A stretch of 64,000 nt of DNA from a candidate division WOR-3 bacterium (lineage in GTDB: Bacteria > Hydrothermota > Tepidihabitantia > Tepidihabitantales > Tepidihabitantaceae). Location: NCBI GenBank assembly GCA_024653355.1, contig JANLFQ010000001.1:62001-126000 (forward strand). The letters run 5' to 3'. Positions 1 to 64,000 of this stretch are shown here, in pieces. How positions within the stretch are numbered: the first letter of the stretch is position 1; the number at the start of each line of letters is the position of its first letter. Below the pieces are notes generated by a model. That model was given only the letters and a program-made list of their open reading frames with translations. It was not told the origin of the DNA and ran no database searches. The translations under genes were made by a program, and so were the position numbers.

Positions 1-98
1 TCGGATTCAGCGCCAAGGGCGCTGACCTCTTCCAGCCGGTCGAAAAGTTCAGCGAGCGGTTGCTCGAAATCGAGCCAGCCCTGGGAAGGTGAGGGCAT
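1..98 (-). CDS. accA: Acetyl-CoA carboxylase carboxyltransferase alpha subunit, N-terminal fragment
   Basis: Only the first 32 codons lie in the window; the gene runs off its left edge. The reading frame from the ATG at 98 begins MPSPSQGWLDFEQPLAELFD, which has the W-LDFE-P-AEL pattern typical of AccA N-termini, followed by an acidic helix (RLEEVSAL). AccA is one half of the carboxyltransferase that moves CO2 from biotin to acetyl-CoA to make malonyl-CoA for fatty acids. The start lies 7 bases after the stop of the PorV-like gene, so the two are probably co-transcribed. No clear Shine-Dalgarno sequence is visible. The call rests on a short N-terminus only. Confidence 0.72.
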   Translation of the reverse strand, partial: MPSPSQGWLDFEQPLAELFDRLEEVSALGAES

Positions 99-105
99 AG
101 TTTAA

Positions 106-1044
106 TTATTGATGGTCTGATTCAGCAGCGGCTATGCCGTAGGCAACACCGAAGCGGTGTGCGGTGCCGAGACCAAATCCCAGGGGTGCGAAGGTGTAGT
201 CAAATCGGAAACGGTTGACGGCAACGCCGATGCCGAAGTTCAGACGGTTACCCGGGTTTAAAGGGTCGTAACCGGTACGAAGTGAGAGGATATCACCGAG
301 CCGAAATTCGGTGCCAAGTTGAGCCTGAAATTTTTGGGAGTAGAAGAAATAGGAACCATCAGCGACAAAAAGCAGGCTGTTTTTGCCGAAAGGCAGGTTG
401 TAGCCGATACCACACCGGAGCCGCGTTGGGAGCCAGATGAGTTGATATTTATAAGAAAGCGTTCGGCCGAAGTCAACCACCGCAATGCCCGCAGAGAGGT
501 TTTTCCGGGGTTTGAATCGGGCACCGATGTCAAAACCGAAGCCGGATAGTTCATTATTGAGCACTTTGGAATAGAAGTAACGGGCGCTGATACCGGCATT
601 TGCCCATGGGGCAAAACAGCGGGCGATGTTGATATAGCCAGTAAGGTCAAGGGGAGAGAATGTAGCCAGGGGTTCCTCGGTAGGGATTTCTTCCCGGTAA
701 TCAAATTTGCCGCTGGCGAAAGAGACAGCACCGAGCCCGAGGGCAAAGTGTCGGAAGTCGCGGGCGATGAAAAGTGACTGGTGGTGTGTGTCCAAGAACC
801 ATTTGGTATATTCCACCTGAGCAGCGAAGGGTGGAGTGTTTGCGGTTGCCGCCGGGTTGTAAAAAATTCCCTGTGGGCCAAGGGAAGTGGCGGTACCGGC
901 ACCGGCGAGAGCAGCTTCCCGGGTACCAACCGGAATGGTCAACCACACACAGCCCACTTGCCGGTCATTCGCTCCATAACAGATGGCAAGGGCAACGACT
1001 AACAGCAGACTGCTATGTAGCGAATGTCTCTGGAACCGCGCCAT
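106..1044 (-). CDS. PorV/PorQ-like outer-membrane beta-barrel protein
   Basis: A 312-residue protein with a signal peptide (basic MARFQRH, hydrophobic LLLVVALAICYG, cleavage near residue 25), then a motif typical of the PorV/PorQ (UPF0164) family: IPVGTREAALAGAGTA followed by GIFYNPAA. The remainder alternates short hydrophobic strands with turns, as expected of an outer-membrane barrel of FadL-like topology. In Bacteroidetes, PorV belongs to the type IX secretion system, but many relatives outside that group have no assigned role, so I do not claim secretion here. A GAGGAG Shine-Dalgarno sequence precedes the ATG. It lies 3 bases downstream of the KOW-domain gene and just upstream of accA. 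Confidence 0.8.
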   Translation of the reverse strand: MARFQRHSLHSSLLLVVALAICYGANDRQVGCVWLTIPVGTREAALAGAGTATSLGPQGIFYNPAATANTPPFAAQVEYTKWFLDTHHQSLFIARDFRHFALGLGAVSFASGKFDYREEIPTEEPLATFSPLDLTGYINIARCFAPWANAGISARYFYSKVLNNELSGFGFDIGARFKPRKNLSAGIAVVDFGRTLSYKYQLIWLPTRLRCGIGYNLPFGKNSLLFVADGSYFFYSQKFQAQLGTEFRLGDILSLRTGYDPLNPGNRLNFGIGVAVNRFRFDYTFAPLGFGLGTAHRFGVAYGIAAAESDHQ

Positions 1045-1047
1045 TTT

Positions 1048-2169
1048 TTACTCCTCAATTATTTCGACATTTGCCCGGGGCAGGGTAATGCGCTCGCCCG
1101 ATTCCAGTTCGACTTCAAGAACCCGGACTTTTGCCTCGGTTTCAATTGTCTGAAGTTCAACCGGAAGAGCGGTGACCTTGCCGATTTTGCCGAAATGCGG
1201 TTGCCTGATGATGCGTACCGCCATACCGATTGCCAATCCGCCTTCGGAACTGCTCGGCTTCACCTCTCCGCCCGAACCGCTGCAGGGGACAATTATCTCG
1301 GGGCGAATAACACCGGCACGAATCTGGGTGGCGCCATTTGCCGAAGCCATTTTGTTTTCCAGTGACTGCAGCAGTTCAAATGTCCGCTTCGCCATTCGCA
1401 TCTCACCAAAACCTTCGGTGATGATTATGGTAAGACCGCGTTTTTCTGAGCCCGTGATGGCAACACCGATGTCGTAACCTAAAAATTTTCGCAGGGTTGA
1501 ATCTTCGATGCCACCGCCCACGATGCCGCGGGCACCAACTTTCAGTGCCTGTTCAATCGCTTCATAGGTGATAAGTGAACCGCCGATGACAATTTTACCC
1601 TGACAGTCGCCATTGATTTTATCGGCGGTTAGAACCTCGTCGGGCGTTTTGACAACAAGTTTTATCACGCCGCGGGTTTCGCCGCCGACGCCGAAAATCC
1701 CTTGAATCAGGCTGACCTCGTTGGCAATAACAACCCCTTCCTTGGGAAGGATTTCGTCCACAATCCCTTCAATATAAGCGTCAACCTGTACCAGCTGGGG
1801 CGGTTCCCGCACGATGACCTGACCGGTTACCGGTGAGATGTTCTCAATTGTGCCTGTCACCGGTGAGCGGACCTCAGACTTGAACAGTCCAAAGAGACCT
1901 TTAGAACGGGCGATAACCTCGTCTTTCTTCACCGGGTCGCCGGCTTTTTTCAACATAAGATGGGGGACATCTTCGGGCGGTACACCAAGGATGCCACCGA
2001 CATTGACCGTTTGGACATTACCCGGTACCGCGGTGCGGGCAACGATATCGTCCCCTTTGACCCGCTGGCCCTTTTCCACCAGAGTCTCTCCAGGCAAAGG
2101 TAAACGGCGCACCTTTCTGATGTGGGTTGCGCTCGTAACTTTTAATCCAGGTGTATATGCATGTGCCAT
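1048..2169 (-). CDS. KOW-domain protein of unknown function with RnfC/biotinyl-like N-terminus
   Basis: A 373-residue protein. Residues from about 10 to 110 (pattern LPLPGETLVEKGQRVKGDD, then SPVTGTIENISPVTGQVIV) look like paired barrel-sandwich (lipoyl/RnfC-like) hairpins. The middle is a Gly- and Val-rich domain (IVIGGSLITYEAIEQAL, GARGIVGGGIED). The C-terminus has KOW-like strands (GMAVRIIRQPHFGKIGKV) seen in NusG and ribosomal proteins. There is no signal peptide if the ATG at 2169 is used. I prefer that start to an upstream in-frame codon at 2235 because a promoter (-35 at 2200-2205, -10 at 2177-2182) lies between them and would give a leaderless message starting at 2169. The function is not recognised; it resembles hypothetical proteins of candidate phyla. 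Confidence 0.6.
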   Translation of the reverse strand: MAHAYTPGLKVTSATHIRKVRRLPLPGETLVEKGQRVKGDDIVARTAVPGNVQTVNVGGILGVPPEDVPHLMLKKAGDPVKKDEVIARSKGLFGLFKSEVRSPVTGTIENISPVTGQVIVREPPQLVQVDAYIEGIVDEILPKEGVVIANEVSLIQGIFGVGGETRGVIKLVVKTPDEVLTADKINGDCQGKIVIGGSLITYEAIEQALKVGARGIVGGGIEDSTLRKFLGYDIGVAITGSEKRGLTIIITEGFGEMRMAKRTFELLQSLENKMASANGATQIRAGVIRPEIIVPCSGSGGEVKPSSSEGGLAIGMAVRIIRQPHFGKIGKVTALPVELQTIETEAKVRVLEVELESGERITLPRANVEIIEE

Positions 2170-2176
2170 ATAACAA

Positions 2177-2205
2177 AGGATATTAAACAAAAGCCGAAGT
2201 GTCAA
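2177..2205 (-). promoter_or_regulatory. Promoter of the KOW-domain gene
   Basis: On the minus strand a perfect TTGACA (2205-2200), a 17-bp spacer and TATCCT (2182-2177). The predicted start site falls on or next to the A of the ATG at 2169, implying a leaderless message. Confidence 0.5.
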
Positions 2206-2432
2206 GTAAACGGTATGCCTTAAAACCGTCGGCAACGGTACGCCTTTGATATCGATGTTTTTTCGAGCAGAAATCAGGCGATTAACAACTCAGGTATAAA
2301 GCGGAGATTTGTCTAACTGCGGCTCGAAATTTTTTTCATCTTAAGGGAAGTTGTCCTTGTGAATTTGAAGACCAGTACCCTTATCTGACACAGCGGCATA
2401 AGGGTTGAAGGCATAAACATCAGGAGGCTAAC

Positions 2433-2486
2433 ATGGCACATCACAGTCCAGTTAGATTACAAAATATTAAATTAATATTTTGTTAA
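2433..2486 (+). CDS. Candidate 17-residue micro-ORF with a strong ribosome binding site
   Basis: The frame ATG to TAA encodes MAHHSPVRLQNIKLIFC. AGGAGG at 2422-2427 ends 5 bases before the ATG, one of the best Shine-Dalgarno sequences in the region. A structured stem (2377-2405) sits just upstream and a perfect dyad covers its 3' half. It could be a leader peptide, the remnant of a degraded gene, or chance. No homology is recognised and coding cannot be judged from 17 residues. Confidence 0.25.
   Translation: MAHHSPVRLQNIKLIFC
2459..2483. repeat. Perfect 25-bp AT-only palindrome
   Basis: ACAAAATATTAA, a single central A, and its exact reverse complement TTAATATTTTGT. Such perfect dyads are common as operator sites for dimeric regulators. 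It lies about 150 bp upstream of the mraZ promoter and inside the micro-ORF. No protein can be assigned to it. Confidence 0.5.
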
Positions 2487-2634
2487 AATTGGTTCAATTT
2501 ACGTCCCCTTGTGCGGGAAATTTGTCAGTGGTTATCGAAATTTTTACAATTTATGCCGAAATAAAAGTATAAGTTCAAATAATTCAAATATTTATGAAAT
2601 TAACGGCATATATATAAAAAATAGAAGGTTTTTC

Positions 2635-2662
2635 TTGACAGGCACAGTTGTGGGGATATAGT
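2635..2662 (+). promoter_or_regulatory. Promoter of the dcw cluster (mraZ)
   Basis: A perfect TTGACA at 2635-2640, a 16-bp spacer, and TATAGT at 2657-2662. It is the only strong sigma70-type promoter seen ahead of the 13-gene division cluster and would give a leader of about 58 bases. Confidence 0.65.
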
Positions 2663-2691
2663 AATGACTGAGATGAAATTGTGTTTAAATA

Positions 2692-2721
2692 TGTGGATAA
2701 GTGTGGAAAAGATGGTCTGGA
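2692..2721 (+). promoter_or_regulatory. 10-bp direct repeats ahead of mraZ, candidate MraZ operator (one copy also a DnaA box)
   Basis: Two adjacent decamers, TGTGGATAAG (2692-2701) and TGTGGAAAAG (2702-2711), are followed by a weaker ATGGTCTGGA (2712-2721), seven bases before the mraZ ATG. MraZ is known in other bacteria to bind GTGG/TGGG-type repeats spaced by one helical turn upstream of its own gene, so autoregulation is the likely role. TGTGGATAA is also the exact reverse complement of the consensus DnaA box, so a replication role is the alternative. Confidence 0.45.
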
Positions 2722-2727
2722 TTTGAT

Positions 2728-3243
2728 ATGGGTATAAGAGGCAGGTTTTTCGGCACTTTTGAATATACGATTGATGCCAAAGGCAGGCTGGCGGTGCCAG
2801 TAGCGTTTCGTAAGAAACTCGGGCCTGAGGAGGACACCTTTATTTTTGCCCCGGGGCGCTATCAAACTATCGAGGTTTATCCGTATAGCGAGTGGAACGA
2901 TTATGAAGAACGGGTGTTGCGTCATCAACCTGAACACACCGAAGAGGCACAGCGCTTCAGAATTTTGTTGTATTCTCAGTCGGGCGAAGCGGTCCTTGAT
3001 GTTCAGGGGAGAATACTTTTACCCAAGCATCTGCGGGAGTGGGCGGGTATTGAGCAGAATGTTGTTGTTACCGGTGCGGGAAGGTCGTTTCTGATCTGGG
3101 AACCCGAACGGTTCCGCAAATTTGTCACTGAGTGGATGGTACGATATCAGCAGGATAGAGATGAGGCAACCCGGCAGGGTTGGGAGAGGATGCAACAGTT
3201 TGGTAGCGGAGAAGGTTTTTCACACCCCGGTTCTAGTAAATGA
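2728..3243 (+). CDS. mraZ: Transcriptional regulator MraZ
   Basis: 171 residues starting MGIRGRFFGTFEYTIDAKGR, which matches the MraZ N-terminus, so the ATG at 2728 is preferred to an in-frame codon at 2701 lying in the operator repeats. It has the two SpoVT-AbrB-like repeats of the family: DAKGRLAVPVAFRK near residue 16 and DVQGRILLPKHLRE near residue 92. The C-terminal tail (about residues 145-171) is longer than usual (the family is about 145 residues). MraZ is the DNA-binding regulator that opens dcw clusters and represses its own operon in studied species. The last 44 bases overlap the proposed start of rsmH. Confidence 0.93.
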   Translation: MGIRGRFFGTFEYTIDAKGRLAVPVAFRKKLGPEEDTFIFAPGRYQTIEVYPYSEWNDYEERVLRHQPEHTEEAQRFRILLYSQSGEAVLDVQGRILLPKHLREWAGIEQNVVVTGAGRSFLIWEPERFRKFVTEWMVRYQQDRDEATRQGWERMQQFGSGEGFSHPGSSK

Positions 3244-4198
3244 GGTGTTAGAGGTGCTGGAGCCGTGCATCAAAGACGGAACAATTGTTGATGGAACGGT
3301 CGGAGGCGGAGGCCATACCGAAGCAATTGCGCGCCGGATAAAGGAGTCAGGAGCAAGGGGGCTGATAGTCGGACTGGATGTTGACCCCGCGGCGATAAAA
3401 TTTGCCGCGGAAAGGTTGAAGAGTTTTGGTTGTCGCGTAGTGGATTTTGATAAGAGAAGACAGACAGTTGAGAGCGAGCAGGAAGTAAAGAAACAATTAA
3501 ACAGGGAAGAAATGATTTTTCTGGTGCGGACCAGTTATGTAAATATGGCAGAGGTAGTTAAATGGCTCGGTGTTGAGCCGGTAAACGCGGTATTGATGGA
3601 TTTGGGTGTTTCTTCTTTTCAGCTGGAAGGAGCACGGGGCTTCTCTTTTGACCACGATGGTGTGCTGGATATGCGTTTTGATTCTGAGGGGAGTTATCCA
3701 ACCGCATTGGAGGTTTTGCGTCGGGCTTCAGAGCAGGATTTGAAAGGGTGGTTGCGAAGGTACGGAGAGGAGCGGTTTAGCGGCAGAATCGCCCGAAAGA
3801 TATATCGGCATAAGGAACGGATAAGGACGAGCCGGGAACTGGCGGATTTGGTGCGCAGCGTTGTCCCAACTCGTTATGTGCGAAAAAGTCTGGCGCGGGT
3901 GTTTCAAGCACTGCGGATTGTGGTTAACCGTGAACTGGAAAATGTTGAAGCCGGGTTTGAAGCAGCGCTAAGGCTACTTTCGCCAGGGGGGAGGCTGGCG
4001 GTGATTTGTTATCAGTCGGGCGAAGACCGTTGTTTTAAGGATGTTTACCGACGCTGGAAAAAAACAGGAGAGGAGGGAGAAGGGCGAAGAAGGCTACGGC
4101 TTTTAAGCCCGAAGCCAATCAGACCGGGTGCCGAGGAGGTTAAGATTAATCCCCGGGCGCGGAGCGCCCGTTTAAGAGTTGTGGAGGTGATGGTATGA
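3200..4198 (+). CDS. rsmH: 16S rRNA (cytosine1402-N4)-methyltransferase RsmH
   Basis: About 332 residues. FHTPVLVNEVLEVL and the SAM-binding DGTVGGGGHTEAI are RsmH (MraW) signatures, as are MDLGVSSFQLE, GFSFDHDGVLDMR and the C-terminal INPRARSARLRV. It methylates C1402 of 16S rRNA in the P site. The start is uncertain: TTG at 3200 directly precedes the conserved N-terminus and has a GAGAGG-type Shine-Dalgarno sequence about ten bases upstream; an ATG at 3161 is the alternative. Compared with typical RsmH there is an insertion of about 25 charged residues after the second SAM loop (around residues 80-105). It follows mraZ and overlaps ftsL by 4 bases, the usual order. Confidence 0.92.
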   Translation: MVAEKVFHTPVLVNEVLEVLEPCIKDGTIVDGTVGGGGHTEAIARRIKESGARGLIVGLDVDPAAIKFAAERLKSFGCRVVDFDKRRQTVESEQEVKKQLNREEMIFLVRTSYVNMAEVVKWLGVEPVNAVLMDLGVSSFQLEGARGFSFDHDGVLDMRFDSEGSYPTALEVLRRASEQDLKGWLRRYGEERFSGRIARKIYRHKERIRTSRELADLVRSVVPTRYVRKSLARVFQALRIVVNRELENVEAGFEAALRLLSPGGRLAVICYQSGEDRCFKDVYRRWKKTGEEGEGRRRLRLLSPKPIRPGAEEVKINPRARSARLRVVEVMV

Positions 4199-4527
4199 GT
4201 CCAAAAGGAAGTGTCAGAGCAATTGCTGTTGTAGTGGTACTTTCCGGGATAGCGCTGGCGTATCTGTATCAGCACTGGTGGAGCGTTCGGTTGACAAGAG
4301 CGGAAATGCAACTAGTACAGGAACGCCGACTGTTAGAGGAAAAGGTCGAGAGTCTTGAGGTTGAACTGGCTAAGTTACAGAGTTTTTGCCGGCTTGAGTC
4401 GCTATGGATGAATTATGGGGCGCAGATATCAATGAATGAGAGTGAAACACCGGCTAACGAAGTGAAGCAGACGGTAAGCGTTGAGGCGGTTGCAGTTGCA
4501 GGGGCGCGCGCTACAAGCGAGCGGTGA
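4195..4527 (+). CDS. ftsL: FtsL-like division protein
   Basis: A 110-residue bitopic protein: short cytoplasmic N-terminus, one membrane segment at about residues 9-26 (AIAVVVVLSGIALAYLY), then a heptad-like Glu/Leu-rich coiled coil (about 33-65). This matches FtsL in size, topology and place between rsmH and ftsI; FtsL sequences are otherwise very divergent. FtsL pairs with FtsB and links the divisome to the FtsWI synthase. It overlaps rsmH by 4 bases and ftsI by 1 base. The tail after residue 70 is low-complexity and unassigned. The call rests mainly on topology and position. Confidence 0.75.
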   Translation: MSPKGSVRAIAVVVVLSGIALAYLYQHWWSVRLTRAEMQLVQERRLLEEKVESLEVELAKLQSFCRLESLWMNYGAQISMNESETPANEVKQTVSVEAVAVAGARATSER

Positions 4528-6227
4528 TGACGTCACCAAAAAAACGGAGCAAAATTGTAGAGATTGTGGTGCTGCTGGTGTGGGGCGGACTGGTGTACCG
4601 GCTTATTGGGGTACAAATTGTCCGCTGGCGTTTTTATGAACGGGAGGCGAGCCGACTGCATTTTAGCCGGGTTGAGTTGTTGGGAGAACGAGGAAAAATT
4701 TACGACCGCAAAGGGAGGCTCTTGACTCTTAACCGTTCAACCTGTTCTATCAGGGTGCTTCCCCAATGGGTGCGGGATAAGGATACGCTGGCTCAGATTT
4801 TTGCGGAATTCGGATTAGGGACCTATTCGGAAAATCGTCGTTTGTTAGATGAGCATAAGCGGTTGTTCTGGTTTCGACGGCGCGTTGATTTTGCGCTCGG
4901 CGATTCGTTACGTTCGGTTCTGGTACGGCGTCGATTCCGCAATGCGGTACTGGTTGAAAACGACTATCAACGGGTTTACCCCTATGGTGAAGTGTGCGCC
5001 GATGTGGTGGGGTTTGTTGGAGCGGAGGGCGGGCTTGCGGGTATCGAATGGGAGTTTGAACGGGTTTTAAGAGGAGAACCGGGCTGGATTATGATGCAGA
5101 AGGATGCACTGGGCTTTGCCTATCCTTCGCCCGGTTATCCAAGAAAGGAGCCAAAACCGGGTAAGGACATTCATTTGACAATTGATGCAGACATGCAGGA
5201 GATTTGTTACCGGGTGCTAGAGAAGGGGGTGATTCAAACCGGGGCAAAGCAGGGTTCGGTGGTCGTGCTTGATGCCCGAACCGGTGCCATTCGGGCGATG
5301 GTTGATTATCCGGGATACAACCCCAATAAGTTTAGCGATTTCTCGAAAAATTTGTATAAAGCCATAGCAGTTGCCGACCAGTTTGAACCAGGTTCCAGTT
5401 TTAAGATTGTAATAGGTGCAGCGGCGCTGGAAGATTCCCATCCGGAGCGGTTTACAAATCGGGTTTACGATGTGTCAAGTGGTTATATTGAGATTGGCAA
5501 GAAGAAAATCAAGGATGTCCATCCCAATGGTGTGCTTTCTTTTGACAGCGTGTTTATCAATTCTTCTAACCCGGCGTGTGCATTGATGTCATTTGAAATT
5601 GACCCGGAGTTGTTCTATTCTGTGGCGCGGCGCTTGGGTTTCGGGGAGAAGGTGGGAATTGGCTTACCGGATGAGGCTTCAGGACAGCTCGATAGCCCAC
5701 GACGTTTACGGAGCCGATTACGACTGGCGACGATTTCTTTTGGACAGGGGGTGACGGTGACGCTTCTGCAGATGGCAGCGGCATATCTTTGCATTGCCAA
5801 TGACGGGTTATATCTTAAACCTTATTTGATTGAAGGGCTGGCAAACGGGTTTGCTGGCAAAAAGGACGGTGGCGGCATGGCAATTCGTCAGGCATTGAAA
5901 AGGTCAACGGCAAAGAGGATGAAGGATATTCTTGAACGGGTAGTAACTAATGGCACTGGAAAACTCGCTGCGATTCCCGGCGTTGCGGTTTGTGGAAAGA
6001 CAGGGACCGCGCAGAAGGTCGAGCCCTGGGGTGGGTATTCTAACACCCGTTCTTTGATGAGTTTTGTTGGTTTTTTCCCGAAAGACAATCCGCAATTTGT
6101 GATTGCGGTGATGATCGATGAACCCAAAACAGTAAGGTTTGCAGCAGCGGCGGCGTGTCCGGTTTTTAGGGAGATTGGGGAGCGGCTCATGGTATTGGAG
6201 CAATTGGATAAAGTTGCCGAGCGATGA
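4527..6227 (+). CDS. ftsI: Septal peptidoglycan transpeptidase FtsI (PBP3-like)
   Basis: 566 residues with an N-terminal membrane anchor (about residues 12-30), a pedestal domain containing GERGKIYDRKGRLLT, and a transpeptidase domain with all three active-site motifs: SSFK (catalytic Ser, near residue 290), SSN (near 346) and KTGT (near 489). It is a class B penicillin-binding protein that cross-links septal peptidoglycan with FtsW. The ATG at 4527 overlaps the ftsL stop (TGATG); a GTG one codon upstream is possible. No C-terminal PASTA domain is present. Confidence 0.93.
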   Translation: MTSPKKRSKIVEIVVLLVWGGLVYRLIGVQIVRWRFYEREASRLHFSRVELLGERGKIYDRKGRLLTLNRSTCSIRVLPQWVRDKDTLAQIFAEFGLGTYSENRRLLDEHKRLFWFRRRVDFALGDSLRSVLVRRRFRNAVLVENDYQRVYPYGEVCADVVGFVGAEGGLAGIEWEFERVLRGEPGWIMMQKDALGFAYPSPGYPRKEPKPGKDIHLTIDADMQEICYRVLEKGVIQTGAKQGSVVVLDARTGAIRAMVDYPGYNPNKFSDFSKNLYKAIAVADQFEPGSSFKIVIGAAALEDSHPERFTNRVYDVSSGYIEIGKKKIKDVHPNGVLSFDSVFINSSNPACALMSFEIDPELFYSVARRLGFGEKVGIGLPDEASGQLDSPRRLRSRLRLATISFGQGVTVTLLQMAAAYLCIANDGLYLKPYLIEGLANGFAGKKDGGGMAIRQALKRSTAKRMKDILERVVTNGTGKLAAIPGVAVCGKTGTAQKVEPWGGYSNTRSLMSFVGFFPKDNPQFVIAVMIDEPKTVRFAAAAACPVFREIGERLMVLEQLDKVAER

Positions 6228-7705
6228 ATCGGGTAAAGAAACTTTCTGAGATTGTACGCGGCGTTCCTTGCGAAATCAAGGGCAATTCTGAGGTGGAAGT
6301 GAAAGGTATCGCCTACCATTCGGCGGAGGTCAAGCCGGGCTTTTTGTTTGTGGCAATTGACGGGTTTAAAGTCTCGGGCCGCGAGTTTATTGACGATGCG
6401 GTGCATCGGGGTGCGGTTGCGGTAGCATCAGTTGATGTGCGGGATGTGAAAAAGGGGTGGGTGACGGCGATTGGCACGAAGTTTCCAAGGCGGTTTCTTG
6501 CTCAGGCGGCGAATCGGTTTTACGATTTTCCGGCTCGGAAGTTAAGTCTGGTTGGCGTCACCGGGACAAATGGAAAGACGACAACCTGTTTTATGATCCG
6601 TTCTGTTTGCCGGCAACTGGGTTTTGAACCGGGATTTATTGGCACGATTGAGCATTTTGATGGTGAAGAGCGAAAGCCGGCGAATCAAACTACCCCCGAG
6701 AGTCTCGATTTTGTTAGGATGCTTGCCCGAATGGTTGAAAATGGTGTTCCGGTGTGCATTGCCGAGGTTTCATCGCACTCACTCGAACTGGACCGGGTTT
6801 TTGACCTTGATTTCCGGGTGGCGGTTTTCACCAATTTATCCCAGGACCATCTTGATTTTCACCGCACTATGGACAATTACAAGAAGGCAAAGATGAAACT
6901 TTTTGAAAGTCTAACACCAAGGTCGTTTGCGGTAGTCAATTTTGATGACCGCGTTGGCAGGGAGATACCATACTTGACCAGGGCGAAGGTCATTTCGTTT
7001 GGAACAATTGGTGGTGGAGAACCGCAGCCGGACATCTCCGGTATAGTAACGGCGGTACAAGCCGAAGGGACTCGATGCGAAGTGCGGATAGATGGTAGAG
7101 TAGTGCCGGTTGCGCTTCAGATTCCTGGTCGGCATAATCTTTTGAACCTTTTGGCGACCTTTGGGGTTGCTAAGGCGATGAAATGGGAGCCCGAGGTGGT
7201 GGCGGAAGGTGTGAGTAAACTGGAAAGGGTACCGGGGAGATTGGAAGCGGTACCGAACAGATTGGGTTTTTCTGTTTTTGTGGATTATGCCCATACGCCG
7301 GATGCGTTGCAACGGGTGCTGGAAACAGCACGGGAGTGGACAAAAGGAAGGGTCATCGTGGTTTTCGGTTGCGGTGGCGACCGAGACCGGGGAAAAAGGC
7401 CCTTGATGGGCAGGGTTGCAGTTCAGCGCGCGGACATAGTGGTGATTACCTCTGATAACCCAAGGAGTGAGGACCCAAAACAGATAATCGCTGAAATTTT
7501 GCAGGGTATAGGAACTCCTGGTCCTAATGTAATTGTTGAAGTTGATCGGCAAGAGGCGATTCGTCTGGCACTGAAGCGGGCGCAGAAAGGTGATACGGTG
7601 ATTGTTGCCGGTAAAGGGCATGAGGATTATCAGATTGTTGGCAAGGAGAAGGTTTACTTTGATGACCGGGCGGTGGTGCGCAAGTTTTTGAAGGAGATTG
7701 AGTAG
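6224..7705 (+). CDS. murE: UDP-N-acetylmuramoyl-L-alanyl-D-glutamate-2,6-diaminopimelate ligase
   Basis: 493 residues with the Mur ligase layout: N-terminal UDP-binding domain, ATP loop GVTGTNGKTTTCF near residue 110, central HxxLDFH motif (QDHLDFHRTMDNY with the nearby carbamylated-lysine position), and a C-terminal domain with DYAHTPDAL and DNPRSEDP. The DNPR motif is the established marker of meso-diaminopimelate-adding MurE, so the peptidoglycan is predicted to be DAP type. The ATG overlaps the ftsI stop by 4 bases. The next gene is mraY; murF, which normally sits between them, is absent from the window. Confidence 0.95.
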   Translation: MNRVKKLSEIVRGVPCEIKGNSEVEVKGIAYHSAEVKPGFLFVAIDGFKVSGREFIDDAVHRGAVAVASVDVRDVKKGWVTAIGTKFPRRFLAQAANRFYDFPARKLSLVGVTGTNGKTTTCFMIRSVCRQLGFEPGFIGTIEHFDGEERKPANQTTPESLDFVRMLARMVENGVPVCIAEVSSHSLELDRVFDLDFRVAVFTNLSQDHLDFHRTMDNYKKAKMKLFESLTPRSFAVVNFDDRVGREIPYLTRAKVISFGTIGGGEPQPDISGIVTAVQAEGTRCEVRIDGRVVPVALQIPGRHNLLNLLATFGVAKAMKWEPEVVAEGVSKLERVPGRLEAVPNRLGFSVFVDYAHTPDALQRVLETAREWTKGRVIVVFGCGGDRDRGKRPLMGRVAVQRADIVVITSDNPRSEDPKQIIAEILQGIGTPGPNVIVEVDRQEAIRLALKRAQKGDTVIVAGKGHEDYQIVGKEKVYFDDRAVVRKFLKEIE

Positions 7706-8793
7706 TGCTTTACCATTGGTTAACATCACTCCAACCATATTTTAGCCCCTTAAATTTATTTCGTTACATCACCTTCCGGGCGGCAATAGCCGGTGCTTTA
7801 TCAATCATACTTACACTGGCAATTGGCAAACCATTGATCAGGTTGGTAAAGCGGTTGCAGATAGGACAGAATATCCGGGAGGAAGTGCCCGAACGTCATA
7901 AAGCAAAAGCGGGTACGCCCACGATGGGTGGGGTTTTGATGCTTTTATCGGCAATAATCGGCGTGGTACTGTTTGGTGACCTGACAAATCGCGGTATTCA
8001 ACTCGGGCTGGGTGTACTTGTGGCACTGGGGCTTTTGGGGTTATGGGATGACTACGTGAAAGTTCGGGGTGGCAGGGCGCGGGGCATCAATAAGAGGACA
8101 AAGTTGCTGTTTCAGTTTATCGTTGCCCTTGGGGTGGGCGCGATACTGTATTTCGTTCCTGCTGACCCGGCAACGAAGACAAAAACCAATTTTCTTTTGC
8201 TAAAAAATGTTGTGGTGGATTTTGGAATTTTCTATATTCCGCTGGTGATGTTTATCATCGTTGCGACATCAAATGCCGTTAATCTCAGCGACGGCCTCGA
8301 CGGGCTTGCGGCCGGGTTGTTATCGGTTGCCTTTGCCGCTTATACGGTGCTCTCTTATGTTTCCGGGCACAGCAAAATTGCGCAGTATTTGAATATCCAG
8401 TATGTCCCGGCGAGTGGAGAAATGACGGTGTTCTGTTTCGCCCTTACCGGTGCCTGTCTCGGATTTCTCTGGTTTAACTGTTACCCGGCGGAAATCTTTA
8501 TGGGTGATACCGGTTCATTGCCGCTTGGTGGTGCACTGGCACTGGTTGCGGTTTTGTCTAAACATGAACTGCTCTTGCCGTTGGTTGGCGGCGTTTTTGT
8601 CCTTGAGGCGGCGACAACGCTGTTACAGATTGTTTTCTTCCACGCTACCGGGGGCAAGCGAATTTTCAAGATGACACCGTTGCACCACCATTATGAACTT
8701 GAAGGCTGGGCGGAACCAAAGATTGTAACTCGTTTTATGATTCTGGCGGTACTCTGCAGTATGATGGCGGTGGCAAGTTTAAAGGTGCGGTGA
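7705..8793 (+). CDS. mraY: Phospho-N-acetylmuramoyl-pentapeptide transferase MraY
   Basis: 362 residues, about ten membrane segments. Family signatures: GTPTMGGVLML near residue 70, the active-site run NAVNLSDGLDGLAAG near residue 190, the Asp-rich FMGDTGSLPLGG and the histidine motif TPLHHHYELEGW near residue 320. It transfers phospho-MurNAc-pentapeptide to undecaprenyl phosphate to make lipid I at the inner membrane. It starts with GTG that overlaps the last base of the murE stop; AAGGAG lies just upstream inside murE. Confidence 0.95.
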   Translation: MLYHWLTSLQPYFSPLNLFRYITFRAAIAGALSIILTLAIGKPLIRLVKRLQIGQNIREEVPERHKAKAGTPTMGGVLMLLSAIIGVVLFGDLTNRGIQLGLGVLVALGLLGLWDDYVKVRGGRARGINKRTKLLFQFIVALGVGAILYFVPADPATKTKTNFLLLKNVVVDFGIFYIPLVMFIIVATSNAVNLSDGLDGLAAGLLSVAFAAYTVLSYVSGHSKIAQYLNIQYVPASGEMTVFCFALTGACLGFLWFNCYPAEIFMGDTGSLPLGGALALVAVLSKHELLLPLVGGVFVLEAATTLLQIVFFHATGGKRIFKMTPLHHHYELEGWAEPKIVTRFMILAVLCSMMAVASLKVR

Positions 8794-8794
8794 G

Positions 8795-10180
8795 ATGGCG
8801 AAAAATAAATCTCCGATGCCGTGTTTTTATTCAGACCGGCATCTGGCTTTGAGCGCGCTGAAAGAGAAACGAATTCTTGTGCTTGGCTTGGGCCGGGCGG
8901 GAAGGGCGGTAAGCGGATTTCTTACTAAATCCGGGGCTGTAGTTTACGCCAGTGACGACAATGAGCAGGTATGGAATGAACCGGCGATAAAGAAGTTGAG
9001 CAAAGCGGGTTTGAAGAGGTGGCGGCATCAGAAGGTCGATTTGGTTGTTGTCAGCCCTGGCGTGCCAGAAGTACATCCGGTTGTGCAATTTTTCTACAAG
9101 CATAATGTTCCAATTGTCGATGAACTTGACTTCGCAAGCTGTTTTTTGCCCGGAACGGTGATTGCGGTTACGGGAACCAATGGTAAGTCAACAACAACCG
9201 CATTGATTGCCACGATGCTTAAGTCAGACAAGAAACAGGTTTTCGTGGGTGGGAATATCGCACCGGGCAAACCGCTTTCAACCGCCCTGAGTATGAGACC
9301 CAAGGAGTTTTACTGCGTTGAGGTGTCGAGTTTTCAGCTGGAACGGGCAAAGTATTTAGCACCGAGGATTGCGGTAGTGTTGAATGTCAGTCCCGACCAT
9401 CTTGACCGTCACCAGACGCTAAACAGTTATATTGAAGCCAAGGCACGGATTTTTGCCCGACAGCGGGAGAACGATTGGGCGGTACTCAATTATGATGATC
9501 CAAGGGTGCGTTCAATGATTAAACATTGTCGGGCAACAAAGTTGTTTTTCTCGTCCGTAAATCAGGTTAACGGAACATTCCTTTCTGGGGGCTGGATTTA
9601 CTTTAACAATGAACCGGTGGTGCCGGTAAGGGAGATCAGGATACCGGGAAAACACAATGTTGAAAACGCGCTGGCGGCGGTGTGTGTGGCGCGGATTTTA
9701 GGGGTTTCTTCAAAGGCGATCAGGCTGGCATTAAGGACTTTCAGGGGACTAGAGCATCGACTTGAGCCGGTAAAAAGAGTTAATGGGGTTCTTTATGTAA
9801 ATAATTCGATGTGCACAAACCCACAGGCTGGTGTGAGGTCAATAGAAGCTTTTAAAAAGAAGGTCATTTTGATTGCCGGTGGAAAGGAAAAGGGGACAAA
9901 AGCAGATGACTATCTGAAAGCGATGAGTAGACATGCGAAGTGGGTAGTTCTTTTAGGTGAAAACAGCACTATGCTTGGCTTAAAACTTGCCCGTTTAGGT
10001 TTCAAACGTTTTGAATTCGCCCGGACAATGCACGAGGCGGTTCGTCGGGCAGCAGCAAGGGCTGCAAACGGCGACATCGTGCTTTTTTCACCTGGGTTTG
10101 CCAGTTTTGATATGTTCCGTAATTTTCAGGAACGGGGAAAGGCGTTTAAAAATGCGGTCGGGAAATTGGGAAAGGCCTAA
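8795..10180 (+). CDS. murD: UDP-N-acetylmuramoylalanine-D-glutamate ligase
   Basis: 461 residues: N-terminal Rossmann-like domain (ILVLGLGRAGRAVSGFL), ATP loop VTGTNGKSTTTALI, central VSPDHLDRH and YIEAKARIF (site of the carbamylated lysine), and a C-terminal ligase domain (LIAGGKEKGTKADD). It adds D-Glu to UDP-MurNAc-L-Ala. One oddity: the C-terminal substrate loop that usually reads NDSKATNP reads NNSMCTNP here, replacing the conserved Asp and Lys. The overall match and the dcw position leave little doubt about the family. Confidence 0.92.
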   Translation: MAKNKSPMPCFYSDRHLALSALKEKRILVLGLGRAGRAVSGFLTKSGAVVYASDDNEQVWNEPAIKKLSKAGLKRWRHQKVDLVVVSPGVPEVHPVVQFFYKHNVPIVDELDFASCFLPGTVIAVTGTNGKSTTTALIATMLKSDKKQVFVGGNIAPGKPLSTALSMRPKEFYCVEVSSFQLERAKYLAPRIAVVLNVSPDHLDRHQTLNSYIEAKARIFARQRENDWAVLNYDDPRVRSMIKHCRATKLFFSSVNQVNGTFLSGGWIYFNNEPVVPVREIRIPGKHNVENALAAVCVARILGVSSKAIRLALRTFRGLEHRLEPVKRVNGVLYVNNSMCTNPQAGVRSIEAFKKKVILIAGGKEKGTKADDYLKAMSRHAKWVVLLGENSTMLGLKLARLGFKRFEFARTMHEAVRRAAARAANGDIVLFSPGFASFDMFRNFQERGKAFKNAVGKLGKA

Positions 10181-11378
10181 AGCCAACGGCGTACTGGTCG
10201 CCAGTTCCTTTGCCAACGCGACCGCCGAGCGGCCCAATGCAACTATTGATTACATGCTGTTATCGGTGGTGATTACCTTGACGCTTCTTGGTGTGGTGAT
10301 GGTTTATGCCTCAACTTATCACCGGGGGTTTCAATATCTTAAGTGGCAGTTTTTAAGAGCGATACTTGGTATCTTGGCGTTGTGGGTAGGAACAAAGTTA
10401 AATATCTTTCGGCTTGCCCGGCCTGGAGTACGACTGTTTTTACTACTGTTGACCATTGGGGCACTAATTGCAACACTGTTTTTCGGCGAACTTGTCGGCG
10501 TCACCAAACGTAACATCTTGGGCGCGGTGCAACCAGCAGAGTTCGCAAAGTTTGTGGTGATTATCTGGCTTGCTGGGTATTTTGCCGAGCTCAATGATTC
10601 CGGGGATAAACCAACCTTCGTGAACTCTTTTTTAAAGCCGGGGTTGGTGGTTATGGTGATTGTAATGTTGACCCTGTTGCAGCCCGCAGTCGGGACAAGT
10701 TTTATTATTGCTCTTTCAAGCGGCATTATGTTTATCGTGGCGGGAGTAAGATGGCGCTATCTGTTTGTCGCTGGGGTGACGGTTGGTTTGCTGATAGCAA
10801 TCGGGTCGCTGATGTTGCCTAAATTGCGGGACAGTAAGTACCGCTATATCGTTGAACGATGGGATAAGTTCCGTACCGGCGACCGGTATCAACAAGAACA
10901 GGCGTTGATTGCACTTGGTTCGGGAGGGCCAGTGGGACGCGGGCTTGGTGAGGGTCGTCAGAAATACTATTTTTTGCCCAAGTTGCACAAAGATTTTATC
11001 TTCTGTGCAATCGGAGAAGAAATGGGTTTTCTGGGTTGTTTTGGGGTAATGGTGCTATATCTGATATTTTTTCTGCGGAGTTTACGCATCGCCAAACGGA
11101 CCACGAGTGAATTCGGGCAGCTTCTGGCATGCGGTATCGGCGTTGTGATTATTCTCTATGCCTTTGTTCATCAGGCGGTGGCGTTGAGCATTATCCCAAC
11201 AACCGGTCAACCTTTACCGTTTATTTCGTATGGTGGTTCGGCGTTGATGGCAAACCTTTTTGGTGCGGGAATTGTTTTAAAAGTTTCCAAGTACCGGAGA
11301 AATGGAAGTGAAGAGAGTGTTAATCGTCGCGGGTGGCACCGGTGGCCATATCTTTCCGGCGCTCGCCCTCGCCCGTGA
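10152..11378 (+). CDS. ftsW: Septal SEDS glycosyltransferase FtsW
   Basis: About 408 residues with some ten membrane segments and SEDS signatures: a conserved loop (DRYQQEQALIALGSGGPVG), the GEEMGFLG motif and the C-terminal TGQPLPFISYGGSAL near residue 350. It polymerises lipid II with FtsI at the septum. The proposed ATG at 10152 overlaps murD by 29 bases; an ATG at 10254 just before the first membrane segment is the alternative. The last 25 codons extend 77 bases into murG and look like read-through of the murG 5' region, since the family normally ends shortly after the SYGGSA helix. Confidence 0.93.
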   Translation: MRSGNWERPKANGVLVASSFANATAERPNATIDYMLLSVVITLTLLGVVMVYASTYHRGFQYLKWQFLRAILGILALWVGTKLNIFRLARPGVRLFLLLLTIGALIATLFFGELVGVTKRNILGAVQPAEFAKFVVIIWLAGYFAELNDSGDKPTFVNSFLKPGLVVMVIVMLTLLQPAVGTSFIIALSSGIMFIVAGVRWRYLFVAGVTVGLLIAIGSLMLPKLRDSKYRYIVERWDKFRTGDRYQQEQALIALGSGGPVGRGLGEGRQKYYFLPKLHKDFIFCAIGEEMGFLGCFGVMVLYLIFFLRSLRIAKRTTSEFGQLLACGIGVVIILYAFVHQAVALSIIPTTGQPLPFISYGGSALMANLFGAGIVLKVSKYRRNGSEESVNRRGWHRWPYLSGARPRP

Positions 11379-12342
11379 ATTGGTGCGGCGCGAGATAGAA
11401 GTGGTTTGGGTCGGACGACCGGAAGGTATCGAGCGAGATATTGTGGCAAAGGCTGGTTATGATTTTGCACCGGTGGTCGCGAGCAAATTTTCCGGGACGG
11501 GTATTGGAGATAAACTTGTGAGCCTGGTGCGATTAATACAGGGTTTTTTTCAGAGTGTGAAATTATTGACGAAGTTACAACCTGATGCGCTTGTTGGGGG
11601 TGGTGGGTTTGTTTCAGCTCCGGTTCTACTTGCCGCCCTGCTCCAGGGGAGGCAGTTTTTTCTCCTAGAGCAGAATCGAATCCCGGGTAAAGTGACGAGA
11701 TTTTTTGCGCCCTATGCCCGGGAGTCGTTTCTTGCTTTTCCACCGGAAAAGCCTTTTCCCGGCCGTTTTACCGTAACGGGGACTCCTTTGCGCGATGAAA
11801 TTATTTCTGGTGAACGAAAGGACGATGGCAAGACGGTTCTTATCCTGGGAGGTAGTCAGGGCGCGCGGGTGTTGAATCTTGCGGCACTTGATACTGCAGC
11901 AGCATTGAGTAATCTCAATTTTATCGTCCTTACCGGTAAACGTGACTACGAAACAATAAGAGCACTTGTGCGGTCAGCCAATTGTGAACTTGTTGAATGG
12001 ACAGACCACCCGGAAGAACTTTACCGTCGGGCGACAATCGCTGTGTCTCGGGCCGGTGGTATGGTGACAAGTGAGTTGCTTGTTTTTGGAATTCCGATGA
12101 TTTTGATTCCTTTTCCCGGTGCGGCGGACCGGCATCAGGACGCGAATGCACGGTATCTTTCTTCAATGGGTGCGGCGATTGTTCTTGAGCAGACCCAGAT
12201 TTCCGGATTAACAAGTTTGGTGCGAACCTTGATGGCGGATGAAAAGCGGCGACGGGACATGGAGCGAAATGCACGAGCACTGGCGAAGCCGGCAGCAGCA
12301 GAGGAAATTGCCGAAAGGATTGAGCGGTGTTTGGTAGATTAA
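11302..12342 (+). CDS. murG: UDP-GlcNAc:lipid I N-acetylglucosaminyltransferase MurG
   Basis: 346 residues. The GT28 family signatures are clear: AGGTGGHIFPALALA at the N-terminus, GGGGFVSAPVL near residue 95, LGGSQGARVLN near residue 182, and the UDP-binding SRAGGMVTSELL with PFPGAADRHQDANA. It converts lipid I to lipid II at the cytoplasmic face of the inner membrane. The start lies inside the end of ftsW, and the end overlaps the GTG start of murC by 16 bases. Confidence 0.95.
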   Translation: MEVKRVLIVAGGTGGHIFPALALARELVRREIEVVWVGRPEGIERDIVAKAGYDFAPVVASKFSGTGIGDKLVSLVRLIQGFFQSVKLLTKLQPDALVGGGGFVSAPVLLAALLQGRQFFLLEQNRIPGKVTRFFAPYARESFLAFPPEKPFPGRFTVTGTPLRDEIISGERKDDGKTVLILGGSQGARVLNLAALDTAAALSNLNFIVLTGKRDYETIRALVRSANCELVEWTDHPEELYRRATIAVSRAGGMVTSELLVFGIPMILIPFPGAADRHQDANARYLSSMGAAIVLEQTQISGLTSLVRTLMADEKRRRDMERNARALAKPAAAEEIAERIERCLVD

Positions 12343-13748
12343 AACGGATTCACTTTGTCGGCATCGGCGGCAGTGGTATGTCAGGAATTGCCCTGGTTTT
12401 GAAGAATTTAGGATTTGAGATCTCGGGGTCAGATTTGAAGGAAAGCGAGGTTTTAAACCGGTTACGGCAGTCAGGAATAAAGGTTTGTATTGGACATGAT
12501 GCGGCAAACTGTGGTGACGCTCAAGTGGTAGTTTACTCAACAGCAATAAAGGAAGATAACCCAGAATTAATGGCAGCACGCGCAAATGGAATTCCGGTAA
12601 TCAGACGGGCAGAGATGCTGGCAGAGTTGATGCGCTTGAAGTTCTCAATTGCAATTTCCGGTAGTCACGGAAAGACGACGACAACCTCTCTTGTTACTCA
12701 TATTCTCACGCGGGCGGGTTTAGACCCAACCGCGGTTATTGGCGGCATCATTATGGGGGCAGATGCTGGTGCACGACTGGGCCAGTCGGAATATCTGGTT
12801 GCGGAAGCGGATGAGAGTGATCGGTCATTTCTTTTCCTTTACCCGACGATTGCAGTCGTGACCAACATTGAACCCGAGCACCTTGATTTTTACCGTGACC
12901 TAACAGACCTAAAACGAGAATTTGTCCGATTCGTTAATCGGGTGCCGTTTTATGGTTCTGTGATTCTCGGTGTGGATTGCCCGGCGGTACGAGCGATTCG
13001 CTCGCGGGTAATGCGCCGAATAGTGACCTACGCCATTGATAATCCAGCAGATTTTCAGGCAAAAGATGTTCAACTTTATCGCTGGACTTCGGCATTTTCA
13101 TTACTTTATGGTGGTAAAGAGGTAGGCCGGTTCAGTTTAGGTATGGCGGGCAGGCACAACATTCAAAATGCCTTAGCCGCAATTGCCGTAAGTGTAGAGC
13201 TGGGAATAGATTTTAAGACAATTGAACAAGCCCTCGCGACATTTTCTGGGGTTCATCGACGGCTGGAAAAAAAGGGGGAAGAAGGTGGGGTTGTTGTTTA
13301 CGATGATTATGGGCACCATCCAACCGAAATTAAGGTAACAGTTGAGACTTTACGTCACGCCTATCCCGAGGCAAGGATACTGGTCGTTTTTCAACCCCAT
13401 CGTTACACCAGAACAAAGTTTCTTGCTGAGGAGTTTGGAACGAGTTTTGACAGTGCTGACGAGGTGATTATCACGGGAATTTATGGGGCAGGTGAGGCGG
13501 CGCTGCCCGGTGTTGATGAGCGATTGATAATTGATGCGGTGAAAAGAAAGAGCCGAACGGGGTTAGTTGTCCATCATATTCCGGATTTGAATTCGGTCCC
13601 GGAGTTTCTACGGTTACGGTTGCAGCGTAATGATGTGGTTTTGACATTGGGGGCAGGAAGTATTACGTACTTGGCTAAAGAGATTTTGCAGAAGTTGAAA
13701 GAAGGTTTGGGCAAGCAGCAAGCGGCGAGCCGGGAGTGTAACAAGTGA
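12327..13748 (+). CDS. murC: UDP-N-acetylmuramate-L-alanine ligase
   Basis: 473 residues beginning MFGRLKRIHFVGIGGSGMSG, the standard MurC nucleotide-binding N-terminus. Further signatures are the ATP loop SGSHGKTTTTSLV near residue 110, EADESDRSFL, NIEPEHLDFY, and the C-terminal DDYGHHPTEIKVT and FQPHRYTRT. It adds the first amino acid, L-Ala, to UDP-MurNAc. The start is GTG, overlapping murG by 16 bases. The stop overlaps the murB start by 4 bases. Confidence 0.95.
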   Translation: MFGRLKRIHFVGIGGSGMSGIALVLKNLGFEISGSDLKESEVLNRLRQSGIKVCIGHDAANCGDAQVVVYSTAIKEDNPELMAARANGIPVIRRAEMLAELMRLKFSIAISGSHGKTTTTSLVTHILTRAGLDPTAVIGGIIMGADAGARLGQSEYLVAEADESDRSFLFLYPTIAVVTNIEPEHLDFYRDLTDLKREFVRFVNRVPFYGSVILGVDCPAVRAIRSRVMRRIVTYAIDNPADFQAKDVQLYRWTSAFSLLYGGKEVGRFSLGMAGRHNIQNALAAIAVSVELGIDFKTIEQALATFSGVHRRLEKKGEEGGVVVYDDYGHHPTEIKVTVETLRHAYPEARILVVFQPHRYTRTKFLAEEFGTSFDSADEVIITGIYGAGEAALPGVDERLIIDAVKRKSRTGLVVHHIPDLNSVPEFLRLRLQRNDVVLTLGAGSITYLAKEILQKLKEGLGKQQAASRECNK

Positions 13749-14695
13749 GGGAGTGGCAAGCAAAATTGGTGCGAGTTTTTGAGGGTAGTGATGCGGTACT
13801 GAAGTTTGATGAACCACTCGCTCGCTGGACCAGTTTTCGGATTGGTGGCCCTGCTGATGTTTTTGTCGTTGTGAATGATGAAAGACAGTTAGCGACGTTA
13901 AGACGCTGGACCAATGAACATAAGGTAAAGATGAGCATTCTCGGTCTGGGGAGCAATGTAGTGGTTTCGGACCAGGGTCTGAGAGGAGTGGTGGTAAAGT
14001 TGAAGGGCGGTTTCGAACGGATTGCGGTTATTGGTAGGGAAAAAGACGGCGGGGTGCTAATCAGTGCAGGAGCCGGTGCCCTACTCGACCGGGTTGCGGA
14101 ATTTGCTGAGGAACAAGGGCTAACAGGAGCTGGGTTTCTGGCGGGAATTCCTGGGACTGTAGGAGGGGGGCTACTGAGTAACGCAGGTGCGTTTGGTCAT
14201 TGTTTAGGTGAAATCGTTATCAAGGTGAGGGTAATGGATAATTCAGGAACATTTCGAGTGCTGGAGAAGGCGGAATTACATAATGAGTATCGCAGTCCGA
14301 TAATAGAGCGCTCGTTCGTTGCAGTTGATGCGGTGCTCCGGCTGTTACCAGGGCGTGAGAAACAAAGTGTGCGGATGATTCGGGAGAGTCGCTGGCAGAA
14401 GCATCCCAAGGAACCCTCAGCTGGTTCTTTTTTTAAAAATCCGGCAGTTGATGCCCCGGCGGGAGTTTTGATTGAGCGGTGCCGGTTGAAAGGGGTCCGG
14501 GTTGGAGGGGCACAGGTTTCCGAAAAACACGCCAATTTTATTATCAATGTTGGAGGGGCAAGGTTTGCTGATGTTTATGAGCTGGCGCAGATGATTAAGG
14601 CGGTGGTTGAGGAAGAGACGGAAATTAAACTAAAAGAGGAGGTTCAGTGGCTGCCGCGGTTTGAAGGGCAGGAAGGAGGGGAAATTGACGAGTAA
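13745..14695 (+). CDS. murB: UDP-N-acetylenolpyruvoylglucosamine reductase
   Basis: 316 residues of the FAD-dependent MurB family: WTSFRIGGPADVFV near residue 29, the FAD-binding LGLGSNVVVSDQGLRGVVV, GIPGTVGGGLLSNAGAFG near residue 140, and the catalytic-serine motif SAGSFFKNP near residue 226. It reduces enolpyruvyl-UDP-GlcNAc to UDP-MurNAc with NADPH. The start is GTG, overlapping murC by 4 bases. After it the usual ddl and ftsQ genes are missing; only 59 bases separate it from ftsA. Confidence 0.93.
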   Translation: MREWQAKLVRVFEGSDAVLKFDEPLARWTSFRIGGPADVFVVVNDERQLATLRRWTNEHKVKMSILGLGSNVVVSDQGLRGVVVKLKGGFERIAVIGREKDGGVLISAGAGALLDRVAEFAEEQGLTGAGFLAGIPGTVGGGLLSNAGAFGHCLGEIVIKVRVMDNSGTFRVLEKAELHNEYRSPIIERSFVAVDAVLRLLPGREKQSVRMIRESRWQKHPKEPSAGSFFKNPAVDAPAGVLIERCRLKGVRVGGAQVSEKHANFIINVGGARFADVYELAQMIKAVVEEETEIKLKEEVQWLPRFEGQEGGEIDE

Positions 14696-14754
14696 TAAGT
14701 TTCAGGGTCAGATTAAGAGTTGGAACACCAAGGTGGAGGAAAGGAGGTAGATTT

Positions 14755-15981
14755 ATGTCCAAATTGAAGCGGGTTGCGGCAGTTGATATTGGCAGCACCA
14801 AGATTTGCTGTATGATTGCCGAAGTCGACCCGGTGGGTAAGATTGAAATCAAGGGGTTTGGCACAGCGCCGCCCGATGGTTTCAGACTCGGGGTTGTTAT
14901 CAGCCTCGATAAAGCGATTGATTCCGTCGCCCGAGCGATAGAGGATGCGGAGAAGATGGCACAGTGCCGATTCCGAAACTGTCAGGTCTTTACCAGTATT
15001 ACCGGTGACCATATAAAGTACCTTTCCGGTCTCGGCGCCGTGCCGGTGAGTCGACCGACAAAGGGAATTCAACCGCGCGACGTTGAAGATGTCATTCGAC
15101 AGGCGCAGACCATTCGTTTGCCCAATGATGAACAAATTCTTCATGTGATACCAACCCAATTTATTGTTGATGGTCAGAAGGGTGTCCGAAATCCCTTAGG
15201 ACTTTTTGGAGTTCGACTTGAAGTTGAGGCATTACTTATTATTGGCGCGGTTACTGCAATTGAAAATTTGTATCGGGTGCTAGAGCGTCTCGAGGTGCGT
15301 TCGCGGGTTTTGGTTTTACAGTCACTGGCAACTTCGTTTGCGGTGTGTGATGAGCAGGATAAGGAACTGGGCATTGTGGTAGTTGACATCGGCGGGGTAA
15401 TGGATATTTCAATCTATCGTGAAGGGGAGATAAGGTTTACGAAGTTGTTACCGGTCGGCGCGGCTAATATAACCAAGGATGTAGCGATTGGACTCAGGAC
15501 TTCTTATCAGGAGGCTGAGCGAGTGAAAAGAGAAAAGGGTGTGGCGATGGCGGGAATGGTTGAGCGCGATGAGGCGCTGACGATTGAAGATGCTTCGGGA
15601 AGAGGCCCGAAAGAGGTGTCGCGCCGTCTGTTGGCGTCGATAATTGAGCCGCGGGTCGAAGAGTTACTGAACCTGGCCGATAGTGAGGTGCGCAAGTCCG
15701 GGTTGGGGGATGGGCTTTCCGCGGGAATGATTTTGACCGGCGGCGGGGCATTGCTTCCCGGAATAGATATTCTTGCCGAGCAAATTTGCGGTATGCCGGT
15801 AAAGATTGGCAGGCCAGACCGGGTCAATGGGCCGCGGGAGATTACTCAAAATCCCGCTTTCAGTACGGCGGTTGGGTTGATAAAGTGCGCTGTTGAAGGT
15901 AAGGGTAGACAGTTCCACCAGTTGCCTCCCCCAGGTCTGGGGCAGAGGCTCTGGGATGATATTAAAGGATGGTTTTCGTGA
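14755..15981 (+). CDS. ftsA: Cell division protein FtsA
   Basis: 408 residues of the actin-like ATPase family: phosphate-1 loop AVDIGSTKICCMI at the N-terminus, SHS2 (1C) region around residues 85-165, phosphate-2 VVVDIGGVMDIS near residue 210 and the adenosine motif LTGGGALLPGI near residue 325. The C-terminus ends in an amphipathic helix (QRLWDDIKGWFS) that normally binds the inner membrane. FtsA tethers FtsZ and recruits late division proteins. A strong AAAGGAGG Shine-Dalgarno sequence precedes the ATG. The gene is directly followed by ftsZ. Confidence 0.95.
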   Translation: MSKLKRVAAVDIGSTKICCMIAEVDPVGKIEIKGFGTAPPDGFRLGVVISLDKAIDSVARAIEDAEKMAQCRFRNCQVFTSITGDHIKYLSGLGAVPVSRPTKGIQPRDVEDVIRQAQTIRLPNDEQILHVIPTQFIVDGQKGVRNPLGLFGVRLEVEALLIIGAVTAIENLYRVLERLEVRSRVLVLQSLATSFAVCDEQDKELGIVVVDIGGVMDISIYREGEIRFTKLLPVGAANITKDVAIGLRTSYQEAERVKREKGVAMAGMVERDEALTIEDASGRGPKEVSRRLLASIIEPRVEELLNLADSEVRKSGLGDGLSAGMILTGGGALLPGIDILAEQICGMPVKIGRPDRVNGPREITQNPAFSTAVGLIKCAVEGKGRQFHQLPPPGLGQRLWDDIKGWFS

Positions 15982-16006
15982 GGTAGTAAACATAAAAGGA
16001 GGCAAG

Positions 16007-17101
16007 ATGATTGAACCAGTAGAGGAAAGAAATCTGACCCGAATCGGCGTATTCGGAGTTGGTGGCGCCGGTTGTAACGCAGTAAATCATATGTGCGAGG
16101 TTAAACTGGATGGAGTGGAGTTGTATGCGGTGAATACTGACTTGCAGGCGTTGTCGATGTCTTTGGTGCCCAACAAGATTCAGATTGGAGCGCAGCTGAC
16201 CGGCGGACTGGGTTCTGGTGGTGACCCTAAAATCGGTCGGCAAGCGGCTGAGGAGTCAATAGAGACATTGCGCGAACATCTTGCGGGTTTTGATATGGTG
16301 TTCATTGCCGCGGGTGAAGGCGGAGGAACGGGAACTGGTGCGGCGCCCGTTGTTGCCCAGGAAGCGAAGCAACAGGGTGCACTGGTCGTGGCAGTGGTTA
16401 CTCGACCATTCGATTTTGAAGGGAAGCAGCGTCAGGAGAAGGCTCGGATGGGAATTGATATGCTCCGGCCCCATGTTGATACACTGATCGTACTTCCCAA
16501 TCAACGGATTTTAGAAGTTTACGGTGCGCAGCCTTGCTTTGAGGCATTTCGACTCGCGGACGAGGTTCTTTTAAACGCCGTACGTGGCATTTCAGAGATT
16601 GTTACTACCCGGCAACTAATCAATATCGATTTTGCTGATGTGCGGACCGTGATGAGCGAACGGGGTGGCGCGGTGATGTCGGTAGGTATTGCGCAGGGCG
16701 AAGGCCGGGCTTCGGAAGCGGCGCACCGGGCGCTGCGGTCGCCATTGATTGAAGATGTGGCGATTGAAAGTGCTCGTCGGGTGTTGCTCAATATTTCTGG
16801 TGATGAGACAATGACCTTGAAGGAAGTAGATGAGGCGGCATCGATTGTATTTCATGCGACCAACGGTCAAGCTGATATTAGAATGGGAGCGGCCCGTTTA
16901 GCAGGGATGAAAGCGGCATTGAAAGTAACATTGATTGCTACCGGTCTCAATGAGCCTTTACCAAGGATCGAAGATGTTAGCGATTTGTTAAGTAATCTGG
17001 ATGAGTCACCCTTCGCTCGGGGGAGAACAAGGACAAGCGAGCGTGCAATTGACCCCACAAACCTGGAGGTACCAACATTTTTAAGAAAGAAACTTGATTA
17101 A
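16007..17101 (+). CDS. ftsZ: Cell division GTPase FtsZ
   Basis: 364 residues. The tubulin signature GGGTGTGAAPVVA lies near residue 105, the N-terminal GVGGAGCNAVNHM binds nucleotide, and the T7 loop NIDFADVRTVM near residue 205 supplies the catalytic aspartates. The extreme C-terminus LEVPTFLRKKLD is the conserved peptide that binds FtsA; the linker before it is short. The ATG at 16007 has a near-perfect AAAAGGAGG sequence five bases upstream, so an in-frame extension back to 15893, inside ftsA, is rejected. It is the last gene of the dcw operon and is followed by a terminator. Confidence 0.97.
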   Translation: MIEPVEERNLTRIGVFGVGGAGCNAVNHMCEVKLDGVELYAVNTDLQALSMSLVPNKIQIGAQLTGGLGSGGDPKIGRQAAEESIETLREHLAGFDMVFIAAGEGGGTGTGAAPVVAQEAKQQGALVVAVVTRPFDFEGKQRQEKARMGIDMLRPHVDTLIVLPNQRILEVYGAQPCFEAFRLADEVLLNAVRGISEIVTTRQLINIDFADVRTVMSERGGAVMSVGIAQGEGRASEAAHRALRSPLIEDVAIESARRVLLNISGDETMTLKEVDEAASIVFHATNGQADIRMGAARLAGMKAALKVTLIATGLNEPLPRIEDVSDLLSNLDESPFARGRTRTSERAIDPTNLEVPTFLRKKLD

Positions 17102-17116
17102 AGGCGCAGACTCTCA

Positions 17117-17174
17117 GGTAGGTTCCAGGCGGTGATATTTAAGCCTCCTGCCGACTGGAACCTACCATTTTTTA
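17117..17174 (+). terminator. Intrinsic terminator after ftsZ
   Basis: A perfect 12-bp inverted repeat GGTAGGTTCCAG (17117-17128) and CTGGAACCTACC (17155-17166), followed by ATTTTTTT. It begins 16 bases after the ftsZ stop and separates it from the convergent purF gene. Confidence 0.85.
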
Positions 17175-17184
17175 CGAAATGGGT

Positions 17185-18636
17185 TTAGATTTTTTCGACC
17201 GCGGTTTGCATCCAGTAAGTGCGCTCTGCTTCTAGGAGTTTCAAGTCTTTGCGGGTTATACCGGTTGGATAGACTCCTTTAAAGCAGGCAGTGCAGAAGT
17301 GCCGGGAAGACTGTTCGCCGCGCACCGCTTCAATTAAGCCGTCGTAGGTCTGATAAATTAGGGCGTCGGCACCGATTATCTGACAAACCTCTTCTTCGGT
17401 TCGGCCCTTGGCGATAAATTCGCCCCTGGTCATCATATCGATACCATAAACACAGGGATAACGGAGAGGCGGCGCGGTAATTGCCAGGAAGACTTTTCGG
17501 GCACCGGCTTCACGAATCATCTGGACAATCTCCTTTGATGTCGTGCCCCGGACTATGGAATCGTCAACCAGCAGGACATTTTTGCCTGCGATTTGTGAGC
17601 GAACCGGGTTCAATTTTTGTCGTACGGAGTGGGAACGGTTGGACTGCCAAGGCATGATGAAGGTACGGGCGATGTAGCGGTTTTTAATTAACCCTTCCCG
17701 CAACTCCAGCCCGAGTATCCGGGCCAAGGCAACACCAGCCGGACGGGCAGTATCGGGAACGGCGATAACCATATCCGGTTGTAACCCCCGACGGCGAACC
17801 TCAACAGCAAGTTTTTCGCCCAGTCGTAAGCGGGCTTCGTAGACTTCAATGTTGTCGATGACCGATTCCGGCCGGGCGAAATAGACAAATTCAAATATGC
17901 AGGTGTAGGGTTCACCTTTTTTTATCTGCTTAGAGTGCAGGCGGTGCTGGGAATCGATGAAAATCGCCTCACCGGGATTGATATCGCGAAACTGTTTAAA
18001 ACCAAGGATGTCAAGAGCGACGCTCTCTGATGCCACGGCAAAACTGTTGCCATCCTGGGCAATCACGAGCGGTCTGATGCCCTTCGCGTCCCGGAAGGCA
18101 AAAAGCCCCTGGCGATGGATTAAACCGACAACCGAATAGGCACCCTGAGTGCGGCGGAAGACCGCTTGAATTGCCCGGAATACATCGGTTGGTTTTACGC
18201 GCGTCCCTTTTGTTTTTTCCAGTTCGCCAGCAAAAATATGAAGAATTGGTTCAAGGTCACAGAAACTTGTTAACTGACGGCGGTCTTTTCGCTTAAGTTC
18301 TTCGCGGAGGTGAAAATAGTTGGTAACATTGCCGTTGTGCGCCATGGCAATCCCATACGGGTAGTTTACATAGAAAGGTTGGGCATCTTCGCTCGAGCCC
18401 GGACCAATAGTCGGATAACGGGTATGGCCAATACCCAGTGAGCCAGTAAGACGGGCAAGGTTCTTCTCATTAAACACCTGCGTTACCAGGCCGTTGCCCT
18501 TTTTTAGATGAAGGGTTAAGTCCGAGGTCAGGATGCCAGCAGAGTTTTGTCCCCGGTGCTGGAGGGCAAGTAGTCCCTCAAGCAGGTCAAGAGCAACCGG
18601 GTCCTTTTCATAGAAGAGTCCTAAAACGCCGCACAT
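17185..18636 (-). CDS. purF: Amidophosphoribosyltransferase (glutamine PRPP amidotransferase)
   Basis: 483 residues. The N-terminus MCGVLGLFY puts the catalytic cysteine at position 2, and HRGQNSAGI, GIGHTRYPT and AHNGNVTN are class II glutaminase motifs. The C-terminal phosphoribosyltransferase domain carries the PRPP loop LLVDDSIVRGTT. Four cysteines at the positions used for an iron-sulfur cluster in Bacillus-type enzymes are present (YTCIFEF, RYPCVYG and FCTAC), so a 4Fe-4S cluster is likely. It catalyses the first step of purine synthesis. It is transcribed alone, towards ftsZ, from a promoter that would give a leaderless message. Confidence 0.95.
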   Translation of the reverse strand: MCGVLGLFYEKDPVALDLLEGLLALQHRGQNSAGILTSDLTLHLKKGNGLVTQVFNEKNLARLTGSLGIGHTRYPTIGPGSSEDAQPFYVNYPYGIAMAHNGNVTNYFHLREELKRKDRRQLTSFCDLEPILHIFAGELEKTKGTRVKPTDVFRAIQAVFRRTQGAYSVVGLIHRQGLFAFRDAKGIRPLVIAQDGNSFAVASESVALDILGFKQFRDINPGEAIFIDSQHRLHSKQIKKGEPYTCIFEFVYFARPESVIDNIEVYEARLRLGEKLAVEVRRRGLQPDMVIAVPDTARPAGVALARILGLELREGLIKNRYIARTFIMPWQSNRSHSVRQKLNPVRSQIAGKNVLLVDDSIVRGTTSKEIVQMIREAGARKVFLAITAPPLRYPCVYGIDMMTRGEFIAKGRTEEEVCQIIGADALIYQTYDGLIEAVRGEQSSRHFCTACFKGVYPTGITRKDLKLLEAERTYWMQTAVEKI

Positions 18637-18642
18637 TCTTAT

Positions 18643-18670
18643 ATATTAAAAAGAAATCAATTTAAGTCAA
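18643..18670 (-). promoter_or_regulatory. Promoter of purF, probably leaderless
   Basis: On the minus strand TTGACT (18670-18665), a 16-bp spacer and TAATAT (18648-18643). The ATG at 18636 begins 6 bases after the -10 box, so transcription is predicted to start at the start codon. No Shine-Dalgarno sequence fits in the gap. Confidence 0.5.
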
Positions 18671-18773
18671 ATTTGCTGAAGTGCTAACAATTGTACTCTT
18701 GTAGTTGAGTTGAGAATGGGCAAAGCCTTGGGCGGTGTCGGGGGCGTTATCTCCTCCGTCGAAATGGATGAAT

Positions 18774-19652
18774 CTAAACTCCTCTGCCTTCGAAATCGGG
18801 GGTAAAATCTTCGGAGGCGGCGGATAACTCCTGGCAATAGCCTTGTTTGAATCCCAATTCAATGAAGTACTGGCGAATTGCTTCGTATTCAGAAGGTCGA
18901 AGCCGACGGTTCATTCCTTCCAGTTCCCGAGCGCGGTAGGCGGGGTAGTACTGCGCCATCAGGCTGATTTGCGTTTCGGTGCCCAGGTTTTCTTTTATCC
19001 AGAGAAGGATTTTTTTTGAATCGTCAATTTGGCCCGGTAAAACGAGATGGCGGATTATAAGCCCTTTTTTCATTACACCCTGGTCGTCGTAGACATTCTG
19101 CCGGGTCTGGCGCTTCATTTCGGTTATCGCACGAGTAGCAAAATGGAAGTAGTTGGGGGCGGAAGAGTATTTTCGCGCCAGTTCGTCGGAGAAGTATTTG
19201 AGGTCAGGTAGATAGATATCAACTAAATCTTCGAGCCGGCGCAGGGTTTCAATTTTTTCGTAGGCGTTGGAGTTCCAGACAATCGGGATTTTCAGTTTTG
19301 GTTTTACCTTTTCGAGAATGGGAATGAGCTGCAGACTGTACTGGGTTGGGGTGACAAGGTTGATATTGTGGGCACCGCGGTCTTGAAGTTCAAGGATAAT
19401 TTGTTCAAGGCGCTCGGCACTGACCTTGTGGCCGTATCCCTCTTGCGAGATGTCGTAGTTCTGGCAGAATTTGCAGGCGAGGTTGCAGTGGGTAAAGAAT
19501 ATTGTCCCCGAACCCCGGCTTCCTGAAATCGGTGGTTCTTCCCAGTAATGGAGTTGTGCCTGGGCAACCTCAATATCTGCGGTGGCCCGGCATCGGCCCG
19601 TTTGAATTGAACGGTCGACCAGGCATTCAAAAGGACAGGCGTTGCAGAGCAT
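18774..19652 (-). CDS. Radical SAM protein of the PflX (pyruvate formate-lyase activase-like) group
   Basis: 292 residues. The radical SAM cluster motif is CNLACKFC (near residue 56), followed by QNYDISQEGYG. An N-terminal CNACPFEC with a later GRC resembles a second metal-binding region of the PflX/COG1313 group. Later motifs (LVTPTQYS, YLPDLKYF, RHLVLPGQ) fit that same group. These proteins are annotated as putative glycyl-radical activases, but their substrate is unproven. The class III ribonucleotide reductase in this window needs an activase, but this enzyme is distant (about 15 kb) and is not NrdG-like in size, so I do not assign that role. Confidence 0.78.
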   Translation of the reverse strand: MLCNACPFECLVDRSIQTGRCRATADIEVAQAQLHYWEEPPISGSRGSGTIFFTHCNLACKFCQNYDISQEGYGHKVSAERLEQIILELQDRGAHNINLVTPTQYSLQLIPILEKVKPKLKIPIVWNSNAYEKIETLRRLEDLVDIYLPDLKYFSDELARKYSSAPNYFHFATRAITEMKRQTRQNVYDDQGVMKKGLIIRHLVLPGQIDDSKKILLWIKENLGTETQISLMAQYYPAYRARELEGMNRRLRPSEYEAIRQYFIELGFKQGYCQELSAASEDFTPDFEGRGV

Positions 19653-19703
19653 AATTAGATTTTATGAAATTTCGAACTCCAGGCAACGGAGGACAAAACC
19701 GGT

Positions 19704-20291
19704 TTAAATTTCTTTTCGTCCTTCTAAGGCACGGGCAACAGTTTCACGGTCGGCGAGTTCAAGGTCGCTGCCCATCGGTAAACCACGAGCGATACGGGTG
19801 ACCTGAATGTTTAAGGGTTTAAGGAGCTGGGCAATGTAGATTGCCGATGCCTCGCCTTCGGTTGTTGGATTGGTGGCGATGATTACTTCGGTGACTCCTT
19901 CGCTTTGGACCCGCGCCAGCAATTCTTTGATATGAAGGTTTTCCGGTTGAACATTGTCAAGGGGCGAAATCACGCCCCCGAGGATGTGGTAGCGACCCCG
20001 GTATTGCCCGGTTTGTTCAATTACCAGTACATCAGCCGGCTCTTCAACCACGCACACTATTTTGGGGTTGCGAGTTGCATCGGCACATATTGAACAGATT
20101 TCCTGCTCCGTAATGTTAAAGCAGATAGTACAGAGCCGGAGCTGTTTGCGTGCCCGAGTGAGCGACTCTTCGATTTCCTGACTCAAACCGGGGTTCTTAA
20201 GCAGATGGAAGGCGAGACGCTGGGCGGACTTTTTGCCAATACCGGGAAGACGGGAAAGGACAGCGATAAGGTTATCGAGCGATTGAGTCAC
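19704..20291 (-). CDS. recR: Recombination mediator RecR
   Basis: 195 residues with the standard RecR layout: helix-hairpin-helix LPGIGKKSAQRLAFHLL at residues 15-31, a zinc finger (CTICFNITEQEICSIC near residue 54), a Toprim domain (VCVVEEPADVLVIE, then RYHILGGVISPLD) and the C-terminal Walker-like TRIARGLPMGSDLEL. It acts with RecO/RecF to load RecA at gaps. The start overlaps the dnaX stop by 4 bases. In many genomes ebfC (yaaK) lies between dnaX and recR; it is absent here. Confidence 0.95.
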   Translation of the reverse strand: MTQSLDNLIAVLSRLPGIGKKSAQRLAFHLLKNPGLSQEIEESLTRARKQLRLCTICFNITEQEICSICADATRNPKIVCVVEEPADVLVIEQTGQYRGRYHILGGVISPLDNVQPENLHIKELLARVQSEGVTEVIIATNPTTEGEASAIYIAQLLKPLNIQVTRIARGLPMGSDLELADRETVARALEGRKEI

Positions 20292-21769
20292 TGCTCTTCG
20301 ACCTCGCCAAAATGTTTTTTGAGTTTGTCTTTGATGTGGTCGATTTTATTTTCTTCCTGCACGGTGGCGTTTAGATGGGTGGGTGCACCAACAATTTCGG
20401 AAAGTATTGAGTCAATCAGTTTCTGGTGTTTTTCTATCTGCAGGATGATGCCTTTCTGTTCCCGAGGAAAGGTCACTTTGAGAGTGGACGAGTCCCTAAC
20501 GGTTGGTGTGCCGACCTGGAGAAGAGCGGCCAGGGGTGCTTTTTGGGTTGCGAGCCGGTTGCATAGCTGACGGTAGATTTGTCCTGGTTCATTGGCGGGA
20601 GGCGGTTGGTCCATTGAAATGTTAGGGGCGTTTGTCTTTTCGCGAATGCGGGGTGGATTTTGAGGAGGCGGAGTGAGTTTTTCTCCTAAAAGTTTGAGCG
20701 AGACAATTTCCAGTAATAAACGAGGAATCGGGGAATAACGAGCCGTTGATTCGTTTTCACTTAAGAGTTTGAGAATCTCCATTAATTGTTCGCGGGAGAA
20801 TCGGGCGGCTTGTTTATTTAGGCGGTCGAGCTCGTCGGCAGAGAAGCCTGATTCAGGGGGTATGCCATCAAGTTTTGCGACAAGGAGGTTACGGAAATGG
20901 GTAACCGCACCGGTATAAAACTCGATAAAGTCGTAGCCCGATGTGAAGAGCCGGTCGATGAAGTCGAACAGACCACGGGCGTTGCCGGTTGCGAGTAGTT
21001 CCGCATATTCAAAGAAAAGGTTTGCGGGGACAAGCCCGAGAAGCTCTTCAGCATGGGAAAGTTCAACCCCTTCCGGGCTATAGGTGGCGAGTTGTTCGAG
21101 GAGTCCTTCGGCGTCGCGAATTGCACCATCAGCCCGGCGCGCAATAGCGCTTAGCGCCTCCGGGGAAATTTTAATTTTTTCCCGTTCGGCAATCCAGGTT
21201 AGGCGCTCGACAATTTCTGCCGGGGTTGCTTTTCGGAAGTCAAAACGCTGGCAGCGCGAAATGATGGTTGGCGGTACTTTGTGCGCGGCGGTTGTTGCCA
21301 GGATAAATTTGGCATGGGCGGGCGGTTCTTCGAGCGTTTTGAGCAGGGCATTAAAGGCTTCGGCGGTTAGCATATGAACTTCGTCGATGATGTAAACTTT
21401 ATAACGGAGGCTTGCCGGGGCGTACTTGATGTTTTCGCGCAGTTCTCTTACTTGGTCGATGCCCCGGTTGGAGGCGCCGTCAATTTCCAAAACATCCATA
21501 CTGCGCGATGCGGCGATTTCGATGCACGCCGAACATTGGTTACAGGGCGTGGTTGTTGGTTTATCAAAGGAAAGACAGTTGAGGCTTTTTGCCAGTATGC
21601 GCGCGGTTGTGGTCTTACCAACACCGCGTGGCCCGCTGAAGAGATAGGCGTTGGCAAGGCGATTGAGTTCAATGGCACGGGTCAGGGTGTTACGGACATG
21701 GTCCTGAATAAGAAGTTCAGCAAAAGTTTGCGGCCGGTACTTCAGGGTTAAAACTTTACGAGTGGACAT
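20288..21769 (-). CDS. dnaX: DNA polymerase III gamma/tau subunit
   Basis: 493 residues. The AAA+ clamp-loader core shows LKYRPQTFAEL, Walker A GPRGVGKTTTARIL near residue 40, a zinc module beginning CNQCSAC, Walker B IIDEVHMLT and sensor 1 FILATTAAHKVPPTI with SRC. The C-terminal third (about 370-493) is the variable tau region. The ATG at 21769 directly precedes the conserved RKVLTLKYRPQ, so the frame upstream to 21832 is rejected: it runs into the SRP RNA. The gene starts 15 bases after the RNA's 3' end, an arrangement also known from Bacillus subtilis (scr-dnaX-recR). Confidence 0.95.
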   Translation of the reverse strand: MSTRKVLTLKYRPQTFAELLIQDHVRNTLTRAIELNRLANAYLFSGPRGVGKTTTARILAKSLNCLSFDKPTTTPCNQCSACIEIAASRSMDVLEIDGASNRGIDQVRELRENIKYAPASLRYKVYIIDEVHMLTAEAFNALLKTLEEPPAHAKFILATTAAHKVPPTIISRCQRFDFRKATPAEIVERLTWIAEREKIKISPEALSAIARRADGAIRDAEGLLEQLATYSPEGVELSHAEELLGLVPANLFFEYAELLATGNARGLFDFIDRLFTSGYDFIEFYTGAVTHFRNLLVAKLDGIPPESGFSADELDRLNKQAARFSREQLMEILKLLSENESTARYSPIPRLLLEIVSLKLLGEKLTPPPQNPPRIREKTNAPNISMDQPPPANEPGQIYRQLCNRLATQKAPLAALLQVGTPTVRDSSTLKVTFPREQKGIILQIEKHQKLIDSILSEIVGAPTHLNATVQEENKIDHIKDKLKKHFGEVEEQ

Positions 21770-21784
21770 CAGGCGGTGATGAAT

Positions 21785-22059
<275 letters not shown>

Positions 22060-22082
22060 AAAAAGTAGTTCAATGCCAACCA

Positions 22083-23048
22083 TTAACGCATCAGTTGTGA
22101 TGGCGGGGCGAATATGTTCCTTGTGTCGAGAGTTTCGGTTAGGACACCAACTTTGAGCATCCGGCTGGCAAGGGCCTGGATGCCGGGTTTGTTGATTTCG
22201 GAGATTTTCTGGAACAGGGGAAGCCGGGTGCCAGCGCCGGCGGTGTCGTTACCGAAGAAGAATTGGCTGACAATTTTTTTCGCTTCTCCGGGCTGCGCGT
22301 CAATCCGGTCAACCGCGGCATCAAGGGCAATTTTAAGCCTGGTACGCTGAATTTTGGTGGTGTTTTTTAAGAATTGGGGGCTGAAGCCAATCGCATAAGC
22401 CGGAAATGGGCTTGCGATGTACTTTGTCGTCAGGGCGGTCAGGGTGTCGAATTTCGTAAAATCAATCTGGGTTATGAAGGGTTCGAGAACCCATACCGCA
22501 TCAAATTCGCCGGCGGCAAGACGAGCGGGTAACACAGGCAATGGTAGTTCGGTAAGTTTAACATTCGACGGGTTCAGGTTAATGCCGGCAAAAAGGAGCG
22601 GGAGGTAGTCGCGCAGTACCGGCGGATAACCAACTCTTTTGTCTTTCAGGTCGTTGACCGTTTTGATTTTACCCTTGATTGGTTTGGCGATTGCATCGAC
22701 CGGCAGTGTCGGCCGGAATTCCACCGCCATAAACACCTTCAGGGTTTCACCTTTATTAACGATGCGTTTGAACACCGTACTCCAGGGGAAGATGCCGACA
22801 TCGATGTTGCCCGCGAAGAGTTCGTCAAGCGCCTTTTCTGGGTCTGAGTAGAATGTTATCTCTGGTTCTATGCGGTTTTTAACGAATAGCGTATCCTGAA
22901 CCGCAACGATGAAGGGCAGCGCCGCAACCGAACTGTCACAGGCGAAACGGAGGCGCTGGGGGCGGTTTTCCTGTAATTGCGGGTACAGGATGACGCCGAT
23001 TAGAACCAGGCTGAGGACGATGATAATAGCGGTTAATAGTTTAGTCAT
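22083..23048 (-). CDS. ABC-type substrate-binding protein (NMT1/SsuA-like), membrane-anchored
   Basis: 321 residues. A single N-terminal hydrophobic segment (LTAIIIVLSLVLIGVILY, residues 4-21) lacks a lipobox cysteine, so it is either an uncleaved anchor or a signal peptide. The mature part follows the periplasmic binding-protein type 2 fold of the NMT1/SsuA group (LPFIVAVQDTLFVKNRI, GNIDVGIFPWSTVFK, DLKDKRVGYPPV, GEFDAVWVLEPFI). Such proteins bring nitrate, sulfonate, thiamine precursors or related ligands to an ABC importer, but no permease or ATPase is adjacent and the ligand cannot be read from the sequence. AAGGAG precedes the ATG, 10 bases after the TPR gene's stop. Confidence 0.75.
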   Translation of the reverse strand: MTKLLTAIIIVLSLVLIGVILYPQLQENRPQRLRFACDSSVAALPFIVAVQDTLFVKNRIEPEITFYSDPEKALDELFAGNIDVGIFPWSTVFKRIVNKGETLKVFMAVEFRPTLPVDAIAKPIKGKIKTVNDLKDKRVGYPPVLRDYLPLLFAGINLNPSNVKLTELPLPVLPARLAAGEFDAVWVLEPFITQIDFTKFDTLTALTTKYIASPFPAYAIGFSPQFLKNTTKIQRTRLKIALDAAVDRIDAQPGEAKKIVSQFFFGNDTAGAGTRLPLFQKISEINKPGIQALASRMLKVGVLTETLDTRNIFAPPSQLMR

Positions 23049-23057
23049 CTTTGCTCC

Positions 23058-24674
23058 TTATTTGCTCAATTTTTTATACATCTCGTAAGCCCAGGCTGCC
23101 TTATCTTTGTTACCGGTTTCCCGGTAGCAGTGGACAAGGTTGAGGTAGGCTTCACCGTTTTTGGGGTTGATTTTGGTTGTCATTATCAGATTGGGAATCG
23201 CCTGATTGAGGATTGATTTTCCCCGTTCCGCGCGCCCGGCTTCAATTTGTGCGAGACCGAACCCGGTCAGGCTTGTCCCATACAGCAGGTAGATGTTTTC
23301 CAACTGAACCGGGTTTTCCGCACTTAAAAACATACCGGCGGTGTCCGCTGGGGTGAGGGGAAATTCTTTCTGCTCTTTTTTGTCGGGGAAGTAAAACCAG
23401 GAGTAACTGCCCGCGCGATAACCAAGGGCGAACAGGGTGCTGTCAACAACAGCAAGGAGGTCGCCGGTGAGTTGTAGATAGCCTGTTTTTGCTGCCTCCG
23501 GGGAAATCTGGGCGACGAGCTGGGCGATGAGGTTTGGTGGTAGCACGCTTAGCGGTACAACCGTTCCGGCAATTACTTGAGAAAAGGTTGCGGCAGCAAG
23601 GCTGTCGTTGCGCCCCTGATACTGGGCGATGCCGAGGTTAAACATCGTGGTAAAGTCAAATCGGTCGTATTTTAACGCCTGGGCGAAAAGTGATTCCGCT
23701 TGGGCACGGTACCGTTCTGCCGTGTCCCGTTTAGCCTCGGCTGATGCCCGAAGTAAGGCGGTGCCGAGGCGGGCTGATGTAACATTGAGATTGTTCTCGG
23801 CATAGAAAAGGCGGGAGGCAATCTGGGCGAACTTTTCCAGCTGTTTACCTCCTGCCAACTCCTTTTCAATGTAGCGCTTTAGTTCTTCGGGAGGAGAAAA
23901 CCGCTGCTTTTCGACCAGTTGTTCGGCAACCAAGCGGATGCGGTTCGTATCATTGGTTTTAAGAAGGTTACCCAGTTCGGTCAGAGCGCTATCAAGTCGG
24001 GCTTGGTAGATCTTTAATGCTTCGCGGTAGTAGTAAGAGACTGAGTCCCAGCGGCTTTGCTTTGCCTGAGGTGTTTTCCAGGCACTGTCCGGTTTCTGGA
24101 AGAAGTAGAGCCCGATGAGTGAGTAGGCTTCGGCGCTGGCGGTGTTAAGGGCAAGCATTTGACGGGCGGTGGTGAGCATATCTTCGTACTTTCCCATTGT
24201 GCTGTAGGAGTTGGCAATAAGCGAATAGGGTTGAGAGCGGTCAGGATGGATTTTTAGCGCGGCTCGGGCATAGGTTATTGCCTTTTCGTAATCACCCGCG
24301 GCGTAGTTTTCCCGGCTGGCGGTAATAAAAGCGGTCCAGACCCAGTACTCCTGTTGCTCGTCGTTACGGATGCTGGTGACGAGATGCGAGTCGTTTTCAA
24401 CCGCCTTTAGGAAATGCTCGGCGGCGGGTGTGAGCCGGTTTAACTGGGCTTCGCACAACCCGAGCCAGAGGTGAATGCTGGCGAGGGTTGGGTTGTCAAC
24501 GGTTGTCCCGTACTGCTCAAGCGCCTTTTCAAACTGTTCTCGTGCTCGTTCATAGCGGCCACCCTGATAGTGGATTCGTCCGCCTCGTAAGAGGGCGTCG
24601 AGCGGTACATTCTGAGCGACGACGACCCCGCTTAGGACAACGAGCGTTATTGCAAACCGACGGAAAGTTAACAT
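23058..24674 (-). CDS. Exported tetratricopeptide-repeat protein
   Basis: 538 residues. A signal peptide (RRFAITLVVLSGVVVAQ) with likely cleavage after VVA or AQN is followed by TPR helices. Clear repeats are GRIHYQGGRYERAREQFEKAL, AAGDYEKAITYARAALKIHP, and SLIANSYSTMGKYEDMLTTA; further degenerate repeats occur near residues 340-370 and 490-535. The middle is helical and charged. It is likely periplasmic and scaffold-like, with no catalytic domain seen. The start at 24674 is set by AGGAGG seven bases upstream and a promoter at 24711-24738. It is co-transcribed with the substrate-binding protein. Confidence 0.75.
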   Translation of the reverse strand: MLTFRRFAITLVVLSGVVVAQNVPLDALLRGGRIHYQGGRYERAREQFEKALEQYGTTVDNPTLASIHLWLGLCEAQLNRLTPAAEHFLKAVENDSHLVTSIRNDEQQEYWVWTAFITASRENYAAGDYEKAITYARAALKIHPDRSQPYSLIANSYSTMGKYEDMLTTARQMLALNTASAEAYSLIGLYFFQKPDSAWKTPQAKQSRWDSVSYYYREALKIYQARLDSALTELGNLLKTNDTNRIRLVAEQLVEKQRFSPPEELKRYIEKELAGGKQLEKFAQIASRLFYAENNLNVTSARLGTALLRASAEAKRDTAERYRAQAESLFAQALKYDRFDFTTMFNLGIAQYQGRNDSLAAATFSQVIAGTVVPLSVLPPNLIAQLVAQISPEAAKTGYLQLTGDLLAVVDSTLFALGYRAGSYSWFYFPDKKEQKEFPLTPADTAGMFLSAENPVQLENIYLLYGTSLTGFGLAQIEAGRAERGKSILNQAIPNLIMTTKINPKNGEAYLNLVHCYRETGNKDKAAWAYEMYKKLSK

Positions 24675-24710
24675 TTTTATCCTCCTGAGATTTTGCACTA
24701 AATTAAAGAA

Positions 24711-24738
24711 ATCATAACCATTTTGTTTTCACTGTCAA
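24711..24738 (-). promoter_or_regulatory. Promoter of the TPR gene
   Basis: On the minus strand a perfect TTGACA (24738-24733), a 16-bp spacer and TATGAT (24716-24711). It leaves a leader of about 30 bases containing AGGAGG, so this unit is not leaderless. Confidence 0.6.
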
Positions 24739-24752
24739 ACATCGTTTGTGCG

Positions 24753-25475
24753 TCAAAGGAGCGAACCCGTCTTTTGGGGCAGGTATTCCGTTTTTAGGTT
24801 GTGGATGCCCCAGAAGATGTTGGTTTTGATGCGGTGGTCGGTGTGTTCAAGACGGGCGAGAAAGCGGCGGATGAGCAGCCGTTTGCTTTTTTTACCGTAA
24901 GGGCAGGGGTTGCGCACCGGACGGATTGCGGCGACTCTGAGTCGGGTGCGGATGAGCTCTTCGGTGAAGTAATAAAGGGGGCGGATAACAATGAGCGTAC
25001 CGGAAAAAAGCGACTGTCGGGGTAGAATTGTTCGTGCCGAGGATGTGAAAAATAGGTTCAGCAAAAATGTTTCATTGACATCTTCTAAGTGGTGGCCCAG
25101 CGCCACCTTATGGCAACCCAGTTGGACCGCAGCCGAAAAGAGTGCTTTGCGCCGTTCGTGGGCACAAAAAAAACAGGAGTCGGTCTTCGTTGCCCGAAGT
25201 TTCGCCGGAACATCAACTTTTTTTACGGTGCAGGTAAGCCCAAACCGCTGGCATATTGCCGCAATGCGGTCTGTTTTCCAGCCGGGAAATCCGGGATTGA
25301 TGTGGATGGGATAAATCTGCCAGTTCTTTCGATAACGGCGATTGTACTCCCAGAGGGTTAAAAGTAGGCACAGGCTGTCGGCGCCACCCGAAAGTCCGAC
25401 CGCCACTTTCTCATTTTCTTCAAGGAGTTGATTTGGGGTCAGTGCCGCCCGCAGGAGTCGTTCAGAACGGTGCAT
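24753..25475 (-). CDS. PP-loop tRNA thiolation enzyme, TtcA-like
   Basis: 240 residues. The PP-loop VGLSGGADSLCLLL (near residue 26) binds ATP; CFFCAHERRKALF (near 100) supplies the CxxC pair typical of TtcA-type 2-thiocytidine synthetases; LGHHLEDVNETFLLNLFF (near 125) and RNPCPYGKKSKR (near 190) are further family motifs. TtcA thiolates cytidine 32 of tRNA with a 4Fe-4S cluster. It is shorter than E. coli TtcA (about 310 residues), and related TtuA/TilS enzymes share the PP loop, so the exact substrate is open. The gene starts 15 bases after the phosphohexomutase stop. Confidence 0.72.
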   Translation of the reverse strand: MHRSERLLRAALTPNQLLEENEKVAVGLSGGADSLCLLLTLWEYNRRYRKNWQIYPIHINPGFPGWKTDRIAAICQRFGLTCTVKKVDVPAKLRATKTDSCFFCAHERRKALFSAAVQLGCHKVALGHHLEDVNETFLLNLFFTSSARTILPRQSLFSGTLIVIRPLYYFTEELIRTRLRVAAIRPVRNPCPYGKKSKRLLIRRFLARLEHTDHRIKTNIFWGIHNLKTEYLPQKTGSLL

Positions 25476-25490
25476 CTTTAAACAGGATGT

Positions 25491-26873
25491 TCAGTTCTCG
25501 GGCAGGACAACTTCCGGGAATTTGCGGAGTTGGTCATAAAACAGTTGTCGGATTTCATTTAACCTTTCCCGGGTTTTGGCTTCAAAGCGCAGAACGAGAA
25601 TCGGCTGGGTATTGGAGGCGCGGACCAGGCCCCAGCCATCCGGAAATACCACACGGACACCATCGATGTCAATTGTTTCAAATTGTTGGCGGAAATAGTG
25701 GTTCAGGGTTGATACCACCTCAAATTTCCGTTTGTCCGCATCCGGGCTTGCGATTTTAACCCGGATTTCAGGGGTGGCATAGTAGTAGGGTATCTCTGCC
25801 ACCAGTTCAGATAGCCTTTTTCCTGAATTGGCGAGGAGTTGTAGTAACCGCAGGGAAGCGAAGATGGCGTCGTCGTAGCCGTAGTAGTCGTCGGCGAAAA
25901 ACATATGGCCCGACATCTCGCCGGCAATGAGGGCGCCCTCTGACTTCATCTTTGCCTTAATCAAGGAGTGACCCGTTTTCCACATCACGGGCACACCGCC
26001 CAGTTTTTTGATGTACTCAATCAGCCCCTGAGAACATTTGACTTCAAACACAACCTTTGCCCCGGGCTGCCGGGCAAGAATCTCCCGGGCAAATAGAGCC
26101 AGAAGCCGGTCACCGTAAATGGTGGCACCGGTTTCGTCAATGACACCGATGCGGTCGGCATCGCCATCGTACCCGATGCCACAGTCGGCATTAGTTTCTT
26201 TAACCAGGTTGATCGCCTGTTCAAGATATGCGGGAACAGTGGGGTCAGGAACATGGCTCGGGAAGTTGCCGTCGGGTGTTAAGTTGATAAACACCGGCTG
26301 GATTGGGGTTTTGGTAATCAACCTTTCGAGAAGTACACCGGCGGTGCCGTTACCCGGGTCAAAAACCACCCGGAGCGGTTTTGTGATTTTTACTTTTGAC
26401 AGGCAGAGCGTGATATAAGGGTCAATGACATCGCATTGGCTCAGTTTACCCTTGCCGATGGCAAATTTGCCTTCTTCGGCAATTTGGCGCAACAGTTGGA
26501 TTTCGGTACCGTAGATGGTGGTTTTGTGCATGCCGATTTTAAAGCCGTTTTCATCGGGCGGGTTGTGGCTGGCGGTAATCATTATGCCGGCGTCGATGTT
26601 TAAGTTGAAAAAGGAGAAGTAGAACACCGGTGTTGGCACAACGCCGATTTGTATCACATCGACACCGGTGGCAAGCAACCCTTCGGTCAACGCCTTTTCA
26701 ATTCTTGGTCCGGAGAGCCTGACATCCCGGCCAACAACACATCGGTAGACTCCTTTGTTCTGGATGTGGGTGCCAAAGGCTTGAGCCAGACGGAAAACAA
26801 CATCGTCGGAAAGGTCGGTTTCCGCCTTACCACGGATGTCGTATTCACGAAATATCGCGGGATTAAACATCAT
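25491..26873 (-). CDS. Phosphomannomutase/phosphoglucomutase
   Basis: 460 residues of the alpha-D-phosphohexomutase family. Motifs: FREYDIRG at the N-terminus, the phosphoserine loop ITASHNPPDENGFK near residue 100, the Mg-binding GYDGDADRIGV near 235, the sugar loop GEMSGHMFF near 320 and the phosphate loop RASNTQPILVLRFEA near 415. Such enzymes interconvert hexose 1- and 6-phosphates for glycan precursors; the family members AlgC and ManB are dual or mannose-specific, which cannot be decided here. The start is a double ATG (26873 and 26870) placed 4 bases after an extended -10 box, implying a leaderless message. Confidence 0.9.
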   Translation of the reverse strand: MMFNPAIFREYDIRGKAETDLSDDVVFRLAQAFGTHIQNKGVYRCVVGRDVRLSGPRIEKALTEGLLATGVDVIQIGVVPTPVFYFSFFNLNIDAGIMITASHNPPDENGFKIGMHKTTIYGTEIQLLRQIAEEGKFAIGKGKLSQCDVIDPYITLCLSKVKITKPLRVVFDPGNGTAGVLLERLITKTPIQPVFINLTPDGNFPSHVPDPTVPAYLEQAINLVKETNADCGIGYDGDADRIGVIDETGATIYGDRLLALFAREILARQPGAKVVFEVKCSQGLIEYIKKLGGVPVMWKTGHSLIKAKMKSEGALIAGEMSGHMFFADDYYGYDDAIFASLRLLQLLANSGKRLSELVAEIPYYYATPEIRVKIASPDADKRKFEVVSTLNHYFRQQFETIDIDGVRVVFPDGWGLVRASNTQPILVLRFEAKTRERLNEIRQLFYDQLRKFPEVVLPEN

Positions 26874-26877
26874 AAAA

Positions 26878-26886
26878 ATAGTAGCA
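26878..26886 (-). promoter_or_regulatory. Extended -10 promoter of the phosphohexomutase gene
   Basis: On the minus strand TGC directly precedes TACTAT (26883-26878), an extended -10 element, four bases before the first ATG. The -35 region is poor. It lies downstream of the TRL gene's terminator, so it starts a new unit. Confidence 0.35.
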
Positions 26887-26903
26887 AAAATTGTCTTCGG
26901 GGC

Positions 26904-26933
26904 AAAAAAAACGGGGGCGAGTTTATCGCCCCC
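26904..26933 (-). terminator. Intrinsic terminator after the TRL-like lipoprotein gene
   Basis: On the minus strand GGGGGCGA and TCGCCCCC form an 8-bp GC-rich stem with a 5-base loop, followed by C/G and eight T residues. It lies just after the TRL gene's stop at 26951. Confidence 0.9.
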
Positions 26934-26950
26934 AAAGGATGTTGTCAGAT

Positions 26951-27283
26951 TTATTCGCCGTAGACGATGATTGTGTAGGTTGACCACAAACCGAGGATGC
27001 TTGTTATTTCCTGGTCAACATGATGGACTTTTTTGATGCCACCTTCCCGCATCGCCGCTTCAAGACTGGCATCGCCGGTCGCAATGAGCCCGAGGATGTT
27101 GGTTGCGGTTACCTTTGCAACTTTGGCATTGGTCGTTGCCTGCGGACCGTAATAGGCGATTGCCGACGCCGGAGTCTTTACCGAAGTGTAGAGTGTTCCC
27201 ACGGTGTAGAATCCTGGAATACAGCCGGTCATCATCGTCAGGCAGACCAGCGGTATGATACCGAGGAGCAGCGCTTTTTTCAT
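26951..27283 (-). CDS. TRL-like lipoprotein
   Basis: 110 residues. A lipoprotein signal peptide ends in the lipobox MTGC (cysteine 21). The mature part has the family pattern KVAKVTATNILGLIATGDAS, then AAMREGGIKKVHHVDQEITS and a YTIIVYG end, typical of the TRL-like family (PF13146 by my recognition). Members are small, secreted or lipid-anchored proteins of Gram-negative bacteria with no known function. It forms its own unit: a promoter at 27337-27365, a good AGGAGG Shine-Dalgarno sequence and a strong terminator at 26904-26933. Confidence 0.82.
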   Translation of the reverse strand: MKKALLLGIIPLVCLTMMTGCIPGFYTVGTLYTSVKTPASAIAYYGPQATTNAKVAKVTATNILGLIATGDASLEAAMREGGIKKVHHVDQEITSILGLWSTYTIIVYGE

Positions 27284-27336
27284 TAGTACCTCCTTTTTGA
27301 TTTGGCTTTGCTGCTTTGGCTTCTCATGCCGTAACT

Positions 27337-27365
27337 AATTTAAGTATAAAGAGGTTAAATGTCAA
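27337..27365 (-). promoter_or_regulatory. Promoter of the TRL-like lipoprotein gene
   Basis: On the minus strand a perfect TTGACA (27365-27360), a 17-bp spacer and TAAATT (27342-27337), leaving a leader of about 47 bases. Confidence 0.5.
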
Positions 27366-27809
27366 GAAAAAAATATGGGAAGCGATGGGAATCTGTCCTT
27401 GCCGATGATAGTGCCTGAAGCGGATGTGCGGCGGTTAACAGCAAGGTTCATTGCACCGCTCTGAATGGCTAAGTTGTGATGATTTCAAGCAAAATAGGAA
27501 CCTCGGTGCGTTCTTTACAGACAACCGGTTGGTCCAGAATGATTTAGATGAGCCGGGATTGGGGTGCGTAAGCAGGGGGAAAAGTGGTTAGGGTAGATGG
27601 GTGGCGAGTTAACTGCTGTTAATTCTATAAGATAGCATAACAGGTTAACAATATCAGGGTTTTAAAGATGGAGTTGGACAGGGTGGGGTAAAGGGTTCAA
27701 TTAGTGAATCAGGGAGTCGTTCCCTGAGCGGTTCGGTGAACGGTATCAGGAGTTATGTTCTACGGTGCGGGTAATAAAGGTAGGGTGATTTGCTACGACT
27801 GCCCAGTTT
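27366..27809. other. Intergenic region without recognised features
   Basis: About 440 bases between the TRL promoter and the stop of EF-G. No open frame with a ribosome binding site, no tRNA-like T-arm and no strong terminator was seen. A short hairpin CAGGGA/TCCCTG lies near 27709-27725 but has no T tract on either strand. Confidence 0.6.
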
Positions 27810-29888
27810 TTACAGTTTCTTTTCTCCGAACAGGGGGTAAAGTTTGATTCTGGTCTCTTCGTCCACCGGGCTAAACCGTTTAAACTGCATCGAGTGGCTG
27901 GCGCGGCCCTGGGTAAGGGAACGGAGGCTGGTGGCGTAGCCAAAGGTTTTGGAAAGGGGTATCTCAGCGGTGATAATCTGGTGTCCCTTAACCGCATCGA
28001 GGTGGATTATTCTGCCACCGCGGGCGTTGATGTCGCCGAGAACGGTACCGAGGTACTGTTCGGGAGTCACCACTTCCAGTTCCATTATCGGTTCGAGAAA
28101 TGTCGGCTGGGCAGCGAGGAAGGCTTCACGGAATGCCTGCGCCGCGGCAACTTTGAAGTCGACATCCGAAGAGTCGATTTCATGATAGGCACCGTCAATG
28201 ATGTGGACCCGGGTGTTGATTATCGGATAACCGGCAAGGACACCACTTTCGAAGCATTCCGCAACCGCCTGTTCAATCGGGGGAATGAACTGTTTCGGGA
28301 TTTTGCCCTCCTGAATCTCATTGACCACCCAGTTACCATCGAGCGCCGGCTCGAGGGTAAGTTTGACCACGGCAAAGTGACCCCGGCCTCCGGTTTGGCG
28401 AATAAATTTACCTTCGGCAGTGGCGGTGGCGGTTATCGTTTCCCGATAGGAGACCTGGGGTTTTCCCGGATGCACCGCAACCCCATAGTCACGCTGCAAA
28501 CGGTCGAGCAGGATTTCGAGGTGGAGTTCGCCCATCCCTGACAGGATTAACTGTCCGGTCTCTTCGTCGGTACGGATTTTGAATGTTGGGTCCTCGAGCG
28601 CCATCGTCTGGAGGGCGCTGTGCATTTTTTCGTCATCGGCTCTGGTCCGGGGCTCGATGGCGAGAAAGACAACGGGCTCGGGTGCTTTGATGGGTTCGAA
28701 GGCGATGGGGTGGGCAAGGTCGCAGAGAGTCTGGCCGGTGCGGCTTTCCTTTAAGCCAATCACGACGCCAATCTCACCCGCGGCAAGGGAGTCAACCTCT
28801 TCGTAGCGGTTGGCATGGGCAAGTGCCAGCCGCTGGACCCGTAACCGCTTCATCTCGGGAACAGCCAAGACCACATCCCCGGACTCAACCTTTCCGGAAT
28901 AGACCCGGATATAGGAAAGCATTCCGCGCTGGAGGTCAAAGGCAAGTTTGAAAATCAATCCGGCAAACGGTGCCGCGGGGTCAGCAGCGCGGGACTCCTC
29001 TTTCTGGGTTTTGGGGTTGATGCCTTTTACCGGCGGGATGTCAATGGGAGAAGGGAGATAATCGACAATGCCGTCAAGGAGTTTCTGGATTCCCTTGTTG
29101 CGGAAGGCGGCACCGCAGAAGACCGGAACGATGCGCTGCTCAATCGTGCCCCGACGGATGGCGGTCTTTAACTCTTGGGGCGTGGGTTCAATGTTGTTGA
29201 GGTAGCGGTCCAGGAGGGTTTCATCAAATGTCGTCAGGATGTCAAGGAGGCGGTGGCGATATTCGGCAACCTGTTTTTGGTACTCGGCAGGAATGGGTAC
29301 GATGTCAAAACTGGCGCCGAGGTCTTCGGAGCGCCAGATGCAGGCTTCCCGGGTTATCAGGTCAATGACGCCAACAAATTGGTCTTCCACGCCGATTGGC
29401 AGTTGAATCGGGAGCGGGGTCTGCGCAAACTTCTCTTCCATCATTTTTAACACCCGGTAGAAGTCGGCACCGAGCCGGTCGAGTTTGTTGACAAAGGCGA
29501 TGCGCGGCACCTGGTAACGGTCGGCCTGACGCCAGACCGTTTCGGTTTGCGGCTCCACGCCGCCCACGCCGCAGAGTACAATAACGGCGCCATCCAGGAC
29601 CTTTAAGGAGCGCTCGACCTCGATGGTGAAGTCAACATGACCCGGGGTGTCGATGATGTTGATGCGGTGCTCCAGCCACGATACGCTAGTCGCCGCCGCG
29701 GTAATGGTGATACCTCTTTCTCGTTCCTGAGTCATCCAGTCCATCTGGGTTGTTCCTTCGTCGATTTCGCCCATCCGATGAATACGCCCGGTGTAGTAGA
29801 GAATCCGTTCGGTCGTAGTGGTTTTGCCGGCGTCGATGTGCGCCGCGATGCCGATGTTGCGAATCTTTTTCAGGTCGTAATCTGACAT
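27810..29888 (-). CDS. fusA: Translation elongation factor G
   Basis: 692 residues. G domain motifs are [18 protein letters not shown] (P-loop), [15 protein letters not shown] and NKLDR (the usual NKMDR). Domain II follows near residue 300, domain IV near 480-600 ([15 protein letters not shown]) and domain V ends with [21 protein letters not shown] drives ribosomal translocation and recycling with GTP. It stands alone, not in the usual rpsL-rpsG-fusA-tuf operon, so it may be the second (EF-G2-like) paralogue of the genome. The promoter leaves a leader of about 5 bases and no Shine-Dalgarno sequence. Confidence 0.92.
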
Positions 29889-29900
29889 AGATAAAAAGTA

Positions 29901-29928
29901 ATGCTAACATTAAGTAGAGTTGTGTCAA
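29901..29928 (-). promoter_or_regulatory. Promoter of fusA
   Basis: On the minus strand a perfect TTGACA (29928-29923), a 16-bp spacer and TAGCAT (29906-29901). The ATG at 29888 lies 12 bases after the -10 box, predicting a leader of about 5 bases. Confidence 0.5.
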
Positions 29929-29987
29929 GCGGAGGAGGTGGTAAGTGACGGTGCGCACCGAGCGGATACAGGAAAAGGGCGGTTTTC

Positions 29988-30015
29988 TTGACTTTGCCGG
30001 TGGCTGGTTTAATAT
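29988..30015 (+). promoter_or_regulatory. Promoter of the radical SAM/DUF2344 gene
   Basis: TTGACT (29988-29993), a 16-bp spacer and TAATAT (30010-30015). The ATG at 30028 lies 12 bases after the -10 box, predicting a leader of about 5 bases without a Shine-Dalgarno sequence. It is divergent from the fusA promoter. Confidence 0.55.
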
Positions 30016-30027
30016 GGTGAACTGACA

Positions 30028-32466
30028 ATGCTGGAAAGATTAAACGAGGTTCTACCCCTCGTCACCAAACCGATTCGTTACACCGGTGGCGAATACAACT
30101 CTTTTTATTTTGAACCCGGGTCGAAAAAGGTCAACTGGGTCCTGGCGATGCCCGAGGTCTACGAAATCGGGATGTCCAATTACGGGTTGCGGATTCTCTA
30201 TTCAATTATCAATCGACTGCCGAACGGTTCATGCGAACGGTGCTATGCGCCCTGGCCCGATTTCGGTAAGTTGCTCAGGGCGCAAGCGATTCCCCTTTAT
30301 GCTTTAGAGTCAAAACGGCCGGTTAAGGATTTTAACATTCTCGGTGTCTCCTTGCAGAGTGAATTGACCTACACCAATCTGCTTTATCTGCTGGACCTTG
30401 CGGGGATTCCGCGCTATCGGACCGAACGGAGGTGTAATGACCCGCTAGTGGTTGCCGGTGGTCCCGGGGCGGTGAATCCACTACCGCTGGCAAATTTCGT
30501 TGATGTGTTTGTCGTTGGTGATGGGGAAGATGCGGTGCGGGAGATCACCGCGGTTTATGAAGGTTGGAATCGGAAGAAGCGGGAAACGCTGCTCGAAGCC
30601 CTGGCCAATTTGCCGGGAATTTTTGTGCCCGGTTTTACCGATACAAGAAGAGGTCGGGTGGTGCGGTGTCTGGTGCCGGAGTTGCGTGAGGAGGACTTCC
30701 CCTTTCCGCCTCTGGTGCCGATATGCGAAATAACCCATGACCGTTTGACGGTGGAGATTGCCCGCGGTTGTACCCGCGGGTGCCGATTCTGTCAGGCGGG
30801 GATGATCAATCGGCCGACTCGTTTCCGGGATGTGGAGCAGGTGGTGCGTCTTGCGGAGCGGGGCATCAGGGCAAGCGGCTGGGAGGAGGTTTCACTGCTG
30901 GCGCTTTCCGCCCTTGACTATCCCTATATATTAGAATTGGTCGAGCGGCTTAACCGGCGACTAAGAGAGCGCCGGGTGGCAATTTCCTTACCTTCAACCC
31001 GGGGCGAGGACTTTTCGCCGGAACTGGCATTCTCTTTGCAGGAGGTAAAAAAGGCGGGGTTGACATTTGCCCCGGAGACGGCATCAAATCGGCTGCGGAA
31101 TTTGCTCAACAAACATATCGCGGAGGAAAAAATTTTAGAGTCGGTGCGCAACGCACTTGATGCCGGCTGGGCCGGGGTAAAACTTTACTTTATGATCGGG
31201 TTGCCTGGTGAGACCGAGGCGGATGTTCGGGAGATTGGACGGTTTGTTACCGAGGTGGCGCAACTGTGTCGGGGGCGCACGGTACGGTTTAACCTGACGC
31301 CTTTTATCCCCAAACCGCACACGCCATTGCAATGGGCGGGCTTTGCGCCAGTTGCCGAGACGCAAGCGAAGATGGCGCTCTTGAAAGAGATGTTGCAGCG
31401 ACGCAATATCAAACCGAAGTGGGAAAATCCCGAGGCATCTTTTGTCCAGGCGCTGATTGCCCGGGGCGATGAAAGGGTAGGTAAGGTTATTGAGCGGGTT
31501 TATGAGCAGGGCGGGATTTTCCAGGAGTGGACCGAGTTCTTTAACTTCGCGCTGTGGCAAGAGGCTTGTGTGCAAGCCGGTGTTGACCCGGCGGTATATT
31601 TAAGTTCCCGACCGGTTGCTGAGCAGTTGCCCTGGGATTTTATTGATGTTGGTGTGACAAAAGATTTTCTTATCGCCGAGTACCAAAGAGCGCAGCAGGG
31701 CGAAAGAACCCCGGATTGCACCCATGAGGGGTGTAGCAATTGCGGTGCCTGTTTGGGTCCGAAACCGGTTATGCCCCCAGCGCCGGTTGAAATTAAGGCG
31801 GCTGAGGAAAAGAGTTTTGACAGAAGACCGCGGAGCGTGCGGGAGTATGATGAGTTGAAGAGCCGGTTTCGGTTAAAGTATCAGGTGGAAGAGCCATTTC
31901 GTTTTGCCGCCCATCTTGACCGGGTTAGGGCATTTTACCGCACTTTAAGGCGCAGCGAGTTGCCAGTGGTTTACACCCACGGTTTTGCCCCGAAACCGAT
32001 GCTATCATTTGGACCACCGTTACCGGTAGGTTTGACATCGGACGGCGAGTATGTTGATATCTATCTTTCTTATCACTATTCGGGGAACATTGTCCGGGAC
32101 CTCGGGCAGTTTTTGCCGCGCGGGCTCCGGGTAATTGCTGCCCGGCTGGTACCAAACAGTATGCCCAGTTTAGGTGGGACCATCAATCTGGGGCGCTATG
32201 AGGTTTTGTTACCGGATGATGAGAGCTGGCAACAGGTACGGGCAAGGGCGAAAGAACTTGCGGGCTTGCGGGCGGTGACAAGGCTCGATAAAGGGAAATT
32301 ACAGGTTGACCTGACGATTGGGCCCGGGGTCAAGTTGTTTGCGGTGCTGGCGCAACTTTTGAGCCTTGATGTAAACGAAGCAAGAGGGCTCATGGTTAAG
32401 CGTAAAGATTGTTTTGTTCTGGAAGACGGGGTGTTGAGGTCGCCCTTTGGCGAGGTGGTGCAATAG
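30028..32466 (+). CDS. Radical SAM protein fused to a DUF2344 domain (TIGR03960/TIGR03936 type)
   Basis: 812 residues. The N-terminal 200 residues resemble the B12-binding-like region of this group (GVSLQSELTYTNLLYLLDLA, VVAGGPGAVNPLPLANFVD). The radical SAM core carries ARGCTRGCRFCQAGMINRPT near residue 245 and APETASNRLRNLLNKH. Residues from about 610 onward form the DUF2344 domain (RLKYQVEEPFRFAAHLD, YTHGFAPKPMLSFGPPLPVG). The two parts are often one protein and are commonly followed by RNase G/E, as here. A role in tRNA or rRNA modification has been suggested only from context; the reaction is unknown. A cysteine cluster (CTHEGCSNCGACLG, near residue 570) may bind another cluster. Confidence 0.85.
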   Translation: MLERLNEVLPLVTKPIRYTGGEYNSFYFEPGSKKVNWVLAMPEVYEIGMSNYGLRILYSIINRLPNGSCERCYAPWPDFGKLLRAQAIPLYALESKRPVKDFNILGVSLQSELTYTNLLYLLDLAGIPRYRTERRCNDPLVVAGGPGAVNPLPLANFVDVFVVGDGEDAVREITAVYEGWNRKKRETLLEALANLPGIFVPGFTDTRRGRVVRCLVPELREEDFPFPPLVPICEITHDRLTVEIARGCTRGCRFCQAGMINRPTRFRDVEQVVRLAERGIRASGWEEVSLLALSALDYPYILELVERLNRRLRERRVAISLPSTRGEDFSPELAFSLQEVKKAGLTFAPETASNRLRNLLNKHIAEEKILESVRNALDAGWAGVKLYFMIGLPGETEADVREIGRFVTEVAQLCRGRTVRFNLTPFIPKPHTPLQWAGFAPVAETQAKMALLKEMLQRRNIKPKWENPEASFVQALIARGDERVGKVIERVYEQGGIFQEWTEFFNFALWQEACVQAGVDPAVYLSSRPVAEQLPWDFIDVGVTKDFLIAEYQRAQQGERTPDCTHEGCSNCGACLGPKPVMPPAPVEIKAAEEKSFDRRPRSVREYDELKSRFRLKYQVEEPFRFAAHLDRVRAFYRTLRRSELPVVYTHGFAPKPMLSFGPPLPVGLTSDGEYVDIYLSYHYSGNIVRDLGQFLPRGLRVIAARLVPNSMPSLGGTINLGRYEVLLPDDESWQQVRARAKELAGLRAVTRLDKGKLQVDLTIGPGVKLFAVLAQLLSLDVNEARGLMVKRKDCFVLEDGVLRSPFGEVVQ

Positions 32467-32484
32467 CAAGGTGATGGAGGTAAA

Positions 32485-33972
32485 ATGAAGGTTAAGACCA
32501 AAATTGCTATCAGTGCCAATGAATGGGAAACAAGGGTAGCGGTGTTTGAAAATGACCGGCTCGTGGAGTTTTATGTTGAGCGTGCCGAGCAGCAAAATTT
32601 AGTGGGGAGAATCTACAAGGGGCGGGTCGAAAATGTGGTAAGAGGACTACGCGGGGCGTTCGTGAACATCGGCCTGCGCAAGAACGGTTTTCTGCCCCTG
32701 ACCGAGATTCCGGAGTTTGACACCCTTGAAGGGGATGAAATTGATGAACTGGAAAAGGGTAAGGTTCAGCCCCGAACAATCACTTTGCGGGAAGGAGAAG
32801 AGATTCTTGTGCAGGTAGTCAAAGACCCATTTGCGGAGAAGGGTGCCCGGTTGACATCGTTTGTTTCAATTCCGGGCCGTTTTTTAGTTTACTTTCCCAA
32901 TGCCCAGCGTATCGGCATATCGCGACGGATTGCGGACCGGCGGGAACGAGCCCGTTTAAGGGAGGCGGTGCGTCAGTTTAAGAGTCCCCATGCCGGATTA
33001 ATCATCCGGACCGCAGCAACGGAAGCATCGAGTGATGACCTGAGGCGGGAGTATGAGGAGCTGGAGCGCATTTGGGAAGAAGTGCGCTCGAAGGCAGAGA
33101 AGGTCCGTTCGCCTGCGGTACTGTATGAGGAGCCGTCAATTGCCATCAAGGTGGTGCGGGACCTGTTGAATGAAAATGTCGAAAAGATTACGGTTGATAA
33201 CGAAGCGGTTTACCAGCAACTGGGCGATTATCTCGCTCGACTGGCGCCTCGTTTTCGGCGGCGGCTGGAATTTTACCGGGGGGAAACGCCTTTAATGGAG
33301 TACACCGGCGCCGAGGCGGAATTGGCCGGGCTGTTTCAGAAACGGGTGTGGTTGAAGTCAGGTGGGTTTATTACCATTGACCAGACTGAGGCGATGGTTG
33401 TTATCGATGTCAACACCGGGCGTTCGGCGCAGGAGGAGGACCCGGAGAAGTTGATATTTGAAACCAACCTTGAAGCGGCGGCAGAGATTGCCCGTCAGAT
33501 AAGACTGCGTGACCTTGCCGGATTGATAATTATCGATTTTATCGATATGGAGGACCAGAAAAACACCGAGCGGGTGGTTCAGGAGTTGAAGACCCAACTT
33601 TCCAATGACCGGGCAAAGGCGGATTTTTCTAAGATGAGCCGGTTCGGGTTGTTGGAAATGACCCGGGAAAGAACCCGACCGGGAATGATGTATTTATTGT
33701 GTGAAACCTGTCCGACCTGTAACGGCACAGGCCGGGTGCGCTCGCGTGCCGATGTTGCGATGCAGGTTGAGCGGATGATAATCAACCGGTTACCCAAATT
33801 GCGGGGGCGGCGGGTCCGGATTCTGGCTGCGCCGTCACTGACCGAATTTCTCACCACCGAATGGTATGACCGGCTCGCAGAGTTTGCTCGAAGGTATGAA
33901 CTGGCGATAGATGTGAAAACCGACTATCAGCTGGCACCAACCGAGTTTAAGTTACTTGCCGAGTCGGTTTAA
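32485..33972 (+). CDS. rng: Ribonuclease G/E family protein
   Basis: 495 residues, the length of RNase G rather than RNase E. It has an N-terminal S1 domain (GRIYKGRVENVVRGLRGAFV near residue 42), a 5' sensor/RNase H-like region, and the DNase I-like catalytic core MVVIDVNTGR with LIIIDFIDM, whose aspartates bind Mg. The zinc-link motif CPTCNGTGRV near residue 410 supports tetramer formation. It processes rRNA 5' ends and degrades mRNA. It lies 18 bases after the radical SAM gene. The usual next gene, rplU, is absent; the stop overlaps the convergent DUF167 gene by 4 bases. Confidence 0.93.
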   Translation: MKVKTKIAISANEWETRVAVFENDRLVEFYVERAEQQNLVGRIYKGRVENVVRGLRGAFVNIGLRKNGFLPLTEIPEFDTLEGDEIDELEKGKVQPRTITLREGEEILVQVVKDPFAEKGARLTSFVSIPGRFLVYFPNAQRIGISRRIADRRERARLREAVRQFKSPHAGLIIRTAATEASSDDLRREYEELERIWEEVRSKAEKVRSPAVLYEEPSIAIKVVRDLLNENVEKITVDNEAVYQQLGDYLARLAPRFRRRLEFYRGETPLMEYTGAEAELAGLFQKRVWLKSGGFITIDQTEAMVVIDVNTGRSAQEEDPEKLIFETNLEAAAEIARQIRLRDLAGLIIIDFIDMEDQKNTERVVQELKTQLSNDRAKADFSKMSRFGLLEMTRERTRPGMMYLLCETCPTCNGTGRVRSRADVAMQVERMIINRLPKLRGRRVRILAAPSLTEFLTTEWYDRLAEFARRYELAIDVKTDYQLAPTEFKLLAESV

Positions 33973-34190
33973 TCGGGAATTTCAAACACCTTCCAGCGGC
34001 CTGTTTTCCCCTGCACCAGTCGAATAGCGCTTTTCGGCAGACCGAGGAATTCGGCAAGGGCGCTGATAACAGCCTGGTTTGCCTTGCCTTCTACCGGTGC
34101 GGCACGGACAGCAACGGTTAAAGTCCCATCCGGATTACGGATTACCGCATCTTGCCGGCTTTTTGGTTTAACAAAGACGCGCAGGCGCAA
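33969..34190 (-). CDS. DUF167 (YggU family) protein
   Basis: 73 residues with the compact alpha/beta pattern of this family: LRVFVKPKSRQDAVIRN, then VRAAPVEGKANQAVISALAE and SAIRLVQGKTGRWKVFEI. The family is widespread in bacteria and archaea and has no established function. It lies 4 bases after the stop of nrdD and is probably co-transcribed with it. Confidence 0.88.
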   Translation of the reverse strand: MRLRVFVKPKSRQDAVIRNPDGTLTVAVRAAPVEGKANQAVISALAEFLGLPKSAIRLVQGKTGRWKVFEIPD

Positions 34191-34194
34191 ACGG

Positions 34195-36678
34195 TTAACC
34201 GGCTTGTGCCAGCCTCCGAACGGTGCTACTCAGGTCGGTTTTGAATCGGTCTTTGAGTTCCTGCCGTTTGCCGGCGTTCCAGCCCGACACCCGTGAGAAG
34301 TAACCTGTTACCCTGGTGATGTAGTCAACATCAGAGGAGTGACAGTAAGGACAGGTTTCAGCGATGCCCCGACTGGTACGGTGACATCTGGTGCAGGTCG
34401 TAAATTCAGGGGAAAAGGCAATCTGGGCGTTCCTGGTGTTGTGATAGGTTTTCAAGACGAAATTCGCAATCGACTCTTTAGGCGGTCGGGAGTCGGCAAG
34501 CCAGACATGGGTGAGGGCACCGGCTTCAATCATATCATGGAACTTACCCTCAAGGTAAACACGGTCAATGGGGTCGATGGGTAATGACACATTAAGATAA
34601 GTGGAGTTGGTGTAGTACACGGAACCGGTATTAAGGTCTCCTTTGACAACCCGTTGTGCCTGCTCGGGGTAGAATTCAAGGTCAAGTTTGGCGAGCCGAT
34701 AGGCGGTGGACTCAGCGGGAGTTTGTTCAATAACCAGCCGGATGTTGTGCTCTTTTGCCAGCCGCTGGCATTCAAGGTTAAGAAAGGCGATTACCTTCAA
34801 ACCAAATTTCAGTGCCTCTGTGCTTTCGTGCAGTTCCTGCCCGAGGTGGTACTGCACCATTTCGTTTAAGCCCAAAACCCCGACTAAAAATGTTGCCCGA
34901 TGCAATCTGAGATAAGGTTCGCCGTCCGGGTCCATGGTCAAAAGCGCCAGTGGTCCTTCGGACTTCAAAGACAGCAGTTTTTCAAGGAAGGTCTTTTTTT
35001 CGAGGTGAGCCCGCACCACCATCTCCATTCGTTCCCGGAGCAGGGAAAACAGGCTTGCATCGTCATGGTTGGCTAAAAACGCAACCCGGGGCAGGTTTAT
35101 CGTTACATTCTGCAGGGCACAGTAGCGCATCTTCCACGGGGTTCGGGCATCCTGGAGGTCGTTTTCGTCCAGCCGGAAACTGAGCCGACAGCATTCGCTA
35201 ATCTTGGCGGTTTTGCCCCGGTCAAATACAAAATAGGTGTTACCCTTTTCCGCCGCGACATCGGAGATGTGGTAAAGGAAGTCGAGGGCACCATCGGTTT
35301 TAAAGAAGTTGTCGGTGAGGTGCACCAGTGGTTTAGGAAAGAAGAAAGGCCGGCCCGAGCCGTCGCCATCAAGATAAACGTCAAATATCGCCCGAACAAA
35401 CCGCTGTGCTTCGGGCAGATAGTCCTGATACTTTTTCCCGGTGTAATTGCCACCGGGTCCAATAGCCTCGACATCGGCAAAGTGGGGCGGGATTTCCCAG
35501 TAGAGGTTAATGTCCGAAAAGATTGCCTGACCGCCCCGGGCGACATTCTGCTGCGAGTACTCAAACACCAGCATCTGGGCGAGCTGATGGATGTCCTTGT
35601 CGCTCATTCCAACTAAAAATGGGGCAAAGAAGATGTTCACCGCATCCCAGCCAATTGCACCGGCAAAGTGTCCCTGAAGCGCTGCCGAGAATTTCACCAT
35701 ATGGGCAAGGAGCGTTTCCGGATGACGAGCCGGTTTCGCCATCGATAAGGCGTTGGGTAGATTGAGGCCAAACTTTTTTACATACTCAAGTGACTGTCCC
35801 GAACAGTAGGGGCGGTTGATGAAACCTAAATCGTGGAGATGCAGGTCGCCCCAGGTGTGAGCATCCGCAATATCCGGGTCAAAGACTGAAGAGAGCGCAA
35901 ACTGTTTCAGGGTCCATTCCGCCAGGGTCATATTTGTCGCCTCAGGGTTGTGGGGGGTGTTGGCATTTTCCCGATTTTTGTAAAGGATGAGGTTTTCAAC
36001 ATCGCTCAGCGGTACACCAAGCCGGGCGTGACGGCGCCGATGTTCCTCAAGTCCGTGTTCAATCAGTTTTGCATTGACCAGTTCCCGTACTAGACTCGAA
36101 GTCACCCGACGGACATTAGAGGTGACGATAATCTCTTCCACCTCGCGGGCGATCTCTTCAGCGGTGTCCGGGTCGAGGTTTGCCTCTCGGATAAGGGCAC
36201 GACTGATTCGGTTTCGGTCCCAATGCTGGATTGTGTCGTCCGAGGAGCGAACAAAAAGGGCAAATTCGGTTGTGTCCCGGTTGACTCCCACCCGGGGTTT
36301 CAGGTTTGCGGCGCGCCTTCTTCGAGCCTGAGCACGCTTTTCCCGGTAAAGGATGTATGCTTTAGCGGTCTGGGCATGTCCGTGCTCTATCAGTACTTTT
36401 TCAACCGCATCGCCAATTTCTTCTACCGTAGGAATATGGATGCCCCGCTGCTCGTAGAGGTAGTTTACTACCTTCTCAGCAAGTTCTCGGGAGCGGGTAT
36501 AATCTTCACCGCCGACCGACCTCGCTGCCTTAAAAATGGCAGCGGCAATCTTTTCGATGTTAAAATCCACCAGGTCGCCCGACCTTTTCTGGACCTTGCG
36601 GAATGGGTAAGGTGACGGTCCAGTTGGCCCCGGCGCATTGTCAAGTTTTTTACGGTTCTGTTTCACCGGTTTTCCCAC
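34195..36678 (-). CDS. nrdD: Anaerobic (class III) ribonucleoside-triphosphate reductase with two ATP-cones
   Basis: 827 residues. Two successive N-terminal ATP-cone domains are visible: VQKRSGDLVDFNIEKIAAAI (residues 29-48) and a second around 135-230 (DRNRISRALIREANLDPDTA). The glycyl-radical barrel follows, with NTPHNPEATNMT, HLHDLGFINRPYC and conserved cysteines. Near the C-terminus a zinc site (CTRC and CPYC) precedes the glycyl-radical loop RVTGYFSRVSGWNAGKRQE, whose Gly carries the radical. It makes deoxynucleotides without oxygen and is inactivated by it. The start overlaps nrdR by 29 bases, so both share one promoter. The activase NrdG is not in the window. Confidence 0.93.
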   Translation of the reverse strand: MGKPVKQNRKKLDNAPGPTGPSPYPFRKVQKRSGDLVDFNIEKIAAAIFKAARSVGGEDYTRSRELAEKVVNYLYEQRGIHIPTVEEIGDAVEKVLIEHGHAQTAKAYILYREKRAQARRRRAANLKPRVGVNRDTTEFALFVRSSDDTIQHWDRNRISRALIREANLDPDTAEEIAREVEEIIVTSNVRRVTSSLVRELVNAKLIEHGLEEHRRRHARLGVPLSDVENLILYKNRENANTPHNPEATNMTLAEWTLKQFALSSVFDPDIADAHTWGDLHLHDLGFINRPYCSGQSLEYVKKFGLNLPNALSMAKPARHPETLLAHMVKFSAALQGHFAGAIGWDAVNIFFAPFLVGMSDKDIHQLAQMLVFEYSQQNVARGGQAIFSDINLYWEIPPHFADVEAIGPGGNYTGKKYQDYLPEAQRFVRAIFDVYLDGDGSGRPFFFPKPLVHLTDNFFKTDGALDFLYHISDVAAEKGNTYFVFDRGKTAKISECCRLSFRLDENDLQDARTPWKMRYCALQNVTINLPRVAFLANHDDASLFSLLRERMEMVVRAHLEKKTFLEKLLSLKSEGPLALLTMDPDGEPYLRLHRATFLVGVLGLNEMVQYHLGQELHESTEALKFGLKVIAFLNLECQRLAKEHNIRLVIEQTPAESTAYRLAKLDLEFYPEQAQRVVKGDLNTGSVYYTNSTYLNVSLPIDPIDRVYLEGKFHDMIEAGALTHVWLADSRPPKESIANFVLKTYHNTRNAQIAFSPEFTTCTRCHRTSRGIAETCPYCHSSDVDYITRVTGYFSRVSGWNAGKRQELKDRFKTDLSSTVRRLAQAG

Positions 36679-37135
36679 GCTGGTCTCCTTTCTTAAGATT
36701 TTCTAACTCCTCCACAAACTGTTCCGGGCTATTAAATTGTCTGTAAACTGAGGCAAAACGGACATAGGCTACCGGGTCTATCAAAAGCAACTGCTTGAGT
36801 ACAAGTTCGCCAAGCTCAGAAGAGCTGACTTCGACCCGGCAGTCTTCGTTCAGCCTCGTTTCGACAAAATCGATAAGTTTTTCAATTTCTGCGCGACTTA
36901 TTGGTCGTTTACGGCAGGCAAGTAAAATTCCATTCAACAGTTTTTGCCGGTTGTAAGGTTCTCGTCTGCCATCCCGTTTCACAACCATCAGCGGCATCTG
37001 TTCAACATACTCGTAAGTGGTAAACCTTTTTCCGCAATTGGTGCACTCCCGCCGTCTTCTAATAGCAGTTCCATCCTGCGAAGGGCGGGAGTCAAGAACA
37101 CGGTCTTCAACACTGTCACAAAAAGGGCACTTCAT
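36650..37135 (-). CDS. nrdR: Transcriptional repressor NrdR
   Basis: 161 residues: an N-terminal zinc ribbon (MKCPFCDSVEDRVLDSR, then CTNCGKRFTTYEYVE) and an ATP-cone (residues 48-140) that senses dATP/ATP, the full and normal architecture. It represses ribonucleotide reductase genes by binding NrdR boxes. It sits directly upstream of nrdD, and a strong box match fills the spacer of its own promoter, so it probably autoregulates the nrdR-nrdD-DUF167 unit. The predicted leader is about 8 bases, with no Shine-Dalgarno sequence. Confidence 0.95.
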   Translation of the reverse strand: MKCPFCDSVEDRVLDSRPSQDGTAIRRRRECTNCGKRFTTYEYVEQMPLMVVKRDGRREPYNRQKLLNGILLACRKRPISRAEIEKLIDFVETRLNEDCRVEVSSSELGELVLKQLLLIDPVAYVRFASVYRQFNSPEQFVEELENLKKGDQRGKTGETEP

Positions 37136-37150
37136 ATTGTGATGTTGCTA

Positions 37151-37178
37151 ATAATAATACAATATATAGATATGTCAA
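37151..37178 (-). promoter_or_regulatory. Promoter of nrdR-nrdD
   Basis: On the minus strand a perfect TTGACA (37178-37173), a 16-bp spacer and TATTAT (37156-37151), 15 bases before the nrdR ATG. Confidence 0.65.
37157..37172 (-). promoter_or_regulatory. NrdR box lying exactly in the nrdR promoter spacer
   Basis: On the minus strand the core CTATATATTGT (37169-37159) fits all 11 central positions of the published NrdR-box consensus acaCwAtATaTwGtgt; over the full 16 bases 12 match. The 16-base site fills the gap between the -35 and -10 boxes. NrdR usually uses two boxes; no clear second one was found. Confidence 0.6.
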
Positions 37179-37239
37179 ACAAATTGTAAAATTGGTGTTA
37201 ATTTTTTAAGTATTTAATAAACAGTGAATTATATATGCA

Positions 37240-37258
37240 CTGCCGAATAAATCGGCAG
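37240..37258. repeat. Short hairpin CTGCCGA/TCGGCAG
   Basis: A 7-bp perfect stem with loop ATAAA in the AT-rich region between nrdR and the DnaA boxes. No strong T tract follows on either strand, so it is not an obvious terminator. Confidence 0.4.
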
Positions 37259-37306
37259 TTAATATTCAGGGTAGTTGTAAAGGTGTTTTTTTGCTATCTT
37301 TGGAGT

Positions 37307-37337
37307 TTATCCACATTTTATCCACAGGTTATCAACA
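37307..37337 (+). other. Three in-phase DnaA boxes, candidate origin element
   Basis: TTATCCACA at 37307-37315, TTATCCACA at 37318-37326 and TTATCAACA at 37329-37337 are direct repeats at an exact 11-bp period; the first two equal the consensus DnaA box, the third differs by one base. The neighbouring 37141-37300 is AT-rich, as expected of an unwinding element. The array lies just beyond the thiL stop. It may be oriC or a DnaA-titration or control site; dnaA and dnaN are not in the window. Confidence 0.55.
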
Positions 37338-37342
37338 AAATC

Positions 37343-38311
37343 TTATTGAATTCGAAAATGGTCGTAGCCGAAGTTTAGCAGGGGTGTGATGGTGTTTTGT
37401 TGTTCGAGGAACAGTCCTGAGCCCTTTTCCACTCTGCCGATGACGGTAACAGGTACTTTATTGATAATGGCGGGCGGCTTAAATGGCGCGGTGAACAGTA
37501 GTTCATAATCTTCGCCTGCTGTTATGCTGAACTGGAAAGGTTCAATGCCAATTTTTTTCGCTACCGAGCGCGTCACAGGATGAATTGGAAGGAGTTCAGG
37601 TTGAATCACGATACGCACCCCACTCATTTCAGCGATGTGTCGGGCATCGGTGGCGATGCCGTCTGAAGTGTCAATCAGGGCATTTATCCCACGCCGAAGT
37701 TCTGTCATTACCTCGATTCGGGGCAGGGGGCAGAGATGACGGGCAAGCGCCTTTCGTACTTCAGCAGGTCTATTTTTTTTCTTTTTTGCCTTTCGGGTCA
37801 ATAAAAGTCTGCCGGTTTCTGCTAAGCCGGCAAAGCCAGTGACACATAGAAAGTCGCCAGCACGGGCGGCGGTTCGAAGTAAAGGTTTTTGCGTGTTGCC
37901 CAGTGCGGTCAGTGTCAGGACCAAGCGGTCAAATGCGATGAGGTCACCGCCGACAATCTCACAGTTTAATTTTTTACAAACGAAGTCTAACCCTTTATAA
38001 AGCTGTTGAATTTCTTCGACCCGGGTATTGCCGGGCAATGCCAGGGCGACCAAAAGTGCAACCGGTTTGCCGCCCATTGCAACGATATCAGAGAGGCAGG
38101 CGCAGGCGCAGCGCGTTCCAACATCGCGGTAACTCATATAAGAGAGGTCAAAGTGGACCCCCTGGGCGTAACTGTCGGTGGTTAAAACGGTTTTGCCATC
38201 CTTTAAAACACAGGCGTCGTCACCGATACCAACAAGGACATTGTGCCGTTTTTTAACTGTTCGCTGGATGAGCTCCACTACTTTTGTTTCGCCTAATTTG
38301 TTCAGAAGCAT
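37343..38311 (-). CDS. thiL: Thiamine-monophosphate kinase
   Basis: 322 residues of the ThiL/PurM superfamily: GIGDDACVL near residue 31, a conserved TTDSYAQGVHFDL (Mg and ADP binding), SDIVAMGGKPVALLVAL, NCEIVGGDL, and C-terminal LIDTSDGIATDARHIA with ITAGEDYELLF. It phosphorylates thiamine monophosphate to the active diphosphate. The ATG at 38311 precedes the conserved part; an in-frame extension to 38542 has no family support and lies upstream of the promoter (-10 at 38317-38322). No other thiamine genes are nearby. Confidence 0.9.
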   Translation of the reverse strand: MLLNKLGETKVVELIQRTVKKRHNVLVGIGDDACVLKDGKTVLTTDSYAQGVHFDLSYMSYRDVGTRCACACLSDIVAMGGKPVALLVALALPGNTRVEEIQQLYKGLDFVCKKLNCEIVGGDLIAFDRLVLTLTALGNTQKPLLRTAARAGDFLCVTGFAGLAETGRLLLTRKAKKKKNRPAEVRKALARHLCPLPRIEVMTELRRGINALIDTSDGIATDARHIAEMSGVRIVIQPELLPIHPVTRSVAKKIGIEPFQFSITAGEDYELLFTAPFKPPAIINKVPVTVIGRVEKGSGLFLEQQNTITPLLNFGYDHFRIQ

Positions 38312-38316
38312 AGGGT

Positions 38317-38344
38317 ATTTTATATTACAGGAGTTAAGTTTCAA
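38317..38344 (-). promoter_or_regulatory. Promoter of thiL, probably leaderless
   Basis: On the minus strand TTGAAA (38344-38339), a 16-bp spacer and TAAAAT (38322-38317). Five bases separate the -10 box from the ATG at 38311, so transcription would begin at the start codon. Confidence 0.45.
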
Positions 38345-38628
38345 TAAAGACAAAGCGAATTGGTTTTCTGCCGCAGGTAGCACGGCAATAGTGCGATAGC
38401 CGGATAGAATTGTTGTGGATTTTGCGCTGGCGTTTGTTTCCCACATTACACCCAGGCATTGCGAACCAGGGCGGGATAATTCCTTCAAGTTTTTTGCCCT
38501 CCATGGTTCAGGATAACAAAAAGGGTTACCATTTTCAAGCATATCGGTCGTTTAAACACCACGATTCCAAGCAAACAGGTACAGATTTTGGTTTTAGCAA
38601 TGGCAATCAATTTATATGAAAGTTTTTC
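38345..38628. other. Divergent intergenic region without recognised genes
   Basis: Between the thiL and hydrogenase-operon promoters. No open frame with a ribosome binding site or conserved motif, no RNA and no strong inverted repeat was seen. Confidence 0.5.
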
Positions 38629-38656
38629 TTGACAAGCGATTTTTAATTTATAACTT
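38629..38656 (+). promoter_or_regulatory. Promoter of the hydrogenase/Mrp operon
   Basis: A perfect TTGACA (38629-38634), a 16-bp spacer and TAACTT (38651-38656). It is the only candidate seen for the 18-gene operon. Its predicted start site coincides with a TTG codon at 38664 in the frame of the first gene. Confidence 0.5.
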
Positions 38657-38663
38657 TATTTTC

Positions 38664-39680
38664 TTGACGATACACTTTTTACCAAACGAAAGGCGCATCA
38701 ACTGGCTCACCCGGCTTGCGGGTGGACACAATCTGTTTCTGCCCTTTAAGGTTAATTCCAGCGTCCACTGGGTGCGGTTCGATAAGGGAAATTTTGATAT
38801 CAACGCGCTGGCTTTAAAGGAGATTCGGGCTGCTGAGCCAATAAAACCTTTTCTCTTCAGCCCCAGGGAACGGGTTGCTCTCTTTCCCGAACCACTGGAG
38901 GAGCCGGCTGCTGAAACGCCGGCTCTTCTTTTTGGGGTGAAAGGGTGTGACCTGAGGGGCTTAGCGGTTCATAAGATAATGTTTCAGGAAGGTGAGTTTG
39001 CAGACCCATTTTATTCCAAAAGGTTGAAAGAGACAATTCTTATTGGTGCGGACTGTCCAGAACCGAAGGACTCTTGCTTCTGTAACCTCGTTGGTTTAAA
39101 ACCGTATGTGGTTGAGGGCGTGGATTTAGTTGTCAGTGTGATTGATGAGGGCTGGCTGGTTGAGGTTCTGTCGGAAAAAGGGGCAAAGTTGATTGCGGGC
39201 GAGGATTGGCGACCCGCTAGTGAAAATCAAATAGACAAAAGGAATGCACAAAGGCAGGAGGCGGAAGCGGTTCTGCAGCGCCGCAATCCCAAACCACTGA
39301 ATCCCAATTTACCCCAGGCGATTGCTGAGAAAACCAACGATGATAAGTTCTGGGCAGAGGCGGCACAGGATTGCGTTGAATGCTTCGGTTGTTTGATGAC
39401 CTGCCCGACCTGTTTCTGTTTCTTACTGTACGACCAGGCAAAAGGTGATAAAGTAGAACGGACCAGAGTCTGGGATGCCTGTTATATGGCGATGTATGCA
39501 AGGGTTGGCGGAGGTGCAAACCCCCGGGCAAAGTTCCTTAAACGGTTTATAAACCGGTTTCACTGTAAGTTTATGCACGGGAAAAATCTTCACGGGTTTT
39601 ACTTCTGTTCTGGTTGTGGCAGATGTTTTACCGCGTGTATGGGAAAGATTGATATTAGAAATATTATAGGAAGGCTATGA
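38664..39680 (+). CDS. Sulfhydrogenase-type beta subunit (HydB-like), 4Fe-4S protein
   Basis: About 338 residues. Family signatures are LLFGVKGCDLRGLAVHKIMF near residue 92, DCPEPKDSCFCNL, and two cluster motifs: CVECFGCLMTCPTCFCFLL (near 235) and CSGCGRCFTACMGKI (near the C-terminus), with WDACYMAMYARVGGG between. In archaeal sulfhydrogenases this subunit relays electrons between the gamma flavoprotein and the NiFe module. The start is uncertain: an ATG at 38616 lies upstream of a good promoter, so I place the start at the leaderless TTG 38664, which leaves an N-terminus closer to the family's. It is gene 1 of the operon and overlaps gene 2 by 4 bases. Confidence 0.8.
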   Translation: MTIHFLPNERRINWLTRLAGGHNLFLPFKVNSSVHWVRFDKGNFDINALALKEIRAAEPIKPFLFSPRERVALFPEPLEEPAAETPALLFGVKGCDLRGLAVHKIMFQEGEFADPFYSKRLKETILIGADCPEPKDSCFCNLVGLKPYVVEGVDLVVSVIDEGWLVEVLSEKGAKLIAGEDWRPASENQIDKRNAQRQEAEAVLQRRNPKPLNPNLPQAIAEKTNDDKFWAEAAQDCVECFGCLMTCPTCFCFLLYDQAKGDKVERTRVWDACYMAMYARVGGGANPRAKFLKRFINRFHCKFMHGKNLHGFYFCSGCGRCFTACMGKIDIRNIIGRL

Positions 39681-40492
39681 AAAACCCTTACCAGCCAATT
39701 CCGACAAAGATACTTAATGTAATTGAAGAGACGCCCAACATTCGGACATTTGTTCTGAAGCCGGAGCAGGAGATTCCTTTTCTTGCCGGTCAGTTTGTTG
39801 AGTTGACCATACCTGGTTTTGGCGAGGCGCCATTTACCCCTTCATCGTCCCATTTTGAGCGCGAGGTTCTTGAGATGACAATAATGCGGGTTGGTCGAGC
39901 AACTGGCGCGCTTTTTACCAAGAAGCCCGGAGATTTGCTTGGGATTCGGGGTCCTTATGGCAGACCGTACCCGCTCCAGGAGTTTGAGGGCCGGGATATT
40001 TACATTGTAGGCGGTGGTGTTGGTCTGGCACCTTTGCGGGCGCTACTTCTGGCGCTGGTTCATGATATTAATAAATATGGAAGAATCTTTCTCCGGTACG
40101 GTGCCCGCACACCGAAAGATATCGTCTACAAGAAACAGTTGAAGGAGTGGGAGAAGATAAAGAAGGTTGATATTGAGCTGTCGGTGGACAGTGCTGATGA
40201 ACCCTGGGAAAGAAAGGTGGGGGTTGTTACCTGTTTGATGGACGAAATACCGTGTGATGTCAAAAAGAGTGTTGCGGTCGTATGTGGGCCACCGATAATG
40301 ATGAAGTTCGTGACGAAAAAACTGCTTGATGCCGGTTTTCCTGGTAAGTCGATTTATCTGTCGATGGAGATGAATATGTCCTGTGGTCTGGGTCAATGTG
40401 GCCACTGTCGGCTTGGTCCATATTTCACCTGTAAGGATGGACCGGTTTTGACCTGGGAGCAGATAAAGGACATTGAGGAGCCTTTCCTGTGA
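39677..40492 (+). CDS. Sulfhydrogenase-type gamma subunit, FAD/NAD(P)-binding oxidoreductase
   Basis: 271 residues of the ferredoxin-NADP reductase family. It has an FAD domain (residues 1-100, with AGQFVELTIPGFGEAPFTPS), an NAD(P)-binding motif (IVGGGVGLAPLRALLL near residue 115), a C-terminal nucleotide pocket (VVCGPPIMMKFV) and a terminal 2Fe-2S motif MSCGLGQCGHCRLGPYFTC. In sulfhydrogenases the gamma subunit exchanges electrons with NAD(P)H. Here no soluble alpha/delta hydrogenase pair accompanies it, so it probably feeds the membrane complex encoded downstream. It overlaps the genes on both sides. Confidence 0.87.
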   Translation: MKNPYQPIPTKILNVIEETPNIRTFVLKPEQEIPFLAGQFVELTIPGFGEAPFTPSSSHFEREVLEMTIMRVGRATGALFTKKPGDLLGIRGPYGRPYPLQEFEGRDIYIVGGGVGLAPLRALLLALVHDINKYGRIFLRYGARTPKDIVYKKQLKEWEKIKKVDIELSVDSADEPWERKVGVVTCLMDEIPCDVKKSVAVVCGPPIMMKFVTKKLLDAGFPGKSIYLSMEMNMSCGLGQCGHCRLGPYFTCKDGPVLTWEQIKDIEEPFL

Positions 40493-42105
40493 TGAACGAG
40501 ATTAGGCGTACGACCTGCGTGATGTGCCGTAACGGGTGCCAGTTAGGTGTGGTGTTTGATGGGTATCAGTACCGAATGGAGTATTTAATCGATGTGGCGC
40601 CGAACAATGGTCGCACCTGTCCTCGCGGGAACAGCGCCAGTATCGTTCTCGACCATCCGAAAAGGCTCAGTTATCCATTGCTAAATGGCAAAGAGACCAC
40701 CTGGGACCACGCGTTTGATTTGATAAAAAAATGGCACCAGGATGTGAAACCGGAAGAAATCGCAGTCGTTTATAGCCGGGGCGCAGGTGCAGCCGAAGTT
40801 GGTTTGGTACGGGGTTTTGCGGCGGCGCTCAGAACAGAAAATCTTGTGTGCGGTTATCTGGAACCGGACAATGCGTTTCGGTTCCGTTTATCCGGGGTTA
40901 AGTCGGCAACTCTTGATGATGTGAGTGCAAGTCGGGCTACTCTGCTGGTGGGCGATGTGTTCAACACCTCACCGGTGGCGGCAAAACGAATAATTGAAGC
41001 CCGGTATGCAGACAAACAAAGTCGGATGGTGGTGATTGACTCCATCAAAACCCGTGAGGCGGGATTCGCTCACATATTTATTCAGCCCAAACCCGGAACC
41101 GAGTTTTTGGTCCTTGCCGCGATTGCCGGGCTAATCGATGCGAAGTTGAAGATGGACATCGATGGGATTGCCAATAGAACTGGTGTGCCCCGCCAGCAGA
41201 TGGAAGAGGTAGCGAAAGTTTTAAAACCCGGTGTGCCGGGACTTATCGCCTGTGCAGCAACTACCGGACGGATAAGCGAGCCTTACTGGCACTCAATTTG
41301 TGCTCAGATTTTAGCCTTTAAGGCGGAAAAGCCGTTTGTCGGCTTTGGTGAGGCACTGGTACCAGATGGGAAGATGGGGTTTGGAAAGTTAAAAGAGGCG
41401 GTAGGCGCCGGCAGGATTAAACTCCTCTTCTGGTTCGGGGGACTTCATCCTTATAGTTATCCGGAACTGTTTCCAGAGATAAATAAAGTGGAGTTCCGGG
41501 TGGCAACGAGCATCTTTAAGCCTGAAAACCCGCTACCGGGCCTTATACTACCGGTCCCCAGTGAATTTGAAAAGACGGGTAAAGGCGAGAGTGTCTGGGG
41601 CGAGGTGAAGTTTGAACCGCTGGCGGATCCGGTCAGCGGTACCAGGTCCTTGGCAGAAATCGTGCGCCAGTTTGGAACGGTGCAAGAGATTCCTGGGGAT
41701 TTGTTTCAAACGGTGAAACTGGAAGAGGTGACGGCGCAGTTAACGGAAACGGTTAACAGACAGTTGAACGCATCAAAGTCGGAATCGGGAAATCTTTTCT
41801 GGCTTCTCGGAAGGAAAGAGGCGATTGGAGTTGGTGGTTTCTTTGAACCCGAGGAAGAGATTTTACTACATCCGGATGATGCCCAGAAACTGGCGGTTAC
41901 GGAAGGCGATTTTGTTAAGGTAAAAAGCAAAACTGCTGAGCGGCAATTCCGGGTCAAGGTTGTATCCATAGTCGCTGAAGGAACCGCGAGCGTGGGGGTG
42001 AATGTCCATCAAAACCGAACTCTGTTTTCGGTCGAAGTTGACCCCGGCTCGGGCGAGGTTAAAATTCCGCCCACAAAGGTCGAGATATGGCGAGTGTCGG
42101 CGTAA
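40492..42105 (+). CDS. NuoG/FdhA-like molybdopterin-oxidoreductase-family protein
   Basis: 537 residues. The N-terminus has a 4Fe-4S site of the family (TTCVMCRNGCQLGV, then GRTCPRGN), followed by an MGD-binding-like body and a C-terminal beta domain (LHPDDAQKLAVTEGDFVKVK). Where formate dehydrogenases carry the metal-ligating Cys or Sec, I see none (the corresponding region reads GYLEPDNAFRFRLSG), and the chain is shorter than FdhA (about 680-750). It is therefore more likely a non-catalytic, NuoG-like electron-relay or scaffold subunit than a formate dehydrogenase. It starts at ATG 40492, overlapping the previous stop by one base. Confidence 0.75.
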   Translation: MNEIRRTTCVMCRNGCQLGVVFDGYQYRMEYLIDVAPNNGRTCPRGNSASIVLDHPKRLSYPLLNGKETTWDHAFDLIKKWHQDVKPEEIAVVYSRGAGAAEVGLVRGFAAALRTENLVCGYLEPDNAFRFRLSGVKSATLDDVSASRATLLVGDVFNTSPVAAKRIIEARYADKQSRMVVIDSIKTREAGFAHIFIQPKPGTEFLVLAAIAGLIDAKLKMDIDGIANRTGVPRQQMEEVAKVLKPGVPGLIACAATTGRISEPYWHSICAQILAFKAEKPFVGFGEALVPDGKMGFGKLKEAVGAGRIKLLFWFGGLHPYSYPELFPEINKVEFRVATSIFKPENPLPGLILPVPSEFEKTGKGESVWGEVKFEPLADPVSGTRSLAEIVRQFGTVQEIPGDLFQTVKLEEVTAQLTETVNRQLNASKSESGNLFWLLGRKEAIGVGGFFEPEEEILLHPDDAQKLAVTEGDFVKVKSKTAERQFRVKVVSIVAEGTASVGVNVHQNRTLFSVEVDPGSGEVKIPPTKVEIWRVSA

Positions 42106-42575
42106 AGGTTAAGAAGCGATTGGTTGTGCGCCTGGACTACTGCATTGGTTGCCGGGCTTGTGAAGCGGCATGTCGCAGCCGGTTTAAGGGCGAGAGTCGG
42201 ATTCGGTATGCGCCGGTGGGCGAAACGGTTCTGGTTCCCCTGCCCTGTCGGCATTGTGCCGAGCCGTTGTGTGCTGCGGCGTGTCCGTTTGAGGTGATAA
42301 AGAAAGATGAAGAGCGGGGAATTGTCTATCAGTCCAGCGTGCACTGTGTTGGATGCAAATCGTGCATCCTTGCCTGTCCATTTGGGGTTCTGGACAAGGA
42401 GTTGTTGCGTCGGATCGCGCAGAAGTGCAATCTCTGTGAAGACCGGGAAGGTGGGCCCAGATGTGCCGCTTCCTGTCCGACCGGTGCGTTACAGTTTGTA
42501 GATGAAGATGAGATGAAAGAGTTGATGGTCGGTAAGCGGGTACTTTCCCGGTTGCCTTTCTGGAGGCGGGTGTGA
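42087..42575 (+). CDS. HydN/HycB-like ferredoxin with several 4Fe-4S clusters
   Basis: 162 residues and about 17 cysteines. Motifs: CIGCRACEAACRS near residue 18, CRHCAEPLCAAACPFEVI near 54, CVGCKSCILACPFG near 87, and CNLCEDREGGPRCAASCPTG near 112. The pattern is that of four-cluster electron-transfer subunits (HycB, HydN, DmsB type). It probably wires the NuoG-like protein or gamma/beta subunits to the hydrogenase. It overlaps the previous gene by 19 bases and nuoH-like by 4. Confidence 0.88.
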   Translation: MASVGVKVKKRLVVRLDYCIGCRACEAACRSRFKGESRIRYAPVGETVLVPLPCRHCAEPLCAAACPFEVIKKDEERGIVYQSSVHCVGCKSCILACPFGVLDKELLRRIAQKCNLCEDREGGPRCAASCPTGALQFVDEDEMKELMVGKRVLSRLPFWRRV

Positions 42576-43528
42576 GTTCCTTTTTGTCCGGATGGCGTTT
42601 GGTTCTGGCGTTTGTCGTGAGCCTGATTGTTATACCCGTAGCCGGACTGGTTTTGAACTGGGTTGACCGGTTTGTTTCGGCAAGGGTGCAGTGGCGGAAG
42701 GGACCACCTTTTTATCAGCCATTTGCCGACATTCTAAAACTGCTATTAAAGCAGACGGTGGTACCGCGGGGCGCGGCGCGTACGGTATTTCTACTGGCAC
42801 CCCTGGTAGGTATTGCCGGGATGAGTCTGGTGGCGATGCTGTTAATTTTCAGCAACTCCGGGCTGGTCGTAGCGCAGAAGACATCTTTTATCGGCGACAT
42901 AATCGTCCTTCTCTACCTTCTGGCATTGGTACCGCTCAGTTTTATCGTTGGCGCTTCAGCGTCCCGTAATCCGGTCGCTGCGGTGGGAGCTTCGCGCGAG
43001 ATGACCTTATATCTTGGTTACGAACTTCCCTTTGTTCTGGCGCTTTTGGTGCCGATTGTCAAGGTTGCCCGGGCTTGGGATGTGGCAAGTGCTTTAAGAA
43101 TTGGTGGACTGGTTGCCTATCAACAGCAGTTCGGGCCATTTTTGTATTCAATTTCCGGAGTGATTGCGGCGGTGATTGTGTTGTTCACGATTCAAGCAAA
43201 ACTGGGCTTTGTGCCGTTTGACATTCCGGAAGCGGAGCAGGAGATAATGTCCGGTGTCCTTGTGGAGTATTCAGGTGCGCCCCTTGCGGCGTTTCGTATC
43301 ACCCGGGCGATGATGTTTGTTCTGTTACCGCTTCTTCTTATTACCCTATTGTGGGGTGGCATCAGGGACTGGTGGGCGGTGTTGAAGTTTCTCTTAATTG
43401 TGGTGCTGGTGGTGCTGATGAAGAACACCAATCCCCGGTTCAAGATTGACCAGGCGCTGGTGTTTTTCTGGTTCATTCTGGCGCCATTAGGTATAATTGC
43501 AGTGGTTTTAGCGTTTATTGGTTTATGA
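42572..43528 (+). CDS. Membrane subunit, NuoH/EchB/MbhM-like
   Basis: 318 residues and about eight membrane segments. NuoH-family signatures are VSARVQWRKGPPFYQP near residue 33 (the RxGP motif), REMTLYLGYELPF near 138 and the charged loop FDIPEAEQEIMSGVLVEYSG near 215. In complex I and group 4 hydrogenases this subunit anchors the hydrophilic arm and carries the quinone or ion-channel entrance. It starts with GTG inside the end of the ferredoxin gene and overlaps the small subunit gene by 4 bases. Confidence 0.92.
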   Translation: MSSFLSGWRLVLAFVVSLIVIPVAGLVLNWVDRFVSARVQWRKGPPFYQPFADILKLLLKQTVVPRGAARTVFLLAPLVGIAGMSLVAMLLIFSNSGLVVAQKTSFIGDIIVLLYLLALVPLSFIVGASASRNPVAAVGASREMTLYLGYELPFVLALLVPIVKVARAWDVASALRIGGLVAYQQQFGPFLYSISGVIAAVIVLFTIQAKLGFVPFDIPEAEQEIMSGVLVEYSGAPLAAFRITRAMMFVLLPLLLITLLWGGIRDWWAVLKFLLIVVLVVLMKNTNPRFKIDQALVFFWFILAPLGIIAVVLAFIGL

Positions 43529-43941
43529 AAGACTTAAGATTGTGGGGACTTAAAAAATCACCATGGGTTTACCACGTGGCGGCAGCGTCATGCAACAACT
43601 GTGACATCGAGATACTGGAACTGTTGACCCCACGTTACGATGTCGAGCGGTTTGGGGTTGTGCTGGTCGGCTCGCCCCGGCATGCGGATGCGCTACTTGT
43701 TACCGGAGTCATTAACCGAAAGTCTTTGCCCCGGGTTCTGGAGGTATACGAGCAGACACCCAAACCCTGCCTGGTGATTGCGATAGGAACTTGTGCTTGC
43801 AACTGTCACATATTCCGAAACTCCTACAATGCGGTTGGACCTTATGACAAACACATCCCGGTTCACGCCTATATTCCGGGCTGTCCACCCAAACCCGAGG
43901 CGATGATAATGGGTGTGGTTAAGGCGTTGAGCAAACTATGA
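43525..43941 (+). CDS. [NiFe] hydrogenase small subunit, NuoB/EchC/MbhJ-like
   Basis: 138 residues, the short form typical of group 4 hydrogenases. The proximal cluster ligands are visible as AASCNNCDIE (near residue 20), IGTCACNC (near 87) and PGCPPKPEAM (near 118). It passes electrons to the NiFe site in the large subunit. It has no twin-arginine signal, as expected for a cytoplasm-facing group 4 enzyme. Confidence 0.93.
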   Translation: MKDLRLWGLKKSPWVYHVAAASCNNCDIEILELLTPRYDVERFGVVLVGSPRHADALLVTGVINRKSLPRVLEVYEQTPKPCLVIAIGTCACNCHIFRNSYNAVGPYDKHIPVHAYIPGCPPKPEAMIMGVVKALSKL

Positions 43942-44390
43942 GCGAATCACTGAAACTGTTTCTCGAGCGATTCCCTGATACAAAAGTGTTTGAGAAAAAC
44001 CCGCGTCGTCTGTATTTAACGATTCCGCGGGAAAAACTGACCGCGGCGGCAAAGTTTCTACACGAAGAGCGGGGGATGAGGCTGTCAATCGCCACGGGAA
44101 TTGACACCCGGCACGGGTTTGAGGTGCTTTACCACTTTTCGGAAGATACCACCGGAATAATTTACACGGTGAAGGTGTTTGCGCCCAAAGACGACCCGCG
44201 GATTGAGGCTCAGGGAGGCTGGTTTCCAGCGGCTCAATGGATTGAAAGGGAGATGCATGAACTGTTAGGGATTGATTTCGTCGGGCATCCAAACCCGGCA
44301 CCGCTTCTTACTTCGGACACAGATTGGGAACAGGGGCGCTATCCATTGCGCCGGGATTATGAACGGAGGAACGAAGCCCATGAGCGGTGA
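43938..44390 (+). CDS. NuoC/EchD/MbhI-like subunit
   Basis: 150 residues. The family's alpha/beta fold and its conserved end are visible: DTRHGFEVLYHFSEDT near residue 55, and the C-terminal EREMHELLGIDFVGHPN with LRRDYER. In group 4 hydrogenases it links the large and small subunits. It starts 4 bases inside the preceding stop, and its last bases overlap the large subunit start by 11. Confidence 0.9.
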   Translation: MSESLKLFLERFPDTKVFEKNPRRLYLTIPREKLTAAAKFLHEERGMRLSIATGIDTRHGFEVLYHFSEDTTGIIYTVKVFAPKDDPRIEAQGGWFPAAQWIEREMHELLGIDFVGHPNPAPLLTSDTDWEQGRYPLRRDYERRNEAHER

Positions 44391-45570
44391 GGAAAAACAG
44401 CGCCGAATTGTGCCGATTGGTCCGTATCACCCTCTGCAGGAGGAGCCGGAGTTCTTCAAACTGATTGTTGAAGGTGAGACGGTTGTTGACCTGGAGATCC
44501 ACCTCGGCTACAACCATCGGGGTCATGAGTTTATTTCTCCGGAGTTGACCTACGAACAGGTTCCGTTTCTCGTGGAAAGAATTTGCGGTATCTGTTCAAA
44601 CTCGCATCCCCTGGCAGCGGTTCTGGCAATTGAAGATTGTGCCGGAATTAAACCGCCCCCACGGGCGAACTACATCCGTAGTATCATTCATGAACTGGAA
44701 AGAATCCACTCCCATCTACTCTGGGTTGGTCTTGCCGGGCATTTTATCGGGTACAACACCGTCTGGATGTGGGCATGGCGTTATCGAGAGCACATCCTTG
44801 AGGTTTTTGAGATGATTACCGGCAACCGTAACCATTACGCCGCCAACAAACCGGGCGGTGTGCGCTGGGACATCAAGCCGGAGCAGATTCCCCCAATTGA
44901 GGCCGCTCTTGATGTGGTAGAGAAGAAGACGATGATGCTCACCAAAGCGGTGCTTGACGACCCGGTGATTCGTGCCCGTCTTGAAGGGGTTGGGATTCTG
45001 ACAAGAGAGCAGGCGCTTCAATGGTCGGTTGTTGGTCCAACCGCCCGGGCTTCAGGGGTGGACATTGATGTGCGGCGCGATGACCCGCATGCCGCCTATG
45101 ACCAGGTACCCTGGAATGTGATTGTTTTACCGGAAGGTGATGTGTTTGCCAAGGCAAAGGTGCGGCTGCTGGAAATATTTGAATCGGTGCGTATCATTCG
45201 CGGCTGTTTGCAAAACCTGCCTGAGGGTCCGATTGACACAAGGATTGATGAAGTTCCGCCGGGAGAGGGGATTGGCAGAACCGAAGCGCCGCGCGGTGAG
45301 GTTTTCCATTATATCCGTTCGGACGGTTCCAACCGGCCCTTGCGGCACAAGATTCGGGCTCCGAGTTATATGAACATCGCTTCCAATGTCGTGGCGGTCC
45401 GGGGAGGTTCAATTGCCGATGCGGCGCTGACGCTGGCAGCGGTTGACCCCTGTTACTGTTGTACCGAACGGATGGCGGCGTTTGAGGACGGTAAAATGAA
45501 ATTTACGGGCAATGAGTTGTTGCGCCTCTCCTGGGAGAAGACGGAAAAAATAAGGGAGCGATTCAAATGA
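44380..45570 (+). CDS. [NiFe] hydrogenase large subunit, group 4 (EchE/MbhL-like)
   Basis: 396 residues. Both NiFe-ligating pairs are intact: RICGICSNSH near residue 68 (L1) and DPCYCCTER near residue 365 (L2), so this is a true hydrogenase rather than a NuoD homologue that has lost the metal. Other family motifs: LGYNHRGHEF, ELERIHSHLLW and GPTARASGVD. There is little C-terminal extension after the L2 motif (about 30 residues), so maturation may differ from that of hydrogenases with a long cleaved tail. The ATG at 44380 has GGAGG upstream. No hyp maturation genes lie in the window. Confidence 0.95.
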   Translation: MSGEEKQRRIVPIGPYHPLQEEPEFFKLIVEGETVVDLEIHLGYNHRGHEFISPELTYEQVPFLVERICGICSNSHPLAAVLAIEDCAGIKPPPRANYIRSIIHELERIHSHLLWVGLAGHFIGYNTVWMWAWRYREHILEVFEMITGNRNHYAANKPGGVRWDIKPEQIPPIEAALDVVEKKTMMLTKAVLDDPVIRARLEGVGILTREQALQWSVVGPTARASGVDIDVRRDDPHAAYDQVPWNVIVLPEGDVFAKAKVRLLEIFESVRIIRGCLQNLPEGPIDTRIDEVPPGEGIGRTEAPRGEVFHYIRSDGSNRPLRHKIRAPSYMNIASNVVAVRGGSIADAALTLAAVDPCYCCTERMAAFEDGKMKFTGNELLRLSWEKTEKIRERFK

Positions 45571-46814
45571 ACTTTGGTTCCTTGACCAGTTACTCAACCG
45601 GACCGATAGAGATTTTCCTCGCTCTGGTATTCGGGTTTATCGGGCTCTTAACGATGCTGTATTCGTTTGCCCGAATTCGAGGCAGTAAGGGACAACTTGC
45701 CGAATACTACATTTTTTTCCTTGTGCTTCTCGGTGCGGCACTGGGTGTGGTGTTTGCGAAAAACCTCCTCTTGTTGTATGTGTTCTGGGAACTGGCAACG
45801 ATCGCGCTGTGGCGCTTGGTAACCTATTTCCGGAAAGAGGAAAGTGTTCTGGCAGGTGCCTGGGCACTGTACCTGAACTTTGTTGCGGCTGCGGTGATGC
45901 TCGTCGGTCTGGTTCTGATACAACTGGAACAGGGGACACTAGACCTTGCTGTGCTGGCGGGAAAACCACTGCCTGTGTTACCGGCGATACTTATCTTGGT
46001 CGGAATTGTTGCCAAGTCCGCAACCCTGCCTTTATACATCTGGCTACCCCGTGCCTATCGTCAGGCGCCAGCCGCGGTTTGCGCCCTGCTTTCCGGGGTG
46101 GCGGAGAATCTGGGGCTGGTGCTGTTTTTGAAACTGTATGTTTTGACAATGCAGGTACCCAAGCCAATTTTCCTGGCGGTGGCGATCGTTGCGGTGGCGT
46201 CCAGTTTAATTGCCGGCGGAGTGGCATTGGGCACCAATACTATTCGGGAGACCCTTGCGTACTCAACCGTGGGTCAGATGGGTTTTATTTTACTGGGGTT
46301 TGCCGGTGTCGGTTACTATGGTTTGATGGGTGCAATGCTTTATATTATGGCACATGCGATTGCGAAGTCGGGGATATTTTTCGCCGCCGGTATTGTTGAG
46401 GATGCGAGCGGTTCGGGTGATTTATCCCGGCTCGGTGGTTTTGCCCACCACTCTCCAGTGCTTGCTGGGGCGACAGCGGTACTGATGCTTTCGGTTATGG
46501 GGTTACCACCGACATTAGGATTTTTTGCCAAGTTGGGGGTGGTTCTTGGTGCGGTCCGGAGTTCAATTTTACTCGGGATTGGGGCACTGGTTGCGGCGCT
46601 GTTCACCATTCTTTATCTCAGCCGGCTCTATTCCCGGATATTCCTTGGAACGGGTACAGATAGTTATGGTAGAGTGCCGGGCTTTGTGATATTTTTAGTT
46701 GTCGTCATGGCGATAGGAACAGTTTTAGCCGGCGTCCTGTGGTTTATTCCGGTGCGGTTTCTTGAAGCGGGTTTTAGTGGTTTGGGAATGACACTGTTAG
46801 GTGGAGGCTGGTGA
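45567..46814 (+). CDS. Antiporter-like membrane subunit, NuoN/NuoM-like (HyfB/EchA superfamily)
   Basis: 415 residues, about 12 membrane segments. Diagnostic features are the glutamate in LYVFWELATIALW near residue 75, the conserved lysine in GIVAKSATLPLYIWLPRAYRQAP near residue 155, and AYSTVGQMGFILLGFAG near 230. Such subunits form proton- or sodium-translocating half channels. It is the first of three antiporter-like subunits in the operon and the shortest (typical NuoN/M is about 450-500). It overlaps both neighbouring genes. Confidence 0.88.
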   Translation: MNFGSLTSYSTGPIEIFLALVFGFIGLLTMLYSFARIRGSKGQLAEYYIFFLVLLGAALGVVFAKNLLLLYVFWELATIALWRLVTYFRKEESVLAGAWALYLNFVAAAVMLVGLVLIQLEQGTLDLAVLAGKPLPVLPAILILVGIVAKSATLPLYIWLPRAYRQAPAAVCALLSGVAENLGLVLFLKLYVLTMQVPKPIFLAVAIVAVASSLIAGGVALGTNTIRETLAYSTVGQMGFILLGFAGVGYYGLMGAMLYIMAHAIAKSGIFFAAGIVEDASGSGDLSRLGGFAHHSPVLAGATAVLMLSVMGLPPTLGFFAKLGVVLGAVRSSILLGIGALVAALFTILYLSRLYSRIFLGTGTDSYGRVPGFVIFLVVVMAIGTVLAGVLWFIPVRFLEAGFSGLGMTLLGGGW

Positions 46815-48736
46815 TGTTTGCTCATTCGTTTGTGTTGATCATTGTTGCCCCGATAGTAGCCGGACTTCTCGGTTATCTGGTTGGTAGGTTACGCAATGAG
46901 TTCAGTTTCATCGGCGTACTTGCTTCGCTTTACTACGCCATCCGGCTGTTTTTGATTCGGGGTAGTGAGCAGGTGTTAAATCTCGGCGCGATTGCCGGGG
47001 TCCCGATTGCCTTGCGCCTTGACCCGTTGTCCGGTTTTATTCTCCTGTTTGTCAGCGTATTTACGGCACTCGTGGTATTCTACTCTTTCCGTTATATGCG
47101 AGGGCGGGAAGGAACCAGGGGTTATTACCTCTACTGCCTTTTGATTCTAGGGTTTGCCAACGGTGTTGTGTTGAGCGCCAACCTTGCCGTCCTGTTCTTC
47201 TTCTGGGGCGCTTTGCTCTTTGTCCTGTACGGGATTCTTTTGATTGGCAAAGGGGATACCTTCCTCACCGCCCGCAAGGCGCTGGTCATCGTCGGACTTT
47301 CCGACTTTGCGATGCTTCTGGGTCTGGTTCTTTTACTGACCAGGACATTCATCGCCGGGGGCTGGATTGACCTTGTCCCCAAGGTTCCCATGCCCCTCTA
47401 CGACCCGATCGCAATTGCCGGGTTTGTGCTTGTTACCGCGGGTGCCCTTGCTAAAGCCGGGGCGATGCCTTTGCACACCTGGATTCCTCAGGCGGCAGAA
47501 ACGGCACCGGCGCCGGTGATGGCGTTGATTCCAGCATCACTGGACAAACTTCTCGGAATTTATCTTTTGACCCGGCTCTGTGTCACGATGTTTGACATTT
47601 CAAGTAACATGGTGTTGAGGAACTCCTTGATGGGGATCGGTGCATTGACGATTATCGCCGCGGTGATGATGGCGCTGGTGCAGAAACGGATGATGAAACT
47701 TCTGGCATTTCACGCAGTCTCCCAGGTTGGTTATATGGTGTTAGGGATTGGCACCGGAATCCCGGTTGGTATTGCCGGCGGGCTTTTCCATATGCTCAAC
47801 AATGCTATTTACAAAACCGGGCTTTTCCTTGCCGGTGGTTCGGTGGAACACTGGGCAAGGACCGACGAACTGGAAAAACTGGGGGGCGTGGCAAAGCAGA
47901 TGCCCTTGACCTTTATTTCGTTCTTTATCTGTGCACTGGCAATCGCCGGTGTACCGCCGCTCAACGGCTTTTTCTCAAAGTGGATGGTTTATCAAGGGGT
48001 GTTAGCGATTGGCAGCGAAGGCAACCGGTTGTTTCCCATCTTCCTCGTTGCCGCAATGCTGGGCAGTGTTTTGACCCTGGCATCATTTTTGAAGATGCTC
48101 CATGCGTTGTTCTTTGGTCAACGTCCGGCAAATCTGGAGCGGGTACGCGAAGTGAGTATGACGATGTGGTTGCCGCCGTTCCTTCTGGCACTTGCCTGTG
48201 TGGTTTTCGGGGTGTTTGCCTACCAGTTGCCGCTCGCCGGGTTGATTTTACCCGGACTTGGGCTTTATGAAGTTACACTTTACGGCGCCTGGAGTCCGAT
48301 TCCGGCAACCCTGTTGTTGATTGCGGCGCTCGGCTTTGGGGCGATACTGTATCTTTTTGGGACGGCAGCCCGTCCGGTTGAGGGAAAGACCTTTGTTGGT
48401 GGCGAGAAGATTGCAGACGCCGAGGAGAGCAGGGTGCCAGGCACGGCGTTTTACTCTTCGGTGAAGCATACCCCGCTGATTGGCGAGATGCTCATCTTTG
48501 GGGAACGGGGTGCATTTGACCTTTACAACTGGTTGGTAGGTATCTTCAAGGTTGTTGGTGCTGGTCTGCGCGAAGGGATTGACCGGGTGCTTGATGCGCT
48601 GGCCGAGTTCATCGGCAAACTGATTTACTACTTCGGTCTCGGTTTGTCCCGAATTCATACCGGTAATCTGCCGCTTTATCTCTCCTGGGTGTTTTTAGGT
48701 GCCGTGATATTCTATTTACTGCTGTTTTTGAGGTAG
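46814..48736 (+). CDS. NuoL/MrpA-N-terminal-like membrane subunit
   Basis: 640 residues, about 15 membrane segments plus an amphipathic extension. Signatures: LRLDPLSGFILLFVS near residue 75, the lysine motif AKAGAMPLHTWIPQAAETAPAP near 215, FHAVSQVGYMVLGIGTG near 297 and FFSKWMVYQG near 388. The C-terminal 100 residues (an elongated amphipathic segment with EGIDRVLDALAEFIG) resemble NuoL's lateral helix region. Together with the following MbhD/E-like gene it makes up a split MrpA. The ATG at 46814 overlaps the previous stop by one base; a GTG precedes it. Confidence 0.88.
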   Translation: MFAHSFVLIIVAPIVAGLLGYLVGRLRNEFSFIGVLASLYYAIRLFLIRGSEQVLNLGAIAGVPIALRLDPLSGFILLFVSVFTALVVFYSFRYMRGREGTRGYYLYCLLILGFANGVVLSANLAVLFFFWGALLFVLYGILLIGKGDTFLTARKALVIVGLSDFAMLLGLVLLLTRTFIAGGWIDLVPKVPMPLYDPIAIAGFVLVTAGALAKAGAMPLHTWIPQAAETAPAPVMALIPASLDKLLGIYLLTRLCVTMFDISSNMVLRNSLMGIGALTIIAAVMMALVQKRMMKLLAFHAVSQVGYMVLGIGTGIPVGIAGGLFHMLNNAIYKTGLFLAGGSVEHWARTDELEKLGGVAKQMPLTFISFFICALAIAGVPPLNGFFSKWMVYQGVLAIGSEGNRLFPIFLVAAMLGSVLTLASFLKMLHALFFGQRPANLERVREVSMTMWLPPFLLALACVVFGVFAYQLPLAGLILPGLGLYEVTLYGAWSPIPATLLLIAALGFGAILYLFGTAARPVEGKTFVGGEKIADAEESRVPGTAFYSSVKHTPLIGEMLIFGERGAFDLYNWLVGIFKVVGAGLREGIDRVLDALAEFIGKLIYYFGLGLSRIHTGNLPLYLSWVFLGAVIFYLLLFLR

Positions 48737-48739
48737 AAG

Positions 48740-49285
48740 ATGGTTGAACTTTACATTCTCTTAGGAGTTATGCTGGCAGCGGCGCTGGTTGCCAGCGAAA
48801 CAAAGAACCTGCTGGCGGCGGCGGTGGCGCTGGGTATGGTCGGGTTCAGTGTTGCGATTATGTTCATTTTAGCTCAGGCGCCGGACCTGGCGATTGTGCA
48901 AATTGTGGTTGAGACCTTAACGGTTGTGTTCTTTACGGCGGTGATTCTGCGCACCACTGAGATTGACACGACGGCAACCGGCGGTTTAAAGATGGAGACC
49001 GCAATGTTCATCGCCGCATTTCTTGCATTTGGCGGGCTGTTCCTTTCGCTCATCATCGGTGTGTTCCGGGAGTTACCGACATTTGGGCAACCTTTGATGC
49101 GGCTTGCGACCGACTACATTCAGTTCGGGCTGGAGCGGACCGGAGCGGCAAACATCGTTGCGGCAATCATCCTTGACTTCCGGGGTTATGACACCTTAGG
49201 TGAAGCAACGGTGTTGTTTACCGCGGTGGTTGGTGTATTGACGGTGATGCGGTTTGTCACCAAGAAAAAACCGGGGGGAAGTTAG
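48740..49285 (+). CDS. MbhD/MbhE-like fused subunit (MrpA C-terminal equivalent)
   Basis: 181 residues, about five membrane segments. The first half (MVELYILLGVMLAAALVAS, then APDLAIVQIVVETLTVVFF) is the DUF4040/MbhD pattern. The second half (AANIVAAIILDFRGYDTLGEATVLF) is the MbhE/MnhB-type pattern with its RGYDTLGE motif. In Mrp antiporters both domains form the C-terminus of MrpA, and in archaeal Mbh they are two separate genes, so this is a fusion intermediate between the two arrangements. It follows the NuoL-like gene by 3 bases. Confidence 0.88.
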   Translation: MVELYILLGVMLAAALVASETKNLLAAAVALGMVGFSVAIMFILAQAPDLAIVQIVVETLTVVFFTAVILRTTEIDTTATGGLKMETAMFIAAFLAFGGLFLSLIIGVFRELPTFGQPLMRLATDYIQFGLERTGAANIVAAIILDFRGYDTLGEATVLFTAVVGVLTVMRFVTKKKPGGS

Positions 49286-49286
49286 T

Positions 49287-49727
49287 ATGCGCGGGATGTC
49301 TTTGATTGTTCAGGTGATGGCAGGATTGCTCGCCGGAATACTATTCCTCTACGGTGGATACATAATGCTCCATGGCCATTTGACGCCCGGCGGCGGATTT
49401 GCCGGTGGTGTTTTGATAGCGGCGGCGTTGATTCTGGTTTCGCTGGCATACGGTTCGGTTGAGCAGGTGGAGCGGCGGCGCTATATCCTCTCTTCGGTGT
49501 TTGAGAGTTTGGGCGGTGTTTTCTTCCTGGCGCTGGCACTTGCCGGCTACTTTGCGGCGGACTGCTTTTTCCGTAATACCGGTGTGTTTTATTTAGGGAA
49601 ACCTCTGCAACTGGTTTCCGGTGGTCTTATTCCTCTGGCAAACATCGCCATCGGAGTGAAGGTTGGCGCCGGGCTCTTTGCCATCTTTCTGGCGCTGGGT
49701 GCATCAAGGTTTGTGATGAAGGAGTAG
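49287..49727 (+). CDS. Na+/H+ antiporter subunit MrpB/MnhB-like
   Basis: 146 residues, four membrane segments. The loop ILFLYGGYIMLHGHLTPGGGFAGGV is the MnhB signature (HGHLTPGGGFxGG) near residue 30. It belongs to the sodium-motive module of the complex. The ATG at 49287 is directly preceded by a purine-rich GGGGGGAAG, so the upstream in-frame codon at 49254 inside the previous gene is rejected. It follows the previous stop by 1 base. Confidence 0.9.
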   Translation: MRGMSLIVQVMAGLLAGILFLYGGYIMLHGHLTPGGGFAGGVLIAAALILVSLAYGSVEQVERRRYILSSVFESLGGVFFLALALAGYFAADCFFRNTGVFYLGKPLQLVSGGLIPLANIAIGVKVGAGLFAIFLALGASRFVMKE

Positions 49728-49729
49728 AG

Positions 49730-50083
49730 ATGATTCCCTATATCGCCTGTGTCCTTTTGTTTCTCATCGGTCTCTATGTGGTGGTGTCAAAGCGCAACTT
49801 GATTAAAATCGTGATTGGGTTCTGTTTGATTGAGTATGCGGTCAACCTGTTCTTTGCACTGGTCGGTTTTAAAAAGGGTGCTTTGCCGCCGATTATCACC
49901 AGTGCCGACCAGGTGCGACTCGGTGTTGCCCGCAACTTTGTTGACCCGGTGCCCCAGGCTTTGGTTTTAACGGCAATCGTCATCGGACTCTCAACCACCG
50001 CCCTGATGCTCTCGCTTGCGCTCCGCCTCTATGAGAAGCACAAGACCTTTGATGTTTCGGAATTCAGAAAGTTGAAAGGATAA
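49730..50083 (+). CDS. Antiporter subunit MrpC/MnhC (NuoK-like)
   Basis: 117 residues, three membrane segments, with the NuoK/MnhC pattern: GLYVVVSKRNLIKIVIGFCLIEYAVNLFF (conserved Glu 45 in the second helix) and DPVPQALVLTAIVIGLSTTAL. The buried glutamate and lysines take part in ion movement. It follows mrpB-like by 2 bases and has GTAGAG upstream. Confidence 0.92.
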   Translation: MIPYIACVLLFLIGLYVVVSKRNLIKIVIGFCLIEYAVNLFFALVGFKKGALPPIITSADQVRLGVARNFVDPVPQALVLTAIVIGLSTTALMLSLALRLYEKHKTFDVSEFRKLKG

Positions 50084-50089
50084 GAGCCG

Positions 50090-51595
50090 ATGGAGTCAAG
50101 ATTGCTACCACTATTTATTGCGGTGCCTTTAGCCGGTGCCTTTCTGGTGCCCCTTTTGTCGAAAATCTGGTCCCGTTTTGCTGACCTGATTGCCGGCATC
50201 GCTAGCGCGGTACTTTTGGTGGTTTCGGTTTATACCTGGCTTATCCTTAGAGCGGGCGGCGTGCCGCTTCACTACTGGGTTGGTGGCTGGAAGGTAATTG
50301 GCATTGCGATGTGGTTTGATGCTTTGACCGCACTCGTTGTTCTGGTGATCAACATCGTGGGCTTTTGTGCAATGCTCTACTCAATCCGGTATCTGGACCG
50401 TTACACCACGGGGCGCTGGAAGTTTTACACCCTGTTTTTGCTTCTTGTCGCGGGTTTAAACGGGTTGGCGATTTCCGGTGACCTGTTCAATATGTTTGTG
50501 TTTATTGAGATTTCTGCCATTGCCAGTTATGCGCTGGTGGCATTTGGTACTGAAGAGGAAGAGGTTGAGGCGGCGTTCAAGTATATGGTCCTGGGTGAAG
50601 TTGGTGGTGCGGTGCTTCTCTTTGGAATTGCGCTGCTCTACGCCCATACCTCAACCTTGAATCTCGCGACCTTGTCTCAAGCGCTGGCGACAAACGGCAA
50701 AACTCCGTTTTACTGGTTTGTCATTGCGACTTTGTTAATCGGGTTTGCAATCAAGATGGGTATGGAACCGTTCCACGCCTGGCTGGCGGATGCCCACTTC
50801 TCAGCACCGGCACCAATTTCGGCGATGCTTTCCGGTGTGTTTATCAAGGTTACCGGTGTTTACGGGATGTGCCGTTTGATGTTCAATGTGTTCGGCGTGT
50901 CCCGGGCAGACACCCCGGCGTTCTTCAACCTGTTGATTGCCTTTGGTGCGGTTTCCATGGTGCTGGGCGGACTTTTAGCCTACTCCCAGAACGACTACAA
51001 ACGGCTCCTTGCCTACTCCAGTATCAGCCAGATTGGTTATATCCTGGTGGCGCTGGGTATCGGCAACTACTGGGGTTTTGTCGGTGCGCTGTTTCATATC
51101 CTTGCCCACGCCTTAGGTAAGGGCACGCTCTTCTTAGCCAGCGGTTCGGTTGAGATGCAGGCGGGTACAAGAGAACTTGACCACCTGAAAGGACTGGAGC
51201 GGTCGATGCCTTTTACATCCTGGGCGCACATTCTGGGTTCATTCTCAATGGCAGGGGTGCCGCCCTTTGCCGGATTTTTCTCCAAGTTGTTCATCATTAT
51301 CGGTGCGATTTCCGCCCGGATGTACTGGCTGGCATTCCTTGCCGCACTCTTTTCCGCGGTCACCCTGAGTTACTTGACAAAAGTTGTCAATGTTGCCTTT
51401 TTCGCAAAAAAGAACGAGGAGCCCGTTCGGGCAAAGGAGTCGCCGGCAACGATGGTTTTGGCGATGGTTCTTCTTGTCGCTTTAATCCTGATTGTCGGGA
51501 TAGGTTTTCAGGGTGTTCTGAACCATCTAATCGGTCCGGCGGCAAAGGTGCTTATGAACGGGTTGGACTATGCCCGCTTGATGCTCGGAGGATAA
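50090..51595 (+). CDS. Antiporter subunit MrpD (NuoN/NuoM-like)
   Basis: 501 residues, about 14 membrane segments: MYSIRYLDRYTTG-type loop near residue 90, GDLFNMFVFIEISAIASYALVA near 127 (conserved Glu), AIKMGMEPFHAWLADAHFSAPAP near 220 (conserved Lys) and AYSSISQIGYILVALGIG near 308. This is the third antiporter-like channel subunit of the operon. Length and motifs match MrpD of Mrp-type antiporters. Confidence 0.92.
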   Translation: MESRLLPLFIAVPLAGAFLVPLLSKIWSRFADLIAGIASAVLLVVSVYTWLILRAGGVPLHYWVGGWKVIGIAMWFDALTALVVLVINIVGFCAMLYSIRYLDRYTTGRWKFYTLFLLLVAGLNGLAISGDLFNMFVFIEISAIASYALVAFGTEEEEVEAAFKYMVLGEVGGAVLLFGIALLYAHTSTLNLATLSQALATNGKTPFYWFVIATLLIGFAIKMGMEPFHAWLADAHFSAPAPISAMLSGVFIKVTGVYGMCRLMFNVFGVSRADTPAFFNLLIAFGAVSMVLGGLLAYSQNDYKRLLAYSSISQIGYILVALGIGNYWGFVGALFHILAHALGKGTLFLASGSVEMQAGTRELDHLKGLERSMPFTSWAHILGSFSMAGVPPFAGFFSKLFIIIGAISARMYWLAFLAALFSAVTLSYLTKVVNVAFFAKKNEEPVRAKESPATMVLAMVLLVALILIVGIGFQGVLNHLIGPAAKVLMNGLDYARLMLGG

Positions 51596-51596
51596 G

Positions 51597-52085
51597 ATGG
51601 CAAAGCGCATCGCTTACTTCATTGCCGGTGTTATCGTCTGGGTGCTTCTAAGCTGGACCCTGCACTATCAGGAGGTGCTTGCCGGTGTTGCGGTTTCGGC
51701 AATTGCCGCCGGGATGTTTGGTGGCAACCTACCCCTGAAGGCAAGCAAACTTTTAAATCCGGTGCGCTGGTTCTGGCTGCTTGTTTTTATTCCGGTATTT
51801 ATCTGGCAGTGTCTCAAGGCGAACATCGATGTTGCGATGCGCGTTCTTTCACCCGGGCTGAACTTAAAACCGGGGATTGTGAAGATTAAAACCAACTTGA
51901 AGAGCGATATCGCCCGGGTGTTTTTAGCAAACTCAATCACAATGACCCCGGGTACTCTCACCGTGGAAATAAAGGATGACAATCTGTACATTCACTGGAT
52001 TGAGGTGCGAAGCGAAGACCCGGAGGAGTGCGCCCGGATGATTAAAGGGCCATTTGAGTTTTTCCTCGCGCGGATATTTGATTAA
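51597..52085 (+). CDS. Antiporter subunit MrpE/MnhE-like
   Basis: 162 residues: two or three N-terminal membrane segments (KRIAYFIAGVIVWVLLSWTL and WFWLLVFIPVFIWQCLKANI) and a cytoplasmic domain with the MnhE pattern LARVFLANSITMTPGTLTVEI, here ARVFLANSITMTPGTLTVEI. It follows mrpD by 1 base with GGAGGATAAG as ribosome binding site. Confidence 0.92.
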   Translation: MAKRIAYFIAGVIVWVLLSWTLHYQEVLAGVAVSAIAAGMFGGNLPLKASKLLNPVRWFWLLVFIPVFIWQCLKANIDVAMRVLSPGLNLKPGIVKIKTNLKSDIARVFLANSITMTPGTLTVEIKDDNLYIHWIEVRSEDPEECARMIKGPFEFFLARIFD

Positions 52086-52098
52086 GGAGGCTTGAGGA

Positions 52099-52350
52099 AT
52101 GATACCGATAATCATTTTAATTCCGGCAGCGTTCTTCTGTCTGTATCGGGCGCTACAGGGTCCATCAATTGCTGACCGGGCGATTGCGGTAGATATGATG
52201 GGCGTGGTGTTCTCGGCAATTACCGCTCTGGTTGCCCTTCAGTACCAACTGAGTTATCTTCTGGACTTATCAATCGCACTGGCGGTTATCGCCTTCATCG
52301 GCGCGCTGGCGCTGGCAAAGTATCTTGAAGGAAGGAGTCTGGATGATTAG
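52099..52350 (+). CDS. Antiporter subunit MrpF/MnhF-like
   Basis: 83 residues, three membrane segments, with the family motif FFCLYRALQGPSIADRAIAVDMMG near residue 12 (GP-xxDRxxAxD). Its Asp is among the conserved ion-path residues of MrpF. AGGAGG lies upstream of the ATG. Its end overlaps mrpG by 8 bases. Confidence 0.92.
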   Translation: MIPIIILIPAAFFCLYRALQGPSIADRAIAVDMMGVVFSAITALVALQYQLSYLLDLSIALAVIAFIGALALAKYLEGRSLDD

Positions 52351-52696
52351 CGCTCTGGCATTGCTCTCGCTCTGGCTCGGCGTGATTTTCGTTTTGCTCG
52401 GTGCGCTGGGGCTGGCACGGTTTCCGGACATCTACAACCGTATGCAGGCAGCGACCAAGTGTGTTACCCTTGGGGTCTGCGGTATTATGCTTGGTGTTTT
52501 TCTGAAAACTGGTTTTTCGGCGCTCGGCATCAAGGCGCTCATCTGCGCCCTTTTCATCCTGATTACGGTCCCCGTTTCCAGTCATGCCCTGGCACGCGGT
52601 TCACTAATCGCCGGGGTGAAACTGTGGAAGGGCACAATCAAGGACAAATTTACCGAAGACCGAGGTGGCAAATCCATAATTGAGGAAGAGAAATGA
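52343..52696 (+). CDS. Antiporter subunit MrpG/MnhG-like
   Basis: 117 residues, three membrane segments and the MnhG motif LGLARFPDIYNRMQAATKC near residue 23, followed by LKTGFSALGIKALIC and TVPVSSHALARGS. The ATG at 52343 has GGAAGGAG seven bases upstream; a TTG at 52325 in the same frame is rejected. The C-terminus is a short charged tail. It overlaps the final gene by 4 bases. Confidence 0.92.
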   Translation: MISALALLSLWLGVIFVLLGALGLARFPDIYNRMQAATKCVTLGVCGIMLGVFLKTGFSALGIKALICALFILITVPVSSHALARGSLIAGVKLWKGTIKDKFTEDRGGKSIIEEEK

Positions 52697-53304
52697 GGAT
52701 TCCATTACCAAAGTTGCGTGAACTGGTTGAGGCGGTTCGGGCGGTGGTTAAGGGTCCGTTTACCACCAAATTTCCGAAAGCGGTCGATTCGGTCCACCCG
52801 AACTTCCGGGGGATTTTGAAGTTTCGGGAAGAGAACTGCCTTTGCTGTGGTGCCTGTGTTCAGGTGTGTCCGACAAACGCAAGGGAGATTGTGATTGACC
52901 GCGCCAAAGGTGTTAAACGCAACATCCATTATGCAGAGCGGTGCATCTACTGTTCGCAATGCGTCCTTCACTGTCCAAACGATGCGATTTACCATACGCC
53001 GGAGTTTGACCTTTCCCGCACCGAACGGGGTGGCTGGGAAACATCACTTGAAAAACAACTGGTCTACTGCGAACTTTGCGGTGAGCCCTTTGCTACCCGG
53101 GAACACCTCTTGTGGATTGCCCATCGGGTCGGAGATTTGGTAAACTCCAACCCGACCCTTTTCCTGACTCTTTATCAATCACTCGGTGTTGCGGCGCCAC
53201 AGGAAGCGCCTGCCGGTGCACTGCCTTATCGTTCGGGCACACTGCGCATTCTCTGCCCGGACTGTCGGCGCAAGACCTATATGACCGAAGAGTGGGGTTA
53301 TTAG
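52693..53304 (+). CDS. NuoI/MbhN-like 2x[4Fe-4S] ferredoxin subunit
   Basis: 203 residues. Two cluster motifs of the NuoI/EchF type are present: CLCCGACVQVCPTNA near residue 53 and CIYCSQCVLHCPNDAI near residue 87. In group 4 hydrogenases this subunit accepts electrons from ferredoxin or its equivalent and delivers them to the small subunit. The extra C-terminal region contains further cysteine pairs (CELCGEPF and CPDC), suggesting an added metal site, probably zinc. It is the last gene of the operon. Confidence 0.92.
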   Translation: MRIPLPKLRELVEAVRAVVKGPFTTKFPKAVDSVHPNFRGILKFREENCLCCGACVQVCPTNAREIVIDRAKGVKRNIHYAERCIYCSQCVLHCPNDAIYHTPEFDLSRTERGGWETSLEKQLVYCELCGEPFATREHLLWIAHRVGDLVNSNPTLFLTLYQSLGVAAPQEAPAGALPYRSGTLRILCPDCRRKTYMTEEWGY

Positions 53305-53969
53305 CAACTCCAGCTCAAAGGTTTTAGCGCCAAAAATTCTTCATTAGTTCAAAACTGGCTCTCTATTAACCTATTGCAAAACAATTGGTTAGTGAATAGC
53401 TCATTAACGGCAACTTAAATACAACCATTGAGCCAGAACTGAAAACAGAGTTACGGACGGTATAAAAGACGGTTCGGGATATGATCGGCATAAGTTGCGA
53501 AGGCTGGGTCTCTGATAGAGTGTATGTGAAAACATTATGGAATATCAATAAGATAGGTGTTATTTTAGTATCACGAGTTCAAGCAGGCGTGATAATTAAG
53601 ATGGGCAGGTTGGGGATGAACGATTGGGTGTTGGATACTATTCCGGGGATTGCTCCCGGGCTGGGGAGTGGGGAAAATTTTTCAATTTCGTTGTTTTTTC
53701 TATCTAATTGTAAATTAAAGAGATGCGCAGATGGTAAATTAAAAACCAGAATGTTCAGCGTGAATAAATAATGATGCTTTGATAGACCGGGTTTTGTTGA
53801 ATATTGTTTATAATTAAACTTACGATGGCGACCCACTATACTCGGCAAAAGACAATCCATATTAAATACCCGTTTCCGCAATATTGGTGTCGCTCCGACT
53901 TGCGTGGAATGGGTATCGGACTGCTCGTAAGTTCCTGATGTCTATCCTTGTGATGGTCTGTGGCATCGC
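53305..53969. other. Non-coding, AT-richer region after the hydrogenase operon
   Basis: About 665 bases with no convincing gene. A 96-reading-codon frame exists at 53481-53771 but lacks a ribosome binding site and any recognised motif. An imperfect palindrome lies at 53348-53443. The base composition is clearly lower in GC than the flanking genes, which fits spacer DNA or the eroded remnant of an insertion. Confidence 0.5.
53348..53443. repeat. 96-bp imperfect palindrome with nested hairpin
   Basis: TTCAAAACTGGCTC (53348-53361) and GAGCCAGAACTGAA (53430-53443) are inverted repeats matching at 11 of 14 positions. Nested inside, TAACC-T-ATTG and CAAT-T-GGTTA (53367-53391) make a second hairpin with loop CAAAA. 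It begins 44 bases after the operon's last stop. It could be a folded 3' end of the transcript or a small mobile-element relic; no target-site duplication was seen. Confidence 0.4.
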
Positions 53970-53996
53970 TTGACATTTTTTCAGTTTTGGTAATAC
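53970..53996 (+). promoter_or_regulatory. Promoter of the MazG-like gene, probably leaderless
   Basis: A perfect TTGACA (53970-53975), a 15-bp spacer, and TAATAC (53991-53996) preceded by TGG (extended -10). The GTG at 54004 lies 7 bases after the -10 box, where transcription is predicted to begin. Confidence 0.5.
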
Positions 53997-54003
53997 TTGG
54001 AGT

Positions 54004-54312
54004 GTGACGATTGGTGAGTTTCAGAAGTTAATCGCGGAGATTTATTTTGTTAAGGACCACCGGCGCGGAGTTGAGGGCACTTTTCGCTGGTTTGTGGAAG
54101 AGGTTGGAGAGCTGGCACGGGCACTGCGGCACAATCGGCAGGAAGAGAAGGAGGAGGAGTTTGCTGATGTGTTTGCCTGGTTGGTGAGTCTGGCGAGTAT
54201 CTCCGGGGTGGAACTGGAACAGGCGTGCCGCAAGTACAGTAAGGGGTGTCCGAAGTGTCATGCAATACCGTGTCGGTGTGCGGAGGATTCAGGAGCAAAG
54301 GAGCGTGAATGA
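54004..54312 (+). CDS. MazG-like nucleotide pyrophosphohydrolase
   Basis: 102 residues of the all-alpha NTP pyrophosphohydrolase group. The metal-binding pattern FVEEVGELARAL (EExxE) and EEEFADVFAWLVSL (ExxxD) are both visible, giving the four acidic Mg ligands. Such enzymes hydrolyse dNTPs or non-canonical NTPs to monophosphates. The short C-terminus has a cysteine cluster CPKCHAIPCRC that may bind zinc, which is unusual. The start is GTG, predicted leaderless. It overlaps the next gene by 4 bases. Confidence 0.85.
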   Translation: MTIGEFQKLIAEIYFVKDHRRGVEGTFRWFVEEVGELARALRHNRQEEKEEEFADVFAWLVSLASISGVELEQACRKYSKGCPKCHAIPCRCAEDSGAKERE

Positions 54313-55463
54313 GTAGCACAATCGTTTTGTTCTCTTTTCTTCTAAGCGTGGTGGTGCCGCCCGTACCTCTGGTTCAAGATACGCCCGATGATGCGGGTAA
54401 GAGTATCACCATCCGCTGGCAACTGGCGCCGGAACTGACTCCGGACTTTGTTGTTCTGGAACGGAGTTGCGAGCGGGATTCAACTCAGGTTGTGGCAACG
54501 TTGGGTGCAGGTGATAACGGTTATATAGATGAGAATGTCTGTGATGGGGTGCGTTACTCTTATCGGCTGGGTGTGGTGTTGGGCGCAGATACGGTATGGG
54601 GCGAACCTTCGCAATGGGTGATGAGTAAACCACAGTGGTTTAACCGGGCACGGCTGAACATTCTGGTGGCAATGATTCTGTTTTTCGCACTGGTGATTTA
54701 TTTTATTGAGCATGCGAAGGCGGGTCGGCATCTGTTTGTGCGGCGCATCGCCGGGCTGGATGCGGTGGAAGAGGCGGTGGGAAGAGCGACTGAAATGGGT
54801 AAGCCGATTGTTTATGTGCCCGGATTGGGTTCGGTCGCCGATATTGCGACGATTGCTTCCCTGAACATCCTTGGTGAGGTGGCAAAGAAGACGGCGCAGT
54901 ACGATTCGGCACTTTTGGTACCGAACCGGGACCCGATTGTTTATACCGTGGCACGCGAGGTGGTGAAAGAGGCTTACACCCGCGCCGGCAGACCGGATGC
55001 GTTTAAGCCGGACAACATCTTTTATGTGACTTCGGAGCAGTTTGCTTATGCCGCGGCGGTTGACGGTCTGATGGTGCGGGAGAAGCCGGCAACAAACTTT
55101 TTCCTCGGGACATTCTGGGCCGAGTCGCTGATTCTCGCGGAGACGGGCGCAACAACCGGAGCAATTCAGATTGCCGGGACCGATTCGGTTTTCCAGTTGC
55201 CGTTTTTTATCACCGCCTGCGACTACACTTTGATTGGCGAAGAACTTTATGCGGCAAGCGCCTATCTGTCGCGCGAGCCCCTGCTGCTTGGTTCGCTCAA
55301 AGGACAGGATATGGGGAAACTGGTGATTCTGGTGGTGATTTTTTTGGGCTCGGTTTTGCTCTTGCTGTCGGCAGTGCCAGGGCTGAAATTTTTCCAAGAG
55401 GTCAGCAATTTCTTTAATGTCAGCGGTATCAACCTGATTGGTACCGGTCTTCCTCTTGGGTAA
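54309..55463 (+). CDS. Membrane-anchored protein, DUF6754-like
   Basis: 384 residues. An N-terminal signal or anchor (STIVLFSFLLSVVVPPVPL) is followed by a short beta-sandwich, fibronectin III-like domain (residues 30-105), a membrane segment (LNILVAMILFFALVIYFIEH, 115-135), a large alpha/beta domain (GKPIVYVPGLGSVADIATIA to about 330) and a C-terminal membrane helix (KLVILVVIFLGSVLLLLSAV). I recognise it as resembling DUF6754 proteins, whose function is unknown. The gene is translationally coupled to the MazG-like gene and starts a set of four membrane genes. Confidence 0.6.
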   Translation: MSSTIVLFSFLLSVVVPPVPLVQDTPDDAGKSITIRWQLAPELTPDFVVLERSCERDSTQVVATLGAGDNGYIDENVCDGVRYSYRLGVVLGADTVWGEPSQWVMSKPQWFNRARLNILVAMILFFALVIYFIEHAKAGRHLFVRRIAGLDAVEEAVGRATEMGKPIVYVPGLGSVADIATIASLNILGEVAKKTAQYDSALLVPNRDPIVYTVAREVVKEAYTRAGRPDAFKPDNIFYVTSEQFAYAAAVDGLMVREKPATNFFLGTFWAESLILAETGATTGAIQIAGTDSVFQLPFFITACDYTLIGEELYAASAYLSREPLLLGSLKGQDMGKLVILVVIFLGSVLLLLSAVPGLKFFQEVSNFFNVSGINLIGTGLPLG

Positions 55464-55481
55464 GAGAGAAAGGAGGGTGTT

Positions 55482-56108
55482 GTGCGCAGGAGTTTACCGC
55501 TGGCGATTTGTTTGATAATGGGGATTGTGATGATGGTGCAGTTTTTCGTGCCCCATCCGATTTCGGTCGGATTTTACGACCTGACGACGAAGTGGATTCG
55601 GATTGTTTCGGCATTTGCTCTGGTACTCGGGGTGGGTAGTTTGATTCTTTATCATCTGGACCGGCTACAGCGCCGGCGCGCCGGCTGGGTTTATTCAATC
55701 GTAACGCTCGTGGCGCTGGTTGTTACTGCGGTTATTGGGCTGGTCTGGGGTGTAAAACCTGGTTCGCCTTTGCAGGAGGTGATTTTTAAGAATATGCTGG
55801 TGCCGTTGAACGCTTCGATGTTTGCAATTCTGGCGTTCTATATGGCGTCAGCGGCGTACCGGGCGTTCCGGGCACGAACCAAGGAAGCGGCATTGCTTTT
55901 GATTGCGGCGTTTATCGTGATGCTGGGAATGGTGCCGGTGGGTGCAGCAATCTGGGGCAAACTTCCGGAAGTAGCGGAGTGGATTCTTTCGGTACCGAAT
56001 ATGGCAGCAAAGCGGGCGATTGTGTTCGGGGTGGCGCTGGGCGCGATTGCAACTTCACTTAAGGTGATTTTAGGTATTGAACGAGGCTGGCTGGGAGGAG
56101 GTAAGTGA
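55482..56108 (+). CDS. Six-segment membrane protein, unrecognised
   Basis: 208 residues with about six membrane helices, such as [17 protein letters not shown] and [18 protein letters not shown], and few charged loops. No catalytic motif or family is recognised. The start is GTG with AAAGGAGG upstream. It follows the DUF6754-like gene by 18 bases and overlaps the next gene by one base; the set of four membrane genes probably works together. Confidence 0.6.
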
Positions 56109-56950
56109 TGAGTTTCTGGGAACGCCTTTTGAAGATTGACCGAAAAATAATTTTTATCTTAATGGCGGTTCTGGTGCTTTTCCCGCTCTTGAAGCCGCTG
56201 GGTTTGGGGGTTAATTCCGGACCACGGGCGAAGGCGGTTTTTGACGCGGTGGATGCGATTCCACCCGGCAAGACGCTGTTGATTTCGGTCGATTTTGACC
56301 CGGCGTCAATGCCCGAACTTTACCCCATGCTTGTGGCGTTAATGCGCCATGCCTTTGCCCGGGATGTGAAGGTGCTTTTGTGCGGGTTGTGGATTACCGG
56401 TGCCGGACTGGCGGATAAGGCGGTAACGGAGATTCCTCCAGAATATGGTAAGGAGTATGGTAAGGATGTGGTTTATTTAGGCTGGAAAGCCGGGGTTGAT
56501 GCGGTGATATTAGGGATGGGTGAGAACATTAAAAATGTGTTTCCGGTTGACTACTATGGGCATCCCCTTGACTCTTTGCCGATGATGCAGGAGGTGGTGC
56601 GGTTGCGGGACATTCCGTTTATGGTCGCGATATCCGCTGGCACACCGGGATTTAGTGACTGGTTGCTCTACGGCCAGTCACGATATGGGTTACGGGTTGG
56701 TGCCGGAGTTACCGCGGTTTCCGCGGCAGATGCCTATCCTTTTTTGCAGAGCGGCCAGTTGACCGGGCTTTTAGCCGGGATGAAGGGTGCTGCGGAATAT
56801 GAGGTGCTGGTTGCCAAGAATGGGTACAGCAAGGCTTATATGCCGGCGGTTGCGGCAATGGACTCCCAATCGCTTGCCCATCTGGTGATTCTAATTTTGG
56901 TTGTGCTGGGTAATGTGGCGTTTTTTGCCACCAGAATGAAAAGGAGGTAA
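56108..56950 (+). CDS. Membrane-anchored protein with a large soluble domain, unrecognised
   Basis: 280 residues: an N-terminal helix (KIIFILMAVLVLFPLLKPL), an alpha/beta domain of about 220 residues (KTLLISVDFDPASMPELYP, DVKVLLCGLWITGAG, GWKAGVDAVILGMGENI) and a C-terminal helix (LAHLVILILVVLGNVAFFA). The domain's topology could place it outside or inside the membrane. No family is recognised. ATG at 56108 has GGAGG upstream. Confidence 0.55.
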   Translation: MSFWERLLKIDRKIIFILMAVLVLFPLLKPLGLGVNSGPRAKAVFDAVDAIPPGKTLLISVDFDPASMPELYPMLVALMRHAFARDVKVLLCGLWITGAGLADKAVTEIPPEYGKEYGKDVVYLGWKAGVDAVILGMGENIKNVFPVDYYGHPLDSLPMMQEVVRLRDIPFMVAISAGTPGFSDWLLYGQSRYGLRVGAGVTAVSAADAYPFLQSGQLTGLLAGMKGAAEYEVLVAKNGYSKAYMPAVAAMDSQSLAHLVILILVVLGNVAFFATRMKRR

Positions 56951-56951
56951 G

Positions 56952-57581
56952 ATGCACATTTCCACCGATATCTGGACCTGGGTGGCGGTTATCTTGACCT
57001 TCGGGATTTTCTCTTTTCTCTGGAAGGACAACCCGTTTTACAAGTTGTGCGAGCATCTTTTTGTCGGGGTTTCAGTTGGCTATACGATTGCTCTTACCTG
57101 GTACAACTCGGTGTACCCGGACCTGATTACACCACTTTTCCGACAGGGAAAACCGCTTTACATAATTCCGTTTGTTCTCGGCCTGTTCTACTTTGCCCGA
57201 TTCATTCCTCAGGCTTCCTGGCTGGTGCGGATACCGATGGGTTTTGTGCTGGGCTGGGCATCAGGGGTGGCGATTCCAGCATTTTTCCAGACGAACATCA
57301 TCAAGCAGATTCAGGGGACACTATTGACACCGGGGATATTTAGCCGCTGGGATGTGTTTCTCTGGGCGCTGATTTCGTTTATCGGAGTTATCTGTTCGGT
57401 GCTTTACTTCTTTTTCTCGCGGGAGCACAAGGGGGCTTTAAAAGTGGCGGCAGACACCGGAATTGTTTTTCTGATGATTGGGTTCGGTGCTTCTTTTGGA
57501 TATACGGTAATGGCACGGATGTCTCTGCTCATTGGCCGGTTTCAGTTCCTTTTGCGGGACTGGCTCGGGGTGATAAAGTAG
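56952..57581 (+). CDS. Multi-pass membrane protein, unrecognised
   Basis: 209 residues with six predicted membrane helices, for example IWTWVAVILTFGIFSFLW, LYIIPFVLGLFYFARF and TGIVFLMIGFGASFGYTVM. The short loops carry few charged residues. It is the last of the four coupled membrane genes, with AAGGAGG upstream. No function can be assigned. Confidence 0.55.
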   Translation: MHISTDIWTWVAVILTFGIFSFLWKDNPFYKLCEHLFVGVSVGYTIALTWYNSVYPDLITPLFRQGKPLYIIPFVLGLFYFARFIPQASWLVRIPMGFVLGWASGVAIPAFFQTNIIKQIQGTLLTPGIFSRWDVFLWALISFIGVICSVLYFFFSREHKGALKVAADTGIVFLMIGFGASFGYTVMARMSLLIGRFQFLLRDWLGVIK

Positions 57582-57629
57582 TTAGCAGAGAGCGGCGATT
57601 GGAAAATCAGTTTGCAATGAAACTCTAAA

Positions 57630-59171
57630 ATGGGTCTTTTCCTCGGACTGCTTCTGTTTACCTATGTCAACAGCGCCGTTTATGTGCCGACCGATGCCCG
57701 AGTTTATGAGGACCTTGATTTGCTTAAAACCGCGGGATTGATTAAGTCGCTACCTTCAACCAGTAGACCCTGGACAAAGCATGAGTGCCAGAAACTTTTT
57801 CTTGAAGCGGAATCGGTTGCCCGCGGTTGTCAGTTAAATGCGGCGCAGCAGGCGGCACTGGCAAGGTTGCGGTGGGAACTGATAAAGAAAAAACCGGTGG
57901 GTAAAATTGCCCTATCCGAGATGGGCAATGGTGGTGACCGATTTATTTTACTCAATTTGTTCTCCAGGATGCGGGCAGAACCAGGAAAGCAAAGAGTGTC
58001 GTTAGGTGTAAATGCAGAAAACGAGCCGGCCGGCAGGTTCTTTTTTTACGATGAGATGGCACCGGTGCTGCTTAATCCGAAAGAGCCAAGGATTTGTGAC
58101 TCTGCCGGCTGGCACAATCCCGGTGCCAGGGTCGTTTCCTGGCAGGACCGGGTGTTATGGGAGATGGAGCGGGCGTATTTAGGTGTTAACTTCACCGGGT
58201 TAAGGCTGGAACTGGGCAGGGATGAGTTTTTCTGGGGACCAGGGTATCTGTCAAGCGTTATGCTTTCGGACCAAGCGCCGGCGCTTGACCATGTACAACT
58301 CCTGATGCAGGGGAAAAATTTGAAGTTTCTTTCCTTTACCGCAATGCTTTCGCGCTGGAATAGGACGCACCGGTTTTTGTCCGGGCAACGGCTCGAGGTG
58401 GCGCTTTTTAAACGGCTGATTCTGGGTGGGGCAATGTTCAATGTTTACACTTACGAAAATACCTGGGACTTTACCGGGATGCTTAACCCGCTTTTACCGC
58501 TCTACTTTTCGGTTGCCAACTCCGGACACGGTGACAACCTTTTGCTGGGCTGGGATGCGGCTCTCTATCTACCGAAATGTAAACTGTACGGGCAGTTGTT
58601 TCTGGACAACTACGAGTTCAACACAAGGAAGGATGCACCCAACTGCGTCGGTTTGCAAGCCGGATTTCTCTTAACCCCTTCGGATTTTGAGATTCGGGCT
58701 GAGTATGCGCTGATTACCGCATTTACCTATTACCATCGGATATATTCAATAATGTATGAAAACTATACGGTTCCTCTGGGACATGAACTGGGACCGGATG
58801 CCGACCGGCTCTGGACAAGAGTTTCTTATACTCCACTAACCTGGCTTAAAACATCGGTTGTCGGCGATTGGACCCGGCGCGGTTATTACAATCGGGGCGG
58901 TTTTTTGCGCCAGAGTTATCAGATGACCGACACCGTTTTTCTGCGCTACTACTATCAGTTTCCCGCTCGGGGCTGGGATTCAACTAAAACCGATGAAGAT
59001 GTTGAGGTGGAAAAGGCGTTACGGGTTGGGCCAGAACTGGAGTTTAGTTTACCGCAGGGGTTTTATATTCAGGCTCGGGTTCAGGCGGCATTTTATAAAA
59101 ACCAGGGCGGAATGCCGGGAAAGGATGCAGTAGAGCCCGAGTTCTTGTTAAAGTTAGCGTACCGCTATTAA
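57630..59171 (+). CDS. Wzi-like (capsule assembly) outer-membrane barrel protein
   Basis: 513 residues. A short signal-like N-terminus (GLFLGLLLFTYVNSAVYVP) precedes an alpha-helical region (residues 25-95) and then repeated beta strands to the C-terminal aromatic residue (LLKLAYRY), the normal end of an outer-membrane barrel. The internal motif LRLELGRDEFFWGPGYLSS near residue 190 resembles the RxQ/WGPG-type segment of capsule assembly Wzi-like proteins. Wzi retains capsule at the surface in E. coli, but this distant relative may bind another glycan. It follows the membrane gene by 48 bases and overlaps the convergent tsaC by 4. Confidence 0.7.
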   Translation: MGLFLGLLLFTYVNSAVYVPTDARVYEDLDLLKTAGLIKSLPSTSRPWTKHECQKLFLEAESVARGCQLNAAQQAALARLRWELIKKKPVGKIALSEMGNGGDRFILLNLFSRMRAEPGKQRVSLGVNAENEPAGRFFFYDEMAPVLLNPKEPRICDSAGWHNPGARVVSWQDRVLWEMERAYLGVNFTGLRLELGRDEFFWGPGYLSSVMLSDQAPALDHVQLLMQGKNLKFLSFTAMLSRWNRTHRFLSGQRLEVALFKRLILGGAMFNVYTYENTWDFTGMLNPLLPLYFSVANSGHGDNLLLGWDAALYLPKCKLYGQLFLDNYEFNTRKDAPNCVGLQAGFLLTPSDFEIRAEYALITAFTYYHRIYSIMYENYTVPLGHELGPDADRLWTRVSYTPLTWLKTSVVGDWTRRGYYNRGGFLRQSYQMTDTVFLRYYYQFPARGWDSTKTDEDVEVEKALRVGPELEFSLPQGFYIQARVQAAFYKNQGGMPGKDAVEPEFLLKLAYRY

Positions 59172-59809
59172 GGCGCGAGTTTTAACCCGAGCGTCTGTTC
59201 CAGTTCTTGTTTCTTGATATCGCCTTCGCGAAGGAGCCGGGGTTGACTTGTTGTCAGGTCAATGATGGTTGATGGGTTGCCCGAGCCAATTTTTCCGGCA
59301 TCAATTGCGATGTCAACCTGGGTGATAATTTCCGGGTCGAGGGCGTTGAAATCGTTGGTTGCCGGCTGACCGTGGCGATTGGCACTCGTGCCCACAAGCG
59401 GTGCGCCAAGCCGGAAGACAATTTCACGAAATACCGGGTTGTTGACCACTCTGATTCCGACAGTATTTGTCCCCGCGCTTACGATGGCCGGCGTTTTAGA
59501 AGAAGAGAGGAGGATTAAGGCAAGGGGTCCAGGCAGAAATTTTTGCGCCAGAAGATGGGCAAAAGCGGGAATTCGTTTCACATATGGAGTCGCTTGGTCC
59601 AGGGTGCTACAGTGGATGAGGCAGGATTGTTGATAAGGGCGTTTTTTGATTTCATAGAGGCGCTGAATCGCAGCCGGGCAACGGATATCAGCACCGATGC
59701 CATATACGGTTTCAGTCGGAAATAAAACGACACCGCCGTTCAAAAGCGTGTTGACGGCATGGTCAAGCACCGCGAAGTCCGTTAGCGGTAGTTTGACGAT
59801 TTCCGCCAT
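59168..59809 (-). CDS. tsaC: L-threonylcarbamoyladenylate synthase (TsaC/Sua5/YrdC family)
   Basis: 213 residues, short TsaC form without the Sua5 C-terminal domain. Motifs: GGVVLFPTETVYGIGADI near residue 28, KKRPYQQSCLIHCS (KRP loop), PGPLALIL and GTSANRHGQPATND near residue 140. It makes threonylcarbamoyl-AMP for the t6A modification of tRNA. The ATG directly abuts the stop of the upstream GreA-fusion gene, with no bases between them. Confidence 0.93.
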   Translation of the reverse strand: MAEIVKLPLTDFAVLDHAVNTLLNGGVVLFPTETVYGIGADIRCPAAIQRLYEIKKRPYQQSCLIHCSTLDQATPYVKRIPAFAHLLAQKFLPGPLALILLSSSKTPAIVSAGTNTVGIRVVNNPVFREIVFRLGAPLVGTSANRHGQPATNDFNALDPEIITQVDIAIDAGKIGSGNPSTIIDLTTSQPRLLREGDIKKQELEQTLGLKLAP

Positions 59810-61726
59810 CTACAAAGCGGGCTTAATTTCGGCGACCGTCAGGGTTTTGTCACCCATCTTGACTATATCGCCGGGCCTTTTACCGATGAGTTCCTTGGCA
59901 AGAGGAGATTGAAACGAGATGACGCCGTTTTCCGGGTCTGAATCCCAGGGCCCGAGTATTGAAAACTGATATTTTGTGCCTGCGGCATCCTGCAATGTTA
60001 CCGTACACCCGACGGTTACGGTGCTAATGTCAATTCTTTCGGGCGCGATGGGCTTTGCCCGGGAAAGGTCGGCGCGTAACCGATTGATTTTTTCCATCAG
60101 GCGCGCCTGTTTTTCTTTTGCCGCTTTGTATTCGTAGTTTTCGGAAAGGTCACCAAAACTGCGGGCACGGGCGATTTCTTCGGCGCTACGGGGCAGTTCT
60201 TCCTCGGTTAATCTTTTCAGTTCGGCTTTCGCTTTTTCGATGCCGGCTAACGAACTCCAGATAAAGTCGGCTTCGGGTTCGGTTTTCAGCACCGGGAATT
60301 TTTCGAAAAAGATGCTGTTTATCTCATCCTGCTGGTACGGTTCTAAGATACGAATACGGTGGATGCGGTCCAGCAGTTTTTCCGCCTCTTTTTCGGTGAT
60401 TTCGGCTAATGTGTTACGGATAATCTGGTAGTTGTTGTCGACCAGAACTTTTTTGACCCGGTTGGTAATGGTGCGACTTTTTTCGGTTTCGAGCAGGTCA
60501 AGGAGGCGGGTGAGAATCGGGCGATAGGGAGCAGTGCCGGTTTCCGCAATAAATAGGAATGAGTGGATGCTGGTGCGGTAGGAGGTCAAGGTTGATTCCA
60601 CTAATGACTGGTAAGTAGTCGGCTTCTCGCTCTGAAGTTTTTCCCAGATGTAAGTCTGGGTTGTGTTGTCCTGGGTGATGGGAAAGATACGGGCATAGAG
60701 CGTTTCCCAATCGTCGGGGCGCTGAAGTGCAACCTCTTTGAGGAGTTTCTTTCTTTCGGTTGCGGTACGCAGGCGGTGATAAGCATCGATTATCTCTTGA
60801 TGGTTCATTGCGGAAAGCCGGGAGTAGTCAAAACCCAAAAGAGGTGTTATTTTCTTGGATGAAGCGGATGAAACATCAACCGTTTTTTTCTCTTTATTCG
60901 GTGCCTCAATCCAGCGATACATCCGAGTCGGTCGGGTCTGGAGTTCGATATTGGGATGCTGGGATAGACCGCGGCGTGCTTTTTCCCAGATGTTGGAGTA
61001 ATTTTGCGTTCCGAAAATGGCGGTCAGATACTTCTGGATGTCACTCGGTGCCATCCATTGACGGGTGTCTTTGAGTAAAAGGGCGATGGCAGCAGCAGGG
61101 TCGTTGGTAATGAGTTCCTGCAAATGTTGCGGTTTGGTTTCCTGCAGGGCAAAAAAGCCCTCGGATGCAGGAAAACTGAAAAGACGGCTTGCTAAAGGAA
61201 TGTCAAAAACGGCTTCTTCGCCGGATTGGAATACGACTGTTACCCGGTCGAACAAAAGGTCAAGTTTTTTAACTTTGCCTGGTCCACGCTGCGGGTCATA
61301 AACCAATTTCCCTGGTGCCATTTTTATATAGCGGTCAAACTGCTCAAGCGCCTCAGATAGCGGTTTTCCATAGCCCAAACCCGATTTCTGGAGCATTTTT
61401 TCAAGGAGCGGTTCATCAGGATAGATTTTTTGCAGGCAGGCGGTAATTGCAACGGTTAATTTGCTGTCGTCGGGTGTCAGTTCGACCAGACGGCGCAAGA
61501 CGACCAACTCATCCTGATACCGTTTCTGTTCTGTTAGGGCATCGGCAAGGACCCAGAGCAAAGGCGGAGTTCTTTCTGGTGCCCAGCGCTGGACAAGGTC
61601 AATAAGGTTGAGGAGCTCGGCGAACGGGATGTCGAGTTGAATCAGTTCCAGCCAGGATGCTTCCATTTCTTCAAATTTTTTGGTTCCCAGCTGGATACGG
61701 AAAAGTTTTATCAGTTCTTCACCCAT
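59810..61726 (-). CDS. Large protein with a C-terminal GreA-like domain
   Basis: 638 residues, four times the length of GreA. The last 160 residues are GreA-like: an N-terminal coiled coil with the acidic tip GDLSENYEYKAAKEKQ near residue 530, and a globular FKBP-like end (FSILGPWDSDPENGVISFQSPLAKELIGKRPGDIV). The preceding 470 residues are helical, include TPR-like stretches (QKRYQDELVVLRRLVELTP) and a beta-rich segment near 150-190, and are not recognised. GreA rescues backtracked RNA polymerase by cleaving the transcript. The Asp/Glu of the tip are present, so activity is plausible. A weak AGAGG precedes the ATG. Confidence 0.85.
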   Translation of the reverse strand: MGEELIKLFRIQLGTKKFEEMEASWLELIQLDIPFAELLNLIDLVQRWAPERTPPLLWVLADALTEQKRYQDELVVLRRLVELTPDDSKLTVAITACLQKIYPDEPLLEKMLQKSGLGYGKPLSEALEQFDRYIKMAPGKLVYDPQRGPGKVKKLDLLFDRVTVVFQSGEEAVFDIPLASRLFSFPASEGFFALQETKPQHLQELITNDPAAAIALLLKDTRQWMAPSDIQKYLTAIFGTQNYSNIWEKARRGLSQHPNIELQTRPTRMYRWIEAPNKEKKTVDVSSASSKKITPLLGFDYSRLSAMNHQEIIDAYHRLRTATERKKLLKEVALQRPDDWETLYARIFPITQDNTTQTYIWEKLQSEKPTTYQSLVESTLTSYRTSIHSFLFIAETGTAPYRPILTRLLDLLETEKSRTITNRVKKVLVDNNYQIIRNTLAEITEKEAEKLLDRIHRIRILEPYQQDEINSIFFEKFPVLKTEPEADFIWSSLAGIEKAKAELKRLTEEELPRSAEEIARARSFGDLSENYEYKAAKEKQARLMEKINRLRADLSRAKPIAPERIDISTVTVGCTVTLQDAAGTKYQFSILGPWDSDPENGVISFQSPLAKELIGKRPGDIVKMGDKTLTVAEIKPAL

Positions 61727-61853
61727 CTTGCCTCTTTTCTACCCGACAGATTGTTCCAGATGCCTTTATAGAGGCACGCCGACCGTTTCTTCCCAAAAAC
61801 ATAAGTAAAAAATAGACTATTCACAATTTCTTTAGAGTCAAGCAGGTTTTTTC

Positions 61854-61881
61854 TTGACCGGGGAAATACGGAGGATAGTTT
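61854..61881 (+). promoter_or_regulatory. Possible promoter of the MscS gene
   Basis: TTGACC (61854-61859), a 16-bp spacer and TAGTTT (61876-61881). It predicts a start at the ATG 61888. The -10 is poor, and a GGAGG lying inside the spacer suggests an alternative Shine-Dalgarno reading, so support is weak. Confidence 0.3.
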
Positions 61882-61887
61882 TAATTG

Positions 61888-62931
61888 ATGAGTTACAAGG
61901 ACTTTCTTGTGCCGGGGGGGATTGTCATTTGCGGGTTTCTCATCGGATGGTTGTGTGAGCTTTTGATAAGGACGGTGCTGAAAAGTTTAGCCCGGCGCAC
62001 AAAATGGCAGGGTGACGATGTTATAATTCGGGCTTTGCAGGGGTGGCTTGTTGCCCTTTTTGTCATTCTTGCGCTGTACATTGCTTTTTTCTTTTTGCCG
62101 GTTTTTTCCCAGATTCTAAGAACGCTTCATCGGATTTTGTTAGTGGGAACGATTTTATCTGTTACCGCCATTATCGCGCGAACCGTGGCAGGTTTTATCA
62201 ACCTGTATGGTGAAAAGGGTAAGGGGATACTGCCTTCGGCATCCATCTTTGCCAATTTGAGCAAGGTTATTGTGTTTATACTCGGTGCTCTTGTGGTGGT
62301 TAATTCATTAGGCATATCTATTACTCCAATCATCACCACGCTGGGATTAGGGGGGTTGGCAGTGGCGCTGGCGCTCCAAGATACCCTTGCCAACTTCTTT
62401 GCCGGTTTGCATATTATCATCACCCGCCAGATAAGGACGGGCGACTATATAAAACTGGAGAGCGGTGAAGAAGGGTATATCACAGACATCACCTGGCGCA
62501 ATACCACAGTCCGGCAGTTGAACAACAATGTGGTGGTTGTGCCCAATGCTAAACTGGCAGCGGCGGTAGTTGTCAACTACGACCTGCTTGATAAAAGTAT
62601 GGCGGTGGCGGTGCCGGTGGGTGTAAGTTACGATAGCGACCTAGATAAGGTGGAACGGGTTACGCTGGAGGTGGCGCGGAAGGTGATGCGCGAAGTGCCG
62701 GGCGGAGTTCCTGACGCCGAGCCGCTTATCCGATTTCACACATTCGGGGAGTTCAGTATCAACTTTACCGTATTCTTACGAGTAAAGGATGCGATTTCCC
62801 AGTTTCCGGTAAGACATGAGTTTATCAAACAGTTACATCAGCGTTATAAGGATGAGGGGATAGTGATTCCGTTCCCGATTCGAACGGTATTCTTGCATCA
62901 AACTGGCGCGGAAGATGACAAATCTGTTTGA
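61888..62931 (+). CDS. Mechanosensitive ion channel, MscS family
   Basis: 347 residues. Four or five N-terminal membrane helices are followed by the pore-lining helix of the family (TTLGLGGLAVALALQDTLANFFAG, near residues 150-175), then the MscS beta domain (RTGDYIKLESGEEGYITDITWRNTTVRQL, with VVVPNAKL) and the alpha/beta C-terminal domain. It releases solutes during hypo-osmotic shock. A TTG three bases upstream is better spaced from GGAGG (61870-61874) than the ATG, so the exact start is open. Its stop overlaps the -35 box of thyX. Confidence 0.92.
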   Translation: MSYKDFLVPGGIVICGFLIGWLCELLIRTVLKSLARRTKWQGDDVIIRALQGWLVALFVILALYIAFFFLPVFSQILRTLHRILLVGTILSVTAIIARTVAGFINLYGEKGKGILPSASIFANLSKVIVFILGALVVVNSLGISITPIITTLGLGGLAVALALQDTLANFFAGLHIIITRQIRTGDYIKLESGEEGYITDITWRNTTVRQLNNNVVVVPNAKLAAAVVVNYDLLDKSMAVAVPVGVSYDSDLDKVERVTLEVARKVMREVPGGVPDAEPLIRFHTFGEFSINFTVFLRVKDAISQFPVRHEFIKQLHQRYKDEGIVIPFPIRTVFLHQTGAEDDKSV

Positions 62932-62955
62932 CAAAAATTAAAGGTTCAATATTAT
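62928..62955 (+). promoter_or_regulatory. Promoter of thyX, near-leaderless
   Basis: A perfect TTGACA (62928-62933), overlapping the mscS stop, a 16-bp spacer and TATTAT (62950-62955). The ATG at 62965 lies 9 bases after the -10 box, predicting a leader of about 3 bases and no Shine-Dalgarno sequence. Confidence 0.6.
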
Positions 62956-62964
62956 CTGTAAGAT

Positions 62965-64000
62965 ATGAAAGTAAAACTCGCTGGATACAACCTCGATGCC
63001 GACTTGATAAACAACTTGGTTAAAAATCGTCGGTTGGTGCCCACACCGGAGGTCATCGCTGCAGCTTATGCCCGAATCAGTCGCAGTCAGAAGTCGATTG
63101 AGCAGTTGCGCAGTGAGGCGCGCCGGGAATTAAAAAAGGCGCGGCAATCCAACCGAACCATTGTGTTCAGTATGGGTCATCATTCTATCGCCGAGCATGC
63201 GGTTTTCAATTTCGATATTACCGAAATTTCCCGCCTGGCGGTAGAGGAGATTGAGCATCACCGTTTGGCATCATTTACCGAGCGTTCGCAGCGCTATGTG
63301 CAACTGGAAAATCAATTTGTTGTGCCGGCCGAAATTCAGAATGCCGATTTTTTAGGTGACTATCTAAATATCATTCGGCTTCAGAACGAAGCCTATCATC
63401 GTCTGATTGAGCGGTTGAAAGAGCATTTTGCTAACACTAAGCCGGAGTTGAAGGATGACCCGCAAAGAATAGAAAATCTGGCAAAAGAGGACGCCCGGTA
63501 CATCACCAGTCTGGCAACTCAGACCCAGCTCGGGATGACGGTTAACGCGCGCACTCTGGAGTTGATGTTACGACGTCTCGCGGCAAACGAGTTGAGTGAA
63601 GTGCGGGCGCTGGCGGAGGAGCTGTACCACCAGGCAGAAATGGTGGCGCCTTCACTATTGATATTTACCGGTCCAACCGATTATGAACGGAATACATATC
63701 CGCGCTTGCGGGAGTTTGCCCGAACATTTATGACCCGACCATTTCCGCGCCGTCCCAGGAATCTGATTGCGATGTCGGCATCGGATGTGACGCTCGTTGA
63801 TTACACGCAGAACGCCGATAACAAACTGCTAGCCTGCCTGATGCATTGTGCCTCCCGCGCATCTTATATGGAGTGTTTTTCCCGGTCAGAAAAGCAGACC
63901 CTGGCAAGAAAGAAGGAGATTTTCAAACTGGCGTGTCAGGATTTACAGGCTTACGATGCGGTGCTGCGTGAGTTTGAGCATCTTTACCTGACATTCGAAC
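62965..64000 (+). CDS. thyX: Flavin-dependent thymidylate synthase ThyX, tandem form, truncated at the window edge
   Basis: The reading frame is open for 345 codons to the end of the window. The first domain (to about residue 235) ends near the ThyX signature at residue 100: HHRLASFTERSQRY, which fits the RHRxxSxNExSxRY motif except for the first Arg (His here) and Asn (Thr). Conserved GHHSIAEHAVFNFDI precedes it. A typical ThyX is about 220-250 residues, yet after a linker a second ThyX N-terminus appears to begin near residue 272 (VTLVDYTQNADNKLLACLM). ThyX methylates dUMP with FAD, NADPH and methylene-tetrahydrofolate. Confidence 0.85.
   Translation, partial: MKVKLAGYNLDADLINNLVKNRRLVPTPEVIAAAYARISRSQKSIEQLRSEARRELKKARQSNRTIVFSMGHHSIAEHAVFNFDITEISRLAVEEIEHHRLASFTERSQRYVQLENQFVVPAEIQNADFLGDYLNIIRLQNEAYHRLIERLKEHFANTKPELKDDPQRIENLAKEDARYITSLATQTQLGMTVNARTLELMLRRLAANELSEVRALAEELYHQAEMVAPSLLIFTGPTDYERNTYPRLREFARTFMTRPFPRRPRNLIAMSASDVTLVDYTQNADNKLLACLMHCASRASYMECFSRSEKQTLARKKEIFKLACQDLQAYDAVLREFEHLYLTFE

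What the first reader, a model, noticed from the sequence alone, without database searches (positions are those of the whole stretch)
38664..53304. 18-gene composite complex: sulfhydrogenase electron-input module on a group 4 hydrogenase with full Mrp
Gene order: HydB-like, HydG-like flavoprotein, NuoG/FdhA-like, multi-cluster ferredoxin, NuoH, NuoB, NuoC, NiFe large subunit, NuoN-like, NuoL/MrpA-N, MbhDE, MrpB-G, NuoI. In archaea, Mbh-type hydrogenases contain parts of an Mrp set and sulfhydrogenases contain beta-gamma plus their own alpha-delta. Here the beta-gamma pair comes without alpha-delta and stands ahead of a membrane hydrogenase with intact Ni ligands, plus an extra antiporter-like subunit. 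The inference is NAD(P)H- and ferredoxin-linked H2 metabolism coupled to H+ or Na+ movement by one large complex. I do not know of a described enzyme with exactly this composition.
Basis: partly seen in the sequence, partly recalled or inferred. Interest (0 to 1): 0.85.

Follow-up and report, generated by a model that had tools for sequence, protein, structure and literature searches.

The report
NAD(P)H-fed, Mrp-type group 4 hydrogenase
An 18-gene bacterial operon encodes what is probably one membrane machine that makes hydrogen from NAD(P)H while moving ions; it is an old, conserved design shared by many uncultured phyla, its gene set was noticed once before, and it has never been tested in the laboratory.

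Summary
Eighteen co-directional genes (38616/38664-53304, gaps of at most 13 nt) encode HydB, HydG, a molybdopterin-fold protein (Mop), a 16-Cys ferredoxin, NuoH, NuoB, NuoC, a [NiFe] large subunit with all four Ni ligands, NuoN, NuoL, MbhDE, MrpB-G and NuoI. The genome is WOR-3 (Caldifarciminota).

This is not a one-off assembly. The order is syntenic through the class, and HydB-HydG lie upstream in 83 of 86 testable loci from WOR-3, Omnitrophota, Zixibacteria, Saganbacteria, Fermentibacteria, Spirochaetes and others. The large subunits form one clade.

New detail: Mop has an FdhF/NuoG fold, but the catalytic Sec/Cys and His are lost in every operon-internal member, and the class essentially lacks MoaC and MoeA. 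It is probably a cofactor-free, NuoG-like wire. Most other phyla lack Mop, and HydG abuts the ferredoxin gene.

Best reading: an FHL/Mbh-type complex in which a sulfhydrogenase-type NAD(P)H module replaces formate input. It is this genome's only detected hydrogenase, and a HycI protease is present.

The composition was noted for Saganbacteria in 2019 without a function; HydDB calls group 4g "undetermined". Verdict: new variant of a known kind, catalysis untested.

The parts
38616..39680 (+). HydB/AsrA-like iron-sulfur subunit (sulfhydrogenase beta); start may be TTG 38664
   Evidence: ShyB/HydB models 143.8/142.7 bits, below equivalog cut-offs; P. furiosus SHI beta 9nez_B E=8.8e-39; 14 Cys invariant in 105/105 and one in 103/104
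39677..40492 (+). HydG/AsrB/PyrK-like FAD, NAD(P)H-binding, [2Fe-2S] subunit (sulfhydrogenase gamma)
   Evidence: NAD_binding_1, FAD_binding_6, DHODB_Fe-S; SHI gamma 9nez_C E=4.1e-49; four [2Fe-2S] Cys 109/109
40489..42105 (+). Mop: molybdopterin-oxidoreductase-fold subunit, predicted cofactor-free, keeps an N-terminal [4Fe-4S] site
   Evidence: Pfam Molybdopterin and Molydop_binding; catalytic Sec/Cys-His lost; no MoaC/MoeA detected in genome; AlphaFold model matches E. coli FHL FdhF 7z0t_A (TMq 0.68) and NuoG
42087..42575 (+). HycB/HydN/CooF-like ferredoxin, 16 Cys (four [4Fe-4S])
   Evidence: Fer4_11 and HydN/AegA/DmsB models; 16 Cys about 90-100% conserved in 115 rows
42572..43528 (+). NuoH/HycD-like membrane subunit
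   Evidence: NADHdh E=2.7e-58
43525..43941 (+). NuoB/HycG-like small subunit, proximal [4Fe-4S]
   Evidence: Oxidored_q6 E=3.7e-29
43938..44390 (+). NuoC-like 30 kDa subunit
   Evidence: Complex1_30kDa E=1.7e-25
44380..45570 (+). [NiFe] group 4 large subunit with CxxC...CxxC ligands (RICGIC, DPCYCC) and a C-terminal extension
   Evidence: PF00346 and PF00374; MbhL 6cfw E=1.5e-78, HycE 7z0s E=7.7e-75; ligands 134/134
45567..46814 (+). NuoN/NuoM-like antiporter subunit, 415 aa, optional in relatives
   Evidence: Proton_antipo_M E=1.1e-54; not found as a separate hit in most other phyla
46811..48736 (+). NuoL / MrpA-N antiporter subunit
   Evidence: Proton_antipo_M and _N
48740..49285 (+). MbhD-MbhE fusion (MrpA C-terminal part)
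   Evidence: PF13244 and PF20501
49254..49727 (+). MrpB
   Evidence: MnhB E=3.6e-22
49730..50083 (+). MrpC
   Evidence: Oxidored_q2 E=8.7e-29; MnhC/MrpC models
50090..51595 (+). MrpD
   Evidence: Proton_antipo_M E=6.7e-71; MrpD-type models
51597..52085 (+). MrpE
   Evidence: MNHE E=1.5e-41
52099..52350 (+). MrpF
   Evidence: MrpF_PhaF E=2.3e-13
52325..52696 (+). MrpG
   Evidence: PhaG_MnhG E=7e-25
52693..53304 (+). NuoI/HycF-like, two [4Fe-4S] plus a conserved C-terminal CxxC...CxxC site
   Evidence: HycF-type model E=6.2e-24, NuoI; 8 Cys in all 98-99 rows and 4 further Cys in 95/95

Best explanation
The operon encodes one membrane complex: an NAD(P)H:H+ oxidoreductase (H2-evolving, probably reversible) that couples electron flow to Na+ or H+ movement. 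SHOWN from sequence: gene content, order, metal ligands, co-inheritance, and loss of the formate site. INFERRED route: NAD(P)H binds HydG (FAD, [2Fe-2S]); electrons pass through HydB clusters to a HycB-like 16-Cys ferredoxin subunit (in WOR-3 via or beside the dead FdhF-like Mop, which keeps only its [4Fe-4S] cluster and serves as a NuoG-like adaptor), then through NuoI and NuoB clusters to the Ni-Fe site, where H+ is reduced to H2. Coupling through NuoH drives the antiporter-like arm (NuoN, NuoL-MbhDE, MrpB-G). Reduced ferredoxin probably enters the same chain near NuoI, so the two donors could be drained together, or the ion gradient could push electrons uphill from NAD(P)H. In this genome the complex is the only hydrogenase detected and sits alongside Rnf and several pyruvate-type oxidoreductases, which fits a fermenter that vents reductant as H2.
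For: Operon structure. Ni ligands invariant; one HycI protease and a HypD/HypE-type locus in the genome, as expected for a matured NiFe site. No FeFe hydrogenase, no other NiFe hydrogenase, no sulfite reductase, no other molybdopterin protein. HydB and HydG best match the solved P. furiosus SHI beta and gamma. HydB-HydG upstream in 83 of 86 testable loci; distance correlation LSU-HydG r=0.82 and LSU-HydB r=0.73 against a best shuffle of 0.07; one branch of 118 rows, SH-aLRT 99. Mop-less form with HydG abutting the ferredoxin gene in most other phyla. Mop: catalytic residues lost, MoaC/MoeA essentially absent from 61 genomes, FdhF/NuoG fold. Rnf and five to six POR-family hits.
Against: No biochemistry exists. 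NAD versus NADP, ferredoxin use, direction and coupling ion cannot be deduced from these data. NADPH to H2 releases little energy except at low H2 (textbook potentials), so the pump may run backwards or ferredoxin may be the main donor. Distance correlations among linked genes also reflect shared inheritance of an operon, not contact alone. Two relatives show no HydB-HydG next to the large subunit and one carries them 7 kb away; one of these gaps may be an assembly or frameshift effect.
Confidence: 0.62

Rival explanations
1. A ferredoxin-driven Mbh-type hydrogenase; HydB-HydG is a separate soluble NAD(P)H-linked enzyme that is merely co-transcribed.
For: The closest solved large subunit is MbhL; HydDB describes group 4g as ferredoxin-coupled, putative (PMC5037454); HydBG is a mobile module also related to sulfhydrogenase and Asr subunits.
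Against: No free partner enzyme is encoded: no group 3 large subunit and no sulfite reductase. Co-location in 83/86 loci in many phyla. The HycB-like ferredoxin, typical of FHL and not of Mbh, sits directly next to HydG in the Mop-less form.
Confidence: 0.17
2. The complex runs mainly the other way: H2 uptake, or ferredoxin:NAD(P)+ oxidoreduction with ion pumping, with the Ni-Fe site reversible or secondary.
For: The modules are reversible in known homologues (general knowledge); MBX-type relatives were proposed as ferredoxin:NADP+ oxidoreductases (as quoted in PMC6349859).
Against: Ni ligands and a maturation protease are conserved or present, so the Ni-Fe site is under selection; Rnf already covers ferredoxin:NAD+ here; it is the only hydrogenase detected in a genome with several ferredoxin-reducing oxidoreductases.
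Confidence: 0.14
3. A formate hydrogenlyase: Mop is an active formate dehydrogenase.
For: The order Mop, HycB-like ferredoxin, group 4 hydrogenase, Mrp parallels Thermococcus fdh-mfh-mnh; the fold is FdhF-like; one Clostridia locus has a true FdhA upstream (L163).
Against: Catalytic Sec/Cys and His replaced in all operon-internal members; MoaC/MoeA not detected in this genome and in nearly all of 60 relatives.
Confidence: 0.02
4. An Asr-type sulfite- or sulfur-reducing unit joined to Mbh.
For: AsrA/AsrB models match (99.9 and 205 bits).
Against: Scores lie below the Asr cut-offs and HydB/HydG-type models score higher; no NIR_SIR protein in the genome; catalytic Ni site intact.
Confidence: 0.03

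Closest known systems
Saganbacteria RX5A group 4 [NiFe] hydrogenase cluster (2019, PMC6349859)
   Same: Hydrogenase, Mrp subunits, unclassifiable molybdopterin oxidoreductase, cooF, asrA, asrB; nearest relatives reported in Zixibacteria and Omnitrophica.
   Different: Only gene content was reported. Loss of the active site, absence of Moco synthesis, the two architectures, wide distribution and the NAD(P)H route were not stated in the text read here (supplementary notes not readable).
HydDB group 4g, Mrp-linked, of Omnitrophota (PMC8542988, PMC5037454)
   Same: Mrp-linked membrane [NiFe] hydrogenase in Omnitrophota; role given as undetermined, putatively ferredoxin-coupled.
   Different: HydB-HydG and Mop are not mentioned in the passages read. 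Formal assignment of the present clade to 4g was not run.
Thermococcus formate hydrogenlyase Fdh-Mfh/Mhy-Mnh, group 4b (PMC2432063, PMC4463584, PMC10025317)
   Same: Mo-fold protein, HycB-like ferredoxin, group 4 hydrogenase and Mrp-type antiporter together.
   Different: Formate site dead or gene missing here; HydB-HydG input added.
P. furiosus Mbh, group 4d (6cfw)
   Same: Mbh/Mrp membrane architecture, intact Ni site; large subunit about 41% identical.
   Different: Separate clade; three antiporter-like subunits here; HydBG, Mop and a HycB-like subunit added.
P. furiosus sulfhydrogenase I, group 3b (9nez)
   Same: HydB and HydG subunits.
   Different: No alpha/delta subunits; the module sits on a membrane hydrogenase.
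Respiratory complex I
   Same: Layout of NADH module, Mo-fold NuoG wire, B/C/D/I, H and antiporters.
   Different: No NuoE/F; HydBG instead; Ni site intact; H+ rather than quinone as presumed acceptor.

Membership tests
Group 4 [NiFe] hydrogenase | Large subunit with RxCGxCxxxH and DPCxxC ligands, plus NuoB/H/I-like partners | tested here: met
Group 4 [NiFe] hydrogenase | NiFe maturation (Hyp proteins and C-terminal endopeptidase) in the genome | tested here: met
   HycI; HypD; AIRS-domain (HypE-type) gene next to HypD
Group 4 [NiFe] hydrogenase | Hydrogenase activity | not testable with these tools
   Needs protein
Group 4d Mbh | Large subunit within the MbhL clade | tested here: not met
   Separate branch of 118 rows, SH-aLRT 99, about 41% identity to MbhL; only one 4d reference was available and long branches are present
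HydDB group 4g | Placement with 4g reference sequences | not testable with these tools
   No HydDB reference set held; the literature assigns Mrp-linked Omnitrophota enzymes to 4g
Formate hydrogenlyase (4a/4b) | Catalytic FdhA/FdhF with Sec/Cys and His, and Moco supply | tested here: not met
Group 3b sulfhydrogenase | HydA alpha and HydD delta subunits present | tested here: not met
   Single NiFe large subunit in the genome, group 4 type
Group 3b sulfhydrogenase | HydB/HydG curated-model cut-offs | tested here: not met
   Best 143.8 bits (cut-off 690) and 214.9 bits (cut-off 395): homologous but outside the curated families
Anaerobic sulfite reductase AsrABC | AsrC siroheme subunit and Asr cut-offs | tested here: not met
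Complex I | NuoD without Ni ligands; NuoE/F module | tested here: not met
   Ni ligands present; the only PF01512 protein in the genome is RnfC
Mrp antiporter | MrpA-G set | tested here: met
   MrpA split as NuoL + MbhDE, and MrpB-G; transport activity untested
Saganbacteria RX5A-type cluster | Group 4 NiFe + Mrp + unclassified Mo-fold + cooF-like + asrA/asrB-like genes | tested here: met
   a Saganbacteria locus L114 (another isolate) has the same order

The most novel reading that the evidence does not exclude
A widespread, undescribed class of respiratory complex: NAD(P)H- and ferredoxin-fed proton reduction coupled to a multi-antiporter ion pump, so that H+ replaces quinone as the electron sink in a complex I-like machine, with a formate dehydrogenase subunit that has become a cofactor-free, NuoG-like wire independently of complex I.
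Probability: 0.35. Interest if true: 0.85.

Novelty: new variant of a known kind. Interest (0 to 1): 0.62.

Why it matters
HydDB lists group 4g as of undetermined role. This family, found in many uncultured anaerobic phyla, gives one clade of Mrp-linked group 4 enzymes a specific, testable donor (NAD(P)H via HydB-HydG) and would explain how fermenters with a single hydrogenase can vent both NAD(P)H and ferredoxin electrons. Loss of the formate site in an FdhF-like subunit parallels the presumed history of NuoG in complex I, so it bears on how modular respiratory complexes evolve.

Tried and rejected
Plasmid megablast of the operon: no match. 35-39% 'large subunit' hits with in-frame stops in relatives looked at first like selenocysteine or readthrough; the two read in full (L090, L091) have no Ni ligands, are NuoD-type and end normally. 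Formate hydrogenlyase, Asr and group 3b readings were tested and rejected. The NuoF-like PF01512 hit resolved as RnfC. Promoter and terminator scans were not informative (20 promoter-like sites against 12.4 expected, 28 terminator-like against 24.7). Helix counts by hydropathy were rough only. The Acetothermia paper and the Thermococci formate review gave context, not this complex. Placement of the clade relative to 4b and 4g references could not be done.
Full report
WHAT IS THERE. Eighteen + strand genes between 38616 (or TTG 38664) and 53304 overlap or lie at most 13 nt apart. The neighbours are unrelated: thiamine-phosphate kinase (divergent, 37343-38542), NrdR and an anaerobic ribonucleotide reductase on one side, a MazG-like gene and a DUF6754 gene on the other.

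THE ORGANISM. The window lies in a 1.88-Mb, 98% complete genome. NCBI's phylum name is Caldifarciminota.

IS THE HYDROGENASE REAL. The large subunit carries RICGICSNSH and DPCYCCTER. The four ligand cysteines, and an extra cysteine between the last two, are present in 134 of 134 aligned rows. A C-terminal extension follows, as in HycE, and the genome holds one HycI-type protease and a HypD gene beside an AIRS-domain, HypE-type gene. No other NiFe large subunit and no FeFe hydrogenase was found. So this is a Ni-competent hydrogenase and apparently the only one, and HydB-HydG have no group 3b alpha-delta partner to serve.

IS IT A REAL UNIT. The same order recurs through the class: in most of 40 loci from nine families all 18 genes are in register. 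A large-subunit homologue is found in 57 of 61 genomes and in all 42 of good quality, although in one of these (G042) it is only a distant 32% hit. A scan of named genomes with a divergent member as query returned the large subunit in Omnitrophota, Zixibacteria, Margulis- and Saganbacteria, Hydrogenedentota, Fermentibacteria/Aegiribacteria, Spirochaetes, Elusimicrobia, Actinomycetota, Clostridia, Nitrospirota, a Desulfococcus MAG and others, with at least 587 relatives before the cap. Nearly all of the 80 loci kept carry HydB-HydG-(Mop)-ferredoxin-NuoHBC-large subunit-antiporters-NuoI as far as their contigs reach. Of 86 loci with enough upstream sequence, 83 have HydB and HydG upstream on the same strand. 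In a tree with MbhL, HycE, NuoD and other group 4 relatives these large subunits form one branch of 118 rows, SH-aLRT 99 (a quick tree with some long branches; one stray row, L062_LSU2, falls inside on a branch of length 10 and is not meaningful). Distances between large subunits correlate with those of HydG (0.82), HydB (0.73) and Mop (0.77), with shuffles reaching at most 0.22.

TWO FORMS, AND A DEAD FORMATE DEHYDROGENASE. Mop is present in the WOR-3 class, a Saganbacterium (L114), a Zixibacterium (L094) and UBP14 (L101); in most other phyla HydG abuts or nearly abuts the ferredoxin gene and Mop is missing. Mop has an FdhF/NuoG fold: its model (mean pLDDT 74; residues 1-49 poor; only six sequences in the alignment) finds E. 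coli FdhF in the formate hydrogenlyase structure (7z0t_A, TMq 0.68), other formate dehydrogenases, and NuoG of complex I. Yet the catalytic Sec/Cys and the following His are replaced in every operon-internal member, while three of the four N-terminal [4Fe-4S] cysteines are invariant in 51 of 51 rows and the fourth is kept in 45 of 51. The own genome has no other molybdopterin protein, no MoaC and no MoeA; among 61 genomes MoaC appeared once, as a partial match at a contig edge, and MoeA once below the cut-off. The economical reading is a cofactor-free electron wire or scaffold, as NuoG is. A Clostridia locus (L163) has a true FdhA with CARLCH upstream of HydB, so a live formate module may be paired with the same complex.

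OTHER MODULE CHANGES. Some WOR-3 relatives lack the Mrp genes (L048) or replace them with a large NuoL plus NuoN (L042, L059); L072 keeps Mop, ferredoxin, NuoB, NuoC, large subunit and NuoI without NuoH or antiporters nearby, with HydB-HydG 7 kb on. The NuoN-like subunit is optional. Three single-contig relatives lack parts of the cluster in place (L053, L056, L064); rearrangement, frameshift and assembly error were not separated.

MECHANISM. HydG and HydB are closest among solved structures to the gamma and beta subunits of P. furiosus sulfhydrogenase I. Cluster ligands are conserved along a complete path: HydG (FAD, [2Fe-2S]), HydB, (Mop), a four-cluster ferredoxin, NuoI, NuoB, Ni-Fe. By homology with formate hydrogenlyase (general knowledge of FdhF-HycB-HycF-HycG-HycE), the HycB-like ferredoxin is where the soluble input enzyme docks; here the input is an NAD(P)H module in place of, or on top of, an FdhF relic. 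I infer NAD(P)H:H+ oxidoreduction coupled to ion movement. Ferredoxin entry near NuoI is likely but unproven, and direction would be set by H2 pressure and the ion gradient. Rnf and several pyruvate-type oxidoreductases place it in a fermenter.

PRIOR ART. A 2019 paper (PMC6349859) reported the same gene content for Saganbacteria RX5A, called it enigmatic, and noted relatives in Zixibacteria and Omnitrophica. Mrp-linked group 4g enzymes are listed for Antarctic Omnitrophota (PMC8542988), and HydDB gives 4g an undetermined, putatively ferredoxin-coupled role (PMC5037454). Thermococcus operons combine Fdh, a group 4 hydrogenase and Mnh (PMC2432063, PMC4463584), and a soluble NAD(P)-linked formate dehydrogenase is known there too (PMC10025317). 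I found no paper in the held library that describes the HydBG-group 4-Mrp family as such or tests it; most subscription journals are not in that library.

VERDICT. Observation confirmed; interpretation supported in its main line and sharpened. It is a new variant of a known kind, widely distributed and biochemically untested.

Noticed in passing
window 45451-45462 (large subunit C358-C361): All large subunits of the clade read DPCYCC, with an extra Cys between the two Ni ligands where MbhL and HycE have Ser (DPCLSC, DPCYSC); paralogues read DPCICC. Function unknown.
   Followed up: partly
L163 750-3524: A Clostridia MAG carries a 925-aa FdhA with intact CARLCH upstream of the Mop-less HydBG-hydrogenase-Mrp operon: a possible formate plus NAD(P)H version.
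   Followed up: partly
L072 4407-9328 and 16320-18141 (coordinates in the operon's orientation): A WOR-3 relative has Mop-ferredoxin-NuoB-NuoC-large subunit-NuoI without NuoH or antiporters nearby: possibly a soluble derivative of the complex.
   Followed up: partly
L048: A compact 10-gene form with NuoL but no Mrp genes.
   Followed up: partly
L085, L087, L088: Some WOR-3 relatives have a second group 4 hydrogenase (about 44% identical large subunit) with a different order: NuoN-NuoL-MrpD-MrpC-NuoB-NuoC-large subunit-NuoH-NuoI and no HydBG.
   Followed up: partly
L159: The record is labelled Latescibacterota but its contig length (38696) equals that of G027, a genome of the window's order, and it carries the WOR-3-type operon; probably a naming conflict between NCBI and GTDB.
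   Followed up: no
L053, L056, L064: Single-contig relatives in which part of the operon (antiporters or HydB-HydG-Mop) is not found in place; rearrangement, frameshift or assembly effect not resolved.
   Followed up: no
L182 6710-11849 (own genome): An Rnf cluster (C, D, E, A, B by Pfam; G by position only).
   Followed up: partly
window 52693-53304: NuoI carries a C-terminal CxxC...CxxC site invariant in 95/95 relatives, resembling HycF of formate hydrogenlyase.
   Followed up: partly
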